Source of the DNA: Candidatus Nanoarchaeia archaeon
Lineage (GTDB): Archaea > Nanobdellota > Nanobdellia > Woesearchaeales > JACPBV01
Reading direction: 5' to 3'
DNA length: 64,000 nucleotides
Assembly (NCBI GenBank): GCA_028279655.1
Contig: JANQNH010000004.1
Span: 62,001 to 126,000 of the forward strand
Under the pieces are notes generated by a model. That model made no database searches. It saw only the letters and a list, made by a program, of their open reading frames with translations, and had not been told where the DNA came from. Shown piece by piece: positions 1 to 64,000 of the stretch (the first letter of the stretch is position 1; every line of letters begins with the position of its first letter). Made by a program: the position numbers and the translations under genes.

Positions 1-102
1 GATATTGTAGTCAATGCCCCAAAACAGAAGCTAGACATATATGGGATAGACAAAAACAAAAAAGTACATCCGGTTCTCCAAAAGGGTGAGTTTGTTGCAT
101 GA
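1..102 (+). CDS. C-terminal end of an unidentified protein (partial)
   Basis: Frame 1 is open from the first base of the window and encodes 33 residues before TGA at 100-102. The tail is Lys-rich and ends GEFVA. Its stop overlaps the next start in an ATGA arrangement at 99-102, so it is probably co-transcribed and translationally coupled with the aminopeptidase-like gene. Too little is present to assign a family. Confidence 0.6.
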   Translation, partial: DIVVNAPKQKLDIYGIDKNKKVHPVLQKGEFVA

Positions 103-1043
103 GTAGAGAAAAGGCAGCAAAGATTGTTCTGAAAACTTGTATGGGCCTAAAAAGCAATGAAAGTATCCTTATAGTTACAGACAAAAGAAAGAAAAAGTTA
201 GCCGGCATCTTCTTGAAAGAGGCCAAAAGGATTACTAAAAGGGCGAAGCTTATAGAAACAAAAATTGCCAAGGTATCTGGAGAGGAACCACCAAAAAACA
301 TTGCTGATGAGATGCAGAACTATGATGTTGAATTATTGATAACTACAAAATCTTTATCACATACAAAAGCAAGGAAAAAAGCATGTAAAAATGGATCAAG
401 GATAGCTTCCATGCCTGGCCTGAAGAGTAGCGTTCTTAATGCATTAGATATCGACTATAGGAAAATTGTAAAAGTGAATAATAGATTAATAAAAATGATA
501 TCTAAAGGGAATAAAATGAGAGTGACTACAAAAAAAGGAACAGATTTAACTATGGACATAAGAGGAAGAAGATGTTTCGATGACAATGGTTTGCTAAATA
601 AAAAAGGTTCTTTTGGTAATTTACCTGCAGGAGAGGTTGCTGTTGCACCCTTAGAAAGAAAAACAGAAGGGATCTATGTCGTAGACGCCAGTCAGGCAGG
701 ATTGGGAAAACTAAAGAAACCAATCCAGTTCCATATAAGAAAAGGTTATGCCAAGAGAATAGTAGGAGATAAAAGAAAGACAACAAAACTAAAGAAACTG
801 TTAAAAAATAAGGAATATAGGGGTGTTGCTGAATTTGGGATTGGCACAAATCCAAAAGCAAGGGTTACTGGGATTATATTAGAAGATGAAAAGGCGCTTA
901 AAACCGTTCACATTGCAATAGGCAATAATGTCTCTTTCGGAGGCAGACTAAGCGTACCTGTACACCTAGATGGGGTTATCTTAAAACCTTCTGTATATCT
1001 AGATGATAAGATTATAATGAAAGAAGGAAAACTGGTTCTTTAA
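99..1043 (+). CDS. M29-like (AmpS/aminopeptidase T family) aminopeptidase
   Basis: This 314-residue protein resembles leucyl aminopeptidases of the AmpS/PepS/aminopeptidase T family (peptidase family M29), metal-dependent cytosolic exopeptidases that trim N-terminal residues from peptides. Visible family marks are the NLPAGEV segment near residue 174, with a likely metal-ligand Glu, the AEFGIGTN segment near residue 248, and the C-terminal HIAIGNN and VPVHLDGV stretches with the expected His and Asp ligands. It is shorter than the classical enzymes of about 400 residues, with a compact Lys-rich N-terminal half, so it may be a diverged branch. The ATG at 99 overlaps the preceding stop. PAN lies just downstream, so a role in finishing proteasome products is possible but inferred. 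Confidence 0.75.
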   Translation: MSREKAAKIVLKTCMGLKSNESILIVTDKRKKKLAGIFLKEAKRITKRAKLIETKIAKVSGEEPPKNIADEMQNYDVELLITTKSLSHTKARKKACKNGSRIASMPGLKSSVLNALDIDYRKIVKVNNRLIKMISKGNKMRVTTKKGTDLTMDIRGRRCFDDNGLLNKKGSFGNLPAGEVAVAPLERKTEGIYVVDASQAGLGKLKKPIQFHIRKGYAKRIVGDKRKTTKLKKLLKNKEYRGVAEFGIGTNPKARVTGIILEDEKALKTVHIAIGNNVSFGGRLSVPVHLDGVILKPSVYLDDKIIMKEGKLVL

Positions 1044-1053
1044 AAACCAAAGT

Positions 1054-1062
1054 TTTTTAAAT
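1054..1062 (+). promoter_or_regulatory. TATA box of the PAN gene
   Basis: A TTTTTAAAT-type TATA element lies about 26 nt upstream of the ATG at 1084, so transcription should begin at or next to that ATG. This leaderless geometry favours ATG 1084 over the in-frame TTG at 1075. Confidence 0.55.
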
Positions 1063-1083
1063 AGTCATCTACTTTTGATAAGC

Positions 1084-2238
1084 ATGCCACCATCAGATAC
1101 TAACGAAAGAAACATACTGGATAGTGTTATATACAAGTATACTTCTAGCCCAACACAAATAGAGGATGAAAACAAGATATTAAAAGAGACACTAAATAAA
1201 TTAAGGCAGGAAATAGAAAAGCTGAAGTCTCCTCCGTTGATGGTATGTGAAGTGAAGGAGATCAATGAAAAAACAGCAATAATATCGATCCCAAATGGGA
1301 ATCAGTTCTGTGTTAACCTTTCAGAAGGATGTGGTAAGCTAAAAGCAGGAGATATGATACTTGCTGAGCAGAAAAACCTGACTATAATAAAGAAAGTTCC
1401 TACAACAAAGAAGTTTAATGTTGAGAAATTTGTTATTGTCGAAAAACCAACTGTAACATGGAGTGAAATTGGAGGGCTGGATAACCAGATCAAAGAAACA
1501 AAAGAAGTAATAGAGCTGCCTTTGAAAAAACCAGAATTGTTCAAAAAAATCGGGATAAAACCTCCAAAAGGAATCTTACTATATGGACCACCAGGTACTG
1601 GAAAGACCCTTCTCGCTAAGGCAGTAGCGAATTCTACTGATTCAACATTCATAGAGATAGTAGCTGCCGAACTGGTTCAGAAATTCATCGGTGAAGGGGC
1701 AAAGCTGGTCAAAGAGATATTTGAGATGGCAAGAAAAAAGGCCCCTGCAATAGTATTCATTGACGAACTGGATGCTTTAGCTGCAAAAAGGATGGAGATA
1801 GGGACATCCGGAGAAAGAGAGGTAAACAGAACCTTCATGCAACTCCTTGCTGAACTAGACGGATTTGACCCTCTAGATAATGTAAAGATAATCGGAGCAA
1901 CAAACAGAAAAGATATCCTAGACGCCGCAATAACAAGACCAGGGAGGCTTGATAGGCTTATCAAGGTCGGAGTACCAAATAAAGAAGCAAAATTAGAGAT
2001 ATTCAAGATCCACAGTAAAAACATGAGCCTGGAAAAAGGGATTAATCTAAAGACCCTGACAGACAAGATGGAGAACTTCTCAGGAGCAGAGATACATGCC
2101 GTATGTACAGAAGCAGGATATTTCGCAATTAGAGAAGATAGGACAACAGTAAAAAAAGAAGACCTGATTAAAGCAATTGAAAAGGTCAAAAAGGAAGAAA
2201 AACTTGAAGGCGAAGATTATTTAAGGTATTTTGGATAA
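1084..2238 (+). CDS. pan: Proteasome-activating nucleotidase (PAN)
   Basis: PAN is the hexameric AAA+ ATPase that unfolds substrates and feeds them to the archaeal 20S proteasome. The 384-residue product has an N-terminal coiled coil (about residues 20-55), an OB-type interdomain, then the AAA+ module with Walker A GPPGTGKT (about residue 168), Walker [11 protein letters not shown] (about 223), an Arg-finger region with RPGRLDR, and a C-terminal helical domain ending near residue 380. The C terminus reads LRYFG: the last three residues are Tyr-Phe-Gly, so the usual penultimate Tyr of the HbYX gate-opening motif is replaced by Phe. The start is ATG 1084, supported by the TATA spacing. A small membrane protein gene follows after 3 nt. 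Confidence 0.93.
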
Positions 2239-2241
2239 AAG

Positions 2242-2670
2242 ATGGTTTTTCAAGGTTTGGATAAAATCTCTGGAGATAGATTTTATACATTCCTTCTTGC
2301 TGTACTAGCATTCTTAATTCCCGGATTGATATACATTTATAATTTTAAATTTGATTTGTTCCTGTCTCTTGACCTTGGAAAACTCATATTAGTATGTATA
2401 CTATATTCAACACCTATTTTTATTCTTGGAATCCTTTATGGAGCAGAAAAGATAACAGATAAACAGAAAGACTATAGAATTAAAGTAGTTTTAGGTGCTT
2501 CAGCATTTTCATTGGTTATCCCAATAGCCTATTACATAGTTTATTTGGGATTAACATTTAAGTTTAGCATAGATTTTATAACTGTCATGTATACGTTTTC
2601 AGTTATTATGGCAATAATTATGATACTAATTGAAAAATTTGAGATTCTTTTTTCTTCTAAAGAAAAATAG
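2242..2670 (+). CDS. Small integral membrane protein, four predicted TM segments
   Basis: This 142-residue protein is not recognised. It has four hydrophobic stretches, at about residues 13-33, 44-66, 80-104 and 112-133, separated by short charged loops, and ends in a Lys/Glu tail. No catalytic motif is visible. The ATG lies 3 nt after the PAN stop, so it is very probably read from the PAN transcript. A link to membrane-protein turnover would be a guess from context only. Confidence 0.7.
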   Translation: MVFQGLDKISGDRFYTFLLAVLAFLIPGLIYIYNFKFDLFLSLDLGKLILVCILYSTPIFILGILYGAEKITDKQKDYRIKVVLGASAFSLVIPIAYYIVYLGLTFKFSIDFITVMYTFSVIMAIIMILIEKFEILFSSKEK

Positions 2671-2744
2671 CGTGCGTTCAGCAGTTACTTTTCCTATCTC
2701 ATCGGCTTTCGCCTAGATGGGTGTTCACTTAATCATCACACACG
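2671..2744 (-). ncRNA. Candidate C/D-box small RNA
   Basis: On the minus strand a closing stem (2738-2744 with 2671-2677, seven pairs, one of them G-U) brackets a box C sequence UGAUGA (2733-2738) and a box D sequence CUGA (2678-2681), the arrangement that forms the K-turn of archaeal C/D sRNAs. Between them is a strong hairpin (2698-2721 on the plus strand) capped by a GAAA tetraloop, in the place usually taken by boxes C' and D'. The stretch just upstream of box D (about 2682-2695) would be the guide. It lies immediately 3' of the Trm5-like gene on the same strand and could be processed from its 3' UTR. The target was not identified; a plain structured 3' UTR is the alternative. Confidence 0.5.
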
Positions 2745-2772
2745 CCACTACATCAGAATCAGTTTTTCTTTA

Positions 2773-3600
2773 TTAAACTATCTCAAAATCCACACAAATT
2801 CTATAAATCCCAGGTCCAAAATGCCCACATTTAACTAATCTTAGGATTTTATACATCTTCTTCAACCTAGCACAAGCCGAATCTATCTTCTCCTCTGCCT
2901 TATCAAACTCATTCTCATGCAAAAAGTCATAGAAATGAACAATCCCTTTCTTCTTAACAGCCTTCAAAGCAACATCTAGATAATCCTCTGCACTTCTAGG
3001 CAAAGGCATCAGAACCCTATCAAATTTCTTCCTTAATCTTGGAACAACAGAGTTAACGTCTCCTTTAAACAACCTAACATTCCCAACCTTATTCAAAAGA
3101 ATATTCTCTTTTTGAAATTCACAAGCGTATGGATTTATCTCCACTGAATAGACTTCCTTAGCATTGGTGTTCTTTGCTATACCTATTGAAAAAGGACCAA
3201 CTCCAGAAAACATAACAAGCACAGATTCCCCATCTTTGACCAGATTATTGATCCTCTCCCTTTCAGTAGAAGACCTCACAGAATAATATGTCTTTTCAGG
3301 ATTGAGCCTCAACCTGATATTATTCTCCTTAAGTTCTGTCTTTTTCCTTCTCTCTCCTGCGATGATCTTAAGCTTGGGTGTCCGATATTTTCCTGAGTAT
3401 TTCTTAGTCTTCTTAAGTACGACCTTCAGGTGTGAATTCAGCTTCAACAAAGATTCTCCTATCATCTTCTCTTTCCCACTCAGCTCAGCAGGAAAATCAG
3501 AAAATATCCCTAAGTCTCCTACCATATCAAACGAAGAAGGGACTAATTCCAGCTGTTTATTAGTAAGCTTCCCATTTAATAATTCCTTTAGTTTAACCAT
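2773..3600 (-). CDS. Trm5/TYW2-family tRNA methyltransferase
   Basis: The 275-residue protein belongs to the Met-10+/Trm5 class I methyltransferases. These transfer a methyl (or aminocarboxypropyl) group from SAM to G37, or its wyosine derivative, of tRNA. The SAM-binding Rossmann fold is visible: VLVMFSGVGPFSIGIAK (motif I, about residue 137), then EINPYACEFQKENI (the NP-A motif of this family), KGDVNSV, and LMPLPRSAEDYL in place of the catalytic NLP motif. It is shorter than full Trm5 (about 330 residues or more) and lacks a clear N-terminal D1 domain, so it may be a Trm5a/c-type or Taw-type enzyme. Its stop is followed by the candidate C/D RNA, and its ATG abuts the FEN1 stop, so they form one operon. 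Confidence 0.82.
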   Translation of the reverse strand: MVKLKELLNGKLTNKQLELVPSSFDMVGDLGIFSDFPAELSGKEKMIGESLLKLNSHLKVVLKKTKKYSGKYRTPKLKIIAGERRKKTELKENNIRLRLNPEKTYYSVRSSTERERINNLVKDGESVLVMFSGVGPFSIGIAKNTNAKEVYSVEINPYACEFQKENILLNKVGNVRLFKGDVNSVVPRLRKKFDRVLMPLPRSAEDYLDVALKAVKKKGIVHFYDFLHENEFDKAEEKIDSACARLKKMYKILRLVKCGHFGPGIYRICVDFEIV

Positions 3601-4635
3601 CTAAACAAAATCCCCCAGTCCTTTCTGCTCCCTTTTATCAGTCTCTTTCAATAATTTCTTCATCATACCTCCAATCCTCTCTTCAGAAAAATCATGCCTA
3701 TCTACCAAGATCTTCAAAATCTTCTCTTTATCAATACCTCTCCACTTAAGGTCATACTCATCAGTAACAGGTATTTTCTTAATAAGGTAGAAGACCTCTG
3801 TCCATGGAAAATCAAAATGATCCTTCCATTTGACTTCATTGAATAAGCCGTCAAAGTCAGTCTTGTATTTCTTAACAAACTTCAGTGCGTTCTTAGGACC
3901 TATCCCTTTAATGCCGCCAATATTATAATCTGTCCCCACGAGCATGGATAGTACGATCAGTTGATCATTATCTATACCAAGATGATTTAGGTTTTCTGTT
4001 AACTCCACCATCTCGGGTTTTACTGTCTCATAAGCTAGTTTGCTTGTCTTCTTCCTCTTCCCAACTAGATTAAGGTTCCTGACAAGCCGAGGAGTACCAA
4101 ACATAAGAACATCAGCATCACTGGTAGCAACCGCATAAGCACCCTTATTCTTAACAATATGAGATGCCTGCGCCTCTGCTTCAGAAGGGGCCTCAACCAC
4201 AGGTATCCCCAAAGCTATAAGGAATTCCTTTGCCTCATCTATCATAGTTGAAGTCAACCTGGCAGTCCTGGAAGCATACTTCCTCATCTCAAGAAGGTCC
4301 TTCTTCTTCTCTGCCTCTTTATATCTCTTCTCTGCCTCAATCTTCATATCTCTTCTCCTTTCCCTCTCCTTCTTCTTCAGTTCAGGAGCTATCCCATCAA
4401 AACAAAAGGCCAATTTCAAGCCCTTTTCCATCAGCTTAGGTATCCTACTGGACAATCCAACAAGATGGCTAGTCACATTACCTCTTGAATCAGACAGCAA
4501 AGAACCGTCCGGCTGCCTGATAGAAGTCAAAAACTGATATAACCACAAAGGAGCATCTACAACCAATGTTTTTCCAACAAGAGAATCAATATCTACCTCT
4601 TTTCTTACCAATAAATCAGTTATTGCAACTCCCAT
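3601..4635 (-). CDS. fen: Flap endonuclease 1 (FEN1)
   Basis: FEN1 cuts 5' flaps during Okazaki-fragment maturation and long-patch repair. The 344-residue product starts MGVAITDLL, the usual FEN1 N terminus, at ATG 4635; an upstream extension is open but lacks family similarity. Metal-binding acidic residues appear in VVDAPLW, AFCFDG, EAPSEAEAQAS and ATSDADVL, followed by the helix-hairpin-helix GTDYNIGGIKGIGPKNAL. The C terminus QKGLGDFV fits a PCNA-interacting peptide (Q-x-x-L-x-x-F). The start lies one base past the stop of the upstream winged-helix/nuclease-fold gene, and the stop touches the methyltransferase start, indicating an operon. Confidence 0.93.
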   Translation of the reverse strand: MGVAITDLLVRKEVDIDSLVGKTLVVDAPLWLYQFLTSIRQPDGSLLSDSRGNVTSHLVGLSSRIPKLMEKGLKLAFCFDGIAPELKKKERERRRDMKIEAEKRYKEAEKKKDLLEMRKYASRTARLTSTMIDEAKEFLIALGIPVVEAPSEAEAQASHIVKNKGAYAVATSDADVLMFGTPRLVRNLNLVGKRKKTSKLAYETVKPEMVELTENLNHLGIDNDQLIVLSMLVGTDYNIGGIKGIGPKNALKFVKKYKTDFDGLFNEVKWKDHFDFPWTEVFYLIKKIPVTDEYDLKWRGIDKEKILKILVDRHDFSEERIGGMMKKLLKETDKREQKGLGDFV

Positions 4636-4636
4636 A

Positions 4637-5533
4637 TTATATCTGTTTAATACCCATCCCTTTAAAATCTTTTTGTAACATCTCCTTCGCCCTCTTGGTA
4701 AGCTCACCACCAGTGACTAAAAGAACAGGTAATTTCCTAAGTTGGCCCTGGGCAAATGCAGATGCCAAATCTGTATCGTTTATCTTTTTCTTGTTTTTTG
4801 CCTTGCAATAATACTCTAACGTACCCACAGCAGAGGGGACCTGAACTATGAAATCTATCTCTGTTTTCCTTATCACTTCCTTGCTTAGGATATCTATACT
4901 ATTCTTGCTAAAATAAGAGGATACCCTGTCTAAAAACAGATTTTCATCTATTCTTGGCTTCTTCTTGACTGCTTTTTTTATAGGTTGTTCAACTTCTTTC
5001 TGAACATCCTTGCCAACAGAGGGAGAAGAATCAATCTTTCTCTGCATCTCTGGCTGCACGTTTTTCTCAGCTACATTTTCTCTTTTAGTAACCTTCAAGA
5101 GGGGTTTTATCAGTTCCTCGGCCTCTTTATTTGTTGAAAGGTACCACCTCCAGAATATCTCAGAAACTCCTTGAAAATTAACCTGCAAAGGAACAGCATA
5201 GTCCTTAATGGCTCTCAAGGCTACCCTAATGACTGGATCCAGATCTTTATCTCTTAGAACTTTCCTCTGCAAAAGCATATCATAAGCCTTTTTTTCTTTT
5301 TCATGAAGGTTATCTGCAAACTTTTGCAGTTGAGATTCCTGTCCAGGTATGAAATATATTGGTGAACCGCCAACCTTTATATTGGATATCTTAAGTTTCC
5401 CATTAGAACTAAGTTCGGATAAGTGTGCAGAAGCCATTAGTATGTTAGAATTAATATGCTGTGCAATATCCGCAGGCAATACGGGCCCCTTTGTTCCGAT
5501 ATATTGAAGAATGTTCTCATTGGTTTCCGCCAT
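4637..5533 (-). CDS. Winged-helix plus PD-(D/E)XK nuclease-fold protein
   Basis: The 298-residue protein has an N-terminal winged-helix domain (about residues 1-65, pattern PADIAQHINSNILMASAHLSEL), a helical middle, a Lys/Glu linker at about 160-200, and a C-terminal domain with the order EIDFIV, then EYYCKAKNKKK, then a QGQLRKLPVLLVTGG strand-helix. That order resembles restriction-endonuclease-like folds (Asp, then E-x-K, then a Gln-bearing helix). It may be a DNA-processing enzyme or an inactive DNA-binding relative. Start ATG 5533 is preferred because a TATA box (TTTAAA near 5559) sits about 26 nt upstream. It heads the operon with FEN1 and the Trm5-like gene, which argues for a DNA-repair or replication role. 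No named family was recognised. Confidence 0.65.
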   Translation of the reverse strand: MAETNENILQYIGTKGPVLPADIAQHINSNILMASAHLSELSSNGKLKISNIKVGGSPIYFIPGQESQLQKFADNLHEKEKKAYDMLLQRKVLRDKDLDPVIRVALRAIKDYAVPLQVNFQGVSEIFWRWYLSTNKEAEELIKPLLKVTKRENVAEKNVQPEMQRKIDSSPSVGKDVQKEVEQPIKKAVKKKPRIDENLFLDRVSSYFSKNSIDILSKEVIRKTEIDFIVQVPSAVGTLEYYCKAKNKKKINDTDLASAFAQGQLRKLPVLLVTGGELTKRAKEMLQKDFKGMGIKQI

Positions 5534-5596
5534 GACCAAAAGTTAAGTTAAAGAAGTTTAAATACTTTATTGTAGTATTTTATCTCTATATGAGGA

Positions 5597-6169
5597 CTAA
5601 GGACGTATCCACTTAATCTCCCAATACGTAACATCAGACTCCTCATCAACACAACCAACCAATAATCTTTTCCTAGTAGAATGAGCTACCCTATTCTTCG
5701 CTGAAAATTCATACCATGTTAATGTACTGGCCTCATGGACAGGATAGACTATCCATTTTGCATGATCCTCCCCTGGCTTGACTCCCCTCTCATAAACCCT
5801 AAAATCTGCTCCAAACTTCAGAGCAGTCTTGATTATATACCCTCTGTTCCTGATATCCTTAAAAACGCAGTATCTGATCCAAAAGTTAGGCTCCAGCTTC
5901 TTCGCCCTCTTCAAAAACTTATCAAAGGTTATGGGCTTATTCCTCCCATTCAATATCACCAGCCGGTCTTTCTCCAGAAGATAAAGTGCCTCCAATAAAG
6001 AAAGCTGAACCTTGCCATTATCAAGTATAGTCCCATACCTGCTTTGATTATAAAGCTCTCTTGCCTCATCTGAATTCTCTGTAAGGACCCTTTCTTCAGC
6101 AAAAACAGACTTAACAGGTTTCTTCTTAGCTTCCTGCTTCTCCTTCTTTTCTTTTTTCTTTTTAGCCAT
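5597..6169 (-). CDS. endA: tRNA-splicing endonuclease (EndA)
   Basis: EndA cuts the bulge-helix-bulge at intron-exon junctions of pre-tRNA and pre-rRNA. The 190-residue length fits the homotetrameric (alpha-4) type. The catalytic triad is visible: Tyr126 in DFRVYERG, His136 in PGEDHAKW and Lys167 in HSTRKRLL. The N terminus is an unusually Lys-rich tail of about 20 residues before the fold proper. A TATA box (TTTTTAAAT near 6195) lies about 27 nt upstream of the ATG, so the mRNA is probably leaderless. It is transcribed separately from the downstream FEN1 operon, which has its own TATA box. Confidence 0.93.
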   Translation of the reverse strand: MAKKKKEKKEKQEAKKKPVKSVFAEERVLTENSDEARELYNQSRYGTILDNGKVQLSLLEALYLLEKDRLVILNGRNKPITFDKFLKRAKKLEPNFWIRYCVFKDIRNRGYIIKTALKFGADFRVYERGVKPGEDHAKWIVYPVHEASTLTWYEFSAKNRVAHSTRKRLLVGCVDEESDVTYWEIKWIRP

Positions 6170-6223
6170 ATTGCTTTTATTGTTGGTATCTAATTTAAAA
6201 ATGTTTGTTTTTTTGATTTCATT

Positions 6224-7081
6224 TTATAAGGGTGTTTTCGATTGCCCCTGCGGATCAAAACCTAATGACTCAATCGCTTTTTGGATAGATATATATACCC
6301 CTTTTTCTCCTGGTCTTTGAGAGTGTACATTAAAAACATGATAACCCGGCCCACATTTCTCTATTACAAGTTTCATTATCTGAACTAAATCATTATGATA
6401 CACCCATATTCGTTCTTGTCTAACTATTGGCTCAATTGAATCAGGAGAAAATTTTAGTTCTGAGTCATCTAATGGATCATTAGATAACCTAGTACAACCA
6501 ATTCTTAAAGATACAAATGCCTTTTCTGGATGAAGAAAACTTAGATATTCTAAGGCCCTTTCTACATTCACCTTACCTAGACTATACCAATCAGCAGGGT
6601 ACGTTGGAGTTTCCTCGGTTATTAAATCTGGAGTTTCCTGTAAATGGAGGGGCTCTTTACGAGAAATAGCCTCTTTTTCATATCTTCCATAAACACCCCC
6701 TGAACTAGAAAATATGACCATCGGACAACCATTCAAAACTGCCCCTTCTATTAAATCGATACTTCCATTAACATTTAAAGAATGTATATCTTGCCTTGAT
6801 GTTTTTCTACTTACATGGCCTGCTAAATGAACTAGCACATCAATACTTCCAGCTTTCTGAATTAACACATTTGTATCATTCGCTTCAGTCAAATCAGCAG
6901 AAAAATAATTATCTCCAGCGGTATAAACCCTTTGACAATTTTGAAAATAAGGGGGATTTTCCCTCCGAAAATCCTCAGGTGATATATGGATATCTGTCCC
7001 TATTAAGTCTATCCCTTCTTTTAATCCATACGTTAATATCTGACCCAAGGTTCCTCCAACACCAGTAATCAGTATTTTCAT
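6224..7081 (-). CDS. NAD-dependent epimerase/dehydratase (extended SDR)
   Basis: The 285-residue protein is an extended short-chain dehydrogenase, the family of nucleotide-sugar epimerases and dehydratases. The N-terminal dinucleotide-binding glycines are G7, G10 and G13 in ITGVGGTLG. Further marks are DVLVHLAGHVS, IFSSSGGVYG with the catalytic Ser/Thr position, and a Tyr-x-x-x-Lys in WYSLGKVNVE. It is slightly short, so the C-terminal substrate domain is compact and the substrate cannot be named. A TATA box (TTTATAAA near 7110) is about 28 nt from the ATG. The gene diverges from rnz and is not in an operon with the sugar-active cluster further on. Confidence 0.82.
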   Translation of the reverse strand: MKILITGVGGTLGQILTYGLKEGIDLIGTDIHISPEDFRRENPPYFQNCQRVYTAGDNYFSADLTEANDTNVLIQKAGSIDVLVHLAGHVSRKTSRQDIHSLNVNGSIDLIEGAVLNGCPMVIFSSSGGVYGRYEKEAISRKEPLHLQETPDLITEETPTYPADWYSLGKVNVERALEYLSFLHPEKAFVSLRIGCTRLSNDPLDDSELKFSPDSIEPIVRQERIWVYHNDLVQIMKLVIEKCGPGYHVFNVHSQRPGEKGVYISIQKAIESLGFDPQGQSKTPL

Positions 7082-7139
7082 ATCTCAAGGGAATGAAGCT
7101 ACTTTTATAAACCCTCATGTTGATACTAGACCAGTTACC

Positions 7140-7153
7140 AATATATTTAAATA
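7140..7153 (+). promoter_or_regulatory. TATA box of the rnz-hjc operon
   Basis: An ATATATTTAAATAA element is centred about 30 nt upstream of the rnz ATG at 7179, consistent with leaderless transcription of the rnz-hjc pair. Confidence 0.5.
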
Positions 7154-7178
7154 ATGAGCCTTGTTTTAACTATCTAAA

Positions 7179-8069
7179 ATGCAAGTAACATTCCTGGGTA
7201 CTTCCTCGATGGTGCCTACAAAGGACAGGAACCAGTCAGGGATTTTTATTAGATACAAGAACGAAGGAATTTTGATAGACTGTGGAGAAGGTACTCAAAG
7301 ACAGTTCAAACAGAAAGGGATCCCATTGACAAAGATAACCAAGATCCTTATCAGTCATTGGCATGGCGACCATGTATTTGGACTCCCAGGGGTTATGTCT
7401 ACCTTAGGATCCGCAGAGTATGAAAAGACCCTGGAGATATATGGCCCTAAAGGAACAAAAAAACACTTCGAAGCGATGTTTAAGGCCTTTGTCTTTGACA
7501 ACAGGATAAAATATGAGATCAAGGAAATAAAATCAGGAAAGATCCTTGAAAACAAAGACATTTACATAGAAACGCTTCCATTAGAACATGGCGTAACAAC
7601 AATGGGTTACTCATTGGTAGAAAAAGATATCCGGCATGTAGATGCCAAAAAAGCAAAGAAACTAGGCATACCAAATGGCCCATTGATGGGGAAATTACAA
7701 AGAAACGAAACAGTAAGTCACAAAGGCAAGAAAATAAATCCAAAGGATGTAACATATATAGAAAAGGGAAAGAAGATAACAGTAATTGCTGACACAGTAC
7801 CATGTAAAAACGCAGTTAAACTGGCAAAGGAAGCAGATCTTTTAATTTGTGAAGCGACCTACGACTCCAAATTACAAGAAAAGGGAGAAGCCTATGGGCA
7901 TATGACTGGAAAACAAGCAGGATTGATTGCAAACCAGGCAAACGTAAAGAAACTAGTGCTAACCCACTTCTCAGCAAGATACAAAACTACCCATGAGGTA
8001 GAAGAAGATGCAAAGGGGGTATTCAGTAATTCCATAGCCGCAAAAGACTTCATGGTGTTTGATGTATGA
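7179..8069 (+). CDS. rnz: tRNase Z (RNase Z)
   Basis: tRNase Z removes the 3' trailer of pre-tRNA. The 296-residue protein is the short form. The metallo-beta-lactamase core is clear: N-terminal FLGTSSMVPTKDRNQSG, the metal motif SHWHGDHVFGLPG (H-x-H-x-D-H, about residues 59-65), LEHGVTTMGYSL, ADTVPC, CEATYD and the late His in LTHFSARY. The stretch around residues 150-185 contains the PNGPLMGKLQ segment typical of this family. The stop overlaps the Hjc start in an ATGA, indicating translational coupling. Confidence 0.93.
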   Translation: MQVTFLGTSSMVPTKDRNQSGIFIRYKNEGILIDCGEGTQRQFKQKGIPLTKITKILISHWHGDHVFGLPGVMSTLGSAEYEKTLEIYGPKGTKKHFEAMFKAFVFDNRIKYEIKEIKSGKILENKDIYIETLPLEHGVTTMGYSLVEKDIRHVDAKKAKKLGIPNGPLMGKLQRNETVSHKGKKINPKDVTYIEKGKKITVIADTVPCKNAVKLAKEADLLICEATYDSKLQEKGEAYGHMTGKQAGLIANQANVKKLVLTHFSARYKTTHEVEEDAKGVFSNSIAAKDFMVFDV

Positions 8070-8452
8070 GCAGTAAATCCAAAGGACTAAACGCTGAAAG
8101 AGACCTAGTACATAAATTCTGGAGCAAAGGGTGGGCTGGCGTAAGGATAGCTGGCTCTGGATCTATGAGGTATCCTTCTGCTGATATCCTAGCAACTAAC
8201 AAACTAAGAAAACTAGCTATAGAATGCAAGACCACAAAAAAGGTTGGCAAGTACATTGAAAAAGAAGATATTCAACAGCTAAGAGAGTTCGCAGAGATGT
8301 TCAATGCAGAACCATACCTAGCAGTTAAATTTAACAGGAAGGAATGGTTATTCCTTACAATAGAAGATCTAGAAGAAACAGATAAAAACTTCATGATAAA
8401 TACAGAAAAAGCAGAAATAAAAGGAATACTGTTTGAAGAGTTGATAAAATAA
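8066..8452 (+). CDS. hjc: Holliday junction resolvase Hjc
   Basis: Hjc is a dimeric nuclease of the PD-(D/E)XK fold that resolves four-way junctions in recombination and fork repair. The 128-residue product has the Hjc order: KGLNAERDLVHKFW (catalytic Glu11), GVRIAGSGSMRYPSADIL (catalytic Asp) and LAIECKTTKK (E-x-K). Its length matches archaeal Hjc. It overlaps the 3' end of rnz by 4 nt and ends back to back with a minus-strand gene. Confidence 0.92.
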   Translation: MSSKSKGLNAERDLVHKFWSKGWAGVRIAGSGSMRYPSADILATNKLRKLAIECKTTKKVGKYIEKEDIQQLREFAEMFNAEPYLAVKFNRKEWLFLTIEDLEETDKNFMINTEKAEIKGILFEELIK

Positions 8453-8650
8453 TTACTTCTTTTTCCTCCTCCCTAATTTTTTCTCTATCTTCAGCTCCTC
8501 CTTCATTATCTTACCCACTACATTCTCAATATGCATCTCTATCCTGGAGATCCTTCTCTCCATAAGAACAAGTATTCTCAAGGAGTACACAATTGCTGCC
8601 AAAGTGCCAACAATTATTGCCAATGTAACTTCCTGAACTCCTAAAACCAT
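8453..8650 (-). CDS. Small single-pass membrane protein with basic cytoplasmic tail
   Basis: The 65-residue product has one TM helix (about residues 8-30) followed by an amphipathic, probably coiled-coil segment and a very basic end (KKLGRRKKK). ATG 8650 is chosen because a GAGGTGG ribosome site lies 5-11 nt upstream; the alternative GTG at 8659 falls inside that site. A TATA-like stretch lies near 8690. No family is recognised. Confidence 0.6.
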   Translation of the reverse strand: MVLGVQEVTLAIIVGTLAAIVYSLRILVLMERRISRIEMHIENVVGKIMKEELKIEKKLGRRKKK

Positions 8651-8848
8651 TTTTTCCACCTCTTTTTATTATTTAATAAACAAGCTTAGGTATATATAAA
8701 AAGAAGTAATATATAAATGTTTTGAAAAACGTAGTTCCCAAGACATTTATGCTCAGAAAATCCTTTTTCTGTTGTATAGATGTTTTAGATTTACAATAGC
8801 CAACAAAAAGACAGACCAAAATCCTAAGATCCATTAATTCCAATGGGA

Positions 8849-9640
8849 TTAGGCCTTCTTGTTGTTAGAAAATGCGTTAAATGTATTCTCCAAAAAATTT
8901 GCAAAAAACTCGGTATTGGCCCATATCGCAATATCATAGTTTGGATGAATATTCTCATCATTCATAAGCATAAAAAGAATCTCTCTCTTATCAACAACAC
9001 AGAACCTTGTCTGAAGATTTGTCTTTTTGATTTCTGCTGTCTTAGATAATTGTTTTAGTTCTTTGCTTTTTGTATCTATTGGGGCTGCAATTTTGATCTT
9101 TACTCCCCTTTGTTTTGCCTTTGTAAGATATGTCAAAAGAGTATCTCTTTTTCTCATTAATCCCTCTGTACTTGTAGCTATAGTTATGGTCTTCTGTGCA
9201 TTCTTTACCATTGTTGCTATATGGTTATAGATGTTCCTCCTACCTTTTATTGCTCCAGTCATATCTGTAGGCTCGACCAAATCTAAGCCTTGGCTATGCA
9301 AAGAACTTAAATCGTTAAGAACTTCTCCGGATCTTAGCTTTTCAATAAGCTTAAGTTGATCATCGGTCTGCTCCCTTACCTTTTTCTTTATCCTTTCAAT
9401 TACTTCGTCAGGCTTAACTGCAAGGTACTTGATGGGTTTACCTGGCTTTAGGATTATAAATCCTTTCTTATCCAAGGACTCCAATACATCATAGCTCCTT
9501 GATCTGGGAACATTAGCTATGTCCGAAAGCTCCCCTGCTGTAGAAACCCCCCTGCTTAGAAGAGCAGTCCATATCTTGCTCTCATAGGTATTCAACCCAA
9601 AATCCCTCAATTTGTTTAAAAAATCCTTTTCGACTAGCAT
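8849..9640 (-). CDS. TrmB-family transcriptional regulator
   Basis: The 263-residue protein has an N-terminal winged-helix DNA-binding domain of TrmB type (about residues 1-75: LRDFGLNTYESKIWTALLSRGVSTAGELSDIANVPRSRSYDVLESL), a coiled coil at about 80-110, and a C-terminal domain with the phospholipase D-like fold seen in many TrmB proteins (TITIATSTEGL, IKIAAPID, ILFMLMNDE). Such proteins repress or activate metabolic genes by binding a small effector, often a sugar. It has its own TATA box (about 9688-9697) and a GGTGAT ribosome site 4 nt before the ATG. It is divergent from the citramalate synthase transcript, with an inverted repeat between the two promoters, so control of that gene, of itself, or both is likely but unproven. 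Confidence 0.85.
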   Translation of the reverse strand: MLVEKDFLNKLRDFGLNTYESKIWTALLSRGVSTAGELSDIANVPRSRSYDVLESLDKKGFIILKPGKPIKYLAVKPDEVIERIKKKVREQTDDQLKLIEKLRSGEVLNDLSSLHSQGLDLVEPTDMTGAIKGRRNIYNHIATMVKNAQKTITIATSTEGLMRKRDTLLTYLTKAKQRGVKIKIAAPIDTKSKELKQLSKTAEIKKTNLQTRFCVVDKREILFMLMNDENIHPNYDIAIWANTEFFANFLENTFNAFSNNKKA

Positions 9641-9705
9641 GATATCACCTTAAGAACCCCTTTTCTTGAATTGAGAATAGTTTCCTCTTATTTAAAGCTT
9701 TCTGT

Positions 9706-9730
9706 TTTGTGACTATTTTAGAGTGACAAA
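9706..9730. promoter_or_regulatory. Inverted repeat between trmB and the cimA leader (candidate operator)
   Basis: A 9-7-9 inverted repeat, TTTGTGACT then a 7-nt spacer then AGTGACAAA, matches at 8 of 9 arm positions. It lies upstream of both divergent TATA boxes (about 9692 on the minus strand and 9750 on the plus strand), the place expected for a shared operator of the adjacent TrmB protein. Confidence 0.4.
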
Positions 9731-9748
9731 TAGACAAGAAAGGCAAAG

Positions 9749-9761
9749 ATTTATATATAAG
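9749..9761 (+). promoter_or_regulatory. TATA box of the leader peptide-cimA transcript
   Basis: A strong TTTATATATAAG element lies 24-30 nt upstream of the leader ATG at 9783, which puts the transcription start almost on that codon and about 120 nt upstream of cimA. The transcript therefore carries the whole leader region. Confidence 0.55.
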
Positions 9762-9782
9762 AATTGCACCTCCCTTATAAAG

Positions 9783-9854
9783 ATGAAAGATTCCTACGCA
9801 ATAAAAACATTCAACAAGGTTTTCTTGATTATAGGAATTATCATTATAGCATAA
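9783..9854 (+). CDS. Isoleucine-rich leader peptide upstream of citramalate synthase
   Basis: A 23-codon reading frame begins at the predicted transcription start. It encodes seven Ile in total, six of them within the last nine residues (L-I-I-G-I-I-I-I-A), using ATT, ATC and ATA codons. It stops at TAA 9852-9854, immediately before a stable hairpin, and the next gene is the first enzyme of the citramalate route to isoleucine. The layout is that of a bacterial attenuation leader whose control codons match the end product. Translation is inferred from the TATA spacing. A very small membrane peptide is the alternative reading. Confidence 0.55.
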   Translation: MKDSYAIKTFNKVFLIIGIIIIA

Positions 9855-9881
9855 GCTACATTCCAACTCCGGAATCGTAGC
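9855..9881 (+). promoter_or_regulatory. Stem-loop after the Ile leader peptide
   Basis: GCTAC pairs with GTAGC and ATTCC with GGAAT, giving a 10-pair stem with one bulged C and a 6-nt loop. It starts directly after the leader stop codon. A ribosome paused at the Ile codons (up to 9848) would cover its 5' arm. It has no long U tract behind it, so a classical terminator is not evident; it may act on translation or on archaeal termination in some other way. Confidence 0.5.
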
Positions 9882-9903
9882 CATTGTTTCTAAAAAGATC
9901 AAA

Positions 9904-11466
9904 ATGATAAAACTTTTTGACACAACCTTAAGGGATGGAGCACAAAGTCCTGATGTAAATTTCTCAATCAGGGATAAGCTCGAAATAGTCAAGGCGCTTG
10001 ACGACTTCGGGATTGACTACATAGAATTAGGATGGCCTGGCAGCAATCCCAAGGACATGGAAGCATTCTTAGAAGTGAGCAAGATAAACCTTAAGAAATC
10101 TAGTATAGTTGCCTTTGGATCTACAAGAAGAAAAGGAGTAAAAGCTGAAGAGGACAATAACCTAAAAGCAATTCTGGAAAGCAAAACCAGGGTAGCATGC
10201 ATATTTGGAAAGACTTGGTTACACCATGTTGATAAACAACTAAGCATGACACCAGAAGAAAACCTAGAGGCAATAGAAGAAAGCGTCAGATTCCTAAAAG
10301 ATGAAGGATTATATGTTTTTTATGATCTAGAACATTTCTTTGATGGGTATAAAGATAACAAAGAATATGCATTAAAATGTCTAAAAGCCTCATCATTAGC
10401 AGGAGCAGACTGCCTAGTTCTCTGTGACACAAATGGGGGCACGCTTCCGGATGAAACAAGAAAGATCATAAAAGAAGTAAAGGAGTTCATGGACAAGGAA
10501 GGTCTAAAAAAAGATCTTGGAGTTCATTTTCACAATGATTCTGGAACTGCTCTTGCAAACTCCCTAGCCTCAGTAGGAGAAGGAGTCAATGAAGTACAAG
10601 GAACCATCAATGGCCTGGGAGAAAGGGCAGGAAACGCAGACCTGTGCCAGATAATCCCAAATTTAGTCCTAAAGAAAAAAAACAAACTAGAAGTCAAACT
10701 GGAAAAACTAACAGAATTAAGCAAACGCATATATACTTTATCCAACATCAAGCCAGTTAGTTCACAACCGTTCGTAGGGAAAAACGCATTCTCACACAAA
10801 GGGGGCATCCATGTAGATGCTGTCATGAAAGGGGCATCCTACGAACACATAGATCCATCCTCAATAGGTAACAAAAGAGAGATTGTACTATCAGACCTAG
10901 GCGGAAAAGCAAACATTGTAGAGGTTGCAAAAAAATTTAAGATAGAAGTTCAGAAAAATGATCCTAGAGTAAACGACATGCTAAAAGAAGTTGAGATTAT
11001 GGAAAAGAAAGGCTATGATATAGGGGACTCCAACGCAGAACAGTTCTTACTGGTTGACAAGCATTTTGGATCCAAAAAATCATTCTTCAATATAAAAACA
11101 TGGAAGATCATGTCAGAGCAGAAAAACGGAGAGTTCTCAGAAGCAGTAATAACAGGATCTGTTGAAGGAAAAGATAGGGAAGTCATTTCAGCCCTCAAAG
11201 GGGGGCCTGTGGGAGCCGCTTACAGTGCACTAACTAAACTTATAAGCACAGATTACAAGAATATAGAAGAAGTTAGATTAATAAACTACAAAGTTATGAT
11301 AGCAGAAGACAAAGGTTCAGATAGCTCTGTTAGGGTTTATATAGAATTTAAGAACGGCAAAGAGGAATGGGGGACAGTAGGAGTAAGCACAAATATTCTT
11401 GAAGCCTCTCTGGAAGCCATCGAAAAAGGCTTCAGGTACTACCTTATCAAAAATCACAAAATCTAG
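9904..11466 (+). CDS. cimA: (R)-citramalate synthase
   Basis: CimA condenses pyruvate with acetyl-CoA to citramalate, the committed step of the threonine-independent pathway to 2-oxobutyrate and isoleucine. The 520-residue protein matches the long CimA type rather than short isopropylmalate synthases: DTTLRDGAQSP at residues 6-16, IELGWPGSNPKD near 40, LCDTNGGTLP, the metal-binding HFHND, and GLGERAGNADL. A C-terminal LeuA-type dimer domain (about residues 390-520) usually binds the end product for feedback. No leuCDB or ilv genes lie nearby. A homocitrate or isopropylmalate role is less likely from the WPGSNPKD signature. It sits behind the Ile-rich leader and lacks a strong ribosome site of its own. 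Confidence 0.85.
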   Translation: MIKLFDTTLRDGAQSPDVNFSIRDKLEIVKALDDFGIDYIELGWPGSNPKDMEAFLEVSKINLKKSSIVAFGSTRRKGVKAEEDNNLKAILESKTRVACIFGKTWLHHVDKQLSMTPEENLEAIEESVRFLKDEGLYVFYDLEHFFDGYKDNKEYALKCLKASSLAGADCLVLCDTNGGTLPDETRKIIKEVKEFMDKEGLKKDLGVHFHNDSGTALANSLASVGEGVNEVQGTINGLGERAGNADLCQIIPNLVLKKKNKLEVKLEKLTELSKRIYTLSNIKPVSSQPFVGKNAFSHKGGIHVDAVMKGASYEHIDPSSIGNKREIVLSDLGGKANIVEVAKKFKIEVQKNDPRVNDMLKEVEIMEKKGYDIGDSNAEQFLLVDKHFGSKKSFFNIKTWKIMSEQKNGEFSEAVITGSVEGKDREVISALKGGPVGAAYSALTKLISTDYKNIEEVRLINYKVMIAEDKGSDSSVRVYIEFKNGKEEWGTVGVSTNILEASLEAIEKGFRYYLIKNHKI

Positions 11467-11537
11467 TTTATAAACCCCTACATTTAAATACTCTGCCCAT
11501 TTATAAACATTTATAAAGAAAACAGTCTAAAAAGACT

Positions 11538-11553
11538 AAATAAAGCTTTATTT
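11538..11553. promoter_or_regulatory. Palindrome and hairpin in the TBP 5' region
   Basis: A perfect 16-nt palindrome (AAATAAAGCTTTATTT) follows a small hairpin (AGTCT-AAAA-AGACT, 11524-11537). Both lie between TATA-like stretches (about 11482 and 11510) and the TBP ribosome site GGGGGTG near 11572-11578. This may be an operator or a 5' UTR structure. Confidence 0.35.
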
Positions 11554-11582
11554 ACAAAAAATAGGCTATTGGGGGTGTCTTT

Positions 11583-12140
11583 ATGGCTAAAAAGAAAGAA
11601 TCTAAGAAGAGAGATATAAAAGTAGTAAATATAGTTGTTTCTACGTCTTTAGAGCATGATATTCCGCTAGAAAAGATGGCTGCAACCCTATCTAACACAG
11701 AATACAATCCAGAACAGTTCCCTGGGCTTGTAATAAGGATAAAAGAACCGAAAACTAGCGCCCTAATATTCAGCTCTGGAAAGGTTGTTTGCACTGGAGC
11801 AAGATCTATGGACAAGGTACACGAATCTATAAAAAAGATAATTAAAAGTCTAGAAAAGATAAAAATAAAGATTACCATAAAGCCAGAGATAAAGATCCAG
11901 AACATTGTTGCATCAGGCAGCGTAGGTATGGATCTTAATCTGAACGTACTGGCGATGAAATTAGAGAACACTGAATACGAACCAGAACAATTTCCAGGAC
12001 TGGTATATAAATTGGAAGAGGCAAGGGCAACCTTCTTATTATTCAGCAATGGAAAGATTGTTTGTACAGGTACAAAAAGCGAAAAAGAAGTGCATTCAGC
12101 TTTAGACAAGTTGATAATCAACCTAAAGAAAGTCAAGTAA
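11583..12140 (+). CDS. tbp: TATA-binding protein (TBP)
   Basis: TBP recognises the archaeal TATA box and recruits TFB and RNA polymerase. The 185-residue protein shows the two imperfect repeats of the saddle fold: NIVVSTSLEHDIPLEKMA...NPEQFPGLV...SGKVVCTGARS and NIVASGSVGMDLNLNVLA...EPEQFPGLV...NGKIVCTGTKS. A short Lys-rich N-terminal tail precedes them. The start ATG has a good ribosome site (GGGGGTG, 5 nt away), so this mRNA is leadered, unlike many others here. Confidence 0.96.
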   Translation: MAKKKESKKRDIKVVNIVVSTSLEHDIPLEKMAATLSNTEYNPEQFPGLVIRIKEPKTSALIFSSGKVVCTGARSMDKVHESIKKIIKSLEKIKIKITIKPEIKIQNIVASGSVGMDLNLNVLAMKLENTEYEPEQFPGLVYKLEEARATFLLFSNGKIVCTGTKSEKEVHSALDKLIINLKKVK

Positions 12141-12177
12141 TTTTTTTTAATATTCTAGTGAAGCAGCAATCTCTTAT

Positions 12178-14208
12178 TTGCCCCTATCTAAAATGGAAGC
12201 CCAAAAACAGATAGAAAAATTCAAAGACTTTGTGGAAAAGGAATACCTAAGTAAACTTACTGATAACCTAAGGAAAGACAGGAAATTCCTTGTTATTGAC
12301 TTTAGCCAACTAAGCAGGTTTGATCCTGAATTGGCTGAAGGCCTGCTGGAACAACCAGAAGACTCCATTAAAGCTGCAGAACTAGCTATAGAACAGCTGG
12401 ATATTGAGAATTCTGAGGACACCAAGGTTAGGTTCAATAATCTTCCGGAATCCCAACAGATGATGATCAGGAACATAAGGAGTAAGCATCTGGAAAAATT
12501 GTTCCAAATCGACGGTATTGTAAGGCAAAAATCTGACGTCAGGCCCCAGGTCACAGCTGCAAAATTTGAATGTCCTTCTTGTGGGAATATAATAAATGTA
12601 CTTCAACTCGATACTGCCTTTAAGGAACCATCAAGATGTGGCTGTGGAAGAAAGGGGAAATTCAGGCTGATTAGCAAAGAGCTCGTTGATGCCCAAGGTC
12701 TTGTCCTTGAAGAAGATCCGGAAAACCTGGAAGGAGGGAGCCAACCTAAAAGGATGAATGTATTTCTAAAAGATGATCTTGTAAGTCCATTTTCAGAGAA
12801 AAAAACAGCACCAGGATCAAAAATAAGGATTATCGGTATGGTCAAGGAAGTGCCTATAATCCTAAGGACTGGCAGCAAATCTACAAGATTCGATCTGCTG
12901 ATAGAAGCCAACTATGTTGAGGCCCTTGAAGAAAGTTTTGGAGAGCTGATAATAAGTGAAGAAGAGGAAAGGCAGATAAAGGAAATTGCAGAGGACCATA
13001 ACAGCCACAAGAAACTGGTAAATTCAGTAGCCCCCTCTATCTATGGATACCAACAGGTTAAGGAGGCTATTTTGCTGCAGATGGTTGGAGGACTTCACAA
13101 AACCAGAAAAGATGGCGTACAGAGTAGAGGGGACATGCATGTTCTGTTGATTGGAGACCCAGGGGCAGGAAAATCAGCATTGCTCAAAAGGTCAAACATA
13201 ATAGCCCCGAAATCAAGATACGTATCCGGAAAAGGTGTATCTGCCGCAGGATTGACAGCAAGTGTCGTGAAGGACGAATTCCTAAAGGGATGGAGCTTAG
13301 AGGCAGGAGCCATGGTACTGGCATCCAATGGGCTTTGTTGCATAGATGAGATGGACAAAGTAGGGGAAGAAGACCGAGCTGCACTTCATGAGGCAATGGA
13401 AAACCAAACAGTAAGTATATCAAAAGCAAATATACAAGCGACCTTGGTTTCTAGAACTACTGTTCTTGCTGCAGCCAATCCAAAATTTGGAAGGTTTGAC
13501 CCTTATGGAATTGTAGCTGAACAGATAGACCTTCCCCCAACATTGATCAATAGGTTTGATCTAATATTCACAATAAAAGATCTGCCTGATGAAAAAAAAG
13601 ATAATCAATTAGCAACCCATATCCTAAATCTACACCAAAGCCCACAGGTACAAGAACCAGATATTGAGACAGAACTATTGAAGAAATACATCGCATATGC
13701 TAAAAAGAACATAAAACCCAAGTTATCTGACGAATCTATTAAGGAAATAAAAAAATATTACCTAAAAATGAGGGCTAGCGGGGGTTCTGAAGAAGGAGTA
13801 AAAACAATTCCGATCTCTGCAAGACAGCTGGAAGCCCTCATCAGAATGAGTGAGGCTAACGCAAGGCTAAGATTATCTAATGAAGTAAGCAGAAAGGATG
13901 CCAAGAGAGCTATTGAACTGCTGGAATTCTCATTGATGGATGTAGGATTTGACAAAGAAACCGGGAAAATAGATATTGACAGGATTGCAACAGGAGTGAG
14001 TGCCTCTGCAAGAAACAACATACTAATTGTAAAGGAGATAATCCATGAACTAGAGGAAAAGATAGGAAAGACCATACCTATAGACGATGTTGTTGCTGCA
14101 GCAAAAGAGAAAGGAGTTGAAGAGGAAAAAGTAGAGGAAGTGATACAGAAACTGAAAGTAAAAGGTGACGTCTATGAACCAAGGTCTGGTTTTATAAGCA
14201 AGATTTAA
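12178..14208 (+). CDS. mcm: Replicative helicase MCM
   Basis: MCM is the hexameric 3'-5' helicase of the archaeal replisome. The 676-residue protein has the N-terminal DNA-binding domain with a zinc site (CPSCGN near residue 132, CGCGR near 155), Walker A GDPGAGKSALLK (about 327), Walker B CCIDEMDK (about 387), the sensor/Arg-finger region SRTTVLAAANPKFGRFDPY and LPPTLINRFDLIF, and a C-terminal winged helix. No intein is present. The start is probably TTG 12178: a TTTTTTTTAATATT TATA element is centred about 28 nt upstream and no ribosome site precedes the alternative ATG at 12193. Both starts leave the fold intact. Confidence 0.95.
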   Translation: MPLSKMEAQKQIEKFKDFVEKEYLSKLTDNLRKDRKFLVIDFSQLSRFDPELAEGLLEQPEDSIKAAELAIEQLDIENSEDTKVRFNNLPESQQMMIRNIRSKHLEKLFQIDGIVRQKSDVRPQVTAAKFECPSCGNIINVLQLDTAFKEPSRCGCGRKGKFRLISKELVDAQGLVLEEDPENLEGGSQPKRMNVFLKDDLVSPFSEKKTAPGSKIRIIGMVKEVPIILRTGSKSTRFDLLIEANYVEALEESFGELIISEEEERQIKEIAEDHNSHKKLVNSVAPSIYGYQQVKEAILLQMVGGLHKTRKDGVQSRGDMHVLLIGDPGAGKSALLKRSNIIAPKSRYVSGKGVSAAGLTASVVKDEFLKGWSLEAGAMVLASNGLCCIDEMDKVGEEDRAALHEAMENQTVSISKANIQATLVSRTTVLAAANPKFGRFDPYGIVAEQIDLPPTLINRFDLIFTIKDLPDEKKDNQLATHILNLHQSPQVQEPDIETELLKKYIAYAKKNIKPKLSDESIKEIKKYYLKMRASGGSEEGVKTIPISARQLEALIRMSEANARLRLSNEVSRKDAKRAIELLEFSLMDVGFDKETGKIDIDRIATGVSASARNNILIVKEIIHELEEKIGKTIPIDDVVAAAKEKGVEEEKVEEVIQKLKVKGDVYEPRSGFISKI

Positions 14209-14261
14209 TAGGTTCCACTGAAAAGAACTTATGCAAGAACAGACCTAAAATAAACCCACAA

Positions 14262-14270
14262 AGTATTTAA
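14262..14270 (+). promoter_or_regulatory. TATA box of the RPA-like gene
   Basis: TATTTAAAC lies about 26 nt upstream of a GGGGG run (14294-14298) that would serve as the ribosome site for ATG 14311. Confidence 0.5.
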
Positions 14271-14310
14271 ACAACAACTGTTTCTATTTCATTGGGGGTT
14301 GTTTGTTAGA

Positions 14311-14970
14311 ATGGAGAAATCACAAAAGAGGCAGGTAGCACACAAAGTTAGGATTAATGATATTCTAAAAGGAGAGTATATAAAAGAAGAGGGGGAGTGG
14401 GTTCCAAACTACATCAAGATTGCTGATAAGAATGTATCGAGAGTTAATCTAATGGCTGTTGTGGTGTCAAAAGAGAACTTAGAGAACACAAATTACCAGA
14501 TTCTCTTGATTGATGATGGATCTGGGAAAATATCTGTAAGAAGTTTTGAAGAAGGAGCTAATTTTGACAAAATAAGCATAGGGGATTTCGTTATGGTTAT
14601 CGGAAGGCCAAGAGAATATTTCAATGAGAAGTATATTGTAACTGAAATACTAAAGAAGATAGAGGATCCCTCGTGGGTAGAGGTAAGAAAACTAGAGCTA
14701 AATAAGAGCAAACCCATAATAGAGAAGAGCACACCCCAGGCAGAGACAACAGAACCAAAGCACAACAGAGAGAACACAGAGGCTAAGGAAGAGGACATAA
14801 ACAGCAGGATATTTGAACTAATCAAAGAGATAGATACTGGTGAAGGTGCAGATACACAGGAAGTGATCACAAAATCAGAGATAGGGGGGGCAGAAAGCAT
14901 AATAACAAAGTTGCTTGAACAAGGAGAGGTTTTCGAGATAAAGCCTGGAAGGCTTAAGATCCTAGAGTAA
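14311..14970 (+). CDS. RPA-like single-stranded DNA-binding protein
   Basis: This protein of about 219 residues has one OB fold in its N-terminal half (about residues 10-115: VRINDILKGEY, YIKIADKNVSRVNLMAVVV, QILLIDDGSGKISVRSF, GDFVMVIGRPREYFNEKYIV). A charged linker (Lys/Glu/Pro/Thr) follows, then a C-terminal winged-helix-like segment (about 155-219: INSRIFELIKEIDTGEGADTQEVI). This OB-linker-wHTH order is that of RPA32/RPA41-type subunits. A partner large subunit is not in the window. Start ATG 14311 is preferred over TTG 14299, which would sit on the ribosome site. It lies next to mcm but has its own promoter. Confidence 0.78.
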   Translation: MEKSQKRQVAHKVRINDILKGEYIKEEGEWVPNYIKIADKNVSRVNLMAVVVSKENLENTNYQILLIDDGSGKISVRSFEEGANFDKISIGDFVMVIGRPREYFNEKYIVTEILKKIEDPSWVEVRKLELNKSKPIIEKSTPQAETTEPKHNRENTEAKEEDINSRIFELIKEIDTGEGADTQEVITKSEIGGAESIITKLLEQGEVFEIKPGRLKILE

Positions 14971-14988
14971 AACACACATAATTAGAAC

Positions 14989-15822
14989 CTAAAAAAGTAT
15001 GGGGGTCACAAAGGCCTCCATAAGGGCAGCTGCAAGTAGAACTACCAAAGAGAGCAACAGCAGATCTGCAGAATCCAATAACACTCTTTGGAATTTTTCT
15101 GATCTAAAATCATGCTTGATTATTGCGATGGACACTATTCCTGCAGATAGTCCTCCAATAAAGTAAGCCAGGATCTCGGGTATACCATGAATCATATATC
15201 TCAAGATGCCTAAAGAGGTAATCTCAAAATATCCTACAGCATGGGCTCCGCTTGCAACATTAGTCCTGACAAAATTGCCTATTGCAGTCCCAATAACTGA
15301 AGCGTTCCAAGTAAGGATAAATATAGCACCAAAACCATAGATAAAAGCAAAAATCAGGCAGAAAATGAGTACCTTGATATTGTTTAAAAAGATTTTAGAG
15401 AATAAGGTAACTTGATTGATCCCCTGGCCGGTAATCTGGGTGTTTATATCACTAATTGTTTTTGTCTGGATAGAAAAAAGGGAATGCGTAAGGTCTGCAG
15501 GAAGAAAAACGTACCACAAGGTAAAAGATATAGTAATTCCCAGGAACATGAATATAAAGAAAGAAAGCGCCCTTCCGTGCTCTTTAAGGAGTATTTTTTC
15601 ATCTGCTATCTTCAGGTCTTTTTCTTCTTCCATTTTCATTGTCCCATACATCATAGGGACACAAGCAGTAACAGTTAAAAAAACAGCAACTAAGCTAGCA
15701 TGCGGCTTAAATACCCACAAACTCAGCAAGACAGCTACAGAAGAATACAGAACACCAATAAAAAACATCTCCCAAGGCTTCCTTTCTGCCTTAAACGGAT
15801 TTATTAGGGATTCTATTACCAT
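14989..15822 (-). CDS. SpoIIM/DUF95-like integral membrane protein
   Basis: The 277-residue protein has about six TM helices and the hallmark HGIPEILAYFIGG segment (about residue 211) of the stage II sporulation M family, found in many non-sporulating archaea and bacteria where its role is unknown. Two helices lie near the N terminus, a loop of about 40 residues follows after residue 125, and four helices come after. The start has a GAGGT ribosome site 6 nt upstream. It is convergent with the RPA-like gene and no operon partner is visible. Confidence 0.8.
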   Translation of the reverse strand: MVIESLINPFKAERKPWEMFFIGVLYSSVAVLLSLWVFKPHASLVAVFLTVTACVPMMYGTMKMEEEKDLKIADEKILLKEHGRALSFFIFMFLGITISFTLWYVFLPADLTHSLFSIQTKTISDINTQITGQGINQVTLFSKIFLNNIKVLIFCLIFAFIYGFGAIFILTWNASVIGTAIGNFVRTNVASGAHAVGYFEITSLGILRYMIHGIPEILAYFIGGLSAGIVSIAIIKHDFRSEKFQRVLLDSADLLLLSLVVLLAAALMEAFVTPILF

Positions 15823-15893
15823 CTCTTTACCTCTCAGTTTTGATTATTTATAAAATTTGTGATTGACGATCTGATTTTTCTTTAAAAATAATT

Positions 15894-15904
15894 AGATTTA
15901 TATA
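15894..15904 (+). promoter_or_regulatory. TATA box of the aIF2-beta/DUF424 operon
   Basis: AGATTTATATAGG is centred about 27 nt upstream of ATG 15927 with no ribosome site in between, as expected for a leaderless mRNA. Confidence 0.5.
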
Positions 15905-15926
15905 GGCTGCAAAATTTCCCCTTATT

Positions 15927-16337
15927 ATGGAGTACAAAGAATTACTGAAACAGGCAAGAGAACAGCTACCTAAATCTGTATTTGAAAAAGAAAGATTTGA
16001 AATCCCAAAGGTAAGGGGGCATATACAAGGGAACAAAACCATCCTTAGTAACTTTCTTCAAATAGCAGACATTCTAAGAAGGCCAGCAGAACATCTACTG
16101 AAGTATATCCTTAAGGAGCTCGCTACTCCAGGGGAAATCAAAAAGAGCGGATCTGTTATCGTAGGAGCCAAGGCCAGTGCCTCAAGGATTAACGAAAAGA
16201 TCAGGCAGTATGCAAATGAGTTTGTTCTTTGTGCAGAATGTGGTAAACCAGATACAAAGATAGAAAAGGAAGATAAGTTTAATTTCTTGAAATGCCATGC
16301 TTGCGGAGCCAGGCACCCAATTAAAGCTAAGATTTAA
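15927..16337 (+). CDS. Translation initiation factor 2 subunit beta (aIF2-beta)
   Basis: This is the beta subunit of the heterotrimer that brings initiator tRNA to the ribosome. The 136-residue protein has the short N-terminal helix that binds aIF2-gamma, the central alpha/beta domain (FEIPKVRGHIQGNKTILSNF, then RRPAEHLLKYILKELATPG), and a C-terminal zinc ribbon with CAECGKPDT and CHACGARHP. Length and motif order are standard. DUF424 follows on the same transcript. Confidence 0.95.
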   Translation: MEYKELLKQAREQLPKSVFEKERFEIPKVRGHIQGNKTILSNFLQIADILRRPAEHLLKYILKELATPGEIKKSGSVIVGAKASASRINEKIRQYANEFVLCAECGKPDTKIEKEDKFNFLKCHACGARHPIKAKI

Positions 16338-16362
16338 AAATAAGGAACGCAGGGGTGTTATA

Positions 16363-16656
16363 ATGATAGTAAAAATACACAAGACCCCAGAAGGAAGAAA
16401 AGTAATAGCGATATGTGATGATCAGCTTATAGGAAAAACCTTCGAAGAGGACAATAAACAGTTAGATCTGAATTCTAGTTTTTATAAAGGGGATAAAAAG
16501 GAAGGGGAAGAGATAAAAGGATTACTTAAGGAACCCTGCATCATCAATGTGGTTGGTGTGGAGAGTATAAACCTTCTCAAAAGATTAGGTCTTGCTGAAA
16601 ATTCACACATCATAAAGATAAAAGAGATTCCTCATACTCAGGTTATTGTTGAATAA
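16363..16656 (+). CDS. DUF424 family protein
   Basis: This 97-residue archaeal protein matches the DUF424 pattern: MIVKIHKTPEGRKVIAICDDQLIGKTFEE at the start, SFYKG in the middle, INVVG near residue 65 and IPHTQVIV at the end. Its function is unknown, but it commonly sits beside translation genes and here follows aIF2-beta by 25 nt. ATG 16363 is chosen because a GGGGTG ribosome site lies 6 nt upstream; a longer reading would overlap aIF2-beta. Confidence 0.8.
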   Translation: MIVKIHKTPEGRKVIAICDDQLIGKTFEEDNKQLDLNSSFYKGDKKEGEEIKGLLKEPCIINVVGVESINLLKRLGLAENSHIIKIKEIPHTQVIVE

Positions 16657-16681
16657 ACAAAATATTACAACCATTATAGTA

Positions 16682-19600
16682 TCAGCCAAACCACTGCCCA
16701 AGAGCGATCTGTTTTTCCTTTTCTTTTCCAAAAACTCCCTCCACTCTTCTCTTTGTGAGCTCTAGGCTCTGTTTAAGATATGGAGGCAAATCGTATTTTG
16801 TAGCCAAACTTATTGCAGGCTCTAGATACTTAACGATAGAACCTTCAGAGATGGTAAAGATGATCTTTCCGCCACATTTTGTACATTTCCCGATAAGGGG
16901 GGGTCGCCGGTACTTATGGTTGCAGTTTACACACCTAAATATCTGCTGAGAAAACTTCCTGAGATTCCCTTTAATGTCACGGATGAAGTGTTTTTCTATC
17001 ACAAGCCTAGCAACATCTGAGGTATCCACTGCTCTTATCTTCTCTGCAAGCCCCATCTGGCCTTTAAGTTTATCCTCCATAGATGGAACAGTCTTATATG
17101 CTGAACATCTTACACCAGAGTTTAGATCATCAAGATCATGTGTAAATCCAAAACATTCGTACTGCCCTTCAGTATTGAGTCTTTTTCCTAATTGTTCTAT
17201 CTCAATATCCCATGGTTGTTTATATTCAAGACACGCCTCATAAAACTCCAGGGGATACCTTTTAGCTATATCTAGATCAAAGACCATATCATCCACCTCA
17301 GCAGGGATCAAAGAAGAGGTAAGTACCAAAGGGGCATCTTGCGTTGCCCCCCGGTTATTAGGAAGAAACTGTCTGGAAAAATTAAGCAAGGTATCCATCA
17401 TTAGAGTTACTGAAGCTTCGTCACCGTCACAGTCCCTCCTGGTTCCAGCGTGAAACATAGGGTGTGCATAAAAACCAAGGGTTCTTGAAAACCCGATAAT
17501 CCTCCCCGTTATTGCAGCAGACGTATGAGGGGCAAGAGCCATTACCAGCTTTCCAGCAAGATCTTTAGGAGATTTAAGGTTATAGTATGGTTTAAGACCA
17601 TAAAATTTTACTAAAAGGTCATCGATAAAATTAGCTGACCTAAACAAGATCTTGTCTGCCCCCTCCTCAGGAGATTCCTCACAAGCAGGCAAGATGATAT
17701 CCTGGGGCTTCAGTTCAAGAATTTGATCCATATCTTCAAGGTCTCTTCCAGAGATGTCTTTTTTATATCCAAGTTCTCTAAGTTTCTCTATGCTCGTCTG
17801 GATTTCCTTTGGTTTAAAATGGGTTATAGCCAACTGAGTCATATCATATCTTGTAGTCCCGTCTTTATTTACATAGATATCGTGTTTAGATCTCAAAACA
17901 CCCTTAGCTGGGTGCTCAGGAATATGGCCCTTATTTGAAGTCCCTCTTACTCCTTTGATCATATCAGGTATTGTCTTTTCCCCCATCAATGTCTTGATAT
18001 TTTTAAAAAGGGAGTTTACATCAATACTTTTCTTTACGAAAGGTTTAGCTAGTCCGTGTTGGCATTCCTCTTTGTCCATTACACCGCAGGTATGACAAAA
18101 AAAGAACTTTTTTGTTTTTTTGTTGCAGCATTCACATATATTAAAGATAGTGTCAATATTGCAATGGTTGCAGTGATATAGAGGGAACTCTGCAGTGATG
18201 TTTCCGCTTTCCATCGCTGTTTGAAAACATCGTAACTTGCCTCCCTCCTCTCCGACTGGAAAAAGAACATGGGGAGAACCTGCTAGCTTTCTCATTTTGG
18301 CTTTTTCTGGCCTCCCCATTCTCGCTCCGATGAAATAACCTGACTTATCCCTAAACTTAATAGGTGAGATCATGTTCACAATCTCAAGGGGCTTTTTATC
18401 CAGGTTCTCTCCAACAATTTTTTTGATTTTATCTAGGTTATCATCAGTTAATCCAAAAACCTCTACTAGAATCAGGGCTTCGTCTTTTTCAACAAGAACG
18501 TATTCTTGATTGATTACCTTATGAGGGATACCAATAAGCTCAAAAATTCTTTTTTTGTCTTTATCTAATGGAAAGATGATTTTTTGAATCTTATCTTCTT
18601 CAACAACAACATTGGCCTTCTCAAACCACAGGAACATATCTAAAAGGTCTTTGGAAGATATAAGGTTCCAATGAGGTGTATAATAAGGGTACAATGGGAT
18701 CCCTAGCTCCCTAGATAGTTGAACTGCAGCTAGAGAGGTCAGCCTGTGTTTTAGAGGTTCCTTAAGCAATAATCCTAGGGCTTCTGTTGAGATGTTTGTT
18801 ATTCCTGAAAGCTTCTCCAGATCCAGATTTCCAAAAGTATTTACTGTTGCCTTTTCCAGCTCCTGAACCCACCACTCTTCACAATAACCTGCAGGAATTA
18901 AGGGGTGTGCCCTGTTGAAGAAATCGCCGTAACTGAAAAGTATATCGCCCAAAAACAATATCTCCTTTATGTCGGGTGCTAATTGCTTTGCCTGGTTTGC
19001 AGTCTCCAGCCTGACAACATCTCCGCTATTAAGTTTAACTATGGGCCCTTCTATTGTATCGCAACAGGACATGGACGCTGCTTTCCCGGGCCGTTCTACC
19101 TTAAGCTGAGTTCCTATGGCTATATACCCATTTAAAGCATAAGTGACTGCAGGGTGGATCGCAGCAGAAGAATACCCGGTTACCCTCGCCCGGCCATACC
19201 TAAGGCGAAACCCCCCCTCTCTCAATGGGTGCGTAAGAACCGGCCTTCCAGCAACAAGATCTGAGATATAAGTATAATTAGGAGTAATTTTACTGGTTGA
19301 TTCCTCTGAACTTTGTGCTTTGACTTTTTTTTGTAACTTGATAAAATCCTCAAGAAAAAACCACTTATCTAAGCCAAACTCTTTGCCCCACTTGTTGATT
19401 TGCTTCCAAAGCTTTGGTGCCTTTTGTGCTATCCCCTCCCCTAAGACCAAGCAAGCACCAGACCTTATCCTGTTTGTTTCTATTCTCTCAAGGTCTTTAT
19501 ACTGCGATACTTCCAGCTGTTCAGAAGGATCTCCTGCTATCTGAACAGGGATATTCCTTACTAAAAAAGCGATCTCCTCTCTACTGGGAAGGTATTGAAG

Positions 19601-20218
19601 GTTGGTAACTCTTTCATGATAATCGTAAAGTTCCACAACCATTCGATTGATTTCGTCCTCGGAAGGATCATAAGGAGAGTAGCCCATACCAATCCTTACA
19701 TAATCAGAGACCATCGTGGATACTGCCGCAGCAGTGCCTCCTGCAGACCTTATCGGACCTGAATACATAAGACAGAAGTATTCCTTTCCATCTTTCCTGG
19801 GCTTAAGCTTAAGCTCAACAAAGCCTTCTATCGGGGAAGCAACTATCCCCAACGTTAAATAGGCAATTCCAACCCTAATCCCTGTTTCCATAGCAAGCAG
19901 CTTATTGCTGAACTTACAAAGCTTTTCCTGAGCTACTTCAAGAGAGATCGTTAATGCAACACGCCAGTCTAGATCCCCAAATTTTTTTTCCAGTTCCTTG
20001 ATTCGTTTAGATAATCCTGAATTCCCAATTTCAGGGACTATTGTAGATATAAGTCCCTCTACCCTCTCTGCCATATTCTTAGCTAATGGGACCGGAGCCT
20101 CATCCTCAGGATCAAACCCCTTACTTCTCGCCTTAGCAGCAATAGAATAGGCTAGCTTCACCTTCCTATCTATCTCCTGGAAGTATTCCTTCATCTCCTT
20201 GCTTGAAGCGAGTTCCAT
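16682..20218 (-). CDS. dp2: DNA polymerase D large (catalytic) subunit DP2
   Basis: DP2 carries the polymerase active site of PolD, the replicative polymerase of most archaea outside Crenarchaeota. The 1178-residue protein is uninterrupted, with no intein. Key marks are the N-terminal GPIRSAGGTAAA region (about residue 150), the catalytic double-psi beta-barrel with RRDCDGDEASV (about 928), the zinc clusters CNHCNIDTIFNICECC and CHTCG near 700, and the C-terminal CVNCNHKYRRPP...CTKCGGK near 1100. The last residues QIALGQWFG fit a PCNA-binding box (Q-x-x-L-x-x-W-F). The gene begins 7 nt after the DP1 stop, giving the order cdc6-DP1-DP2 on one strand. Confidence 0.96.
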   Translation of the reverse strand: MELASSKEMKEYFQEIDRKVKLAYSIAAKARSKGFDPEDEAPVPLAKNMAERVEGLISTIVPEIGNSGLSKRIKELEKKFGDLDWRVALTISLEVAQEKLCKFSNKLLAMETGIRVGIAYLTLGIVASPIEGFVELKLKPRKDGKEYFCLMYSGPIRSAGGTAAAVSTMVSDYVRIGMGYSPYDPSEDEINRMVVELYDYHERVTNLQYLPSREEIAFLVRNIPVQIAGDPSEQLEVSQYKDLERIETNRIRSGACLVLGEGIAQKAPKLWKQINKWGKEFGLDKWFFLEDFIKLQKKVKAQSSEESTSKITPNYTYISDLVAGRPVLTHPLREGGFRLRYGRARVTGYSSAAIHPAVTYALNGYIAIGTQLKVERPGKAASMSCCDTIEGPIVKLNSGDVVRLETANQAKQLAPDIKEILFLGDILFSYGDFFNRAHPLIPAGYCEEWWVQELEKATVNTFGNLDLEKLSGITNISTEALGLLLKEPLKHRLTSLAAVQLSRELGIPLYPYYTPHWNLISSKDLLDMFLWFEKANVVVEEDKIQKIIFPLDKDKKRIFELIGIPHKVINQEYVLVEKDEALILVEVFGLTDDNLDKIKKIVGENLDKKPLEIVNMISPIKFRDKSGYFIGARMGRPEKAKMRKLAGSPHVLFPVGEEGGKLRCFQTAMESGNITAEFPLYHCNHCNIDTIFNICECCNKKTKKFFFCHTCGVMDKEECQHGLAKPFVKKSIDVNSLFKNIKTLMGEKTIPDMIKGVRGTSNKGHIPEHPAKGVLRSKHDIYVNKDGTTRYDMTQLAITHFKPKEIQTSIEKLRELGYKKDISGRDLEDMDQILELKPQDIILPACEESPEEGADKILFRSANFIDDLLVKFYGLKPYYNLKSPKDLAGKLVMALAPHTSAAITGRIIGFSRTLGFYAHPMFHAGTRRDCDGDEASVTLMMDTLLNFSRQFLPNNRGATQDAPLVLTSSLIPAEVDDMVFDLDIAKRYPLEFYEACLEYKQPWDIEIEQLGKRLNTEGQYECFGFTHDLDDLNSGVRCSAYKTVPSMEDKLKGQMGLAEKIRAVDTSDVARLVIEKHFIRDIKGNLRKFSQQIFRCVNCNHKYRRPPLIGKCTKCGGKIIFTISEGSIVKYLEPAISLATKYDLPPYLKQSLELTKRRVEGVFGKEKEKQIALGQWFG

Positions 20219-20225
20219 TTTATTT

Positions 20226-21800
20226 TTAAATAAATTTCAGGATTTTTATATCCCTTGTCCTAAGGTTTACCATAGGTATCCTGCCTGGCTCTGGATTGTG
20301 ACCTACCTTCTCCTGGAAGACGGTCTTGGATTGCCAGCAAGAACCGCTTATAAGGGTTATATTCTTATAATTGGCGGCGATTGATTTATGTATATGACCA
20401 GTAATAAAAAAATCAGGTACCTTAGTAATGACTAGGGGATCTTGACTGACATCAGGAGTATATAATGTAGACGTATGGGTTGGGGCCAGATGTCTTCGTT
20501 TTAAAAGAAACTTCATAACCAGATCTGCCCTATTATAGCCCCCATTATTCCTTATTGAATCGACATTAGCAACAAAATAATCAAAAGAATAGCCATGATA
20601 AAGTAGAACATCAAACCCTGAAAATTTATCTGAAGAATGTATATTGACTAAAGCAGGATTCGAAACAGAAACTAGGTTAGGCAACCTATACAAGGGTTCA
20701 GCAAAATCCCGGTAAAGCAACGGCTGGGGCTCTGCTATCCTCATTGCATCGTGGTTTCCAGGACAGACTATGAGGTGTATCTTAGAAGGGATTTGTTTAA
20801 GAAATTCAGCGCACGCATCATACTGCTTATAGATATCATTAATATCTAGTTCTTTGTCTTGTTCAGGATATATCCCGCACCCATCAACCAAATCTCCCAC
20901 AATAAATATGTACTGTACCTTAGAGGCAATCTCTTTTTGTTTTTCATTACCCATCTCAAGGTTTATCCATTTTAGAAATTTTTTAAATGCGTCAGGCAGA
21001 AAATTATTAGAGCCAACATGTAGGTCAGAAAGGAACAGAGCATATGCCTCGTCCGGGCTTTTTTTAAGCTCTTTAGTAGCCACTTCAGGCCAGTAGACCT
21101 TATTGGCAAAAACGATATTCTCTCCATTAACCCCATCAACAGCAAGGACCTCGTCCAGAACTATCGAGCTTGCTTCCCTGAAGATTTCTGGCTTATTCTT
21201 ATTTATCAATACATTTATAGATCCTGTCTGGTCCTCCATAGTGAGGATTATGTTCTTATTTTTGGTAATCTGCTTATTTGCCACTATCCCTATCAAGGAG
21301 ACTGACTCCCTGTCTTTTTTGTTTTTTATCCTGTTTATTGTAGTTACATTCTTAAGGTCTGGCCTCTGACGTAAAATTCCCTCAAGGGCACTATACCTCA
21401 TATTAAAATATTGAACAAAATCCTGGATGTCTCTTTTTTTAGAATCCTCTTCATAGGAATAAATAACCTTGACCTTCTCTTCCTTGGCCTTGGTTTTTTG
21501 GGTGTAAAGGAATTTGATGAACTGGTTATATACCTTATTGTCCCTTCCTTTCTCTAACAATGCCTTAGATTTCTCTAAATCGAGCCAATTGAGATCCAGA
21601 TTAGGTAGATTTTGAAGTGCCTCGCTAAGGTCTTTGTTTAAAAAAAGGAAATTTTGGGAATTGATCTTGCTTAAAATCAGAGAGTATGTTCTTTCCAAAT
21701 CCTCTGCCCCAATACTTTCAAATACATCAGAACTTAACAAAATCTCTTTCTTAAGAAAAAAATCTACTGCCTGCTTTTTTTGTATTAACTTTTGTTCCAT
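20226..21800 (-). CDS. dp1: DNA polymerase D small (proofreading) subunit DP1
   Basis: DP1 is the 3'-5' exonuclease subunit of PolD with a calcineurin-like phosphoesterase fold. The 524-residue protein has an N-terminal helical region, an OB fold (about residues 165-240: VSLIGIVANKQITKNKNIILTMED), then the metal motifs LFLSDLHVGS (about 257), VGDLVDG, CPGNHDAMR, LYHGYSFDYF and FITGHIHKS. All expected metal ligands are present, so it should be an active nuclease. It lies between cdc6 (31 nt upstream) and dp2 (7 nt downstream). Confidence 0.95.
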   Translation of the reverse strand: MEQKLIQKKQAVDFFLKKEILLSSDVFESIGAEDLERTYSLILSKINSQNFLFLNKDLSEALQNLPNLDLNWLDLEKSKALLEKGRDNKVYNQFIKFLYTQKTKAKEEKVKVIYSYEEDSKKRDIQDFVQYFNMRYSALEGILRQRPDLKNVTTINRIKNKKDRESVSLIGIVANKQITKNKNIILTMEDQTGSINVLINKNKPEIFREASSIVLDEVLAVDGVNGENIVFANKVYWPEVATKELKKSPDEAYALFLSDLHVGSNNFLPDAFKKFLKWINLEMGNEKQKEIASKVQYIFIVGDLVDGCGIYPEQDKELDINDIYKQYDACAEFLKQIPSKIHLIVCPGNHDAMRIAEPQPLLYRDFAEPLYRLPNLVSVSNPALVNIHSSDKFSGFDVLLYHGYSFDYFVANVDSIRNNGGYNRADLVMKFLLKRRHLAPTHTSTLYTPDVSQDPLVITKVPDFFITGHIHKSIAANYKNITLISGSCWQSKTVFQEKVGHNPEPGRIPMVNLRTRDIKILKFI

Positions 21801-21831
21801 TTTTAGGTCAGAAGGATTATTCTTAGTTAAG

Positions 21832-23043
21832 CTAAGATAGGGCTAATCCTTCCTCTAATATCTTCCTTGTTTTATCCAAAATAGTAAGGGGTATCAAAAC
21901 TGAGATCTCCCGCGTTCTGCCGTGCCTTCCCTTGGAAATGACCTTGGCGTTGATTATGCCCAACATATCTAATTCTGCGATAATGTCTGACACCCTCCGT
22001 TGAGTCAATGGCCTCAAACCAACCCTTGAAGACACCTGTTTATATATCTCATAAATATCTCCTGTAAATATGCTTTCTTTCCTCTTCGAATGTAAAGAGA
22101 GGATTGAATAAAGGGTTGCCTGGGATTGTTTTGGTTGATGAGTGATTGCATCAAGTACACTATCTTTCTCTATTTTTTCTTCAGCACAGTCTATATGCCC
22201 AATATTAACTTTATCTGAATTGTTTCTTTCTGCAATCTCTGCTGCAACCCTTAAAAGTTCTAATGCCCTCCTGGCGTCTCCGTGTTCCCTGGCAGCATAA
22301 GCCGCACACTTTTCAATAACTCCCTCTTCCATACAGCCCCCTTTAAATGCGACTTTGGACCTCTCTTTTAGAATCTCCTGGATCTGCAAAGCATTATATG
22401 GTGGGAAAACAAGCTCCTCCTCAGATAAAGAAGAACGAACCCTGGGGTCAAGATTGTCCACAAAAATCAAATCATTAGATATCCCAACTAAAACTATCTG
22501 GGAGTTTTCTAGATCCTCATTCATCCTAACAAGGTTGTATAGGATCTCATCTCCTGTTTTCTTCACTAATTGGTCAATCTCATCTAAGACTAGTAAGATA
22601 AGCTGTTTTTGCTTATCAATAACCCCAAAAAAAGACTTATATACTTCGTCTGTAGGGAGCCCTGTTGCTGCAACCTCATAACCCAATTCTCTAGTTAACT
22701 GTGCAACCAAACGATATTCAGTATCTGCAACTTTCTTTAATTTGCAGTTCAGGTATATTGTCTTCAATGGAATGCCCTTTTGTTTTGAGATACCTAACAG
22801 GTTGGAAGTTATATGTTTAACAGTTAGTGTCTTGCCAGTACCTGTTTTACCATAAATAAAAAGATTAGAGGGTTTTTCTAATTTTAAGCAAGGCGCCAAG
22901 ATGTTTGCAACCTGCTCTATCTCAGAATCCCTATGAGAGATTGTTTCAGGCATATATGAGCTCTGCAATACCTTTTTATCCAAAAATAAACTCTCTTTAT
23001 CCAGAAAGTCTTCAAAGAAGTTAGATAACATCTCTTTTTTCAT
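21832..23043 (-). CDS. cdc6: Orc1/Cdc6 origin-recognition and helicase-loading ATPase
   Basis: This protein binds ORB elements at the origin and loads MCM. The 403-residue product has the N-terminal PETISHRDSEIEQVANIL segment, Walker A YGKTGTGKT (about residue 60-68), Walker B LLVLDEIDQL (about 150), sensor DPRVRSSL and a C-terminal winged helix (about 320-400, with SSRVGLRPLTQRRVSDIIAELDML). ATG 23043 is chosen because a TTTAAATA TATA box lies about 26 nt upstream, giving a leaderless mRNA. The gene is next to the ORB-like sequences that are its probable binding sites, and it heads the operon with both PolD genes. Confidence 0.95.
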   Translation of the reverse strand: MKKEMLSNFFEDFLDKESLFLDKKVLQSSYMPETISHRDSEIEQVANILAPCLKLEKPSNLFIYGKTGTGKTLTVKHITSNLLGISKQKGIPLKTIYLNCKLKKVADTEYRLVAQLTRELGYEVAATGLPTDEVYKSFFGVIDKQKQLILLVLDEIDQLVKKTGDEILYNLVRMNEDLENSQIVLVGISNDLIFVDNLDPRVRSSLSEEELVFPPYNALQIQEILKERSKVAFKGGCMEEGVIEKCAAYAAREHGDARRALELLRVAAEIAERNNSDKVNIGHIDCAEEKIEKDSVLDAITHQPKQSQATLYSILSLHSKRKESIFTGDIYEIYKQVSSRVGLRPLTQRRVSDIIAELDMLGIINAKVISKGRHGRTREISVLIPLTILDKTRKILEEGLALS

Positions 23044-23123
23044 ATAGTTCCACAAGAAATGAAGGTATTTAAAGGTTGTTATGTGTTTGTACAGTAGTAT
23101 CTTTCGAAAAATAACTGAATATA

Positions 23124-23148
23124 GGACCCCTTCGTTTCCTATGGAAAA
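23124..23148 (-). repeat. ORB-like element, left, with G string
   Basis: Read on the minus strand it is TTCCATAGGAAAC followed by GAAGGGGTCC. This resembles the archaeal ORB: a TTCCA-x-x-GGAAA dyad followed by a G-rich stretch. Confidence 0.65.
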
Positions 23149-23174
23149 TGTATTTAAAGTGTTGGTATGTTTTT

Positions 23175-23187
23175 GCGTTTCCTGGTT
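23175..23187 (-). repeat. Mini-ORB-like element
   Basis: On the minus strand it reads AACCAGGAAACGC, sharing the CCAnnGGAAAC-type core and orientation with the left ORB but lacking the G string. Confidence 0.45.
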
Positions 23188-23200
23188 TTTTATTTTATAT

Positions 23201-23222
23201 TTATTTTCTATATAGAAAATAA
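23201..23222. repeat. Perfect 22-nt AT-rich palindrome in the origin
   Basis: TTATTTTCTAT is followed directly by its exact reverse complement. It lies at the edge of the AT-rich tract between the two ORB elements and could extrude or bind a dimeric protein. Confidence 0.5.
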
Positions 23223-23348
23223 TATAATATATAATAATATATAAAAAATCAAAAAAATAATTTAATTATATGATAAAAACAAAAAGCAACCTGAAAAAAC
23301 AAAAAAAACCATTAAAAAAACAAGACCTCAACTCAAAAGACTTCACCA

Positions 23349-23371
23349 TTCCACAGGAAATCATAGGGTAG
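23349..23371 (+). repeat. ORB-like element, right, inverted relative to the left one
   Basis: On the plus strand it reads TTCCACAGGAAAT followed by CATAGGGTAG. It agrees with the left element at TTCCA, AGGAAA and the GGG run, in opposite orientation. Confidence 0.55.
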
Positions 23372-23450
23372 TCAGAATACATAAAATATCAACCACTTAT
23401 AATAACCTTCAATCAACTAATTTATAAATAATAAGACATTAATAAAAACA

Positions 23451-24425
23451 ATGTCGCCCTATCCAAAAGAGGTCTGCCTAGAGGCATCATCCGTATGTCA
23501 ACTAAGATGCCCTATCTGCCCCACAGGAAAACAAGAAACAAGAAATAACACTATAGGGCAAGGTTACCTAAAATTTAAAGATTTTAAGATTTTCATAGAT
23601 AAAAACCCACATATAAAAAACATAGAATTATCTAATTTTGGTGAAATTTTCTTAAATCCAGAACTCAAACAGATAATCCGGTACGCATACATACACGGGG
23701 TAAAATTAACAGCAAGAAACGGAGTAAACCTAAACAACACAGATAAGGAAACCCTAAAATTTTTAGTAAGATATAATTTTGAATGTTTAAGCGTTTCCAT
23801 GGATGGAGCATCAAACCAAACATACAAACTTTACCGTATTGGAGGAGATTTTAATAAAGTAATCAAAAACATCAAAACAATCAATCGACATAAAAAGACA
23901 TATCATTCAGATCTGCCGAGACTATGGTGGCAATTTATAATATTTGGGCATAACGAACACGAATTGCCTAAAGCAAGAAGCATGGCTGCAGTTCTTGGTA
24001 TGAAATTTGTGCCCAAGCTAAACTGGGACCCCTCGTTTTCTCCTGTAATCAACAAAGAGTTTGTCAGAAAAGAAAGCGGATTAGGCGTAGCTTCCAGAGA
24101 AGAATATAGCCAAAAAAACCAAAAAAACTACATTTTACCATGTACTCAACTATGGTCCTCTCCACAGATTAACTGGGATGGAAGGCTCCTTGGTTGTTGC
24201 TCTAATGACAACTTCGGGGATTTTGGAGTGAATGTTTTTAAAATAGGTCTAGAAAACGCATTAAAAAGTGAGAAATATGTTTATGCTAAGGATATGCTAT
24301 CTGGAAAAAAACCACCTAGGTCAGACATACCCTGTTCTAAATGCAAATACTACCTAAATTTTCTAAAAGATAACAAAAAAACAACCAAGATGATTCAAGA
24401 GCTAGAATCTAAACAACACACCTAG
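23451..24425 (+). CDS. Radical SAM/SPASM protein
   Basis: The 324-residue protein has the radical SAM cluster motif C16-x3-C20-x2-C23 (CQLRCPIC) and a C-terminal SPASM-type region with CTQLW, GRLLGCCSND, FGDFG and CSKCKYY, which should hold auxiliary 4Fe-4S clusters. SPASM enzymes modify peptides, carbohydrates (BtrN type) or cofactors; the substrate is not evident here. It is the first gene of the radical SAM/glycosyltransferase region and lies next to the origin. A stretch of about 130 nt with no gene separates it from the following membrane protein. Confidence 0.85.
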   Translation: MSPYPKEVCLEASSVCQLRCPICPTGKQETRNNTIGQGYLKFKDFKIFIDKNPHIKNIELSNFGEIFLNPELKQIIRYAYIHGVKLTARNGVNLNNTDKETLKFLVRYNFECLSVSMDGASNQTYKLYRIGGDFNKVIKNIKTINRHKKTYHSDLPRLWWQFIIFGHNEHELPKARSMAAVLGMKFVPKLNWDPSFSPVINKEFVRKESGLGVASREEYSQKNQKNYILPCTQLWSSPQINWDGRLLGCCSNDNFGDFGVNVFKIGLENALKSEKYVYAKDMLSGKKPPRSDIPCSKCKYYLNFLKDNKKTTKMIQELESKQHT

Positions 24426-24558
24426 ACCCTCTTCCTAGACCCATTTTATGTTAATCCTTCTTGAGTAGAAAGAAATCTTTATTAACTAAAAACAACTAAA
24501 AGCAATCTGATGATAGGAATGAAACTATCCTTCAAAACACACTTAAATTTTAGATAAA

Positions 24559-25356
24559 ATGCCTCAAACAAATCTAAAAGAATACATAAAAAATAACCTT
24601 GAAAAAGGGTATGGCCTAAACACAATCAGGATAGCTTTGCTTAGGTGGGGGTACAGTCCAAAAGACACCGATCCAATATTGGTCAAATTAATGCAACAAA
24701 CCCCAGAAACTAACGATAATCAAACCAACAAATCTGAGATTCAAAACCCTTTTTTGAAGCTGATCATAAATCCAAATGCCTTCTTTGAAGAAACAGACAC
24801 TTATCAGCTTAACAAATCCATGAAATACCTCTTTTACTCTTTCCTTGTATTCTTTATATTCAACCCACTTATACTCTTTACTATTAACCTTATTAAAAAA
24901 AATAAATCAAGTATTCTGATTGCAACCTTATTGACAAATACAATCTCTAATCTATTTTTTTCAATATCCCTCCTTATCCTTTGCTCTTTGTTCCTGGGTG
25001 CTGTTTTTCTGACTCTGAGATTTGCCATAAAAAGGGCCCCAAATCCAAGAATGATGATATCCTCCTTTTCTTTCTCTATTGTGCCGTATATCTTAATTAA
25101 TTCCTTGAGCAACCTTGACTTCTATCCGATTGTCTCAATAATAAGTATGAATATTGGTTTTTTGAATCTTAATGTCTTTTTCTTGTGGTCTCTTGCCCTA
25201 TTTTCCTTGGCAATCTCAAAAAATATGAATATAGATTACAAAAGAACCCTTGTTCTTGTTCTAATACCGTTTTTTGTCCTATTGGGAATTATAATCCTCT
25301 CTTTCTTCAGTGCAATAAAGGCAGGGCTGCTAGGCTTGGTTTTTGAGGTATTCTAA
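24559..25356 (+). CDS. Yip1-like integral membrane protein
   Basis: The 265-residue protein begins with a soluble helical module (about residues 5-40, YIKNNLEKGYGLNTIRIALLRWGYSP) of a kind often found before membrane domains in DPANN proteins. Five to six TM helices follow (about 92-112, 120-152, 165-185, 192-225, 230-262), with a Yip1-like spacing of hydrophobic blocks. No catalytic residues are visible. It lies between two radical SAM genes and could be a scaffold or carrier for the cluster, but that is context only. Confidence 0.6.
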   Translation: MPQTNLKEYIKNNLEKGYGLNTIRIALLRWGYSPKDTDPILVKLMQQTPETNDNQTNKSEIQNPFLKLIINPNAFFEETDTYQLNKSMKYLFYSFLVFFIFNPLILFTINLIKKNKSSILIATLLTNTISNLFFSISLLILCSLFLGAVFLTLRFAIKRAPNPRMMISSFSFSIVPYILINSLSNLDFYPIVSIISMNIGFLNLNVFFLWSLALFSLAISKNMNIDYKRTLVLVLIPFFVLLGIIILSFFSAIKAGLLGLVFEVF

Positions 25357-25480
25357 CATTTTCCCTCCAACCCTAAAAGCGAAAGATTAAAGAAATACGC
25401 TGCCTTCTTTATATTGGGGGGTATCTAACCATAAATGCGGAGATCATCTAAATATCCTTGTCTTATAAAAAAGGGAAAAA

Positions 25481-27304
25481 ATGATTGTACCAAATGAAGT
25501 CTTAATCGAGCTAACTCAAAGATGCAATCTTGCTTGTGATTTTTGTTTTAATAAGCAGGAAAACAAACCGCCAGACCCCCCTCTTGAAAGAATAGCCAGG
25601 ATACTGGAGGATATAAAAGATTCAAAAATAAATGCTGTTAGGTTCACCGGAGGGGAACCCTTATTACGGGAGGACATTAAAGAAGTTCTAAAGCAGGCAA
25701 AGGAGTTAGGACTATATGTTATCCTAAATACAAACTCTTCTCTGATAAATGAAAAAAACAAACAAAGTTTCAGATATGTTGACTTGGCCCTTTTTTCTCT
25801 GCACTCACCCTCAAGATTTTCAGAAACCAAGGAAAAAATTAGTGCATTAAAAGAATTTCCTCTTAAAATACTTTTAGGGACCATCACTACCAAACGCAAT
25901 ATAACAAACCTGGGTTTATTTTATGGCTTTGTATGTGGGTTAGAACAGGACAATCTAGAAGAATGGTTCCTTTTAAGGCAGGTTCCAAATAAACAAATCC
26001 CTCACCCATTATCCCTTTCAGACATGGATATGCTTTTTGAAGAAGTATCCAAATATAATAAAAGATATGGGAAAAAAATCCAGATAGCTAATGCCTTGCC
26101 TTTTTGTACTACAAAGCAGGATTGGTCTTCTATCTGCAAGGGCGGCATTTATGATTCAGGATATAGTCGGCTTATCATTGACTGTAAAGGGCAGTACAGG
26201 ACAGATTATTTCTCTGCACCCCTGGGTAACATAAAACACCAGAAGATTATGGACATCTGGAACCTGCCAGGACTTAAGAAACTTAGGGATTATGGGTGCG
26301 TGCCAGATGAGTGTAAAAAATGTTATTATCTACATAAATGCAAGGGGGGGCTGGTCAACAACGAACCATTATACGGGTTTGACAATGTGGGGTGCTTAGC
26401 CAGCATAGTAATCCCTACCTTTAATGGTCCTGAGAGGCTAGGCTTGCTGATTAAGAGCCTGGAAAATCAAACATGCAACAATTTTGAAATAGTTGTTGTT
26501 GACGACGGGAGCACAGACAATACAAAATCCTTTGTTGAAGGATTGATCAACGAATCAAAACTGGACATAAGGTACTTCTACTTAGATAATACGGATATAT
26601 TTGGTGCTGGCATTGCAAGAAACTACGGAGCAAAACAAGCTAGAGGGAAGATACTTATATTCCTTGACCAGGACAACATTGTACACCCCAATCTGGTTGC
26701 TAATCACTTACACGAACAAGAAGACAAAGACGTTGTTTTAGGTTATTATGCGGGTTACGGAAATAAAAATTATCACTATGATCTAGCTAAGCTAAAAAAA
26801 CTAACAAAATCCAACAAGACCACAAAAACAATTATCCCAGAGTTTAGAGACAAGATATTCAAAGAGCCCAACAACTTCCGTGAAGGATGGGAATTTTTTG
26901 TTTCTGCCAATTTTTCAATAAAGAAAGAGATATTCCTAAACTTTCTTTTCGATGAAAACATAGTTAGTTGGGGGGCAGAGGATACCGAACTGGGATATAG
27001 GTTAGTAAAACACGGACACCCCCTATTTTTCTGCAAGGAATGCTTTTCTATAAATACATCTGAAGGAAAAATTTTTGACAGAAAAAAATTTGTTTCATCA
27101 ACACGTGGGCTAGTCTACTCTTTTCATAAGCATAATTCAGAAAAAATCAAGGAATACTGCTTTGAGAGGTTCAATAATACCCCCGCAGAGATAAGGGGGA
27201 ACGCTAAACTCATTGATAATGGAGATAAACTGGTTTTTAATCCACCAACAAGGTTGGATAGATCTACAGGATTAAATCTAATTCCCGCAAAAACACCAAA
27301 ATGA
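25481..27304 (+). CDS. Radical SAM/SPASM - glycosyltransferase family 2 fusion
   Basis: The 607-residue protein is a continuous fusion. Residues 1-300 are a radical SAM enzyme with C15-x3-C19-x2-C22, the GGEP motif at 57-60 and a SPASM-type Cys set at about 219-290 (CKGGIYD, DCKGQY, CVPDECKKCYYLHKC). Residues 308-600 are a GT-A family 2 glycosyltransferase: ASIVIPTFNGPERL, VVVDDGSTDNT near 340 and the metal-site-like FLDQDN near 394, then a later WGAEDTELGYR segment. No frameshift or linker break is visible. The stop overlaps the next ATG (27301-27304). Coupling a radical modification to sugar transfer in one chain suggests both act on the same glycoconjugate. Confidence 0.85.
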   Translation: MIVPNEVLIELTQRCNLACDFCFNKQENKPPDPPLERIARILEDIKDSKINAVRFTGGEPLLREDIKEVLKQAKELGLYVILNTNSSLINEKNKQSFRYVDLALFSLHSPSRFSETKEKISALKEFPLKILLGTITTKRNITNLGLFYGFVCGLEQDNLEEWFLLRQVPNKQIPHPLSLSDMDMLFEEVSKYNKRYGKKIQIANALPFCTTKQDWSSICKGGIYDSGYSRLIIDCKGQYRTDYFSAPLGNIKHQKIMDIWNLPGLKKLRDYGCVPDECKKCYYLHKCKGGLVNNEPLYGFDNVGCLASIVIPTFNGPERLGLLIKSLENQTCNNFEIVVVDDGSTDNTKSFVEGLINESKLDIRYFYLDNTDIFGAGIARNYGAKQARGKILIFLDQDNIVHPNLVANHLHEQEDKDVVLGYYAGYGNKNYHYDLAKLKKLTKSNKTTKTIIPEFRDKIFKEPNNFREGWEFFVSANFSIKKEIFLNFLFDENIVSWGAEDTELGYRLVKHGHPLFFCKECFSINTSEGKIFDRKKFVSSTRGLVYSFHKHNSEKIKEYCFERFNNTPAEIRGNAKLIDNGDKLVFNPPTRLDRSTGLNLIPAKTPK

Positions 27305-30300
27305 AAGTTTTAATGCACGCCATAAACGGCATAGGCCTAGGCCACATAATTAGGACACTAGAGGTCGCTAAGGCCCTTAGAGAAATGAGGGGAACCATAG
27401 ATATAGTTTTTGTAACTAATTCAAGATTTCCAGACCCCATTAAAGAAGAGGGATTCAGATTTTACCAACTTGAACCAAACACAAAGGATGTCTTGGATAA
27501 GAATATCTCTTATCAGGACTACCTGGAATCCAACGCAAAGCACATTACCAGAATAATTGACAAGGAATGTCCTGATCTAGTGTTATTTGACTGTGAAATC
27601 AATCCCCCTATAATTGATTTTTGTTTACAGAACAAAATCAAAACAGCACTTACCCTAAGAAACACCCTCAAGGAAAGGCTTATGAATATAATTAGGGAAG
27701 GAATCTTATCAAAAATTGACCTAATCCTAGTCCCACATCATGAAAACGAACTGGAGGACGAACAAAGAACAGCCCTGAAAGAGCTTAACAATGTACTCTT
27801 CATAGGGCCAATCATAAGAGAAAAAAAAGATATTGAACCAGAAAAAAAGGAAGCAGCCCTAAGGATCCTTATAACATTTTCTTCAGGCTCAGATATCCAA
27901 GAAAACCAACCACTCTTCAAAAAAGTATCTGAATTCCTAAGATACCTTAATGATAACAGTTCAAAGGTTTTGGGTAAATCAATTAGAATTGACCTGATAA
28001 CTGGCCCTTTTTTTAAGCATAAGTCCTTTAATCTATATGGTTTTGATTACAGGGAATTTGATCCCAATCTTATAGGTAGTCTAGAAAAAGCAGACCTCAT
28101 AATCTCTCCAGCAGGGTACAACACAGCGAATGAGATAATCTACACAAGAACCCCTGCATTGTTCATCCCTGTAAAAAGGCAAGGAGACGATCAGTTCTCC
28201 AGAGCAAGAAGGTTACATGACATGGGATGTGCTAAGATTGTAGAAGACTCCATCCTAAAAATAATAGAAGACATAGTCAAGGGAGAAATAGATATAAAAA
28301 AGATGAAAGACTGTTTTCCATCGCTTCATCCAGGAAACAAAAAAGCAGCAATAGAATTGGTCCGCTTACTGGGATTTAGGAAAAAGATAGCAATATTGAG
28401 GTCAAACTGGCTTCCCCTCTCTGAGAGATTCATATTTGATGAGTTGGATTCTCTGGAATTTCATGAACCATACATCTTCTGCCTGCACAAGGAATCTCCC
28501 CACAAATCTTCCTTTAAGTATATCTATGATGAAGGCTTTGAAGGGTTATGGAATAAAGAATTTCCATTTATTAAAAATAAACAGATTAAATTATATGAGG
28601 AGTACATAACCTGGTGCGCAAGCAAGATAAAATCAGCAGGAATAAGGTTGCTGCATGCTCCATTCCTAACAGACGCGCTATTTTTTCTCAAGCTAAAGAA
28701 ACTAACAAATCTCCCACTAATAGTCTCTGTAAGGGGCCACGATATATACTCAACCGACAAAATGAATTTCTCCAATTTACTAAAAGGGGCAGACCTATTC
28801 TTAGTAAGGTCTGATACCATGAAAGATGAGTTAATCTCTTTGGGAGGAAATCCAAAAAAAATAAAGGTCCATCATTCAGCAATAAGAATCTCTGAAAAAC
28901 CACCAGAAACCAAAATAACCAAAAACCTTAGAATTTTGATGGTAGGTAGGTTTGTAGAGAAAAAAGCCACCCTCTTGGGTATAGAAATATTTAACAAAGC
29001 CTGTGAGAGATTTGATAATATATCCATGACCATTGTTGGAGATGGACCTTTAAAAGAAGAAGTTTTAAAGAAAAAGAATCAAAGCCTATTTTCTGAAAAG
29101 ATAGATCTTCTGGGAGAGTTACCTAACAAAGAAGTTTTGGAGATAATGAGCCGTTGCCAGATCCTGTTACATCCTTCAATAACAGCAATAGACGGGGATA
29201 AAGAAGGGATACCCAATTCAATTATGGAAGCAATATCTCTAGGCCTTATAGTCGTCTCAAGCGACAACGGCAGCATACCTGAGATTATTGAAGATAAAAA
29301 GACAGGATTTACTTTCAAAGAAAACAGCCTGGACCAGGCCATAAGAACACTCTCCATGGTTCTGAGAATCAAAGATCTTAGGAAGATACAGCAAGCAGCC
29401 TTTGAAAAAGTAAAAAGAGAATTCGATATCAAGAAGCAAACAGAAAAAATAGAGATGATCTATGATGGATTCTTGAGGGCCAGAGAAGATTTTAACAGAT
29501 TTGACAGATATTATACCAATTATATTGAGATTCAGCATACCGATACACCAACTTCATTTAGGGTAGACATCCACCCGATCAGGGGGTGCAACTCTGGATG
29601 CATTATTTGTGACAACTGGAAGAACGAAGTAAAGGGATTTTTTTCTATAGATAAGCTAAAAGAACTGATTGATGATCTTGAAAAGATAGGCATAGATGAG
29701 ATAAGGTTTCACGGACAAGAACCAACATTATTCAAAAAACTGCCTTTACTTGTTCAATATGCAAAAAGCAAGGACATTCGTATAGGGTTGAAGACCAACG
29801 CCAATAATCTGGATCAAGAATACTGTAAGGGGATTAGCCAAGTAGATAAGATATATCTTTCGATTGATTCTCCAGACAAGGATATCCACAACAAATTAAG
29901 GGGAAACCTCTCATCTTTTGACAACAACATAAATGCAATAAATTACTTAAGGAAATATTCCAACAACATATCAATAGAATCAAATGCAGTAGTGACCAAC
30001 CTTAACTACAAATCGTTGGTGTATATGCCAGACTTCGCTTTTGACAACCAAATAGACAAGATTAGCTTTGTATTGCCAAACTCAAAAAACAAAAAAGACA
30101 TATTTTCACTTACTTTACAAAAAGAACAATTAGAAGAGTTTTTTCTTGGATTAGTTCCAAAAATTATAAAGAAATGTATAAAATATAACCTGGATTTTGA
30201 TTTTAGCCCTTTCTTTGCAGAGCTTGTTTTAGAAAGCCCACTAAAACAAGCATATGATTTAAAACACCATCCCTCAAAATTTACTAAGGAGTTAAAGGAC

Positions 30301-31872
30301 TACGCGAATATGGACTATGGACTGGAATTTTTCAAAAAATATGGTTGTTACAGTCAGTTAGATCACCTAACGATAAACTACGAAGGCAGCGTGTTTCCTT
30401 GCTGTGTTGTTGAAAGAACAAACAGCAACAGGGTTGGGGATATAATTGATTCCAATTTTCATGAAATCTGGGGCAGCAAAAAGTATCTCAATCTAAGAAA
30501 GGATACGATACGAACAAATGGGATGCTATGCCAAAATTCGATTAGATGTGGTAGCAATTTTGAGATAAGAAAGGCCCTGGCTAAAAGAATTAATGAATTA
30601 CAGTCAAAGGACGAAATAGAAGCATTAAGCTCCTTGCAAGAATTGAATAATTTTCTTTTTTGTGATAATGACACTCTTAATAATATAAAGGAAAAGAAGC
30701 TAAGACACATTATTGCCTTCTGCTTGGACAAGATACCCTTCTACAAAAACCAAACCTACAGGAACAAGATCATAGATGCACATCTAACCCTTTCATCCTT
30801 TAACCTACTAGATAAACAAGAAGTAAGGAACAGCATCTATAATGGAATGATAAATGAAGATTATATTGAAAGTCCGGCCCTTATCTTAGACCGGACCTCT
30901 GGATCCATAGATACCTCTGTTCCATTTGCATATATGAAGGGCTTTGACAGGTACATAAGGATGGTTTATCCATTCATGATACACTCTGACTGGAAATGGG
31001 GGGAAGAATACCTTACATTTACCACATTGCATTGTAGCAGAGAAAGATGCAGCTCAGAAGACCTACCTTACTATGTCAAGAGGAAGAAAATACCAACATC
31101 AGATGATATATTTAAGGATAAACGCGCATTGACAAACGCCTTTAATATACTAACAAAGAACCCAAATTCCTTATTACATGCAGATCCATACTATCTCTTA
31201 GCTCTAGCCCTATACATTAACAAAAACTACAAGAAAATTAAGTTAAGGGCTATAAGTTCAACATACGAATTGTTGCTGCCCGGAATCAAAAATTATCTAG
31301 AAAGCACCTTCCAATGTAATGTTTTCGACAGTTATGGATCCTCTGAATTTGGACCAATTTCCTTTAGCTGTGAAAAAGGGAACCAGCACATTTTCGAGAA
31401 TTCTGTTAATATAGAGATTATCGAAAAAGGAAGATACCTAGATCCTAGGGTAGGAGAGATAATAGCTACATCCTTAGATAACAAAGTAATGCCTTTGATT
31501 AGGTATAGGACAGGAGATTTAGGAAGGACAATCCAAAAAAAATGTGCTTGTGGAAGGAACAGCACAATAATTGAAATATTTGGAAGAAAAGAACGCTGCT
31601 TAATACTAAATAATACCAGATATACCGAGAAGGACGTTGCAGGATTAATGGATATCCAGGGGGTATTGGTATACCAGATCTTCAGGAAAGAAAACCTCCT
31701 TTCTCTTCTAATACTCCCATCAGAAAACAGCAATGAGGTATTTATTGAGGAAAAAATCAGGGATAACTTTGGCAAGGTATGTGATTTAGAAATCGATGTA
31801 GTCTTTGTTGATTCCATTACTCCAGAAGGATCTGGTAAATTTTCATCAATAAAACATACTAGGTGTGCTTAG
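27301..31872 (+). CDS. Four-module megaprotein: GT-B + GT4 + radical SAM/SPASM + PaaK/CapK-like adenylate-forming domain
   Basis: This single 1523-residue frame has four recognisable parts. Residues 1-355 are a MurG/UGT-like GT-B glycosyltransferase (GIGLGH near 10, SPAGYNTANEIIY near 270). Residues 361-725 are a second GT-B enzyme of GT4 type (VSVRGHDIYS, VGRFVEKK near 546, EGIPNSIMEA with the E-x7-E pair, GSIPEII). Residues 745-1100 are a radical SAM unit, C763-x3-C767-x2-C770, with a degenerate GQEP in place of GGEP and SPASM cysteines near 1015-1040 and 1080. Residues 1131-1523 resemble PaaK/CapK adenylate-forming enzymes: TSGS near 1200, YGSSEFG near 1343, RYRTGDLG near 1401 and a Cys cluster CACGRN. 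It is translationally coupled to the preceding fusion. Such enzymes activate carboxylates; the acceptor is unknown. Confidence 0.85.
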   Translation: MKVLMHAINGIGLGHIIRTLEVAKALREMRGTIDIVFVTNSRFPDPIKEEGFRFYQLEPNTKDVLDKNISYQDYLESNAKHITRIIDKECPDLVLFDCEINPPIIDFCLQNKIKTALTLRNTLKERLMNIIREGILSKIDLILVPHHENELEDEQRTALKELNNVLFIGPIIREKKDIEPEKKEAALRILITFSSGSDIQENQPLFKKVSEFLRYLNDNSSKVLGKSIRIDLITGPFFKHKSFNLYGFDYREFDPNLIGSLEKADLIISPAGYNTANEIIYTRTPALFIPVKRQGDDQFSRARRLHDMGCAKIVEDSILKIIEDIVKGEIDIKKMKDCFPSLHPGNKKAAIELVRLLGFRKKIAILRSNWLPLSERFIFDELDSLEFHEPYIFCLHKESPHKSSFKYIYDEGFEGLWNKEFPFIKNKQIKLYEEYITWCASKIKSAGIRLLHAPFLTDALFFLKLKKLTNLPLIVSVRGHDIYSTDKMNFSNLLKGADLFLVRSDTMKDELISLGGNPKKIKVHHSAIRISEKPPETKITKNLRILMVGRFVEKKATLLGIEIFNKACERFDNISMTIVGDGPLKEEVLKKKNQSLFSEKIDLLGELPNKEVLEIMSRCQILLHPSITAIDGDKEGIPNSIMEAISLGLIVVSSDNGSIPEIIEDKKTGFTFKENSLDQAIRTLSMVLRIKDLRKIQQAAFEKVKREFDIKKQTEKIEMIYDGFLRAREDFNRFDRYYTNYIEIQHTDTPTSFRVDIHPIRGCNSGCIICDNWKNEVKGFFSIDKLKELIDDLEKIGIDEIRFHGQEPTLFKKLPLLVQYAKSKDIRIGLKTNANNLDQEYCKGISQVDKIYLSIDSPDKDIHNKLRGNLSSFDNNINAINYLRKYSNNISIESNAVVTNLNYKSLVYMPDFAFDNQIDKISFVLPNSKNKKDIFSLTLQKEQLEEFFLGLVPKIIKKCIKYNLDFDFSPFFAELVLESPLKQAYDLKHHPSKFTKELKDYANMDYGLEFFKKYGCYSQLDHLTINYEGSVFPCCVVERTNSNRVGDIIDSNFHEIWGSKKYLNLRKDTIRTNGMLCQNSIRCGSNFEIRKALAKRINELQSKDEIEALSSLQELNNFLFCDNDTLNNIKEKKLRHIIAFCLDKIPFYKNQTYRNKIIDAHLTLSSFNLLDKQEVRNSIYNGMINEDYIESPALILDRTSGSIDTSVPFAYMKGFDRYIRMVYPFMIHSDWKWGEEYLTFTTLHCSRERCSSEDLPYYVKRKKIPTSDDIFKDKRALTNAFNILTKNPNSLLHADPYYLLALALYINKNYKKIKLRAISSTYELLLPGIKNYLESTFQCNVFDSYGSSEFGPISFSCEKGNQHIFENSVNIEIIEKGRYLDPRVGEIIATSLDNKVMPLIRYRTGDLGRTIQKKCACGRNSTIIEIFGRKERCLILNNTRYTEKDVAGLMDIQGVLVYQIFRKENLLSLLILPSENSNEVFIEEKIRDNFGKVCDLEIDVVFVDSITPEGSGKFSSIKHTRCA

Positions 31873-31873
31873 G

Positions 31874-32962
31874 ATGAATAATTTGATTAAATCCAACGAT
31901 TCTGAAGATCAACTTAGGTATCTCAGTATCCAATTGACCAAACAGTGTAATTGCGATTGTAAATTTTGTGGACAGGCCATTTCTCGCGTTGTAAGAAAAG
32001 AAAAAAATGAGATGGATAGGGAGAGAATCTCCGAAATAATAGAAGATTCAAGAAAACTAGGAGTAAATCTTATAATCTATACCGGAGGCGAACCTACTCT
32101 TAGAAGAGACCTTCCAGAAATAATCAAGGAGACATCCTCATCAGGTATAGAAGTCAATCTATGTACTAATGGATATCTCTTGGAAAAAGAGTATTGTGAT
32201 AGGTTGGTTCAATCAGGGCTGTCACAATTAAGCTTATCCTTCCATAGCCCGAAAGAAAAGATTCATGATAAGATATGTGCAGCCAAAGGCAGTTTTAACC
32301 ACCTTAATAAAGCAGTAAAATACCTTAAAATAATAAAACCTACCATTAAAATAGGCGCCGCCTACACAATCAATTCCCTTAACTATCATGACTCATACAG
32401 GATGTTGCTGCTGGCAAAAGAATTAGGGATAGATTTTATCTCCTTCTCTCATACGGTTTTTTCCCATTACCTGATAGACGATAGCTTAAGGCTTTCTAAA
32501 GAACAGATGCATGAATTCTATTTTAAAATTACACCTTTATTGCTTAAAGGAGGGGCAGGTTCTAAGGTCAAGATAGATATTAATCCATTCTTCCAAAGTT
32601 TATCTGGTAAGTCTATTCGGGACCAGATCCTTACATTGATTAACCATTCAGATTCCTTCGATAAAGAAATAAGTTTTTACCTGAAAGGAGAATATAGTTG
32701 TGGCTTACACACCACATCGCCTTGCTTTACATCTTCTCATTCTTCAAGAATTATGGCAGATGGTAATGTTGTTTTATGTTGTGATTCTGAACTTGGAGAA
32801 TTAAATCTTGGCAATATCAACGAACAACGGTTTTTTGATATCTGGAATTCAAAAAGATACAAAGAGCTAAGAAATATTAACCATTACCCAAAGGGCCATT
32901 TTTGCAGTGTATGTAGGAATCAATTTTCAACAATAGATAATCAGACCGCACCGGAGACCTAA
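31874..32962 (+). CDS. Radical SAM/SPASM protein
   Basis: The 362-residue enzyme has C25-x3-C29-x2-C32 (CNCDCKFC), TGGEP near residue 73 and a C-terminal SPASM-type set (CGLHTTSPCF, VVLCCDSELGEL, GHFCSVCRN). The ILNLGNI-like NLGNINEQRFFDIWNSKRYKELR segment is typical of SPASM proteins. ATG 31874, 2 nt after the previous stop, is preferred over the GTG at 31865. It precedes the GT-radical SAM fusion by 1 nt, so both belong to the same operon as the megaprotein. Confidence 0.87.
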   Translation: MNNLIKSNDSEDQLRYLSIQLTKQCNCDCKFCGQAISRVVRKEKNEMDRERISEIIEDSRKLGVNLIIYTGGEPTLRRDLPEIIKETSSSGIEVNLCTNGYLLEKEYCDRLVQSGLSQLSLSFHSPKEKIHDKICAAKGSFNHLNKAVKYLKIIKPTIKIGAAYTINSLNYHDSYRMLLLAKELGIDFISFSHTVFSHYLIDDSLRLSKEQMHEFYFKITPLLLKGGAGSKVKIDINPFFQSLSGKSIRDQILTLINHSDSFDKEISFYLKGEYSCGLHTTSPCFTSSHSSRIMADGNVVLCCDSELGELNLGNINEQRFFDIWNSKRYKELRNINHYPKGHFCSVCRNQFSTIDNQTAPET

Positions 32963-32963
32963 G

Positions 32964-35126
32964 ATGAATCAAAAGATATTGTTTTACTATCATCATTTTG
33001 GGGGACTAGGACATGGTACTAGGATCCTCTCCTTATGCAAAACCATTAAGGTAAATAATCCTGCCTGTAGGCTAGTTGTAATAAATAGCGGGCCACCTCA
33101 ACCAGAGTTAGGGATTGAAAGGTATGCAAGGGTAATCAATCTTCCTTTTTTTACAGCAAAATCCGGTTTGTTCTCTGGTCTAAACTCCATGGGGAGCACA
33201 GAATCAACCTTTAGGAAAAGGAAAATGATTATTGAAAGGGTTGCTAGAATATTCTCCCCAGATATTGCCATATTTGAGCACTTTCCTTTTGGAAGATACG
33301 AGCTATTAATGGAGATAGTACCATTTATCGAGGACCTAAGAAATAGAAGAACCATGATATATTCCTCAGTAAGGGACATTATAGTACAGAAAATCAATGA
33401 AAAACAACTAGATAACTTATTAGACCTTTTTAATGGTGTGTTGATACACTCAAATATGGAAGAGGGTTTTATCACCAGTTTTGAAAAGACCAAGAAGCTT
33501 CAGGAAAAGATGATATTCACAGGAAGGATCTTTAAAAAGCAAAAAGACGAATTATTACCGAAAAACAGGATTAGAAAACAATTAGACATTACCAATAAAA
33601 AACTTATAGTAGCTGGCATAGGAGGGGGCATTGATGGATTAGAGATCCTAAAGGACATCATAGATTTAAAAATAGATCTGGAAAAAACACTAAGTGCAGG
33701 GATTTTACTCTTGATATCTACAGGCCCATCTATTGAAGATAAAAAATTTACAGAATTAAAAAATCAGGCAAAAACAAAAAAGGATATATTGATTACACGG
33801 TTTAATCCAAATTATATTGATTATATCAATGCGGCAGACCTTGCTATCTCGATGGGAGGCTACAATTCAGTTAACGATGCATTATTGACAGGCACCAAAA
33901 CAATTATCGTACCTAGAGAGTCAGATGAAGAACAGCCAATAAGGGCAAAATTATTCTCAGATGCCTTATATTCCTTCCCTTCTAAGAAATTCAAAAATAA
34001 AAAAGAGACCATTAATATGCTAGTAGACGTCTTATCAAAAGAAAATTCAAAACCAAGAACCGCAGGGTCAAATAATCAGTTCCTGAAGATAATGCAGAAT
34101 ATTGGTACGCTTAAGCTCCTCAAGATAAGGCTGACAAATGAATGCTATTGTAATTGTGATATGTGTACATGGATAAAAGAACCAAAAAAGGCCTTATCCT
34201 TAGATTCAGTCAAGGCAATCGTGAGAGACGCAAAAAAATTAGGTGTAGAGGTAATTAACTTAACAGGAGGAGAACCAACAATCCACAATAATTTTAAGGA
34301 CATCTTTGAATATATTAAAGGACAAAACATGGAGATCAGCTTATCTACCAACCTGGGATTTAACAACGATATTCTTGATTTTATCATAACTAACCAAGTA
34401 AATCATCTGGACTTTTCATTGGATTTTAATAATCCATTAGAGTTCGATAAAGCAAGAGCAAAACCAGGACTTTTTAACAGAATTGAGAAGAACATTTCTA
34501 AACTAAACAGATTGTTGCCTGATTGTAACCTTTATCTCAATTTTACAGTAAGGAGAGATAATTTCAGACAGGCCCCGGATATAGTGGATTTTTGCAGGAA
34601 ACACCAGATACATTCAATAGAATTTCATTTAGTCCAAAAAAACAAAAACAATGAAAGATACGTTAAAGATTTATTGTTAGATAAACAGAACCTGAAAGAC
34701 TTCTATTTTGAAGTAGTCCCTCTAATTTTAAAAAAGGCAAATCGAGAGGTCGATGTCAGGATATGCCCTTCTATATCCGAATTGGATGGACTACCTACAT
34801 CAAGCAAGATACTGAAAATTCTTTTATTGAAAGATCAGTTATACGATAAATGGACTCAAAGGCTGTCTGACCTATACTGTAACGGGAAGAACCTTACTTC
34901 TAAAAATAGAGATGGCAATCTCACACCCAGTTGTGATTTTGAAAAAAACCTAAGAATAAATATGGATGGGGAATACTCTCCTTGTTGCACTTATGACGAA
35001 TCTAACCAATTTTCAAATATTAAAGAAAAAAACCTTTTTGATCTTTGGATCAATCACTCTTACAATTCAAAACCATTCCCTTTTGAAAGGTGTTCTTCCT
35101 GCTTAGAAAACGACCTACTGTTCTAA
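32964..35126 (+). CDS. GT-B glycosyltransferase - radical SAM/SPASM fusion
   Basis: The 720-residue chain begins with a MurG/UGT-like GT-B domain (about residues 1-370: HHFGGLGHGTRI at the N terminus, AGIGGGIDG near 218, AISMGGYNSVNDALL near 295). It continues with a radical SAM enzyme, C394-x3-C398-x2-C401, TGGEPT near 434, and SPASM cysteines in CDFEKN, SPCCTYDE and CSSCLEND near the end. The domain order is the reverse of the radical SAM-GT2 fusion upstream. It shares its N-terminal half with the first module of the megaprotein. Its last 12 nt overlap the end of the convergent asparagine-synthetase-like gene. Confidence 0.85.
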   Translation: MNQKILFYYHHFGGLGHGTRILSLCKTIKVNNPACRLVVINSGPPQPELGIERYARVINLPFFTAKSGLFSGLNSMGSTESTFRKRKMIIERVARIFSPDIAIFEHFPFGRYELLMEIVPFIEDLRNRRTMIYSSVRDIIVQKINEKQLDNLLDLFNGVLIHSNMEEGFITSFEKTKKLQEKMIFTGRIFKKQKDELLPKNRIRKQLDITNKKLIVAGIGGGIDGLEILKDIIDLKIDLEKTLSAGILLLISTGPSIEDKKFTELKNQAKTKKDILITRFNPNYIDYINAADLAISMGGYNSVNDALLTGTKTIIVPRESDEEQPIRAKLFSDALYSFPSKKFKNKKETINMLVDVLSKENSKPRTAGSNNQFLKIMQNIGTLKLLKIRLTNECYCNCDMCTWIKEPKKALSLDSVKAIVRDAKKLGVEVINLTGGEPTIHNNFKDIFEYIKGQNMEISLSTNLGFNNDILDFIITNQVNHLDFSLDFNNPLEFDKARAKPGLFNRIEKNISKLNRLLPDCNLYLNFTVRRDNFRQAPDIVDFCRKHQIHSIEFHLVQKNKNNERYVKDLLLDKQNLKDFYFEVVPLILKKANREVDVRICPSISELDGLPTSSKILKILLLKDQLYDKWTQRLSDLYCNGKNLTSKNRDGNLTPSCDFEKNLRINMDGEYSPCCTYDESNQFSNIKEKNLFDLWINHSYNSKPFPFERCSSCLENDLLF

Positions 35127-36800
35127 AAAGACCTTCCGATACCATATAGATAGATTTAGGAGTATCCATACCTTCATATTATCTTTATACCTTCCATCTT
35201 CTTTATCTATTATTCCTCCTATGTATTCTTTGACCTTGCTGCTCCAAAGATTTCCATCAAACTGGTCCAATATCCATTTTTTATTTTGTTTGAACCAAAG
35301 ATTAAAGGGTGCTGTAAATCCTTCCTTCTGCCTTTCTGTTATGTAACCAGGTATTCTTCCTTCAAATGCTTTCTTCAATACATACTTTTGTTTGAATCCC
35401 TTGATCTTTAAATCCCCTGGGATCCTTCCAGAATAATCCACTAGTTTATTATAAGTATATGGGAGGATAAGGTTAACATCATTTACTTTTGCTGGTTCTG
35501 TAAGATGAAAGATTCTTCTTTGTGATGCAATCTTGAGGTCAGTATAAATCTGCCGGTCTAATACATTTGAGAACTTCACGCTGTTATATACATCAATTAC
35601 AGGACGGTTGAGTTTTACATTTTTAAAGGAACTCGTGATCTCTTCATTAAAAACATCATTGACATCGCTTCCTGTAAAAAACACCTCTCCGTATTTATAG
35701 TGCTTAAACTCAGAGTAATTATCATTCTGGTCCATAAATTCAGAAATCACCGACCCTCCTGCAGTATTCTTTGCCAGTATTTTTTGTTCAACAGGAACAT
35801 CTTGCCAGAACAAACTGGAGATCTTATCCTTAACATACGTTTGCATACCTGCAAAAAGTATATCTGAGAATTCACCTGCAAAAAGATTAGGGGTCTCCTT
35901 CTTGGCACAGTCCATTATTATATGTGCTTGTAGAAGGGAGCTGTCAGCCAAGGGCTCATCCATATAATCATATATTTCAGGAAGGCGTCTTATTGAATCT
36001 GGTCCAATCTCGATGTCCTGATGCTTTGATCCTATATCTTGAGCTACCCTTATTCCATATCTATTCCCTCCATAGGTTCTATCGTATGGATACACCCCAG
36101 TAAATGTGTAAAAATCAACGCCTAATTCCTTGAGTGTATAGGCTATAATTGACGAATCCAACCCCCCTGACAACAACAGCCCGATTTTTTGGTTTCTTAG
36201 TTTACTAACACTTTCTTTTATAGAATCTACCAATAATCTTCTTACAGATCGAACATGATATTCTTCATCATCAGCTTTCACAGGATCAAAACGAAGATCC
36301 CAATACTTTTCGATAGATAAGCCTTCTCTCACTTTAACTACACTTGCAGCAGGGACTTTGAATACTCCTTTAAACATAGTAAGGGGCCTCGGTATGAATT
36401 GATAGACCAGATAGTATCTAAGGGATGTTGGATCGATCTCCTTCTTTAGACCAACCTTAAATAATTCTTTAGGTTTTGTGGCAAAGAAAACAGATCCCCC
36501 ATTCTCAGAGTAGAACAGGTCGCCAATACCTAGCCTATCGATACCTAGATCTAATTCCTTTTTTTTCTTGTCATACCTCAAAAGATAAAATGAGCCATCC
36601 AGATCTTTGATAGAACCAAGGTTTTTAATATAGGATATATCAGATGTACAGTTAGTTACCAATATGCTTTTTTCGTCTTCAAGGATAGTTTCTTTCTTAT
36701 CAGAATATATATCGATAAAACCATCCCTGAATACCAATGAGTCAGCAGAATGTGAGAAAGAGGAACTCCTGCCCGAGTTGTTAAAAACACCGAATACCAT
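35115..36800 (-). CDS. Asparagine synthetase-like amidotransferase lacking the glutaminase Cys
   Basis: The 561-residue protein has the class II AsnB layout: an N-terminal Ntn-type domain (about 1-160, with LDGSFYLLRYD and GIDRLGIGDLFY) and a C-terminal synthetase domain with the PP-loop SGGLDSS at 211-217, FAGEFSDILFAG and an EGFTAPFNLWFK-like end. The expected Cys2 nucleophile is absent: the chain begins MVFGVFNNSG. It therefore cannot hydrolyse glutamine in the usual way and may use free ammonia or another amine. Lasso-peptide cyclases and exopolysaccharide-cluster AsnB homologues are relatives to consider. A TATA box (GATTTAAATAG near 36827) gives a leaderless mRNA. Confidence 0.82.
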   Translation of the reverse strand: MVFGVFNNSGRSSSFSHSADSLVFRDGFIDIYSDKKETILEDEKSILVTNCTSDISYIKNLGSIKDLDGSFYLLRYDKKKKELDLGIDRLGIGDLFYSENGGSVFFATKPKELFKVGLKKEIDPTSLRYYLVYQFIPRPLTMFKGVFKVPAASVVKVREGLSIEKYWDLRFDPVKADDEEYHVRSVRRLLVDSIKESVSKLRNQKIGLLLSGGLDSSIIAYTLKELGVDFYTFTGVYPYDRTYGGNRYGIRVAQDIGSKHQDIEIGPDSIRRLPEIYDYMDEPLADSSLLQAHIIMDCAKKETPNLFAGEFSDILFAGMQTYVKDKISSLFWQDVPVEQKILAKNTAGGSVISEFMDQNDNYSEFKHYKYGEVFFTGSDVNDVFNEEITSSFKNVKLNRPVIDVYNSVKFSNVLDRQIYTDLKIASQRRIFHLTEPAKVNDVNLILPYTYNKLVDYSGRIPGDLKIKGFKQKYVLKKAFEGRIPGYITERQKEGFTAPFNLWFKQNKKWILDQFDGNLWSSKVKEYIGGIIDKEDGRYKDNMKVWILLNLSIWYRKVFLEQ

Positions 36801-36883
36801 GATTGAATTAACGTAGCACTGCTATTTAAATCTTGCGCTAAAAATAGAAACATTTTTAAAAATCATTATTATATGTATATGGG

Positions 36884-37483
36884 ATGCCTTCAAACAAGAG
36901 GATTACTACTTTGGTTGTTCTGATAGTTGTATTGATATCTCTTATGCTCATTGTACTAAGGTTAGTCTCTGATCCTGAAGAAAAGCCTTTTGATCAGACA
37001 TTTGTTGTTGTTGAAGATGAATCCTTACTTAGGGTAGATGACGAGTTTCCAAATTGTGCTGCCCTGGCAAGCAGAGACATCAGCGAATGCAGTAGTTATT
37101 ATTATGATATCCCTCCAACAGAATCACAGGAACAGATGCAAAAAAGATGTGAATTTGAAAGTGCACAGATATTATCTCTTCATGACTCTGATAAGTCCTA
37201 CTGCAGAAGTATCATGGACGGAAACCTCAGAAACCTGTGTATAGCTGTCAATGACAAAAGATGCGATACCATAAGTTCGTTCAAAGAGCTTTGTGAATCC
37301 TTGGTTGATTTGGATGTTGAATCATGTGGGGATTATAATAAAAAGGAAATAGACTGCGAACATATAATCTCTATTGTCAGGGATGCAAAAGAGGGAGACT
37401 GCATACAAGAGCACAAATATATCTATAATAAATGCAAGGCCCTTAAAGACAGGAATAAGGAATTCTGTACCCTTGTGGAGTAA
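36884..37483 (+). CDS. Membrane-anchored Cys-rich protein of unknown function
   Basis: The 199-residue protein has an N-terminal TM anchor (about residues 8-28) followed by an acidic domain of about 170 residues with many regularly spaced cysteines (for example CAALASRDISECSSYY, CEFESAQ, SYCRSI, LCIAVNDKRCD, SCGDY, DCEHI, DCIQEHKY). The spacing suggests a disulphide-rich helical repeat outside the cell. No family is recognised. A TATA box (TTTTTAAAAA near 36855) lies about 28 nt before the ATG. It sits inside the radical SAM/glycosyltransferase region, so it might be an acceptor or accessory protein. Confidence 0.6.
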   Translation: MPSNKRITTLVVLIVVLISLMLIVLRLVSDPEEKPFDQTFVVVEDESLLRVDDEFPNCAALASRDISECSSYYYDIPPTESQEQMQKRCEFESAQILSLHDSDKSYCRSIMDGNLRNLCIAVNDKRCDTISSFKELCESLVDLDVESCGDYNKKEIDCEHIISIVRDAKEGDCIQEHKYIYNKCKALKDRNKEFCTLVE

Positions 37484-37497
37484 GCCGTAAAACTATT

Positions 37498-38355
37498 TTA
37501 TATCATCAAACTTTTCAGATGTTTGATCTTTTGAGACAGATATTTTTTGTCTATTCTATTTATTTTGCAGTACCCTATATCTGCAAGGCAGAACAAAAGC
37601 GAACACTTGTTCAACTTATTCTCAAAATCATCCGGCAAAGAACGAGTAGCTTTATAACCTTCAAGGAAAGCAGCACTGGCAACCTTTGATTTCATAGTTC
37701 CATCTCCAAAATCCTTTAAAAAATTGTAAAAATCCTTAAATATGCTAAATATCCTGATGCCTTCCAAATCAACAAAGCAGCATTCTTTATCTGGTTTTAC
37801 AATTACATTGCAAAAACTAAGATCATTATGGATAATAGAGATATCTTGCGTCAACAACCCACCAATTTTATCTAAAACATCCCTTAATCTATCTATTCCT
37901 TTGGTACTTAAACATTTTGAATCCAATACCTCCCTGATTCCAACCCCTATTTCATCTTTAATCTCCTTGAGATATTCTTTGTCAGATTTCAAATGTGCAG
38001 GAAGGTCATCTAATGAGATTCTATGTAATCTCCCAAGATTGACCCCAACATTACGAAATACCTCTTTTATATCATTTAGATTACTGGCATTATGAAAATA
38101 TATCCTAAGTTCTAGGCCCTTTTCCTTATTGTAACTAAATGAAGTGCAATCCTTCTCTCCTTCTATCGAATTGTAGCATATACTGTTAACTCCTTCTTTC
38201 TTTATTATCCTTAGAATACCCCCTATTTCACCTATCCTGTTAGGGCTAACTTTGCATTTTTTAATGATAATCCCGTTCTTATCAGTAATCTCCAGAGTAT
38301 CATTCAGTCCTTTAATAGAGTTTATTAAATCTGGTCGCAAACAGAATCGCCCCAA
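37498..38355 (-). CDS. APH/Bud32-like phosphotransferase
   Basis: The 285-residue protein has the aminoglycoside-phosphotransferase/choline-kinase catalytic signature: H176-N-D178-L-S-F-C-N183 (H-x-D-x4-N) and the metal motif VDLEG with D196. The N-lobe ATP-binding part is weakly conserved. Relatives phosphorylate small molecules such as sugars, choline or antibiotics; a sugar kinase role would fit the surrounding cluster. The start is TTG 38355 in the present reading and no in-frame ATG lies near. A TATA-like stretch and a palindrome lie about 30-45 nt upstream. Confidence 0.7.
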   Translation of the reverse strand: MGRFCLRPDLINSIKGLNDTLEITDKNGIIIKKCKVSPNRIGEIGGILRIIKKEGVNSICYNSIEGEKDCTSFSYNKEKGLELRIYFHNASNLNDIKEVFRNVGVNLGRLHRISLDDLPAHLKSDKEYLKEIKDEIGVGIREVLDSKCLSTKGIDRLRDVLDKIGGLLTQDISIIHNDLSFCNVIVKPDKECCFVDLEGIRIFSIFKDFYNFLKDFGDGTMKSKVASAAFLEGYKATRSLPDDFENKLNKCSLLFCLADIGYCKINRIDKKYLSQKIKHLKSLMI

Positions 38356-38380
38356 TGTCCAATAATAAATAATACAGTCT

Positions 38381-38395
38381 TAGGTATTATACCTA
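38381..38395. promoter_or_regulatory. Inverted repeat between divergent kinase and tandem radical SAM genes
   Basis: TAGGTAT-T-ATACCTA is a perfect 7-1-7 inverted repeat, followed by a third ATACCTA-like half site at 38399-38405. It overlaps the probable TATA region of the minus-strand kinase gene and may be an operator. Confidence 0.35.
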
Positions 38396-38534
38396 TATAT
38401 ACCTATAAAATATAATCTCCTCTAGTTTATTAAAATTATGATTTCGATCCAGATACCCGGTTCAGATATGAAAACACCTATATGTGCTATTAGCAATATA
38501 TATTTAAAGGACATTTGACTATCTAATTGTACCT

Positions 38535-40394
38535 ATGATAAGGTCAATTAATTGGATAATAACAAATAGATGTAATTCTCGCTGTATCCATTGTGATATC
38601 TGGCAAACAAAAGGAAAAGAACTGAAAAAGCAAGACATAGAGGATATCTTAAGTGACAGGTTCATCCAACAAAGCTACGACATATACAAAGAAAATTTTG
38701 ATATTTCCCTTGGTGGAGGCGAGCCCTTCTTGAGAGAGGACCTAATAAATATCGTAGATATAATTGATAAGAAATATCCAAACAGCATAAAGACAATATC
38801 TACAAATGGTCTTCTGACCAAGAAGATACTTGAATTACTAAAACAAAAAAGCAATCTTGGATTCAAGCTAAATATCAGTGTTGATGGGATAGGTAAAGTC
38901 CACGATGAGATCAGAGGATTCCAAGGAGCCTTCAAAACAACATTAAACACAATTAGACAGATACGAAGATTTTTCCCAACCCAGAAAGTCGAACTAAAGC
39001 TTACACTACATCCAAGAAATTTTGATCAAATATTGAGGGTATATGATCTATCTCAAAAAATGGGATGTGATTTTTCATTTAAACCGGCTGAAAATATGGA
39101 GTTCTATACAAACAGAAATACCTCTCTTCAATTGGATTTTACCGGGGATCAGTTGTGCATAGTTAGGAATCAGGCTTTTAAGCTATCGGATATAGTGTAC
39201 CTAAAAGGAGACTATAAGAAATCCAGGTTTTTTAAGGATATCCCCTTTTATCTGGCAGATAAGCGAAAGCCAAAACGATGCTCAGTACTTAAGCAGCACA
39301 TTACTCTCATGCCTGATGGAGATTGTTACTTTTGTATAAAAGAGCCGAAAAAGGGCAACGCCTTAAAAGACGAAATTTCCAGGTTAATTCCTGAACATAA
39401 CCATGATTTTACATGCAAATCTTGTATGCTTATGTGTGGTTTATATAAGGATTATCCCTCTAATTTCTACAGGAACAAAGTTGCGAACATAGAGTCAACC
39501 CTTGCCTGCAATTTAGATTGTGAACTGTGCACTCAAAAACAAATAAGACAAAATGGAGGAGAAGCTATGAACATGGAAAAATTCAAGCACCTGCTTAAAA
39601 AACACCCATCTATCACCCACATATCCTTTATTGGAGGAGAACCATTCTTAGACAAACACCTTTTTGACAGGTTGGACTATCTCGATAGTAAAGGAATCAC
39701 TTATGAGATTACAACGAATGGCACTTTAATAGATGAAAAGACAATATCCGTGCTAAAAGATTGCATAGGTCTAAAAAAGATTAATTTTTCTATAGATGGT
39801 TTGGAAGAATACCATGATGCTTCAAGGGGGAAAGGTGTTTTTACAAAATGTGTAAGGGCAATTAATCTAACCAAAGGTTTTTTTAACATAAATGTTTGTA
39901 CTATGATGAACCACGATAATCTTCAAGAGATCCCACAGCTTACAAGGTATTTACACAAAATAGGGGTTAGACATCATAAGATAATTAATGCCATCAATTT
40001 TCCATCGAGTGTTATGGAGAACACAACAAAATCTACCTCCAATCTGAAAATCCAGGGGCCTTCCTTTAGTAATCCAAAAAAGAATTATAAAAAAATAAAT
40101 GATTTATTTTATGATCTTGACAACCTATCAAAAAATCTTAAAATGAGTATCGATTATGAACCAATAGTAATGAGAGAAGATCTAAAATCATTTCTTAATG
40201 GTTCCTTATCTCAAAAACAAAACCTATCCTGTAAACAGTTGAGACAACTAAGATTTGATTCTTCTGGAGAGAGGATTATATGTGAATTCATCAGAAATAA
40301 ACACACTCCTGAAATAGAGTCAGAGTTATCAAAGAATCTGCTTCCGATCTGCGAATATTGTTGTAAATTAGAGGTAAAAGATCTTAAAGGATAA
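38535..40394 (+). CDS. Tandem (double) radical SAM protein
   Basis: The 619-residue protein contains two complete radical SAM units. The first has C13-x3-C17-x2-C20, GGGEP near 61 and a Cys-rich end (CSVLKQH, CYFC, CKSCMLMC) at about 255-305. The second starts near 316 with C325-x3-C329-x2-C332, IGGEPFL near 369 and a short C-terminal Cys set (CKQLR, CEFIR, ICEYCCKLE). Both halves resemble SPASM/Twitch enzymes. A TATA box (ATATATTTAAAGG near 38500) lies about 33 nt before the ATG. The next radical SAM gene follows after 1 nt. Confidence 0.87.
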   Translation: MIRSINWIITNRCNSRCIHCDIWQTKGKELKKQDIEDILSDRFIQQSYDIYKENFDISLGGGEPFLREDLINIVDIIDKKYPNSIKTISTNGLLTKKILELLKQKSNLGFKLNISVDGIGKVHDEIRGFQGAFKTTLNTIRQIRRFFPTQKVELKLTLHPRNFDQILRVYDLSQKMGCDFSFKPAENMEFYTNRNTSLQLDFTGDQLCIVRNQAFKLSDIVYLKGDYKKSRFFKDIPFYLADKRKPKRCSVLKQHITLMPDGDCYFCIKEPKKGNALKDEISRLIPEHNHDFTCKSCMLMCGLYKDYPSNFYRNKVANIESTLACNLDCELCTQKQIRQNGGEAMNMEKFKHLLKKHPSITHISFIGGEPFLDKHLFDRLDYLDSKGITYEITTNGTLIDEKTISVLKDCIGLKKINFSIDGLEEYHDASRGKGVFTKCVRAINLTKGFFNINVCTMMNHDNLQEIPQLTRYLHKIGVRHHKIINAINFPSSVMENTTKSTSNLKIQGPSFSNPKKNYKKINDLFYDLDNLSKNLKMSIDYEPIVMREDLKSFLNGSLSQKQNLSCKQLRQLRFDSSGERIICEFIRNKHTPEIESELSKNLLPICEYCCKLEVKDLKG

Positions 40395-40395
40395 G

Positions 40396-41322
40396 ATGGA
40401 CAACAAAATCAAGAAAATCAATATTGCACTGACAAACAGGTGTAATCTTAAATGCATCATGTGTGACATTTGGAAGGAAAAACCAAAGATTGACCTTCCT
40501 TTGTCAAACATTAACAACATACTTAATTCTCAATTCTTAGATTCAAATACAGATATTGCTTTTACAGGAGGGGAACCGTTTATGCATGGACAACTCTCTA
40601 AAATTACAGATTTCGTATTGAAAAAGTTCCCTTTGTCTTTAAAGACAATATCTACAAATGGAACACATACAGCAAAAATTCTTGAATATCTAAACGAATT
40701 CAATAAAACCCTGCCTAAGGGCTTTTCTATCCACATAAGTTTAGACGGTATAGCACTCTATAATGCTCAGAGAGGAGGTTCCCCAGAGAATATTTTTGAT
40801 ACCATCAAAACAGTAAAAAAGCAATTTCCAGCAACAACCCTGAAGATAAAATTTACAATAACCCCTCTAAATTACCCGGACCTTCTTCCAACATACAGGT
40901 TCTCTAAAAAGGAAAATCTAGATTTTAGAATTAAGATAGTAGAATGTGCAGAAAATTACACCAACAAGCTAGAATCAAAAGATTTTCCTTTTAGCAATTC
41001 CTCAAAAAAGCAAATTGTTAAGGATCTGTTAAAAATATATAATGATAAGCTAACAACTGATAGAACTAATGCGCTTTTTATTAAAAATACAATGATGTTC
41101 TTGCTTGGCAAGACAAGACCTCATTTTTGTAAGGTACCCAAGGAAAGGATATTTGTAATGCCTAACGGAGATGTTTATTCCTGCATCCATTCTAACAAGA
41201 TAGGAAACCTAAACGAAAACCCCCTTGATACGATATGGAACTCTAAGAAAGCAGCTGCAATTAGGGAAGAAAAAGAAGAACAGTGCAACAAATGCGTTGC
41301 ATATCATGGAATAACTTATTGA
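40396..41322 (+). CDS. Radical SAM protein related to the preceding tandem enzyme
   Basis: The 308-residue enzyme has C16-x3-C20-x2-C23 (CNLKCIMC), TGGEPF near residue 58, and a SPASM-like end with CKVPKERIFVMPNGDVYSCIHSNKIGNLNENPLDTIWNS and CNKCVAYHG. It closely resembles the first half of the tandem protein just upstream (both have NRCN...C..CDIW and TISTNG), so the pair probably arose by duplication. The last 7 nt overlap the convergent aminotransferase gene. Confidence 0.87.
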   Translation: MDNKIKKINIALTNRCNLKCIMCDIWKEKPKIDLPLSNINNILNSQFLDSNTDIAFTGGEPFMHGQLSKITDFVLKKFPLSLKTISTNGTHTAKILEYLNEFNKTLPKGFSIHISLDGIALYNAQRGGSPENIFDTIKTVKKQFPATTLKIKFTITPLNYPDLLPTYRFSKKENLDFRIKIVECAENYTNKLESKDFPFSNSSKKQIVKDLLKIYNDKLTTDRTNALFIKNTMMFLLGKTRPHFCKVPKERIFVMPNGDVYSCIHSNKIGNLNENPLDTIWNSKKAAAIREEKEEQCNKCVAYHGITY

Positions 41323-42407
41323 AATTCGTTTATACGATCGCATATGTCCCTTATCTCTTTATCCGTTATACCAATAAACGAAGGAAGACTTAAGATGGAA
41401 TCCGCCACCTCCTCAGCAACAGGAAAATCCCCTCTTTTATATCCAAGGTAGGAGTAGGTTTCAGTTAGGTGCAGTGGCACCTTATATCTTGCCGCTGTTT
41501 CTATTCCATGATCTTGTAAGAATTTCTGTAATTCCGTTCTATGGCTGGTTTTTATGCAATAGTCCCTATAGACTGGATAAGAATCCTTGCTTAGCACTAT
41601 CTTACTTACCCTCTTCTCTATAATAAGTTTGTTATACAACTCCGCAATCTCATTCTTTCTTTCATTAAAACGATCCAAATAACTTAATTTAACCTTAAGT
41701 ATGGCGGTTTGCAAAGGGCTAATAACACAAGGGGTTCTCCTAGATAACAATATCTCTCTAGTATTATTGTCAGGGAGCATAAGTTGTCTTATATTATTGT
41801 ACAATCCATCGTTTAAACAAATAATCCCTGCATCTCCTATCCCTCCTAAGGTCTTTGAGGTATGAAGACTAAAACAACCAACACCAAACCCCCCAACTCT
41901 CTTACCTTTGTATTTAGCTCCATGTGCCTGGCTAGCATCTTCAATAAGTGCTAGTTTGTTTTTCTTGCAGATCTCACTGATATGATCAATTTCACAAGGA
42001 TTTCCATGGATATGTACAGGAATTATTGCTTTGGTTTTTCTTGTTATTTTGGGCCCTACCACATCTGGGTCTAGAGTCATATCCTCTTTGACATCTGCAA
42101 ATACAGGAGTTGCACCTAAGTTTGATATTGCTAATGCTGTAGATATATATGTATAGCAAGGGAGGATTACCTCATCCCCTTCTTTTATCCCTAATGCAGC
42201 CATACTCAACTGCAGAGCAGAAGTCCCCGAGTCAACACCTATTGCCAATTTTGCACCACAATAACCTGCAAAATTTTCCTCAAATTCTTCAATATATGCT
42301 GAATAATCATGATTCCTATTTAGGTTAAGGACACGGTTTATCTCTCGCAGAAATTCTTTCTTTAATTCCCTATTAATTCTCGAATAATCCTGAAATGGGG
42401 TGTCCAT
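41316..42407 (-). CDS. DegT/DnrJ/EryC1/StrS-family PLP aminotransferase
   Basis: The 363-residue protein belongs to the sugar aminotransferase family (fold type I), which transfers an amino group to keto-sugars bound to nucleotides or cyclitols. The PLP lysine is K185 in FSLHTSKTLGGIGDAG, with VDSGTSALQ near 58 and EDASQAHGA at 156-164. A TATA box (GATATAAATAAG near 42436) lies about 27 nt upstream. In 2-deoxystreptamine and related pathways such enzymes work next to SPASM-type radical SAM dehydrogenases, a useful analogy for the radical SAM genes beside it. Confidence 0.9.
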   Translation of the reverse strand: MDTPFQDYSRINRELKKEFLREINRVLNLNRNHDYSAYIEEFEENFAGYCGAKLAIGVDSGTSALQLSMAALGIKEGDEVILPCYTYISTALAISNLGATPVFADVKEDMTLDPDVVGPKITRKTKAIIPVHIHGNPCEIDHISEICKKNKLALIEDASQAHGAKYKGKRVGGFGVGCFSLHTSKTLGGIGDAGIICLNDGLYNNIRQLMLPDNNTREILLSRRTPCVISPLQTAILKVKLSYLDRFNERKNEIAELYNKLIIEKRVSKIVLSKDSYPVYRDYCIKTSHRTELQKFLQDHGIETAARYKVPLHLTETYSYLGYKRGDFPVAEEVADSILSLPSFIGITDKEIRDICDRINEFQ

Positions 42408-42417
42408 AATAATCTGG

Positions 42418-42430
42418 GGTATATCCCCTT
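42418..42430. promoter_or_regulatory. Palindrome at the aminotransferase promoter
   Basis: GGGG-TATAT-CCCC lies between the TATA box and the start codon of the DegT gene, the position where a bound repressor would block initiation. Confidence 0.3.
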
Positions 42431-42472
42431 CTTATTTATATCTTTTGCATTATCGAAGAATAAGCGATACTA

Positions 42473-42754
42473 TCAATAGCTGTTGTGGGTTGAATTACTA
42501 TGTTGTCCAGTTGAAGTTCCGTCTGCATAATTCAGAGAAAGCTCATTGCAGTGATCAGCATGGCGCCCCCCATAAACAGGACAATAGGATTCAGCTGATT
42601 TTAGATTAGCAATAGCTGCTGCAGTTAACAACACCCCTGTCTTTATTAGTGCTTCTTTGCTAATCTTTCCATCTTCTTTTGTTAAGAATGAACTTATCTT
42701 TCTCTTTAGTTTAGGAAGAGCCTTCATTTTTGCCTCTCTATCAATCATTGTCAT
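42473..42754 (-). CDS. Candidate HxsA-like precursor peptide with class III pilin-type signal
   Basis: The 93-residue protein has a basic N-terminal part, then DG-KISKE-ALIKTG followed by a hydrophobic run (residues 35-51). This matches an archaeal class III (prepilin-type) signal with cleavage after Gly29 and Glu34 at the +5 position. The mature C terminus is polar and ends QHSNSTHNSY, with one His-Xaa-Ser (H90-N91-S92), plus C58, C69, H65 and H68. It overlaps the 3' end of the HxsB-like gene by 14 nt and is last in an operon with HxsD and an A24 peptidase. It is therefore the likely substrate of the cassette. The start could also be ATG 42748 or 42727. Confidence 0.6.
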   Translation of the reverse strand: MTMIDREAKMKALPKLKRKISSFLTKEDGKISKEALIKTGVLLTAAAIANLKSAESYCPVYGGRHADHCNELSLNYADGTSTGQHSNSTHNSY

Positions 42755-44117
42755 CCTTATTTATAAACTTTTCCTTAATCACCCATGTAAACTGTTCTTT
42801 AAGTATTTTGCACCTGTCCGTCTGTGTTATCTTTCCTATAACATTGCCTTGTTCCGCATAATTGCAGACAGGACACACACCGCAATACGGTTTGAAAACA
42901 CAATTATCACAAATATATTGATCATTTATCGAAGCAGAAACAACAGCACACGCCTTGTCAGATGTAGTGATATCCTTATAATCATCCTTCTTAACATTTC
43001 CAAGCGAAAAGAGGTCATCTCCAATCATCCTTGCTTCATCACAGGTATATATATCTCCATTATAGTTATAAGTTAGCTGTCCAATTGCAGCCCCACAGGG
43101 GCTTCTAAGATCCATATAATTTGGATCAAATTCATTCTTGATCTTATTGATCATTAGGGACATCATCCTCTCTCTTATCTCCTTACCTCCTTTATTCAAT
43201 TCACCCATATACAAAACCGCTTTTTTCCAGAAATCCAGGAATTCCTTAGGAGAATAACTTATATCACCCCATACTTTTTTTGCCACACCCAGGTCATTGA
43301 GAAACCTTAGATGGATATAAGGGATGCCTAATCTTACATACTCATCCACTATCTCCTTAGGATAATCAAGGCTTTTTCGGGTCAACGTAACTAATGCATT
43401 GACTCGCTTATCCTTGATATCTCTTTTCTTGTACTCTTCATCAAATCTCTCGACCCATTTAACAACATTGTCATAACTGCTTCCACAGATATATCTTCTG
43501 TTGGAATCATGCAGCTCTTTAGGACCATCCAAGGAAGTACATACACTAACACCCATCTTAATAAGATAATCCATTTTATCTTCATCCATCGAATTAAGAT
43601 TTGTTACAATAGTGATCGTTAAATTTTTCTTCTTCCCTACATTTATCTCAAGTGCATATTCTATAATATACTTAACTACATCCCAGTTCAGTAAAGGCTC
43701 CCCTCCCTGAAACTCAATGGTAATCTCCTTGCTCGGAGTCTGGAAAATGAAATCAACTGTTTTCTTGGCAGTTTCCTTGCCCATGTCATATTCGATTTCA
43801 TTTTTCGGTTTAGAGCTTGCATGGCAATAAACACAATTCATATCACATCTCAACGTTGCAACTATTATATGTAGAGATGTGCCGGTAAAAATGAAACTAT
43901 TCCTGTTTCTAGTTAGCCTTAATGCTTCTGTAATGTTATTATTATTGAGTATTATCCCTTTTTTCTCCAATTTTGTCTTAAGTTTCCCCCCTATGGTATT
44001 CTGCTTTAGTCGTTTGAACTCTTCCTCCGAGAGGATACAATAGCTACCATAATCTGTAGTTAAGAAATATTTATCCTCAAATCTCTTACACCTATAGTTG
44101 TTTAAGGCATACTCCAT
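42741..44117 (-). CDS. hxsB: HxsB-like radical SAM/SPASM peptide maturase
   Basis: The 458-residue protein matches the His-Xaa-Ser system maturase HxsB in layout. It has an N-terminal recognition-type domain (about 1-75, YRCKRFEDKYFLTTDYGSYCILSEEEFKRL), then SLHIIVATLRC with C91-x3-C95-x2-C98, IEFQGGEPLLNWD near 133, and a SPASM end with CGAAIGQLTYNYNGDIYTCDEARMIGD, CDNCVFKPYCGVCPVCNYAEQG and a last Cys near 440. Anaerobic sulfatase-maturating enzymes are the next closest family. HxsB acts with HxsD and usually HxsC on an HxsA peptide; no HxsC-like gene is in this operon. Confidence 0.75.
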   Translation of the reverse strand: MEYALNNYRCKRFEDKYFLTTDYGSYCILSEEEFKRLKQNTIGGKLKTKLEKKGIILNNNNITEALRLTRNRNSFIFTGTSLHIIVATLRCDMNCVYCHASSKPKNEIEYDMGKETAKKTVDFIFQTPSKEITIEFQGGEPLLNWDVVKYIIEYALEINVGKKKNLTITIVTNLNSMDEDKMDYLIKMGVSVCTSLDGPKELHDSNRRYICGSSYDNVVKWVERFDEEYKKRDIKDKRVNALVTLTRKSLDYPKEIVDEYVRLGIPYIHLRFLNDLGVAKKVWGDISYSPKEFLDFWKKAVLYMGELNKGGKEIRERMMSLMINKIKNEFDPNYMDLRSPCGAAIGQLTYNYNGDIYTCDEARMIGDDLFSLGNVKKDDYKDITTSDKACAVVSASINDQYICDNCVFKPYCGVCPVCNYAEQGNVIGKITQTDRCKILKEQFTWVIKEKFINKDDND

Positions 44118-44118
44118 T

Positions 44119-44337
44119 TTAGATTATCTTCCTGTTTTTCATCAATCCAAAAACATAGTTGCAGAATTCTCCCCTTAGATTTTTAACATTTTCTTTAGGA
44201 TCCAGATCCACTTCTATCTCATCACTTATTATCTTTCCATCACAAACAGTTTTAAAATCATCTATAGCTTCCTCTATAGCTTCCTTTCTATAGAATCGGT
44301 TATTCAGTTTTATTATCATGTTCTCTATCTGCCCCAT
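44119..44337 (-). CDS. Short HxsD-like protein
   Basis: The 72-residue product resembles the N-terminal part of HxsD (IIKLNNRFYRKEAIEEAIDDF) and ends with EFCNYVFGLMKNRKII. It overlaps the 3' end of the full HxsD gene by 38 nt and stops 1 nt before the HxsB-like start. Two HxsD-type proteins side by side suggest a pair of partner or recognition subunits. The start could instead be the internal ATG at 44319. Confidence 0.6.
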   Translation of the reverse strand: MGQIENMIIKLNNRFYRKEAIEEAIDDFKTVCDGKIISDEIEVDLDPKENVKNLRGEFCNYVFGLMKNRKII

Positions 44338-44743
44338 ATTTCTCTTCCCAGGGTATTGCTATTCCATCAGGATCATCAAAATCATCATCTAGTTCAGCCA
44401 TCAACCGATCAAATTCCTTGTCATCCTGTATAACCGAGGGATCATTTGTTATAAGTGCCCTTTCTAAAAGCATCTCTCTGATTTTTTTTGTCTTCTCTGC
44501 CCTTTTTTGATAATCAGCATAATTAATGAGTTCGTTGAAGAACTCCAATCCAAGCTTGTTTAGGTCGTCTTCTCCTTTGGGTTTCATTTTAACTAATACC
44601 TCTTTTTCAGGATCTCCATCCAATACGACATAAGCCCTATCCAAGAACACGTATGCTGCAGAATAAATTGTTTCCAACCCATAGATATTAGGATTGATCT
44701 TAAGAATTACTGAATCATCTTTAACAATAACATTGCTCTCCAT
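44300..44743 (-). CDS. hxsD: HxsD-family protein
   Basis: The 147-residue protein fits HxsD: INPNIYGLETIYSAAYVFLDRAYVVLDGD near the N terminus and FFNELINYADYQKRAEKTKKIREMLLERAL at about 67-96, the region equivalent to the LLNDYxLRE signature of the family. A C-terminal acidic tail (about 105-147) with DDPDGIAIPWEEKYG extends beyond typical HxsD. HxsD is a small partner of the radical SAM maturases of unknown biochemical role. A GGGGGAAA ribosome site precedes the ATG. It follows the A24 peptidase gene by 8 nt. Confidence 0.7.
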   Translation of the reverse strand: MESNVIVKDDSVILKINPNIYGLETIYSAAYVFLDRAYVVLDGDPEKEVLVKMKPKGEDDLNKLGLEFFNELINYADYQKRAEKTKKIREMLLERALITNDPSVIQDDKEFDRLMAELDDDFDDPDGIAIPWEEKYGADREHDNKTE

Positions 44744-44751
44744 TTTCCCCC

Positions 44752-45858
44752 TTAAAAGAGAGTCCTTATTACTATTAAAATGTTTCCTTTGGCCATTATT
44801 GTAAGGATAACACCTAAGAATATGAAAGGTGCGAAAGGCATTGTCTGACTGATTCTAATCCTCTTTATGCCCATCTCCTTGATTAGGGTGATTTGCTGCC
44901 TGGTAAGTCCCTCAGCCTCTTCTTCTATAAAATTATTTGTGCTGATATGGGATTTTGGAAGTTTTACATAGAAATCACCCTTGTGTTTTATTATCTTTAT
45001 ATTCTGTTTTCTTAGGTTTTCAATCTCCACAGGATCTTCCTTCTTTACTATGGCATCGCTCAACACCATTCCTGTCTTTAACTGATTTACGCGTACCTTC
45101 CTGGTAAATACCTCCCTCCCTAGTTTTGAAAGGCTTCCTTGCAAGAAACTCCTAATCAACCTCCACAAAAAGACAAGTATCAGGAAGTCAAAAAGAAAGG
45201 ACAGGGAATATATGGATTTATCAAATACTGCTCTTATCACAGAGATAGCCAACATAAAATATATCGATTTATCCTTAAATCTCTTCTCAACAGACATTAT
45301 GATCGCAAAAGTTATAGTGATATTTATGATATAACTCTCTCTCAAACCAATTAGGGACAATAGGATCTGGGTTATCCAATAGATAGAAAAAAGAGAGACT
45401 ATCGAATTCCATAATCTCTTAAATCTAAAAAAATCCAAGAAAAAGGTTGTTGATACCTTTTTTAGCACACTCCACCTTGCCCTAACCAGGACGAGTATTA
45501 TGACGAACAAAAGAGATGGAAAAAAAATGTTCATCATCAAGACGAATGAAGGGATCCATTTTTGATACCCCATAGAATATGAGGAAAGGGGGATCAACAT
45601 AGAATATGCTATGAATAATTTGCCATCCCCTGCAGTCCAGACATTTAGGTACCAAAGCCCAAATCCAACAAATATCGAAAAAAGAAGATTAGTTCCTAAT
45701 TCAATCAGATACCCGCTTTTTACTCCCCCTTTGGACAAAAATAATAATATTAGTGCAGAATATATGGCAAAAGCATATATTATGGCCATAACCACCCATT
45801 TATTCCTTATTTTGCCATATCTGATATCCTCATAGCTAGTAATAAATCCCAAAATCAA
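44752..45858 (-). CDS. A24-type prepilin/preflagellin peptidase
   Basis: This polytopic membrane aspartyl protease cleaves class III (type IV pilin-like) signal peptides. Both active-site motifs are visible: SYEDIRYGKIRN near the N terminus and TAGDGKLF (GD-x-K). About seven TM helices are present, plus a soluble insert and a C-terminal PFAPFIFLG segment as in archaeal A24 enzymes. The annotated TTG start leaves only eight residues before the first motif, too few for the expected first TM helix. The frame stays open and hydrophobic upstream to about 45885, where a GGGGTGAT ribosome site sits 5-8 nt before an ATA codon. A non-standard start near 45883-45885 is likely. It heads the Hxs-like operon. 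Confidence 0.82.
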   Translation of the reverse strand: MILGFITSYEDIRYGKIRNKWVVMAIIYAFAIYSALILLFLSKGGVKSGYLIELGTNLLFSIFVGFGLWYLNVWTAGDGKLFIAYSMLIPLSSYSMGYQKWIPSFVLMMNIFFPSLLFVIILVLVRARWSVLKKVSTTFFLDFFRFKRLWNSIVSLFSIYWITQILLSLIGLRESYIINITITFAIIMSVEKRFKDKSIYFMLAISVIRAVFDKSIYSLSFLFDFLILVFLWRLIRSFLQGSLSKLGREVFTRKVRVNQLKTGMVLSDAIVKKEDPVEIENLRKQNIKIIKHKGDFYVKLPKSHISTNNFIEEEAEGLTRQQITLIKEMGIKRIRISQTMPFAPFIFLGVILTIMAKGNILIVIRTLF

Positions 45859-45979
45859 GATTGCAGGTAAAAAGTAAATTAATATGTATAATCACCCCAC
45901 GAACTAGTATCTTGCATTTTATTTAAATCTTTGCAACAAATATCCGCAATATTTATATAGTAGTTCTACTGAAAATAAC

Positions 45980-46000
45980 TTATATACTTAAATATATATA
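45980..46000 (+). promoter_or_regulatory. Promoter of the first RHH/secreted-protein operon
   Basis: TATATACTTAAATATATATA is the only strong TATA-like stretch upstream of the RHH gene. Transcription starting about 25 nt downstream would begin inside the tandem repeat array. The divergent A24 promoter should lie in 45900-45960. Confidence 0.4.
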
Positions 46001-46070
46001 ACTAACTAAACTTATTAAACTAACTAAAACAACTAAATTAATTAAAATAACTGAAATAACTTAACTTAGT
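46001..46070 (+). repeat. Tandem array of about 10-bp repeats (AACTAAA type)
   Basis: Seven successive 10-nt blocks carry variants of AACTAAA or TTATTAAAC, spaced one DNA helical turn apart. The array lies directly between the TATA box and the RHH gene at 46075. RHH proteins such as MetJ and CopG bind tandem short repeats cooperatively, so this is a candidate operator for the adjacent RHH protein. Confidence 0.5.
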
Positions 46071-46074
46071 CAAA

Positions 46075-46218
46075 ATGACTAGAGTAAATATAGAGATTGA
46101 TGATGAACTGCATAAAAAAGCTAAGTTAAACGCTCTTCTTCAGAATAAAACCTTGATTGAGTATATTCATGAGGCTTTAAAGCTAAAAATCGGGGAGGAC
46201 ACAAAAAAGAAAAAATGA
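46075..46218 (+). CDS. Small ribbon-helix-helix protein (candidate operon regulator)
   Basis: The 47-residue protein has the RHH pattern: a short beta strand with alternating residues (TRVNIEID), helix A (DELHKKAKLNALLQ), a turn with KT, and helix B (LIEYIHEALKLKIG), then a Lys-rich tail. It is too short for most automated calls. The stop overlaps the next ATG in an ATGA at 46215-46218, so it is coupled to the giant secreted protein gene. Its probable operator is the 10-bp repeat array just upstream. An antitoxin role is possible, but no toxin gene is adjacent. Confidence 0.72.
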   Translation: MTRVNIEIDDELHKKAKLNALLQNKTLIEYIHEALKLKIGEDTKKKK

Positions 46219-49200
46219 GGATGGGCAAAAAGATACTTATTGTACTCTCATTTTTACTGATATCCCCTATAGTCGGTGCCGCCCAGGTTAATTGGTATAC
46301 CCCAACTGGAGATACCCCTTTATTCATATCAGATACATGTACAGGTTCTGTGACTACTCCGGACGATGGAACAGACCTGGAATGCACTGGAAGTTGGACA
46401 GACTGCTCGGAAGAAGGCGATTATTGGGTAGAATTTGACTTATCAGAAGAAGGAACTCATATAAGGGACTGCAGAGAAGAGTCAGATCCTTACACATGCA
46501 CTGCCTCAGAAGGCCCATATCCTGATGGCCCATTAGACGCATATGGAAAACTACAAATAAAGGCATTCACAGTAGACTGGGATGCAAACCAGGATGATTG
46601 CGTATGCCGTGTAGGAGATGACAGGGCTTGGATGGAAGGCGCTATCTTTGATTCCTCTGAGACAGAAGAGGCAAGGGTTCCATTATATGGTGGTTGGTTC
46701 GATTACCCAGAGGTTCCAGACATCTATGAAACACCAACATCTGGCCGTCCAGACACCTGTGATGGAGATTCTGAAACCCAATACACATGCCCAGACGCAA
46801 CAGATCAAATATGCATAGATGTTTTCCAAACAGGTACAATACCTTCTCAATTAGACTTCTTTAGGAGTGTAGAATGTCACGCAGAGGCTGAGATTCAAGA
46901 TACCTATGGAGAAAACACACCGATAGACACAGACACCTGTGATGGAGATTCAGAAAGCAGATTTACATGCCAGGATAGAACTGAGATGTTCTGTATGGAT
47001 GTATATGAGACTGAAGGGGATCCACAACCAATCAAACACTATAGAAATATTGAATGTATATCAACAGGAACCTGCTTTGATACCTGCCCTGGAAGCGATA
47101 ATGATAATCCTTATTCATGCGAAACAGAAGAAAGGTCATGCATAGACTGTATTGATTCAGGACTAACAGGAAGGGAAGTAACATGCAGATCAGATGCCAC
47201 TACCAATGCAAGTTGTTGCGGAGATGATCCAGGAGAAAACCTCATAGAGAGGATAATTGGCTTAGATTCTCCTTTTGAGCTTTCAGATTCAGATCTTGGA
47301 TGCTGCAATTCAAACAACAAATGCGTCTTGGATAGCGTTTGTTATCCCACAGGCTCCGCTGCAGGAAACACTTTCAACAGAAGTTACTGCAATGAAGGTG
47401 TTTGGCAGGGAGGGGATGCAGGAGAAATTCAATGTGCGGCAATATCAGGGGCAGGTAGATGGGGTTTAGAAGGAGACTCTACTAATGGAGACTGTTGCGG
47501 AGACGATGATGAAACAGAGTTCTACAATTACCAAAGAGGGGGATCCATAGATCTTCAGGATTACGCTTGCTGCGATGAAGATACAGATTGCGTTTATAAT
47601 AATCAATGTTTTGATAATGGAGTTAGAGAGACGATCTATGATGATGTACGTTTCTGTATAGATGGGGCATGGGGAGAAGACCTTAAGCCAAAATGTGATT
47701 GGAATGGAGAGAATTGCGATTATTGTGCTATGACAACTGATTGTATAACTCCAGAACAGGAATGTGTCCCTAATGGAGATTTTTTTGGAGACCATTACTG
47801 TGAATATGGAAACTGGACCTCTAGGACCAAGCTTGTGGCACTACAGCTTTTCGATATTGCAGATAGGGCAAGCGCCCTTAACTTTACATTATTCTGTGAT
47901 TCCTATGAAAATACCTTCAACTATTATGATTATATTATTGAAGGGACAACAGACTTCGTTGAAGATTACTTTGATGAGATAAATAATGTATGCGTACTGA
48001 GATTGCCAAATCAGGTAATATTTGGGACATCTCTTAACGTAGGTATAGATCAGGGAGAGTTCATAAGGGCATTAACCCATGTGGGAAATTGCAACGATGC
48101 CCTCCATGTTGAAGGCAGATATAGGCAATGTGCCACAGGATCCTCAAAAGCCTGGTATAACAACGCAACAATGAGTATCATATACAGCAACAAGGATATA
48201 CTAGACACCCCTACTGATTTTGAAATTAATGCTGTACAGGCATTCCTAAGATTCCTTAAAAACCCGTTCCAGATGGTTTTTGATTTCATATTCGGCCTGT
48301 TTGAACCAGATCCAATGATAGTAGTAGGAGACTATTCCTTCATTCAGGACACCAGTGATTTCTCAAGGATATACTTCGACAGGATAAATGCCAGGTCTAT
48401 AAGAGGGGTGACAGAAAATGTCACTTCTCCTAACAAAGGAGAGTATCTCTCAGTCACCTATGCCACTTATAAATCAGATATTTGCAGTGCAGTACAAAGG
48501 GCTTATGATAATCTCAATCCCCTGTTAGGAAGCCTGGTCTTCTGTCACTATGAGGAGCTTCAAAGAACCCATTACGTTGTGAGCAACCATACAGCAGCCC
48601 TGGCCTTATGGCCTGACTTGACTGCCAAACTAAGAACAAGGGCACAAGGGTCTCCCCCTGTAGAATATTGTCATATAAGGAGCGATTGTGAAGCAGATGA
48701 GAACGCAATATTATCCTTATCAGGAGAGACCGATGCCCATATAAGTGCAGGAGATGATGCTAATTTTGATTATAGGCTATGTTGTCCTAATGTTTTTGCA
48801 CCAGGTTCAGAATTAGATACAGAGATTCTCCGTTTATCAAGTGAAACCGATGCCCATGTGGACATACCAGCGGGCGACAGCCAATTCAACACCAACATAT
48901 ACCTTAGATCCAGCGATTCATCAGATGAATTGAGCTGTAGCCCAGTGCTTTATCCAGGAAGTTGTTATCCTGAAGAGGTATGCATATTATCAATATCTGA
49001 CGGTTATGATGGGCATGTTTCAGAATGCAATGAAAACACCAGGTTTAAAGCAAAGATATGCTGCTCAACTCAAGGGCCTGACGTACAAGGAGGCCAGATT
49101 GATGGAGAACAGATATGTACAGATTCCGACGGAGGATTGGATTATTACCTTTCAGGGTATGTAACTACAAATCAAGATTCAGAGCAATTATGGGATTCAT

Positions 49201-49316
49201 GTCCCATTTTTAATCCAGGATTTTTACTAGAACATTACTGTGATTCCAACGGTGAAGTTATGACTGAAACCTATGATTGTCCAAACGGATGTAGTGATGG
49301 AGCCTGCATTCAATAG
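46215..49316 (+). CDS. Giant secreted Cys-rich protein
   Basis: The 1033-residue protein has an N-terminal signal peptide (about 1-24, ending near VGAAQ) and a Cys-rich ectodomain. Internal duplications are visible. A module of about 55 residues (TCDGDSETQYTCPDATDQICIDVF...FFRSVEC) occurs twice near 185 and 240. CCGDD and YCNEGVWQGG modules occur at about 330-530. Near the C terminus three copies of ILSLSxETDAHVS...CC occur at about 825-950. No enzymatic motif is seen. It is probably a surface or adhesive protein stabilised by disulphides. It is translationally coupled to the RHH gene. Confidence 0.75.
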   Translation: MRMGKKILIVLSFLLISPIVGAAQVNWYTPTGDTPLFISDTCTGSVTTPDDGTDLECTGSWTDCSEEGDYWVEFDLSEEGTHIRDCREESDPYTCTASEGPYPDGPLDAYGKLQIKAFTVDWDANQDDCVCRVGDDRAWMEGAIFDSSETEEARVPLYGGWFDYPEVPDIYETPTSGRPDTCDGDSETQYTCPDATDQICIDVFQTGTIPSQLDFFRSVECHAEAEIQDTYGENTPIDTDTCDGDSESRFTCQDRTEMFCMDVYETEGDPQPIKHYRNIECISTGTCFDTCPGSDNDNPYSCETEERSCIDCIDSGLTGREVTCRSDATTNASCCGDDPGENLIERIIGLDSPFELSDSDLGCCNSNNKCVLDSVCYPTGSAAGNTFNRSYCNEGVWQGGDAGEIQCAAISGAGRWGLEGDSTNGDCCGDDDETEFYNYQRGGSIDLQDYACCDEDTDCVYNNQCFDNGVRETIYDDVRFCIDGAWGEDLKPKCDWNGENCDYCAMTTDCITPEQECVPNGDFFGDHYCEYGNWTSRTKLVALQLFDIADRASALNFTLFCDSYENTFNYYDYIIEGTTDFVEDYFDEINNVCVLRLPNQVIFGTSLNVGIDQGEFIRALTHVGNCNDALHVEGRYRQCATGSSKAWYNNATMSIIYSNKDILDTPTDFEINAVQAFLRFLKNPFQMVFDFIFGLFEPDPMIVVGDYSFIQDTSDFSRIYFDRINARSIRGVTENVTSPNKGEYLSVTYATYKSDICSAVQRAYDNLNPLLGSLVFCHYEELQRTHYVVSNHTAALALWPDLTAKLRTRAQGSPPVEYCHIRSDCEADENAILSLSGETDAHISAGDDANFDYRLCCPNVFAPGSELDTEILRLSSETDAHVDIPAGDSQFNTNIYLRSSDSSDELSCSPVLYPGSCYPEEVCILSISDGYDGHVSECNENTRFKAKICCSTQGPDVQGGQIDGEQICTDSDGGLDYYLSGYVTTNQDSEQLWDSCPIFNPGFLLEHYCDSNGEVMTETYDCPNGCSDGACIQ

Positions 49317-49350
49317 ATAATAATCAAAAACACATCTTGAGGTGAATAAG

Positions 49351-51624
49351 ATGAATAAGATAAAAAAAACATTTATCCAAAAAAAAATATGCCACGCAAT
49401 ATTCGTTATTGTTATGTTGCTGAACGTTACTCTTGTTGCAGGAGAAGCGCCGCCTGGGGCACCAACACATGAAATTCTATACGCTAACACTATAGAAGCA
49501 AAAACAGGATCAGATGTTAATCTAGTAGGCAATATCTTTCTCAATGATATACCCTTAGGATTAGGTTATTGGAATAGGCCGGATAATAATATATATTATA
49601 CTGCAGGAAATGTAGGGATTGGAACAGATAGTCCGGATTCTACTCTTGAGTTATCTGGGCCCGGGGGAGATAGTGAGGGCCTCACTACGCGTTTGCGTCT
49701 TACAGTAACTAATGCAGGACCCAATATTCATGCACCAGGTATAGAGTTTTTGAATCCCAATACTAGTCTAACAGAGATTAGCAAACTCATAGCTAGAGAC
49801 GGTAGAGCTTTTTCTTTTGAATTTGATGATCCTGCTCTAGCCCCCAGCGAAAGCGATAAAACTGAATTAATGGTTATAAGAACAAACGGCAACGTGGGCA
49901 TCGGCACAACCACACCATCAAATAAGCTTGGCGTTAACGGAAACATCCAAGCAACAGGAATAATCTGCGACAGCACAGGATGCATCGGTATGGACCCAGG
50001 AGGAAAAGGAGACACCTTCATAAGATGGGGAAGAACAACATGTCCTGAAGGATCTGAATTAGTTTATGACGGTTATTCTGCAGGAAGCTATTATTCTCAT
50101 GGAGGAAAACAACCATTATGTCTTTCAAAGATCCCAACATGGGAAGACTTTAGCGATGTAAATCAGAATGGAAACATGATATATGGTGTTGAATATTCAA
50201 TTTCTGGCTATGGTCTAGCCTCTCTTAACTCTTTGCATGATTACGAAGCACCATGCGCTGTCTGCTATTCAGAAGCCCCTACTTTCATGCATCCTGGATC
50301 ACAGGAATGCCCTGATGGATGGGATGTTTTGTATGAAGGATATCTTATGGGTGCCCATTATACTCATGGGGGTGGAGCAGAAGCAGTTTGTGTTGATGAA
50401 AATCCAGAATCAATAGGTTCTAATGCAAACAATGATGGTCATCTCTGGTATCCTACAGAAGCTGAATGCGGCTCATTACCTTGCGGCCCATATGTCCAAG
50501 ACAGGGAACTTACTTGCAGCGTATGTGGTAAAAATGATTCTGATGGAAGCGGAAGCGAAGGAGGTGCCCTTCCATTATGTACAGATGGACAAATACTAAA
50601 ATATGATGGCGGGTGGGGTTGTGCAACCGAAGAATCCAGCGGAGGAACGGGTTCAGAAAGTCTATCTGGTAAGACAGTTTATCCAGCCTCTCCCCAAATC
50701 AGGCTGTGGACAGACGTTTGGAGAGACCATACAGAAGAATCTCGCTTAGTATCAGATCTTGAAGTTGAACTTACTTATGATTTTTCTGCAGCTCCTGCTG
50801 GAGCAACCCACGCAATCCTACAGGGAACTATAAATATGAATTTCTATACTGGTCAGGCAACTTGTAGTATGTATGCTGTTGATGCAGGTGGCAATGAGGT
50901 CCACCTTACCTTTGGAGAAGGTGGAGACGTTGCTGGAGAGACTGCAGAGGAAGCTCAAACTGGTATAGGTTTTGTTAGCATTCCAGAAGGTAATGTGATG
51001 ACCTTTAGGAATCGGTGTACAGAAGGAGGGGAGATTCAGTACTCCGCTTATGTTAAATTATTAGGCTATCTTGTGGAGGAGACAGGAGGGGGCTCTGGTG
51101 GAACTTCTGAACTGGAATGCACACGTGTAACAACAGGCTGGGGAACAATTTCCTTAGAAGACACCCTCGAAGTTGATTGTCCAGCATCTTATGAAGGGGT
51201 AAGTTGTGTATTTCATTATTATGATACTGTAGCTGGTGGCACCTATCATGGTTTTAACCGAGGAGGATGGGACGATTCCAGATCAACATGTACTAAAACT
51301 ATTGCAGACGGTGGAATGACAGAAGGAGAACTCTATGCAGAATGTTGTAGGGGTGGAAGTTCTATCTGGTCTCAAACCGGATCTGATACCTACTACAACT
51401 CCGGCAACATCGGCATCGGGACAGCAGAGCCTTATTCAAAGTTACAAGTAGGAGCAAGAAACGAGGGGATAGAATATCTTCAAATGGATACTCACACTTC
51501 ACCTCCACCTGAATCTGACTGCGATCATTGGTCTGAAAGAGGCAGAATGATGTATTATGAAGATTTAAACCGCATATATTTTTGCAGTGCTGGTGGTTGG
51601 AGATATATAGTACCACAAGAATAA
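49351..51624 (+). CDS. Secreted protein with tail-fibre-like repeats
   Basis: The 757-residue protein has a signal peptide (hydrophobic run at about 15-31) followed by three copies of the (N)VGIGT-x-x-P-x-x-KL motif known from phage tail fibres and bacterial surface fibres: GNVGIGTDSPDSTL near 90, GNVGIGTTTPSNKL near 190 and GNIGIGTAEPYSKL near 690. Between them are paired modules (CPEGSELVYDGYSAGSYYSHGG and CPDGWDVLYEGYLMGAHYTHGG) near 235 and 325 and a GSGSEGG linker. The beta-helical repeats usually trimerise. ATG 49351 is preferred because GAGGTG lies 6 nt upstream; a GTG at 49342 falls on that site. Confidence 0.75.
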   Translation: MNKIKKTFIQKKICHAIFVIVMLLNVTLVAGEAPPGAPTHEILYANTIEAKTGSDVNLVGNIFLNDIPLGLGYWNRPDNNIYYTAGNVGIGTDSPDSTLELSGPGGDSEGLTTRLRLTVTNAGPNIHAPGIEFLNPNTSLTEISKLIARDGRAFSFEFDDPALAPSESDKTELMVIRTNGNVGIGTTTPSNKLGVNGNIQATGIICDSTGCIGMDPGGKGDTFIRWGRTTCPEGSELVYDGYSAGSYYSHGGKQPLCLSKIPTWEDFSDVNQNGNMIYGVEYSISGYGLASLNSLHDYEAPCAVCYSEAPTFMHPGSQECPDGWDVLYEGYLMGAHYTHGGGAEAVCVDENPESIGSNANNDGHLWYPTEAECGSLPCGPYVQDRELTCSVCGKNDSDGSGSEGGALPLCTDGQILKYDGGWGCATEESSGGTGSESLSGKTVYPASPQIRLWTDVWRDHTEESRLVSDLEVELTYDFSAAPAGATHAILQGTINMNFYTGQATCSMYAVDAGGNEVHLTFGEGGDVAGETAEEAQTGIGFVSIPEGNVMTFRNRCTEGGEIQYSAYVKLLGYLVEETGGGSGGTSELECTRVTTGWGTISLEDTLEVDCPASYEGVSCVFHYYDTVAGGTYHGFNRGGWDDSRSTCTKTIADGGMTEGELYAECCRGGSSIWSQTGSDTYYNSGNIGIGTAEPYSKLQVGARNEGIEYLQMDTHTSPPPESDCDHWSERGRMMYYEDLNRIYFCSAGGWRYIVPQE

Positions 51625-51736
51625 TATTAATTATTTTTATTTTGGTTTTTTAGAAATGTTTAAATACACTTCTATCCACTTCATTAATTTGACATAGGAT
51701 TTGCTCTAGCAAAAAAAAAGAGGTTAATAGCATATA

Positions 51737-53437
51737 ATGAAATGTCAAAAATCAAAGATTTTTGATCATGTTAGAAAAAAGAAAGTCTTTTTTAAAACAA
51801 AAGCTCAGATTACAATATTCATAGTTCTTGGAATTGTTGTAGTAATAATCTTCGGCCTGGTCAATTTTATCTCTAATCAATCCTCTGATGTTGCCCTAGA
51901 GAAAAAAATAAATAAGATATATGGGGATTTCCTAAGCTCCAGCAACATAAAGTACCTGGCCAATGATTGCATGGAAAGGACCTCCGGAGAAGCCTTGTTG
52001 TTGATAGGCCTGCAGGGAAGTAGGATCTATGATTATCAGGCTATCCAGGGACATTCTATCAAAGATTTCTATGATGTTATACCTTTCAATGATACAAGGT
52101 ACAACAGCAGCGGCATTATCTATAATGTGAGCTACGGAATAAGAGCCCCTACAACAACACCCTATCCAAACGCGTCCAACTATCCTTACCTAAGCTCTTT
52201 AAAAAGTGACGTTTCTGATATACTTCAGGACCTTTTCATAAATGCGACAAAAAGAACAATAAACTCCAATGATTTTATATTTGCTGAAGTGGAAAATAAA
52301 AGCAGGTTCACCCTGCTAACCCCCCTTTGTAACAAGATTGGTCCAAACGATCCTTCAATTCTTGGTGCAGGAATAAGTTGTGAGACAACCTCCCCAAATA
52401 ACCGATCTGTTCAGGAATATATTAAACTATACGTAACCCACAATATCAAAGACTGCATAAATTTTACCTTGAGAGAAACATCAAAATATAACATATCATT
52501 AGGGAACATATCCATAGTACCTTTGATCGGAGAGACAGATCTATTGGTATCTATGAGATATCCTATTGTCATATCACTTAAAAACAAACCACCCATAACA
52601 AAATATATTGATTTTAATATAAGGCCAAAGGTGAGGTTAAAGACAGTCCATGAGATCGCATCTCACATAATAGGTCATAATAGGATTAAATCATTTTTTG
52701 ATCCAAGTCTAAAAAAGACCTATTCAGAATCAAATAACATATTCTTCAATATTACAGGAGATGACCCAACCAATTGTTTCAGGGGTAGTGCTCCCTGTAT
52801 AGTACCAGGAATCAAAGTATCTAAACTCAGGGATTATTGCTTAAATAATCCCCATTGCAATTTTGGCAATCCACATTACAGATACTCTGATATAATCATA
52901 ATCCAAGATAATCACTCTATTATTGATGGGGTACCTTACATGTTCTTATTTGCTGTAGAAAACAGAAGGCCTGCCCTAGATATCATCGATGAATCAATAG
53001 AACACCAGTATTATAATTGGTATCTAAATATAACCTATGGAAGGAACCTTACACAAACATATAGCAACATAAGCGGCCATCCAACATCAGACGAATACGA
53101 AATCATAACTGAAGGCTCAGATAGATTAGAGATATTCCCTTTCGCACTTGATCCAGACGAAGATAATCTAACCTACAGATATAAGGTAATTTCATCTCCC
53201 CCACCAATAAACTGGAATGATGCAGATTTCGAAAATTCTATCTATTATACAAGAGGGTTTTCAAACAGGACCAACATCTCAAGTTTTTTAAGTGATCACT
53301 CCATAGCCAAGGACGCAAACCCTTCAACAGGATTACTTGGATCAGGGACATATGACAATGTGGTTATGATTAATGTATCTGACAATGAAGGGCTTTATGA
53401 TTACCAAAACATCACCATAAGGGTTGTTGTTACCTAG
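51737..53437 (+). CDS. Secreted protein with pilin-like N-terminal anchor
   Basis: The 566-residue protein begins with a basic tail and then KAQITIFIVLGIVVVIIFGLVNF (about residues 22-45), a class III signal-like or single-pass anchor that recurs in DPANN proteins. The remainder is extracytoplasmic, with many N-x-S/T sequons, and ends in a cadherin-like domain (about 455-566: FPFALDPDEDNLTYRYKVISSPP, VMINVSDNEGLYDYQNITIRVVV). It has a separate promoter (TTTAAATA near 51660) and a GAGGT ribosome site. If the signal is of prepilin type, the A24 peptidase of this window could process it. Confidence 0.65.
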   Translation: MKCQKSKIFDHVRKKKVFFKTKAQITIFIVLGIVVVIIFGLVNFISNQSSDVALEKKINKIYGDFLSSSNIKYLANDCMERTSGEALLLIGLQGSRIYDYQAIQGHSIKDFYDVIPFNDTRYNSSGIIYNVSYGIRAPTTTPYPNASNYPYLSSLKSDVSDILQDLFINATKRTINSNDFIFAEVENKSRFTLLTPLCNKIGPNDPSILGAGISCETTSPNNRSVQEYIKLYVTHNIKDCINFTLRETSKYNISLGNISIVPLIGETDLLVSMRYPIVISLKNKPPITKYIDFNIRPKVRLKTVHEIASHIIGHNRIKSFFDPSLKKTYSESNNIFFNITGDDPTNCFRGSAPCIVPGIKVSKLRDYCLNNPHCNFGNPHYRYSDIIIIQDNHSIIDGVPYMFLFAVENRRPALDIIDESIEHQYYNWYLNITYGRNLTQTYSNISGHPTSDEYEIITEGSDRLEIFPFALDPDEDNLTYRYKVISSPPPINWNDADFENSIYYTRGFSNRTNISSFLSDHSIAKDANPSTGLLGSGTYDNVVMINVSDNEGLYDYQNITIRVVVT

Positions 53438-53480
53438 ATCTTCTTAAACCCAATTGAACCAAAAGCTTTAAATACTTACT

Positions 53481-53620
53481 AAATAATTAATTATCATATA
53501 AATAAGTATAATAACATATCAAATAAGAAAAAATAAGATAAAATAATTAAAAGTAATATATAATAATCATAAATAATCCTAAATAAGAAAAGATAATCTA
53601 AAATATGCAATAATATGTAT
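53481..53620 (+). repeat. Tandem array of about 10-bp repeats (AAATAAT type)
   Basis: About fourteen 10-nt units with consensus AAATAAKNNA (K is G or T) follow one another in nearly perfect register, with ten consecutive units from 53521 to 53620. The array is extremely AT-rich and precedes a second RHH gene at 53723. The two copies of a CTTTAAATA...TTACTAAATAAT block, near 53467 and 53628, flank it. It parallels the AACTAAA array upstream of the first RHH gene but has a different consensus. The remaining gene-free sequence (53438-53480, 53621-53722) holds only TATA-like stretches and a GGGGATAGGAG ribosome site. Confidence 0.55.
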
Positions 53621-53722
53621 AGAAACCTTTAAATATAACTTACTAAATAATACAAGATAATAAAAAATATGTATTAGTAATCACCACAAAGACTAAAGGG
53701 GGATAGGAGAGTAAGGACTAAA

Positions 53723-53863
53723 GTGAAAGAAAGGATTACTATTACTATCGACAAAGAACTTCTGGATTGGTTAGACAAGAAAATCGATGAAAAGGTATTT
53801 GCTAACAGGTCTCATGGCTTGGAATTTCTCATAAAACGCAGGATGGAGGGTAAGGATGAATAA
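53723..53863 (+). CDS. Small CopG-type ribbon-helix-helix protein
   Basis: The 46-residue protein starts with GTG and has the RHH order: strand ERITITID, helix A (KELLDWLDKKIDEKVF), the turn with NRSHG, and helix B (LEFLIKRRMEG). The NRSxGLEFLI pattern is characteristic of CopG/NikR-type DNA-binding domains. It overlaps the next gene by 8 nt, and a GGAGGG ribosome site for that gene lies within it. It is a distinct protein from the RHH at 46075 and probably binds the AAATAAT-type array upstream. Confidence 0.72.
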   Translation: MKERITITIDKELLDWLDKKIDEKVFANRSHGLEFLIKRRMEGKDE

Positions 53864-56800
53864 GAGAAACCTAATCCTCCCAATTATTATCTTTTCTACA
53901 ATCATATTTATCCTAAATTCAGATACAGTTTTATCCGCAGATGGGTGTTGTTTCCTTAACTACACAGATGTCTGTTATGAAGGCACAGACGACGCATGTG
54001 CTGGGGAAAAAGGAGAGTTCTTCATTGGAGAGAGCTGCGCTGATGTTGGTAAGTGTACCTTCCAGTGTTGTTGCGAAGCAATACCTAGCTATGATCCATA
54101 TCCAATCAGGAACGGAACCTGCAGGGAGATCTTTAAAGGCATACCCTTGCCTATTCCAGCTGAGAACTGCAACGACCTTTGTGATACATTGATAGGATCA
54201 GAAATACCTGTTTGCAATCCAAGTTGCATAGAAAATGAAGGCAGATGTCTCGGTGACGGGAGGATTATAGATCCAACAGCCCCAGGAGACGGACCCTATT
54301 ATTGTTGGGAGAATAAGGAGACTTACGAAACCGAGGCATCATGTTTAGATGAAAGCACCGGTTGCTCTATTATAGATAATTGTGATGAAGGAGAGATCCA
54401 ACAGGCATGTTACTGTGGAAGGCCAGACCGCAACCTATACTCCTCAGGCTACTGCTGCTGGGATGGAAGTTATGCTTCAGAGGAAAGTGGATGCCCTCTA
54501 GCTAACAACTGTGAAAAATATCCAGACCTTGGATCTCCTTATGAATGTTGCGATGGATGTTACGATGATAATTACTATTACCCTCAGGCAGATTATGATG
54601 GTGTTGAATCTAATAACAACTGCCCTTCTGAAGAACAACCCAAATGTTGTCAGGATTGCGCTCCAGCAGTAGTTGGATGCTGCCAAGAAGGATGGCAATG
54701 TGATACTGAAAATACCTTAACCCATTATACCTATTCCTCATGCCTTTACCCTGAGATTCCATGCAGCACCGCATGCAGCGAACCCCAGTGTGTTATAGGG
54801 CAAAGGATAAGCGTTGGAAATCCAGGCAAGCCCAAATGTGAATGTAATGGAGTATATTACAATACCACAGAGGAAACCGGTTTTTGTTGTTTAGACGGTT
54901 TAAACCTTAATTCCTGCGATTCAGATATGTTCAATCAAACAGGCTATGTGTACAATACCACAATTGAAAATGAAGTTACAGGTGCAGAGGTAACTATAGA
55001 GACTGCAACAACAACCTACCCTCCAGTACATACCAACGAGACAGGGGATTATTTTGTAGAGAACATAAACATAGAAACAGGCTTAGAGTTCAGTATCCAG
55101 GTAATAAAAGATGGTTTTTATCCATATCAGGGAACCATAGATTACCCTACTAATCCAGGAACATATCGTGCAGATGATATACAGTTGGTCCCCATCGAAT
55201 CTATATGTGCAGCATCGCCTCCGATAGAAATATTGAATGTAGATCATGTCAAGGGCAGAAAAGAAGTTCTTCTGACTTGGGAATCGCCTGCAAATCCTCC
55301 TTCTACAGTTATGGGATATCTTGTAACATCGGCCCATTTTAGTGTTGGAACCTTATTTACCACAGAAACACAATTCCTGGATTCCAGCGTTGAATGGAAC
55401 ACCCCTTATAATTACCAGGTAAGGGTTCTGTATGCCTCAGGAGGAATCAGCACACCTTTAATAGGAAGCATAACAACAGGCAAAGAAGAATGTGAAGGGG
55501 TCTTTGATAGTGAGGAGTTCTGCTCAGACAACAAAAGAAGAAATTGTGATATAGACAATAAATTTGAAAGAGACGAAGACTGCTCCCTCAATGCAAGGGC
55601 ATGTGTAGATACAGGAGCAGAAACAGAATGTGTGGAGAAAATAGACTGCGAAGAGAAATCCTATCCCCTAGGGTTGTTTTGCGATAATGGAGAATGCTTT
55701 GAAGACAACGAGTATTGCTATTATGATTACTCAGATACTATAGTTGATGAAAGCAAGAACTGCAGCGAGATTGTTACCTGTTATGATTACAGGTCTGAAT
55801 CTGCCTGTATGGAGAATGATTGCAGTATGAGTAACTCATGCAAATGGCATTACATCTTTGAAGAGTTAGGAAAAGGGTTCTGCTATGAAGATGGATATGA
55901 TGGAACAGACCACTGCAGCCTATGCAATATAGATTCTGACCTATTTTATAATACTAATTGTGACAGGAGCACATGCACCAAACTAGGAGATTGCTACCTT
56001 GTTAATTCAGAATCATCCTGTCAACCATGTCCAACCAGCATGGAATGCGGGAATTATGATACCGAGGAATCCTGTGTCAATGCAAACTCGCTAGGCAACA
56101 CGCCTATAAGCATAGCTTGGCCACCAATAAATATAATCCGGAGCGATGATGCATGTAACCTGGGGGCTTGTAAATGGCAGGATGCAGAGGATGGACAAGG
56201 GGTAAGATGCTTCAAAGATGCAAATGATGATGATGTCCCTGATTGTGCAGGGGAGTTATGCACTGACTTCAACCCTTTTGATACAAAAATACCTGGACTT
56301 ATGGAAGGTGGAGCTATGAAGGGCATGAATTCTGAAGGCAGGGACATAACCTTCGAGTTGAATCAAGGCCCTGAAGATATTACCAGCGGAAAATCCTACC
56401 TATATTTCTGCATTGATAAAGAAGATACATGCGATCCAGGCATAAATGAAAGAGAAACCATGGACAACGGGCAGGATCAACCACAGACAGTAGTGATAAA
56501 TCCCATAGATGAAGTAGATATATTTGATGAGTCAAGAAATTATTTCATAAGATACTATTCTATAGATAGCAATTATAATGTAGAAGAGCTAAAAAGCACA
56601 TCCTTCTTTGTAGACCCACTCCCCCCACTAATGACCTTTAGCGATAGGACTTACAGTGAAGGTGATGATACTTATATAGAGATTACCATTATCTCAGAGG
56701 AATGTGTAGAGTGCACTTATAAAACAAACGGGTTATCTGTAGATTCGACAAATTTAGGACCAGAAGGAAATCAATTCTATATGCGATTTAAGAATCTAGA

Positions 56801-59498
56801 AGAGGGAAATTACCTTCTTGAGACAAATTGTACTGATAATGTTGGAAACTCTAAAAAAGACATCTATGAATTTTACGTAGATCTGATACATGAACTTAAG
56901 ATAGGATCTCCAGATGGAGAAAGATTGGGAACAGAGATTGTTAAGTTACACCTCACAACAACTGACAATGCTACCTGTATCCTTGAAGCAATAGATGCAT
57001 CCAGTTCAGGCATACCATATAATGAACTGCCAGGGACAACTGTTGAGATGGATAAGATAGAATTGATAAAACACCAGTATTATAACTATACAAAGACCCT
57101 CACATTAGAAAAAGATGTTTCTTATGTAGTTAGGGCAACATGTACCCCCATCCATCCAGGCAATGTGGATTCTGGATTGTTCCATTTCAGTATTGATACC
57201 TTAGGCCCAGAAATCACTACAGATTTCCAGTTCGGTACAGATGTATGGCATCCATCAGAAAATCCATCCTTAGATGAAGTGACCATAGAATTTGAATGTG
57301 CTGATCCTGAGATAGCTGGCCATCCAGAAGAAGCAGGGTGTGAAAAGATATATCTATGTGAAGGACAGAACTGCAACGATTATAGTATTGAGCTATCTGC
57401 ATCAGACTACACTCATAGAACAAGCAGCACCCATATATCCTACTATGCCCTTGATAAAGATGGTAATGCAGGAGATACCCACAGAAACATGCGAATCCTA
57501 ATAGATGGAGACGACCCTACTGTAGGCATTAATAGCCCTTCTGCTGACTTTACCCCCAGCAACACCCAGACAATAATAGTACATGCACTAGATTATCCCC
57601 TTCCTCCTCAGAGTTCCTCTGAAATAGAATATGTCAATGTTACCATACAAAAAGGATATCCTTTCCATGAGACAGTGCACGAAGAAGCACTTCCAGCATC
57701 TGGAGATAGGTATGAACTACAAGGTGCTCAGTTATTTGATGGATTGAATATAATCACAGCCAAGGCATGTGATAGAGCAGGAAATTGTGAATATGACACA
57801 CACTCCATATATGTAGACGTCTTTGGCCCTTACATAGAAGAGATCAGTATGACTGATTCAATACGGATAACAGATTCTTCTGAACCAGATACAAATCGGG
57901 TTTTTGAACTTGGAATGAATATAACCTTTGCCGTTAAGGTTACTGATGTATTTAATCACCCAGGCAATAATCTAAAGCAAGGCATTGGGGTAAACCCCAA
58001 TAAAATAACAATACATATAACCGACGATCTGGGTACAATAGACATTTCAGACAATTTAGTGTTAGATGAAAATAACATCTATAGCATAAAAATCATTCAG
58101 GAACTCCCTGTTGGGGATTATGAAGTTACAATAGGAGCATACGACAACTACGATAATTACAGAAGCAGGGTTTCCTCCTTTAGGATAAGTGATACAAGAC
58201 CTCCTCGATTAGACCTGACAGAAGGATTGCTGCCTGCAGATACCATAAGAACTACCTATTACCAGAACTTCCACATTACTGGATTTACAGACCCTTCAGT
58301 AGATATAGAAGTTTACGTTAAGTACGGGAATGATCCTGAAGCGATATATACTGGAAGAGGAGCCGATGTTTCAGAACCTAAATCCAACTTCATCGATATC
58401 CCTATTGGAGTTAATCCATCTACAAACTCCAGGAATCCTAAGGGGGGAGAAAGATACATCTATTTTGACGATGATTATACCCAAGTATTATTTAGTGGAG
58501 ATTATTTGAGATTCTCAAGCCAGACAAGACCAGAGAGATACAAGGCTGAGGATGTTCAACTGCTTGGTTTTTCAACCAATGTAACCTTAGAACTCTCATT
58601 AGAAGAAGACATAACCGGAGAGCCTACAGCAACAGCATATACCCAAGAACCACCTACAGGTTATTTTGATGTTCCTGTAGTGCTTAACGAAGGACTGAAC
58701 CACATAAGAATCGTAGCAAAAGCCCAAACAGGCCCAACAACAGAACTGACAAGGAAGATAACCTATGAATCATCAGGATTGGATGTTGCCCTAGATAGCC
58801 CAGACGAGGGCCAGATACTATACTATAGTGATTTCTATCCAGGACAATCCGTAACAGTTTCTGTGGAAACAAAATTTGAAGCTACCTGTACACTCATCAA
58901 TGAACAGGAAAATTCAGTAGCAAAAACATTTGAATATGCAATGACTCCTTCATCCTCCGGATTGGAACATACATTCAAGATAGATTCCACCAGATGCACC
59001 TCTAACGGAGGTTCTTTCTGTTACATCAATGATGATCTTGTTAATAATCAGCTTACAGGTATAATCTATCATCAATATACTGTAAGGTGCAGACCAACAA
59101 AGGTAGATATGGCAGAAGACGAAATAGAGATTTGCTTTGGGATATCCACTTATAGGGATATCACAGGTCCAGAAGGACAGAATATATGTGGGGCAGGAGC
59201 AGATGACTGCATCTCTGACAATTTCCCTACAACTTGTGCAAGCATAATCCCTGACTGTATTGTTGGCAGTGAAGTTACAACCTCTTGCTCATGCATAGGA
59301 AATAATATAGGATCAGGTTACTGCTGCCCTTATGGTCCATCAAATGATCCATGTTCAGATTCCATAGACTGCCCTCCAGGACAGATCATATATACCTGCA
59401 ATTGCGGTACAGAATCATACGCTGCAGGATCAGGTTACTGCTGTAACAATAAGCACCAAACAACAAAGTGCAATGTTCAAAGCACAGTGATAATATGA
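53856..59498 (+). CDS. Giant multidomain secreted protein
   Basis: The 1880-residue protein has a signal peptide (about 1-28) and a long Cys-rich ectodomain. Parts that can be seen are N-terminal CC-containing knots (SGYCCWDGS type) to about 360, a carboxypeptidase-regulatory-like beta domain (about 364-440, EVTGAEVTIETATTTYP...NETGDYFVENI), a fibronectin type III domain (about 452-542), Cys-rich segments to about 780, several Ig-like or cadherin-like beta domains (about 860-1650, with DNVGNSKKDIYEF and DRAGNCEYDTHSIYV repeats), and C-terminal GSGYCC knots. No catalytic site is evident. It is probably a surface adhesin or sheath protein. The stop overlaps the next ATG. Confidence 0.75.
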   Translation: MNKRNLILPIIIFSTIIFILNSDTVLSADGCCFLNYTDVCYEGTDDACAGEKGEFFIGESCADVGKCTFQCCCEAIPSYDPYPIRNGTCREIFKGIPLPIPAENCNDLCDTLIGSEIPVCNPSCIENEGRCLGDGRIIDPTAPGDGPYYCWENKETYETEASCLDESTGCSIIDNCDEGEIQQACYCGRPDRNLYSSGYCCWDGSYASEESGCPLANNCEKYPDLGSPYECCDGCYDDNYYYPQADYDGVESNNNCPSEEQPKCCQDCAPAVVGCCQEGWQCDTENTLTHYTYSSCLYPEIPCSTACSEPQCVIGQRISVGNPGKPKCECNGVYYNTTEETGFCCLDGLNLNSCDSDMFNQTGYVYNTTIENEVTGAEVTIETATTTYPPVHTNETGDYFVENINIETGLEFSIQVIKDGFYPYQGTIDYPTNPGTYRADDIQLVPIESICAASPPIEILNVDHVKGRKEVLLTWESPANPPSTVMGYLVTSAHFSVGTLFTTETQFLDSSVEWNTPYNYQVRVLYASGGISTPLIGSITTGKEECEGVFDSEEFCSDNKRRNCDIDNKFERDEDCSLNARACVDTGAETECVEKIDCEEKSYPLGLFCDNGECFEDNEYCYYDYSDTIVDESKNCSEIVTCYDYRSESACMENDCSMSNSCKWHYIFEELGKGFCYEDGYDGTDHCSLCNIDSDLFYNTNCDRSTCTKLGDCYLVNSESSCQPCPTSMECGNYDTEESCVNANSLGNTPISIAWPPINIIRSDDACNLGACKWQDAEDGQGVRCFKDANDDDVPDCAGELCTDFNPFDTKIPGLMEGGAMKGMNSEGRDITFELNQGPEDITSGKSYLYFCIDKEDTCDPGINERETMDNGQDQPQTVVINPIDEVDIFDESRNYFIRYYSIDSNYNVEELKSTSFFVDPLPPLMTFSDRTYSEGDDTYIEITIISEECVECTYKTNGLSVDSTNLGPEGNQFYMRFKNLEEGNYLLETNCTDNVGNSKKDIYEFYVDLIHELKIGSPDGERLGTEIVKLHLTTTDNATCILEAIDASSSGIPYNELPGTTVEMDKIELIKHQYYNYTKTLTLEKDVSYVVRATCTPIHPGNVDSGLFHFSIDTLGPEITTDFQFGTDVWHPSENPSLDEVTIEFECADPEIAGHPEEAGCEKIYLCEGQNCNDYSIELSASDYTHRTSSTHISYYALDKDGNAGDTHRNMRILIDGDDPTVGINSPSADFTPSNTQTIIVHALDYPLPPQSSSEIEYVNVTIQKGYPFHETVHEEALPASGDRYELQGAQLFDGLNIITAKACDRAGNCEYDTHSIYVDVFGPYIEEISMTDSIRITDSSEPDTNRVFELGMNITFAVKVTDVFNHPGNNLKQGIGVNPNKITIHITDDLGTIDISDNLVLDENNIYSIKIIQELPVGDYEVTIGAYDNYDNYRSRVSSFRISDTRPPRLDLTEGLLPADTIRTTYYQNFHITGFTDPSVDIEVYVKYGNDPEAIYTGRGADVSEPKSNFIDIPIGVNPSTNSRNPKGGERYIYFDDDYTQVLFSGDYLRFSSQTRPERYKAEDVQLLGFSTNVTLELSLEEDITGEPTATAYTQEPPTGYFDVPVVLNEGLNHIRIVAKAQTGPTTELTRKITYESSGLDVALDSPDEGQILYYSDFYPGQSVTVSVETKFEATCTLINEQENSVAKTFEYAMTPSSSGLEHTFKIDSTRCTSNGGSFCYINDDLVNNQLTGIIYHQYTVRCRPTKVDMAEDEIEICFGISTYRDITGPEGQNICGAGADDCISDNFPTTCASIIPDCIVGSEVTTSCSCIGNNIGSGYCCPYGPSNDPCSDSIDCPPGQIIYTCNCGTESYAAGSGYCCNNKHQTTKCNVQSTVII

Positions 59499-62400
59499 GA
59501 ACAAAAAACATCCTAAAAGCAACAACCCTTTTACTTATTATGGTCAGTATTATCTCTATAACCTATTCATTGACATATTCAGAAAGGGAATGCCTTCTTT
59601 TCTGCTACCTCCTTGACACAGAAGGCACAACAACCCTCACAAATAATCCTCAGCCAATACATACTGTAACAGTAAAATCTGCCGTAGACTATACTCCTGA
59701 TCTTTCACAAACCTACTTCAAAAAAGACGGAGCAATAATAGTTCATAACAACGACTTCACCAGAAGATGGCAACAAACAGAAAACGCAAAAAGATGGTAT
59801 CTTGATTTTACAGCCTCTTCTAAGACCCTGGAAACAGGAAGCTATACATTTAGCACCGTATTCTTTAACCCGCATGACGCCTCAGACACAATATCTTATT
59901 CATATGATTATATAATTGACACAACCTCTCCAACTATAGAACCACCTACAGGTTCTACAGGATTTATCTTTACTGAGGGGGATCAACAGACAAGCGATAT
60001 AGATCTTGACGAAAACATCAAGATCAAGGCATTGGTTAAGGATATTGAGGCAGGAAATGATATTACAGACAGCATTGTAGAGAGTGTTGAGGTAGTTATA
60101 GGAAGTGTTTCTTACCCAATGCAACACGATTCCAACAATATATACACTATAATCGTCCCTTCTCTTCCTGTAGGTTCTTATGAGGTCCAATTTAAAGCAC
60201 AGGACAATCTACAGAACCAAAACGATGCTGTAAGAACAAATTTTGAAGTGGTTTGCCTGGATGAAGACAACGATGGAGCGTACCAGGATATTGCAGGCTG
60301 TACCCCGGTAGATTGTGATGATAATGATCCTACAAGATACCCTGGAGCTGACGAGACATGTCAGGATGGTATAGACAACGACTGCTCTGGAGAAGATAGC
60401 TTATGTGCCTGCTCAGAGAATGATGGAGATGGGTACTATGGGACCGATAGGCTTACCTGTCCGTTTGGACCGGATTGTAATGATAATAATGATGCTATCC
60501 ATCCTGGAGCTGTAGAGATATGCATGGATGGCATAGATAATGATTGTTCTGAGGGAGACGCAACCTGTCCCTCCTGCTTTAATAATAATGACAGAGATGC
60601 ATATTGTGCTGATGATCCAAACAGCCCAAATTATGATTGTGTTGATACAGATCCTGCTATTAATCCAGGGGCAACAGAGGTTTGTGAGGATGGAGTGGAC
60701 AACGATTGCTCAGGTGGAGATGCAGAATGTACATGCGATAATAAAGGGCTGGAAGATACAGACAGGGATAACTTCTGCAAAGATGACCCAATAGATGCAG
60801 ATTGTGATGATCAAAACGCAGAGGTAAATCCAGGTGCTGATGAGATATGCAACGGCATTGATGATGACTGTGATGGAACCCTCTTTGTAGGGGAAGAGGA
60901 TAGCGATGATGATGGATATTATGCCTGCTCTACTCTAAATCATGATTGTAATGATCAGGATGATGATATAAATCCAGCTGCAGAAGAGATATGTGGAAAC
61001 CAGATAGACGAGAATTGTGATGGAAGTGCCCCTGAATGTTCATGTTCAGAAAGAGGCTTGGATGATAATGATGGTGATAATTCTTGTTCAGATGTGGATT
61101 GTGATGATAGTAACCCATCAATACATCCAGGAGCAAACGATATCTGCTTGGATGGCATAGACCAGGACTGTTATGGAGGAGATGCAGCATGTACTTGTGT
61201 TGATAGTGATGGAGATACTTATTTTGAGTTTGATACTACAAACTGCAGGATAGGCAGGGACTGCAACGACAAGGACGCGGCCATTAATCCAGACGCTGAT
61301 GAGATTTGCACAGACGGCATTGACCAGGATTGCGACGGCATTGACTTGACTTGTCCAATCTGCAATTATGGTTACTACAATATAGATAGGGACGGATTCT
61401 GCTCAGATATCGACTGTGATGATAGGGACGTGAGCGTCCATCCATTGGCAACAGAGATCTGCGAGGACGGAAAAGACAACGATTGCTCAGACGGAGATGC
61501 AGAATGTACATGCGATAATAAAGGGCTGGAAGATACAGACAGGGATAACTTCTGCAAAGATGACCCAATAGATGCAGATTGTAACGACCAAAACGCAGAG
61601 GTCAATCCAGGTGCTGATGAGATATGCAATGGTATTGATGATGATTGTGATGGTTCACTGTTTATTGGAGAAGACGATGTTGATGGTGATGGTTATTATT
61701 TCTGTTCTGTAGGACCTAATTACGATTGTGATGATAATGATATGGCTATAAATCCATCTGCAGAGGAGATATGCGGTAACGATATTGATGAGAACTGTGA
61801 TGATGATGCCCCCCTTTGTTCCTGCGTAGATAGGGGGTTGGTGGATTCAGATAATGATGGTTACTGTGGGGATGATATCACAAACATTGATTGTGATGAT
61901 AACAATGCAGCCATAAATCCAGGAGCAAACGATATCTGCTATGATGGAATAGACCAGGACTGTCAGGGAGGAGACGCAGCCTGTGCCTGTGTTGATAGTG
62001 ATGGAGATACATACTATGAAGAGGATCCGATAAACTGTAGGATAGGCAGGGACTGCAACGACAATGATGCAGGCATAAATCCAAATGCCAATGAGATCTG
62101 TACAGACGGCATTGACCAGGATTGTGACGGCAATGACTTGACTTGTCCAATATGCAATTATGGTTACAATAATGTAGATAGGGATGGATATTGTTCAGAT
62201 ATAGACTGTGATGACCTTAATGCAGGTGTAAGTCCAGGATCAACAGAGGTATGCGACGGTATAGACAATGACTGTGATGGGAATATAGATGAAGAGGTTA
62301 AGAATTCATGCACAAATTATGCAACATGTGCAAAATACGAGACCTGTGCAGACTGTCTGACAGCTCCAATTGAACTATGCAATGGGATGGACGACGATTG

Positions 62401-64000
62401 CGATGGAGCTACAGACGAGGAAGTGGGATATATCTGCTATGATTATAGGACCTGCCAGCAATATGCTAGTTGTAGTGTATGCCCTGACGAACCTGTAGAA
62501 CAATGCAACGGCCTTGATGATAACTGTGATGGCGTGATTCCTGATAATGAAAAGGACGACGATTTGGATGGATTTTCCGAATGCGAAGGAGACTGTGCAG
62601 ATAATAATGCAGATATACATCCAGATGCAGTAGAGTTATGCAATAACATAGATGATGATTGTAATCCTGATACCAATGAGGGTTCTGATGAGGATAATGA
62701 TGGAAAATCTAGTTGTGATGGAGACTGTGATGATTCTGATCCAAACGTTTATCCCGAAGCACCAGAGATATGCGATGGGAAGGATAGTAATTGCGACCAG
62801 GTAATCCCAGACAACGAAAAGGATTCTGATGGTGATGGTGTTTCTCAATGCGAAGGAGACTGCAACGAGGACAGTGCAGACATCTATCCAGGAGCTATAG
62901 ATATATGTGGTGATGGAGTAGATCAGGACTGTGATTTCAGGGACGGATGCACCTGTAGCGATATCGATAAAGACGGCTTCCTTGGTTATGATCCAGTAAC
63001 CTGTACTTATGGGACAGATTGTGATGATACTAATGTCAATATTAATCCTTCTAAGACAGATATTTGTGGAAACAGCCTGGATGAGGACTGTGACGGAATA
63101 GTTGCTATATGTACTGATTGCTACCCTCACCAGGATTTTGACAACGATGCAAGCTGTTCAGATGTTGACTGCGATGATACTGATCCAAACAGGCATCCAG
63201 GAGCATATGAACTATGTGATTCTAACATAGATTATAATTGCGATGGTAAATATGGTATTTGCAGCTGTGAAAACAAAGGACTACCTGATGCTGATAATGA
63301 TAATTATTGTAGCGGGGATACTTACCCAAATAATGATTGCAGGGACAATGACGCTTCTGTACATCCAGGAGCAGATGAAGGTTGCAACGGTATAGATAAC
63401 GACTGTGATACAATAATACCTGCATCAGAGAGAGATAATGATGGAGACGGCATCAGGATATGTCAGAATGACTGTGATGATGAGAATGCAGATAAATATC
63501 CGGGTAACCAGGAAGTATGTGATGGTTTTGATAATGACTGTGACGGAGAGATAGATGAAGGCCTATTGAAAGACTGCAAAAACTATGACTCTTGTACGAC
63601 CTATCAGACATGCAGCGTTTGCGCTCCAACCCCTACAGAGATCTGTGATGGACTAGATAATGACTGCGATGGCGCAGTAGACGAAGGGCTAAAGAACACA
63701 TGTATTATTTATTCATCCTGCACTAGCTATGAAACTTGTTCACAATGTCCTGCAGCACCAGAAGAGATCTGCGATGGCATGGATAATGATTGTGATGGAT
63801 TAGTTGATGAGGGACTGACCCATAAATGCATGGATTACAATACATGTACTCAATACGATTCTTGCACAGCATGTCCTGCAGCACCAGCAGAGGTATGCGA
63901 CGGTATAGACAATGACTGTGACGGAAGTTATCTTCCAGATGAGACTGATCAGGACAATGATGGAATCTATGTATGCCAGGGAGACTGTGATGATAGTGAT
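59495..64000 (+). CDS. MopE-type Asp/Cys repeat surface protein (5' part, runs off window)
   Basis: The frame is open for 1502 codons to the last base and has no stop in the window. A signal peptide (about 1-28) and a beta domain (to about 245, with an IDTTSPTI segment and YEVQFKAQDN) precede roughly 25 copies of a putative metal-binding repeat of MopE type: D-C-D-D-x-D-x-x-x-x-P-G-A-x-E-x-C-x-D-G-x-D-N-D-C. Asp-rich loops should bind calcium, and Cys pairs should form disulphides. A 259-residue block is itself duplicated in tandem. The gene is coupled to the preceding giant protein by ATGA. It is a likely cell-surface stalk or adhesin. Confidence 0.85.
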   Translation, partial: MRTKNILKATTLLLIMVSIISITYSLTYSERECLLFCYLLDTEGTTTLTNNPQPIHTVTVKSAVDYTPDLSQTYFKKDGAIIVHNNDFTRRWQQTENAKRWYLDFTASSKTLETGSYTFSTVFFNPHDASDTISYSYDYIIDTTSPTIEPPTGSTGFIFTEGDQQTSDIDLDENIKIKALVKDIEAGNDITDSIVESVEVVIGSVSYPMQHDSNNIYTIIVPSLPVGSYEVQFKAQDNLQNQNDAVRTNFEVVCLDEDNDGAYQDIAGCTPVDCDDNDPTRYPGADETCQDGIDNDCSGEDSLCACSENDGDGYYGTDRLTCPFGPDCNDNNDAIHPGAVEICMDGIDNDCSEGDATCPSCFNNNDRDAYCADDPNSPNYDCVDTDPAINPGATEVCEDGVDNDCSGGDAECTCDNKGLEDTDRDNFCKDDPIDADCDDQNAEVNPGADEICNGIDDDCDGTLFVGEEDSDDDGYYACSTLNHDCNDQDDDINPAAEEICGNQIDENCDGSAPECSCSERGLDDNDGDNSCSDVDCDDSNPSIHPGANDICLDGIDQDCYGGDAACTCVDSDGDTYFEFDTTNCRIGRDCNDKDAAINPDADEICTDGIDQDCDGIDLTCPICNYGYYNIDRDGFCSDIDCDDRDVSVHPLATEICEDGKDNDCSDGDAECTCDNKGLEDTDRDNFCKDDPIDADCNDQNAEVNPGADEICNGIDDDCDGSLFIGEDDVDGDGYYFCSVGPNYDCDDNDMAINPSAEEICGNDIDENCDDDAPLCSCVDRGLVDSDNDGYCGDDITNIDCDDNNAAINPGANDICYDGIDQDCQGGDAACACVDSDGDTYYEEDPINCRIGRDCNDNDAGINPNANEICTDGIDQDCDGNDLTCPICNYGYNNVDRDGYCSDIDCDDLNAGVSPGSTEVCDGIDNDCDGNIDEEVKNSCTNYATCAKYETCADCLTAPIELCNGMDDDCDGATDEEVGYICYDYRTCQQYASCSVCPDEPVEQCNGLDDNCDGVIPDNEKDDDLDGFSECEGDCADNNADIHPDAVELCNNIDDDCNPDTNEGSDEDNDGKSSCDGDCDDSDPNVYPEAPEICDGKDSNCDQVIPDNEKDSDGDGVSQCEGDCNEDSADIYPGAIDICGDGVDQDCDFRDGCTCSDIDKDGFLGYDPVTCTYGTDCDDTNVNINPSKTDICGNSLDEDCDGIVAICTDCYPHQDFDNDASCSDVDCDDTDPNRHPGAYELCDSNIDYNCDGKYGICSCENKGLPDADNDNYCSGDTYPNNDCRDNDASVHPGADEGCNGIDNDCDTIIPASERDNDGDGIRICQNDCDDENADKYPGNQEVCDGFDNDCDGEIDEGLLKDCKNYDSCTTYQTCSVCAPTPTEICDGLDNDCDGAVDEGLKNTCIIYSSCTSYETCSQCPAAPEEICDGMDNDCDGLVDEGLTHKCMDYNTCTQYDSCTACPAAPAEVCDGIDNDCDGSYLPDETDQDNDGIYVCQGDCDDSD
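60698..62220 (+). repeat. Higher-order tandem duplication of about 777 bp in the MopE-type gene
   Basis: A block beginning near 60698 recurs near 61475 with the same order of sub-repeats; for example the ACATGCGATAATAAAGG stretch occurs near 60731 and 61508, 777 bp (259 codons) apart. Some 100-nt stretches are nearly identical while others have diverged, which suggests one duplication followed by drift or local gene conversion. Confidence 0.7.

Follow-up and report, generated by a model that had tools for sequence, protein, structure and literature searches.

Haft and Basu described the His-Xaa-Ser (Hxs) system in silico (cited in PMC9062424), and it is represented by profile models of HxsD (TIGR03976), the second maturase HxsC (TIGR03977) and the maturase HxsB (TIGR03978). 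A literature search retrieved no report of a product or chemistry for HxsB. In the mycofactocin system (MftA–MftF), a ribosomal peptide is combined with a radical SAM (rSAM)/SPASM enzyme, a GT2 glycosyltransferase (GT) and release by a peptidase, and the GT2 oligoglycosylates the product (PMC7491314). Other points of comparison are the BtrN/DesII systems, which pair rSAM enzymes with DegT aminotransferases, and the AsnB-like cyclases of lasso peptides.

The window analysed is a stretch of 64,000 nucleotides from the 2-Mb genome, with 45 rSAM domains, of an uncultured archaeon, the named relatives of which are Candidatus Woesearchaeota (DPANN). It contains a 19-kb block of rSAM and GT genes (positions 23451–42407), and the key to the locus is the set of Hxs genes that adjoins it (42473–45858). 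The locus is best read as a woesearchaeal variant of the Hxs peptide system with multiple rSAM enzymes and a glycosylating function, in which the block forms the accessory half of an archaeal Hxs peptide-modification system (probability of about 0.6).

Hxs genes and comparison with described systems

The Hxs genes adjoin the DegT gene of the block and have the same orientation, on the reverse strand. The gene hxsA (42473–42754) encodes a precursor-like peptide of 93 residues, consisting of a leader, a hydrophobic segment and a His/Ser-containing C-terminus with Tyr as the last residue. It scores 23.8 bits against NF038309, below the cut-off of 65 (E = 2.9e-5), and contains few HxS units; its homology to the HxSHxS peptides of relatives is clear. 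No second precursor-like peptide was recognised. The rSAM/SPASM maturase HxsB (42741–44117, 458 residues) scores 461 bits with TIGR03978, above the cut-off of 370. HxsD (44300–44743, 147 residues) reaches 49.9 bits with TIGR03976 for a cut-off of 50 (E = 3e-13), and weakly matches RPB11/Pcc1-like folds (E = 0.02). Between hxsD and hxsB lies a second small HxsD-like ORF, hxsD2 (44119–44337, 72 residues), which is conserved at this position. The last gene (44752–45858) encodes a membrane protease resembling A24 (prepilin/preflagellin) peptidases, in which Pfam recognises an Arc_PepC domain. Two Asp motifs, SxxDx5IxN and AGD (GxGD-like), are present as SYEDIRYGKIRN and WTAGDGKL, and an AGD/GGD motif is found in 50 of 57 homologues. 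The peptidase occurs near HxsB in 43 of 65 loci, versus one match in 20 control regions. The Hxs genes are followed at 46215–64000 by very large ORFs, likely encoding surface proteins.

The locus resembles the described Hxs system by its clustered genes, with HxsB above and HxsD at the model cut-off, and by an HxsA-like peptide with a leader and a His/Ser-containing core. It differs in that no protein reaches the HxsC model (best score 94.7 bits versus 267.9, for protein J with its two domains summed) and in the addition of the A24 peptidase, the second small HxsD, the Cys-rich protein H and many rSAM/GT fusions. Mycofactocin, with its rSAM enzyme and GT2, is by analogy the nearest functional counterpart and not a family match: the rSAM–GT2 protein C scores 52.3 bits against the MftF GT2 model TIGR03965 (cut-off 280), the best score with the MftC model TIGR03962 is 99.9 bits (cut-off 265), and the locus has rSAM domains in much larger number, fusions of GTs with rSAM and another kind of precursor. 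As in the BtrN/DesII systems, rSAM enzymes stand beside or are fused to DegT, but the DesII model TIGR04426 is matched by protein A only, at 17.5 bits against 450, and the block has a peptide context and no nucleotide-sugar genes. Like lasso cyclases, protein G has an AsnB-type synthetase half and lacks a working glutaminase Cys, but it scores 74.9 bits against NF033535 (cut-off 525) and is closer to generic AsnB.

Content of the multi-rSAM block

The content that an earlier note had attributed to the block, ORF coordinates included, was borne out, as was its placement of the DNA in DPANN, although the boundary of the block had been set one gene short, so that the adjoining hxsA–hxsB–hxsD2–hxsD–A24 peptidase genes were overlooked. 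Pfam recognises seven proteins (A, C, D, E, F, J and K) with eight intact rSAM domains, two of them in J, and a CX3CX2C motif is present in all eight. Genes are on the forward strand unless stated otherwise. Protein A (23451–24425, 324 residues) has its motif at position 16 and a Radical_SAM score of 29.3 bits, for a cut-off of 29.5, together with a SPASM domain. It is followed by a Yip1-domain protein (B, 24559–25356, 265 residues, PF04893), which is one of the two membrane proteins of the block, the other being H. Protein C (25481–27304, 607 residues) is an rSAM/SPASM–GT2 fusion. Protein D (27301–31872, 1523 residues) joins a GT28/MJ1255-like domain (GT28-C), a GT1/GT4 domain, an rSAM/SPASM unit and a PaaK-like adenylate-forming domain (NCBIfam, 1.1e-27). 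After the rSAM/SPASM protein E (31865–32962, 365 residues, GTG start), the fourth GT domain, again GT28-C, is fused to rSAM/SPASM in protein F (32964–35126, 720 residues). Such fusions of activities in single chains are not due to chance, since long orthologues exist elsewhere for both the rSAM–GT2 pair of C (56 and 46% identity) and the GT28–GT4 part of D (residues 1–726; 49% in locus L021 and 40% in L118). Pfam profiles revealed no flippase, polymerase, oligosaccharyltransferase or NDP-sugar pathway in the block, and lipid-carrier genes are absent from it.

The AsnB homologue G (35115–36800, reverse strand, 561 residues; Pfam, NCBIfam) begins with MVFGVF and has no glutaminase Cys at position 2; Pfam covers just the end of the glutaminase domain, and the SGGLDSS motif is present. 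An AsnB search found no close orthologue, the best being 29% identical. Protein H (36884–37483) has an N-terminal transmembrane segment and a Cys-rich helical region, and matched no fold in the PDB. Its Cys-rich family counts 36 members below 1e-4, the majority from Hxs loci, and is often encoded directly after hxsA. It enters this family only through the iterated profile (2.3e-7 in the iteration preceding its inclusion), with about 21–25% identity to aligned members. An APH/choline-kinase-like kinase (I, 37498–38355, reverse strand, 285 residues; Pfam) precedes the double rSAM protein J (38535–40394, 619 residues) and the rSAM/SPASM protein K (40396–41322, 308 residues). Relatives of K occur in the Hxs loci L145, L076 and L078, and also in L123, which contains the best relative (about 53%) of the DegT aminotransferase L (41316–42407, reverse strand, 363 residues; Pfam). 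Protein L retains the PLP-lysine region, and its gene lies 65 bp downstream of hxsA. L076 and L078 were considered as compact copies of the cluster and rejected, as their DegT is just a generic relative (33%), leaving the K-like rSAM link alone.

Association of the block genes with hxsB in related genomes

The density of rSAM genes around hxsB, in 61 loci of relatives together with the window, is 2.8 per 20 kb, versus 0.18 in 20 control regions. A PF04055 search of eight genomes gave 25 non-HxsB rSAM genes, counted by hand from the match list, within 10 kb of nine HxsB genes, versus 2.9 expected (Poisson). Multi-rSAM blocks often surround hxsB in this order of archaea. The rSAM half of C belongs to a subfamily whose genes lie mostly next to hxsA/hxsB: among 353 genomes searched, 9 of 14 non-self matching loci lie within 10 kb of HxsB (binomial, about 1e-13). 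Enrichment near hxsB was found only for rSAM and this subfamily; tested as whole families, GT, PaaK, DegT, AsnB and APH show no clear enrichment, and a GT fusion is missing from many Hxs loci.

Genes of the cluster do recur together in relatives. The nearest case is L040 (genome G176), with hxsB, hxsA and an orthologue of the C rSAM half (57%). In L145, a single strand carries hxsD-hxsD2-hxsB-hxsA, directly followed by an orthologue of C (46% identity over nearly full length) and a fusion of GT28 with a K-like rSAM. The Parcubacteria label of L145 may result from mis-binning. In L192, HxsA is followed by a reverse-strand rSAM gene and then by an rSAM-GT2-GT2-rSAM protein of at least 1999 residues, and L070 has a GT28-rSAM-rSAM-GT2 fusion near HxsA/HxsB. 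In genome G044, the contig with orthologues of C and D includes a gene block that is collinear with the region flanking hxsA in G136, most of its genes being 45–56% identical. The contigs of G044 and G136 that carry C/D orthologues lack hxsB, no HxsA-like ORF was found in their cluster stretches, and no end overlap was detected between contigs C41 and C82 of G044, or between C71 and C78 of G136.

Possible products and mechanism

Because the block adjoins, and appears to be part of, the Hxs system, the most likely product is a surface peptide that is glycosylated and heavily modified, and not a free glycan. Of the product proposed in the earlier note, a radical-modified glycoconjugate remains the best guess, whereas a free amino-glycan, suggested by analogy with BtrN, is not supported, given the DesII score, the lack of NDP-sugar and lipid-carrier genes and the tie to the Hxs peptide system. 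That the block produces a glycan or glycolipid of the cell surface, and has only a surface-gene island in common with the Hxs genes, is improbable. The large ORFs downstream would fit such an island, as would the polysaccharide deacetylase, LPG_synthase_TM, carbamoyltransferase and methyltransferase genes of other Hxs-linked loci, the lack of GT enrichment near hxsB and the hxsB-less contigs of G044 and G136. The rSAM half of C is nevertheless mostly Hxs-linked in an unbiased search, HxsA immediately precedes the C orthologue in L145 and stands ahead of one in L192, and the block lacks the recognisable machinery of glycan export and assembly listed above.

A small aminosugar or cofactor, formed by DegT and rSAM enzymes acting on a nucleotide sugar, is more doubtful still. 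The retained PLP-lysine region of L, the adjacent rSAM gene and the DegT–rSAM fusions of L021 and L118 would agree with it, but eight rSAM domains and four GTs exceed the needs of such a pathway, which would also leave the linkage to a peptide system aside. Equally doubtful is that the block acts on another, unrecognised peptide or surface protein and that HxsA is a product in its own right: this would account for the few HxS units of HxsA and for the G044 and G136 stretches without it, but no further candidate precursor was recognised and hxsA is the common neighbour in L145, L192 and L040.

Given the link between the locus and the Hxs peptide system, the HxsA peptide is the likelier scaffold and would be the acceptor in a modification pathway proposed from the gene content. 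HxsB, with HxsD and HxsD2, would modify the His/Ser-containing core, and additional radical modifications would come from the C-type and other rSAM/SPASM domains. Sugars may be attached to the peptide by the fused GT2, GT28 and GT4 domains, the fusion keeping both kinds of reaction, radical and glycosyl, on a single substrate. Amino, amide or acyl groups could be produced or transferred by DegT, the Cys-less AsnB, the PaaK-like domain and the kinase. Leader removal would fall to the A24 peptidase, in the manner of pilin maturation, with cleavage possibly following the conserved Gly in the E-[DE]-G-K-I-S-K motif, and the Cys-rich protein H, predicted to face outward, may handle or anchor the product at the cell surface.

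It may tentatively be proposed that the locus makes a ribosomal product of a new class, which recurs in DPANN archaea with small genomes: a surface-anchored peptide matured by a prepilin peptidase, with radical modifications at many positions and with sugars added by chimeric rSAM–glycosyltransferases. Many rSAM genes of the relatives cluster around a single peptide system for which the literature search found no reported chemistry. The single-chain rSAM–glycosyltransferase fusions beside a peptide precursor constitute a directly testable enzyme–substrate pair, and may hint at a glycopeptide of a new kind on the surface of DPANN cells.

Cluster content and adjoining Hxs genes

The open reading frames of the cluster (23451-42407) are genuine and lie at the coordinates given in the earlier note. 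Pfam and NCBIfam bear out its inventory of eight radical SAM (rSAM) domains in seven proteins, four glycosyltransferase (GT) domains, an adenylate-forming domain, a DegT protein, an AsnB homologue, an APH-like kinase and two membrane proteins. The CX3CX2C motif is intact in all eight rSAM domains. The AsnB homologue was rightly described as Cys-less: its N-terminus reads MVFGVF, and the glutaminase cysteine is thus absent, while the synthetase half retains its SGGLDSS motif. The C/D and D/E overlaps measure 4 and 8 bases, and single bases separate E from F and J from K; spacing this tight suggests that C-F and J-K are each transcribed as a unit.

Genes of the His-Xaa-Ser modified-peptide system (Hxs) adjoin the cluster beyond 42407. 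The precursor-like hxsA (42473-42754) is co-oriented with the DegT gene and lies 65 bp upstream of it. It is followed by the maturase gene hxsB (42741-44117; TIGR03978, 461 bits against a cut-off of 370), a second HxsD-like ORF of 72 residues, hxsD2 (44119-44337, minus strand), hxsD (44300-44743; 49.9 bits against a cut-off of 50) and an A24 peptidase-like gene (44752-45858). Shared by the HxsA homologues of relatives are a leader resembling PKxKKxxxxFLxxE[ED]GxISK, a segment of hydrophobic residues and a tail rich in His and Ser, whose last residue is often Trp or Tyr; most A24 peptidase homologues keep SxxDx5IxN and W[ST]AGDxKL. In two loci (L093:6973-7572 and L068:1005-1577, both minus strand), HxsA homologues form a single chain with a Peptidase_S74 domain, an intramolecular chaperone of the kind seen in trimeric fibres. 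In most Hxs loci hxsD is accompanied by a second HxsD-like ORF of 64-112 residues, which, together with the predicted small alpha/beta fold of HxsD and its weak RPB11/Pcc1-like similarity, suggests that HxsD and HxsD2 form a pair. Beyond the peptidase gene (46215-64000) lie very large ORFs of 1033, 760, 566, 1880 and at least 1511 residues, likely surface proteins, with weak Ig-like matches in one ORF only.

Recurrence of the linkage in relatives

Co-occurrence of the cluster genes was looked for in relatives, and recurrent linkage with Hxs genes was seen. A search with protein C (rSAM/SPASM-GT2) across 353 genomes, unbiased as to Hxs, matched its rSAM half at 14 non-self loci, nine of them sharing a contig with HxsB at a distance of at most 10 kb; close to a tenth (L192, genome G157), an HxsA gene lies at the edge of the contig. 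In L040 (G176) the first gene after hxsA encodes a C-rSAM orthologue (57%). In L145, hxsD-hxsD2-hxsB-hxsA are followed on one strand by a C orthologue and a GT28-rSAM fusion. The orthologue matches nearly all of C at 46% and carries a polysaccharide deacetylase domain in addition; the rSAM part of the fusion shows 36% identity to K, an rSAM/SPASM protein. The L145 contig, labelled Parcubacteria, encodes an HxsB that shares 72% identity with the window's HxsB and is probably a mis-binned archaeal contig. A GT28-rSAM-rSAM-GT2 protein is encoded near hxsA/hxsB in L070. The closest orthologues of residues 1-726 of D (GT28, GT4, rSAM and PaaK-like) occur in G044 and G136, near DegT-rSAM fusions, on contigs where hxsB is absent; a gene block on the G044 contig is collinear with the block following hxsA in G136, most of its genes being 45-56% identical. 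Close relatives of the GT28 fusions were found in the phylum sample within this order only.

HxsB scores above cut-off in 49 of the 353 genomes, all of the same order. The relatives that carry names are Candidatus Woesearchaeota, which is the basis for the identity given to the source archaeon. Around about 60 hxsB loci, window included, the density of other rSAM domains is 2.8 per 20 kb, against 0.18 in 20 control regions, with a profile built partly from the same loci. The test was therefore repeated with PF04055 in eight genomes: a hand count, taken as a lower bound, gave at least 25 rSAM domains no more than 10 kb away from nine HxsB genes, against 2.9 expected. In this same test GT, PaaK, DegT and AsnB, as whole families, showed no clear enrichment. 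Another rSAM-rich region of the window's genome (G000:C26:17001-57000; L028, L029) carries DegT and GT2 genes, and no Hxs genes were recognised there. HxsB is also present in records that bear the labels Omnitrophota, Patescibacteria and Elusimicrobia (L155, L157, L162, L165, L166, L168-L172, L176-L178), mostly together with HxsD and sometimes with HxsA and extra rSAM proteins.

In many loci hxsA is followed by a gene for a Cys-rich protein with an N-terminal transmembrane helix, an arrangement extending to records labelled Omnitrophota and Elusimicrobia. An iterated profile of this family, seeded without the window's H, recruited H, encoded mid-cluster between the AsnB-like G and the kinase I, at 2.3e-7 before inclusion; most family members lie in Hxs loci. 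The AlphaFold model of H (mean pLDDT 85) comprises a transmembrane-like helix and an all-helical domain, with no match in the PDB. In L139:11300-13417, hxsA and the H-type gene are tandemly duplicated.

Proposed pathway and relation to known systems

Gene order, intact motifs and recurring linkage are established, and a pathway may be proposed. HxsA would be the substrate, HxsB and C-type rSAM enzymes would install radical modifications, and the GT2, GT28 and GT4 domains would glycosylate it. The DegT, AsnB-like, PaaK-like and kinase parts may provide amino, amide or acyl groups or attach them, and the A24 peptidase would remove the leader.

In mycofactocin biosynthesis, the rSAM enzyme MftC acts on a peptide and the GT2 enzyme MftF oligoglycosylates the product (PMC7491314), which shows that such a combination can work; the cluster proteins nevertheless score below cut-off against the models for MftF and MftC. 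The in silico description of Hxs is by Haft and Basu, as cited in PMC9062424, and the Hxs literature examined reports no HxsB product. A 2025 survey of archaeal peptides (PMC12144867) describes rSAM-modified classes and RiPP clusters extending to DPANN, and a search of its text by term found neither Woesearchaeota nor glycosyl. Woesearchaeota, radical SAM and glycosyltransferase were not found jointly in the literature searched. The cluster is placed with the Hxs system, as a new form of it.
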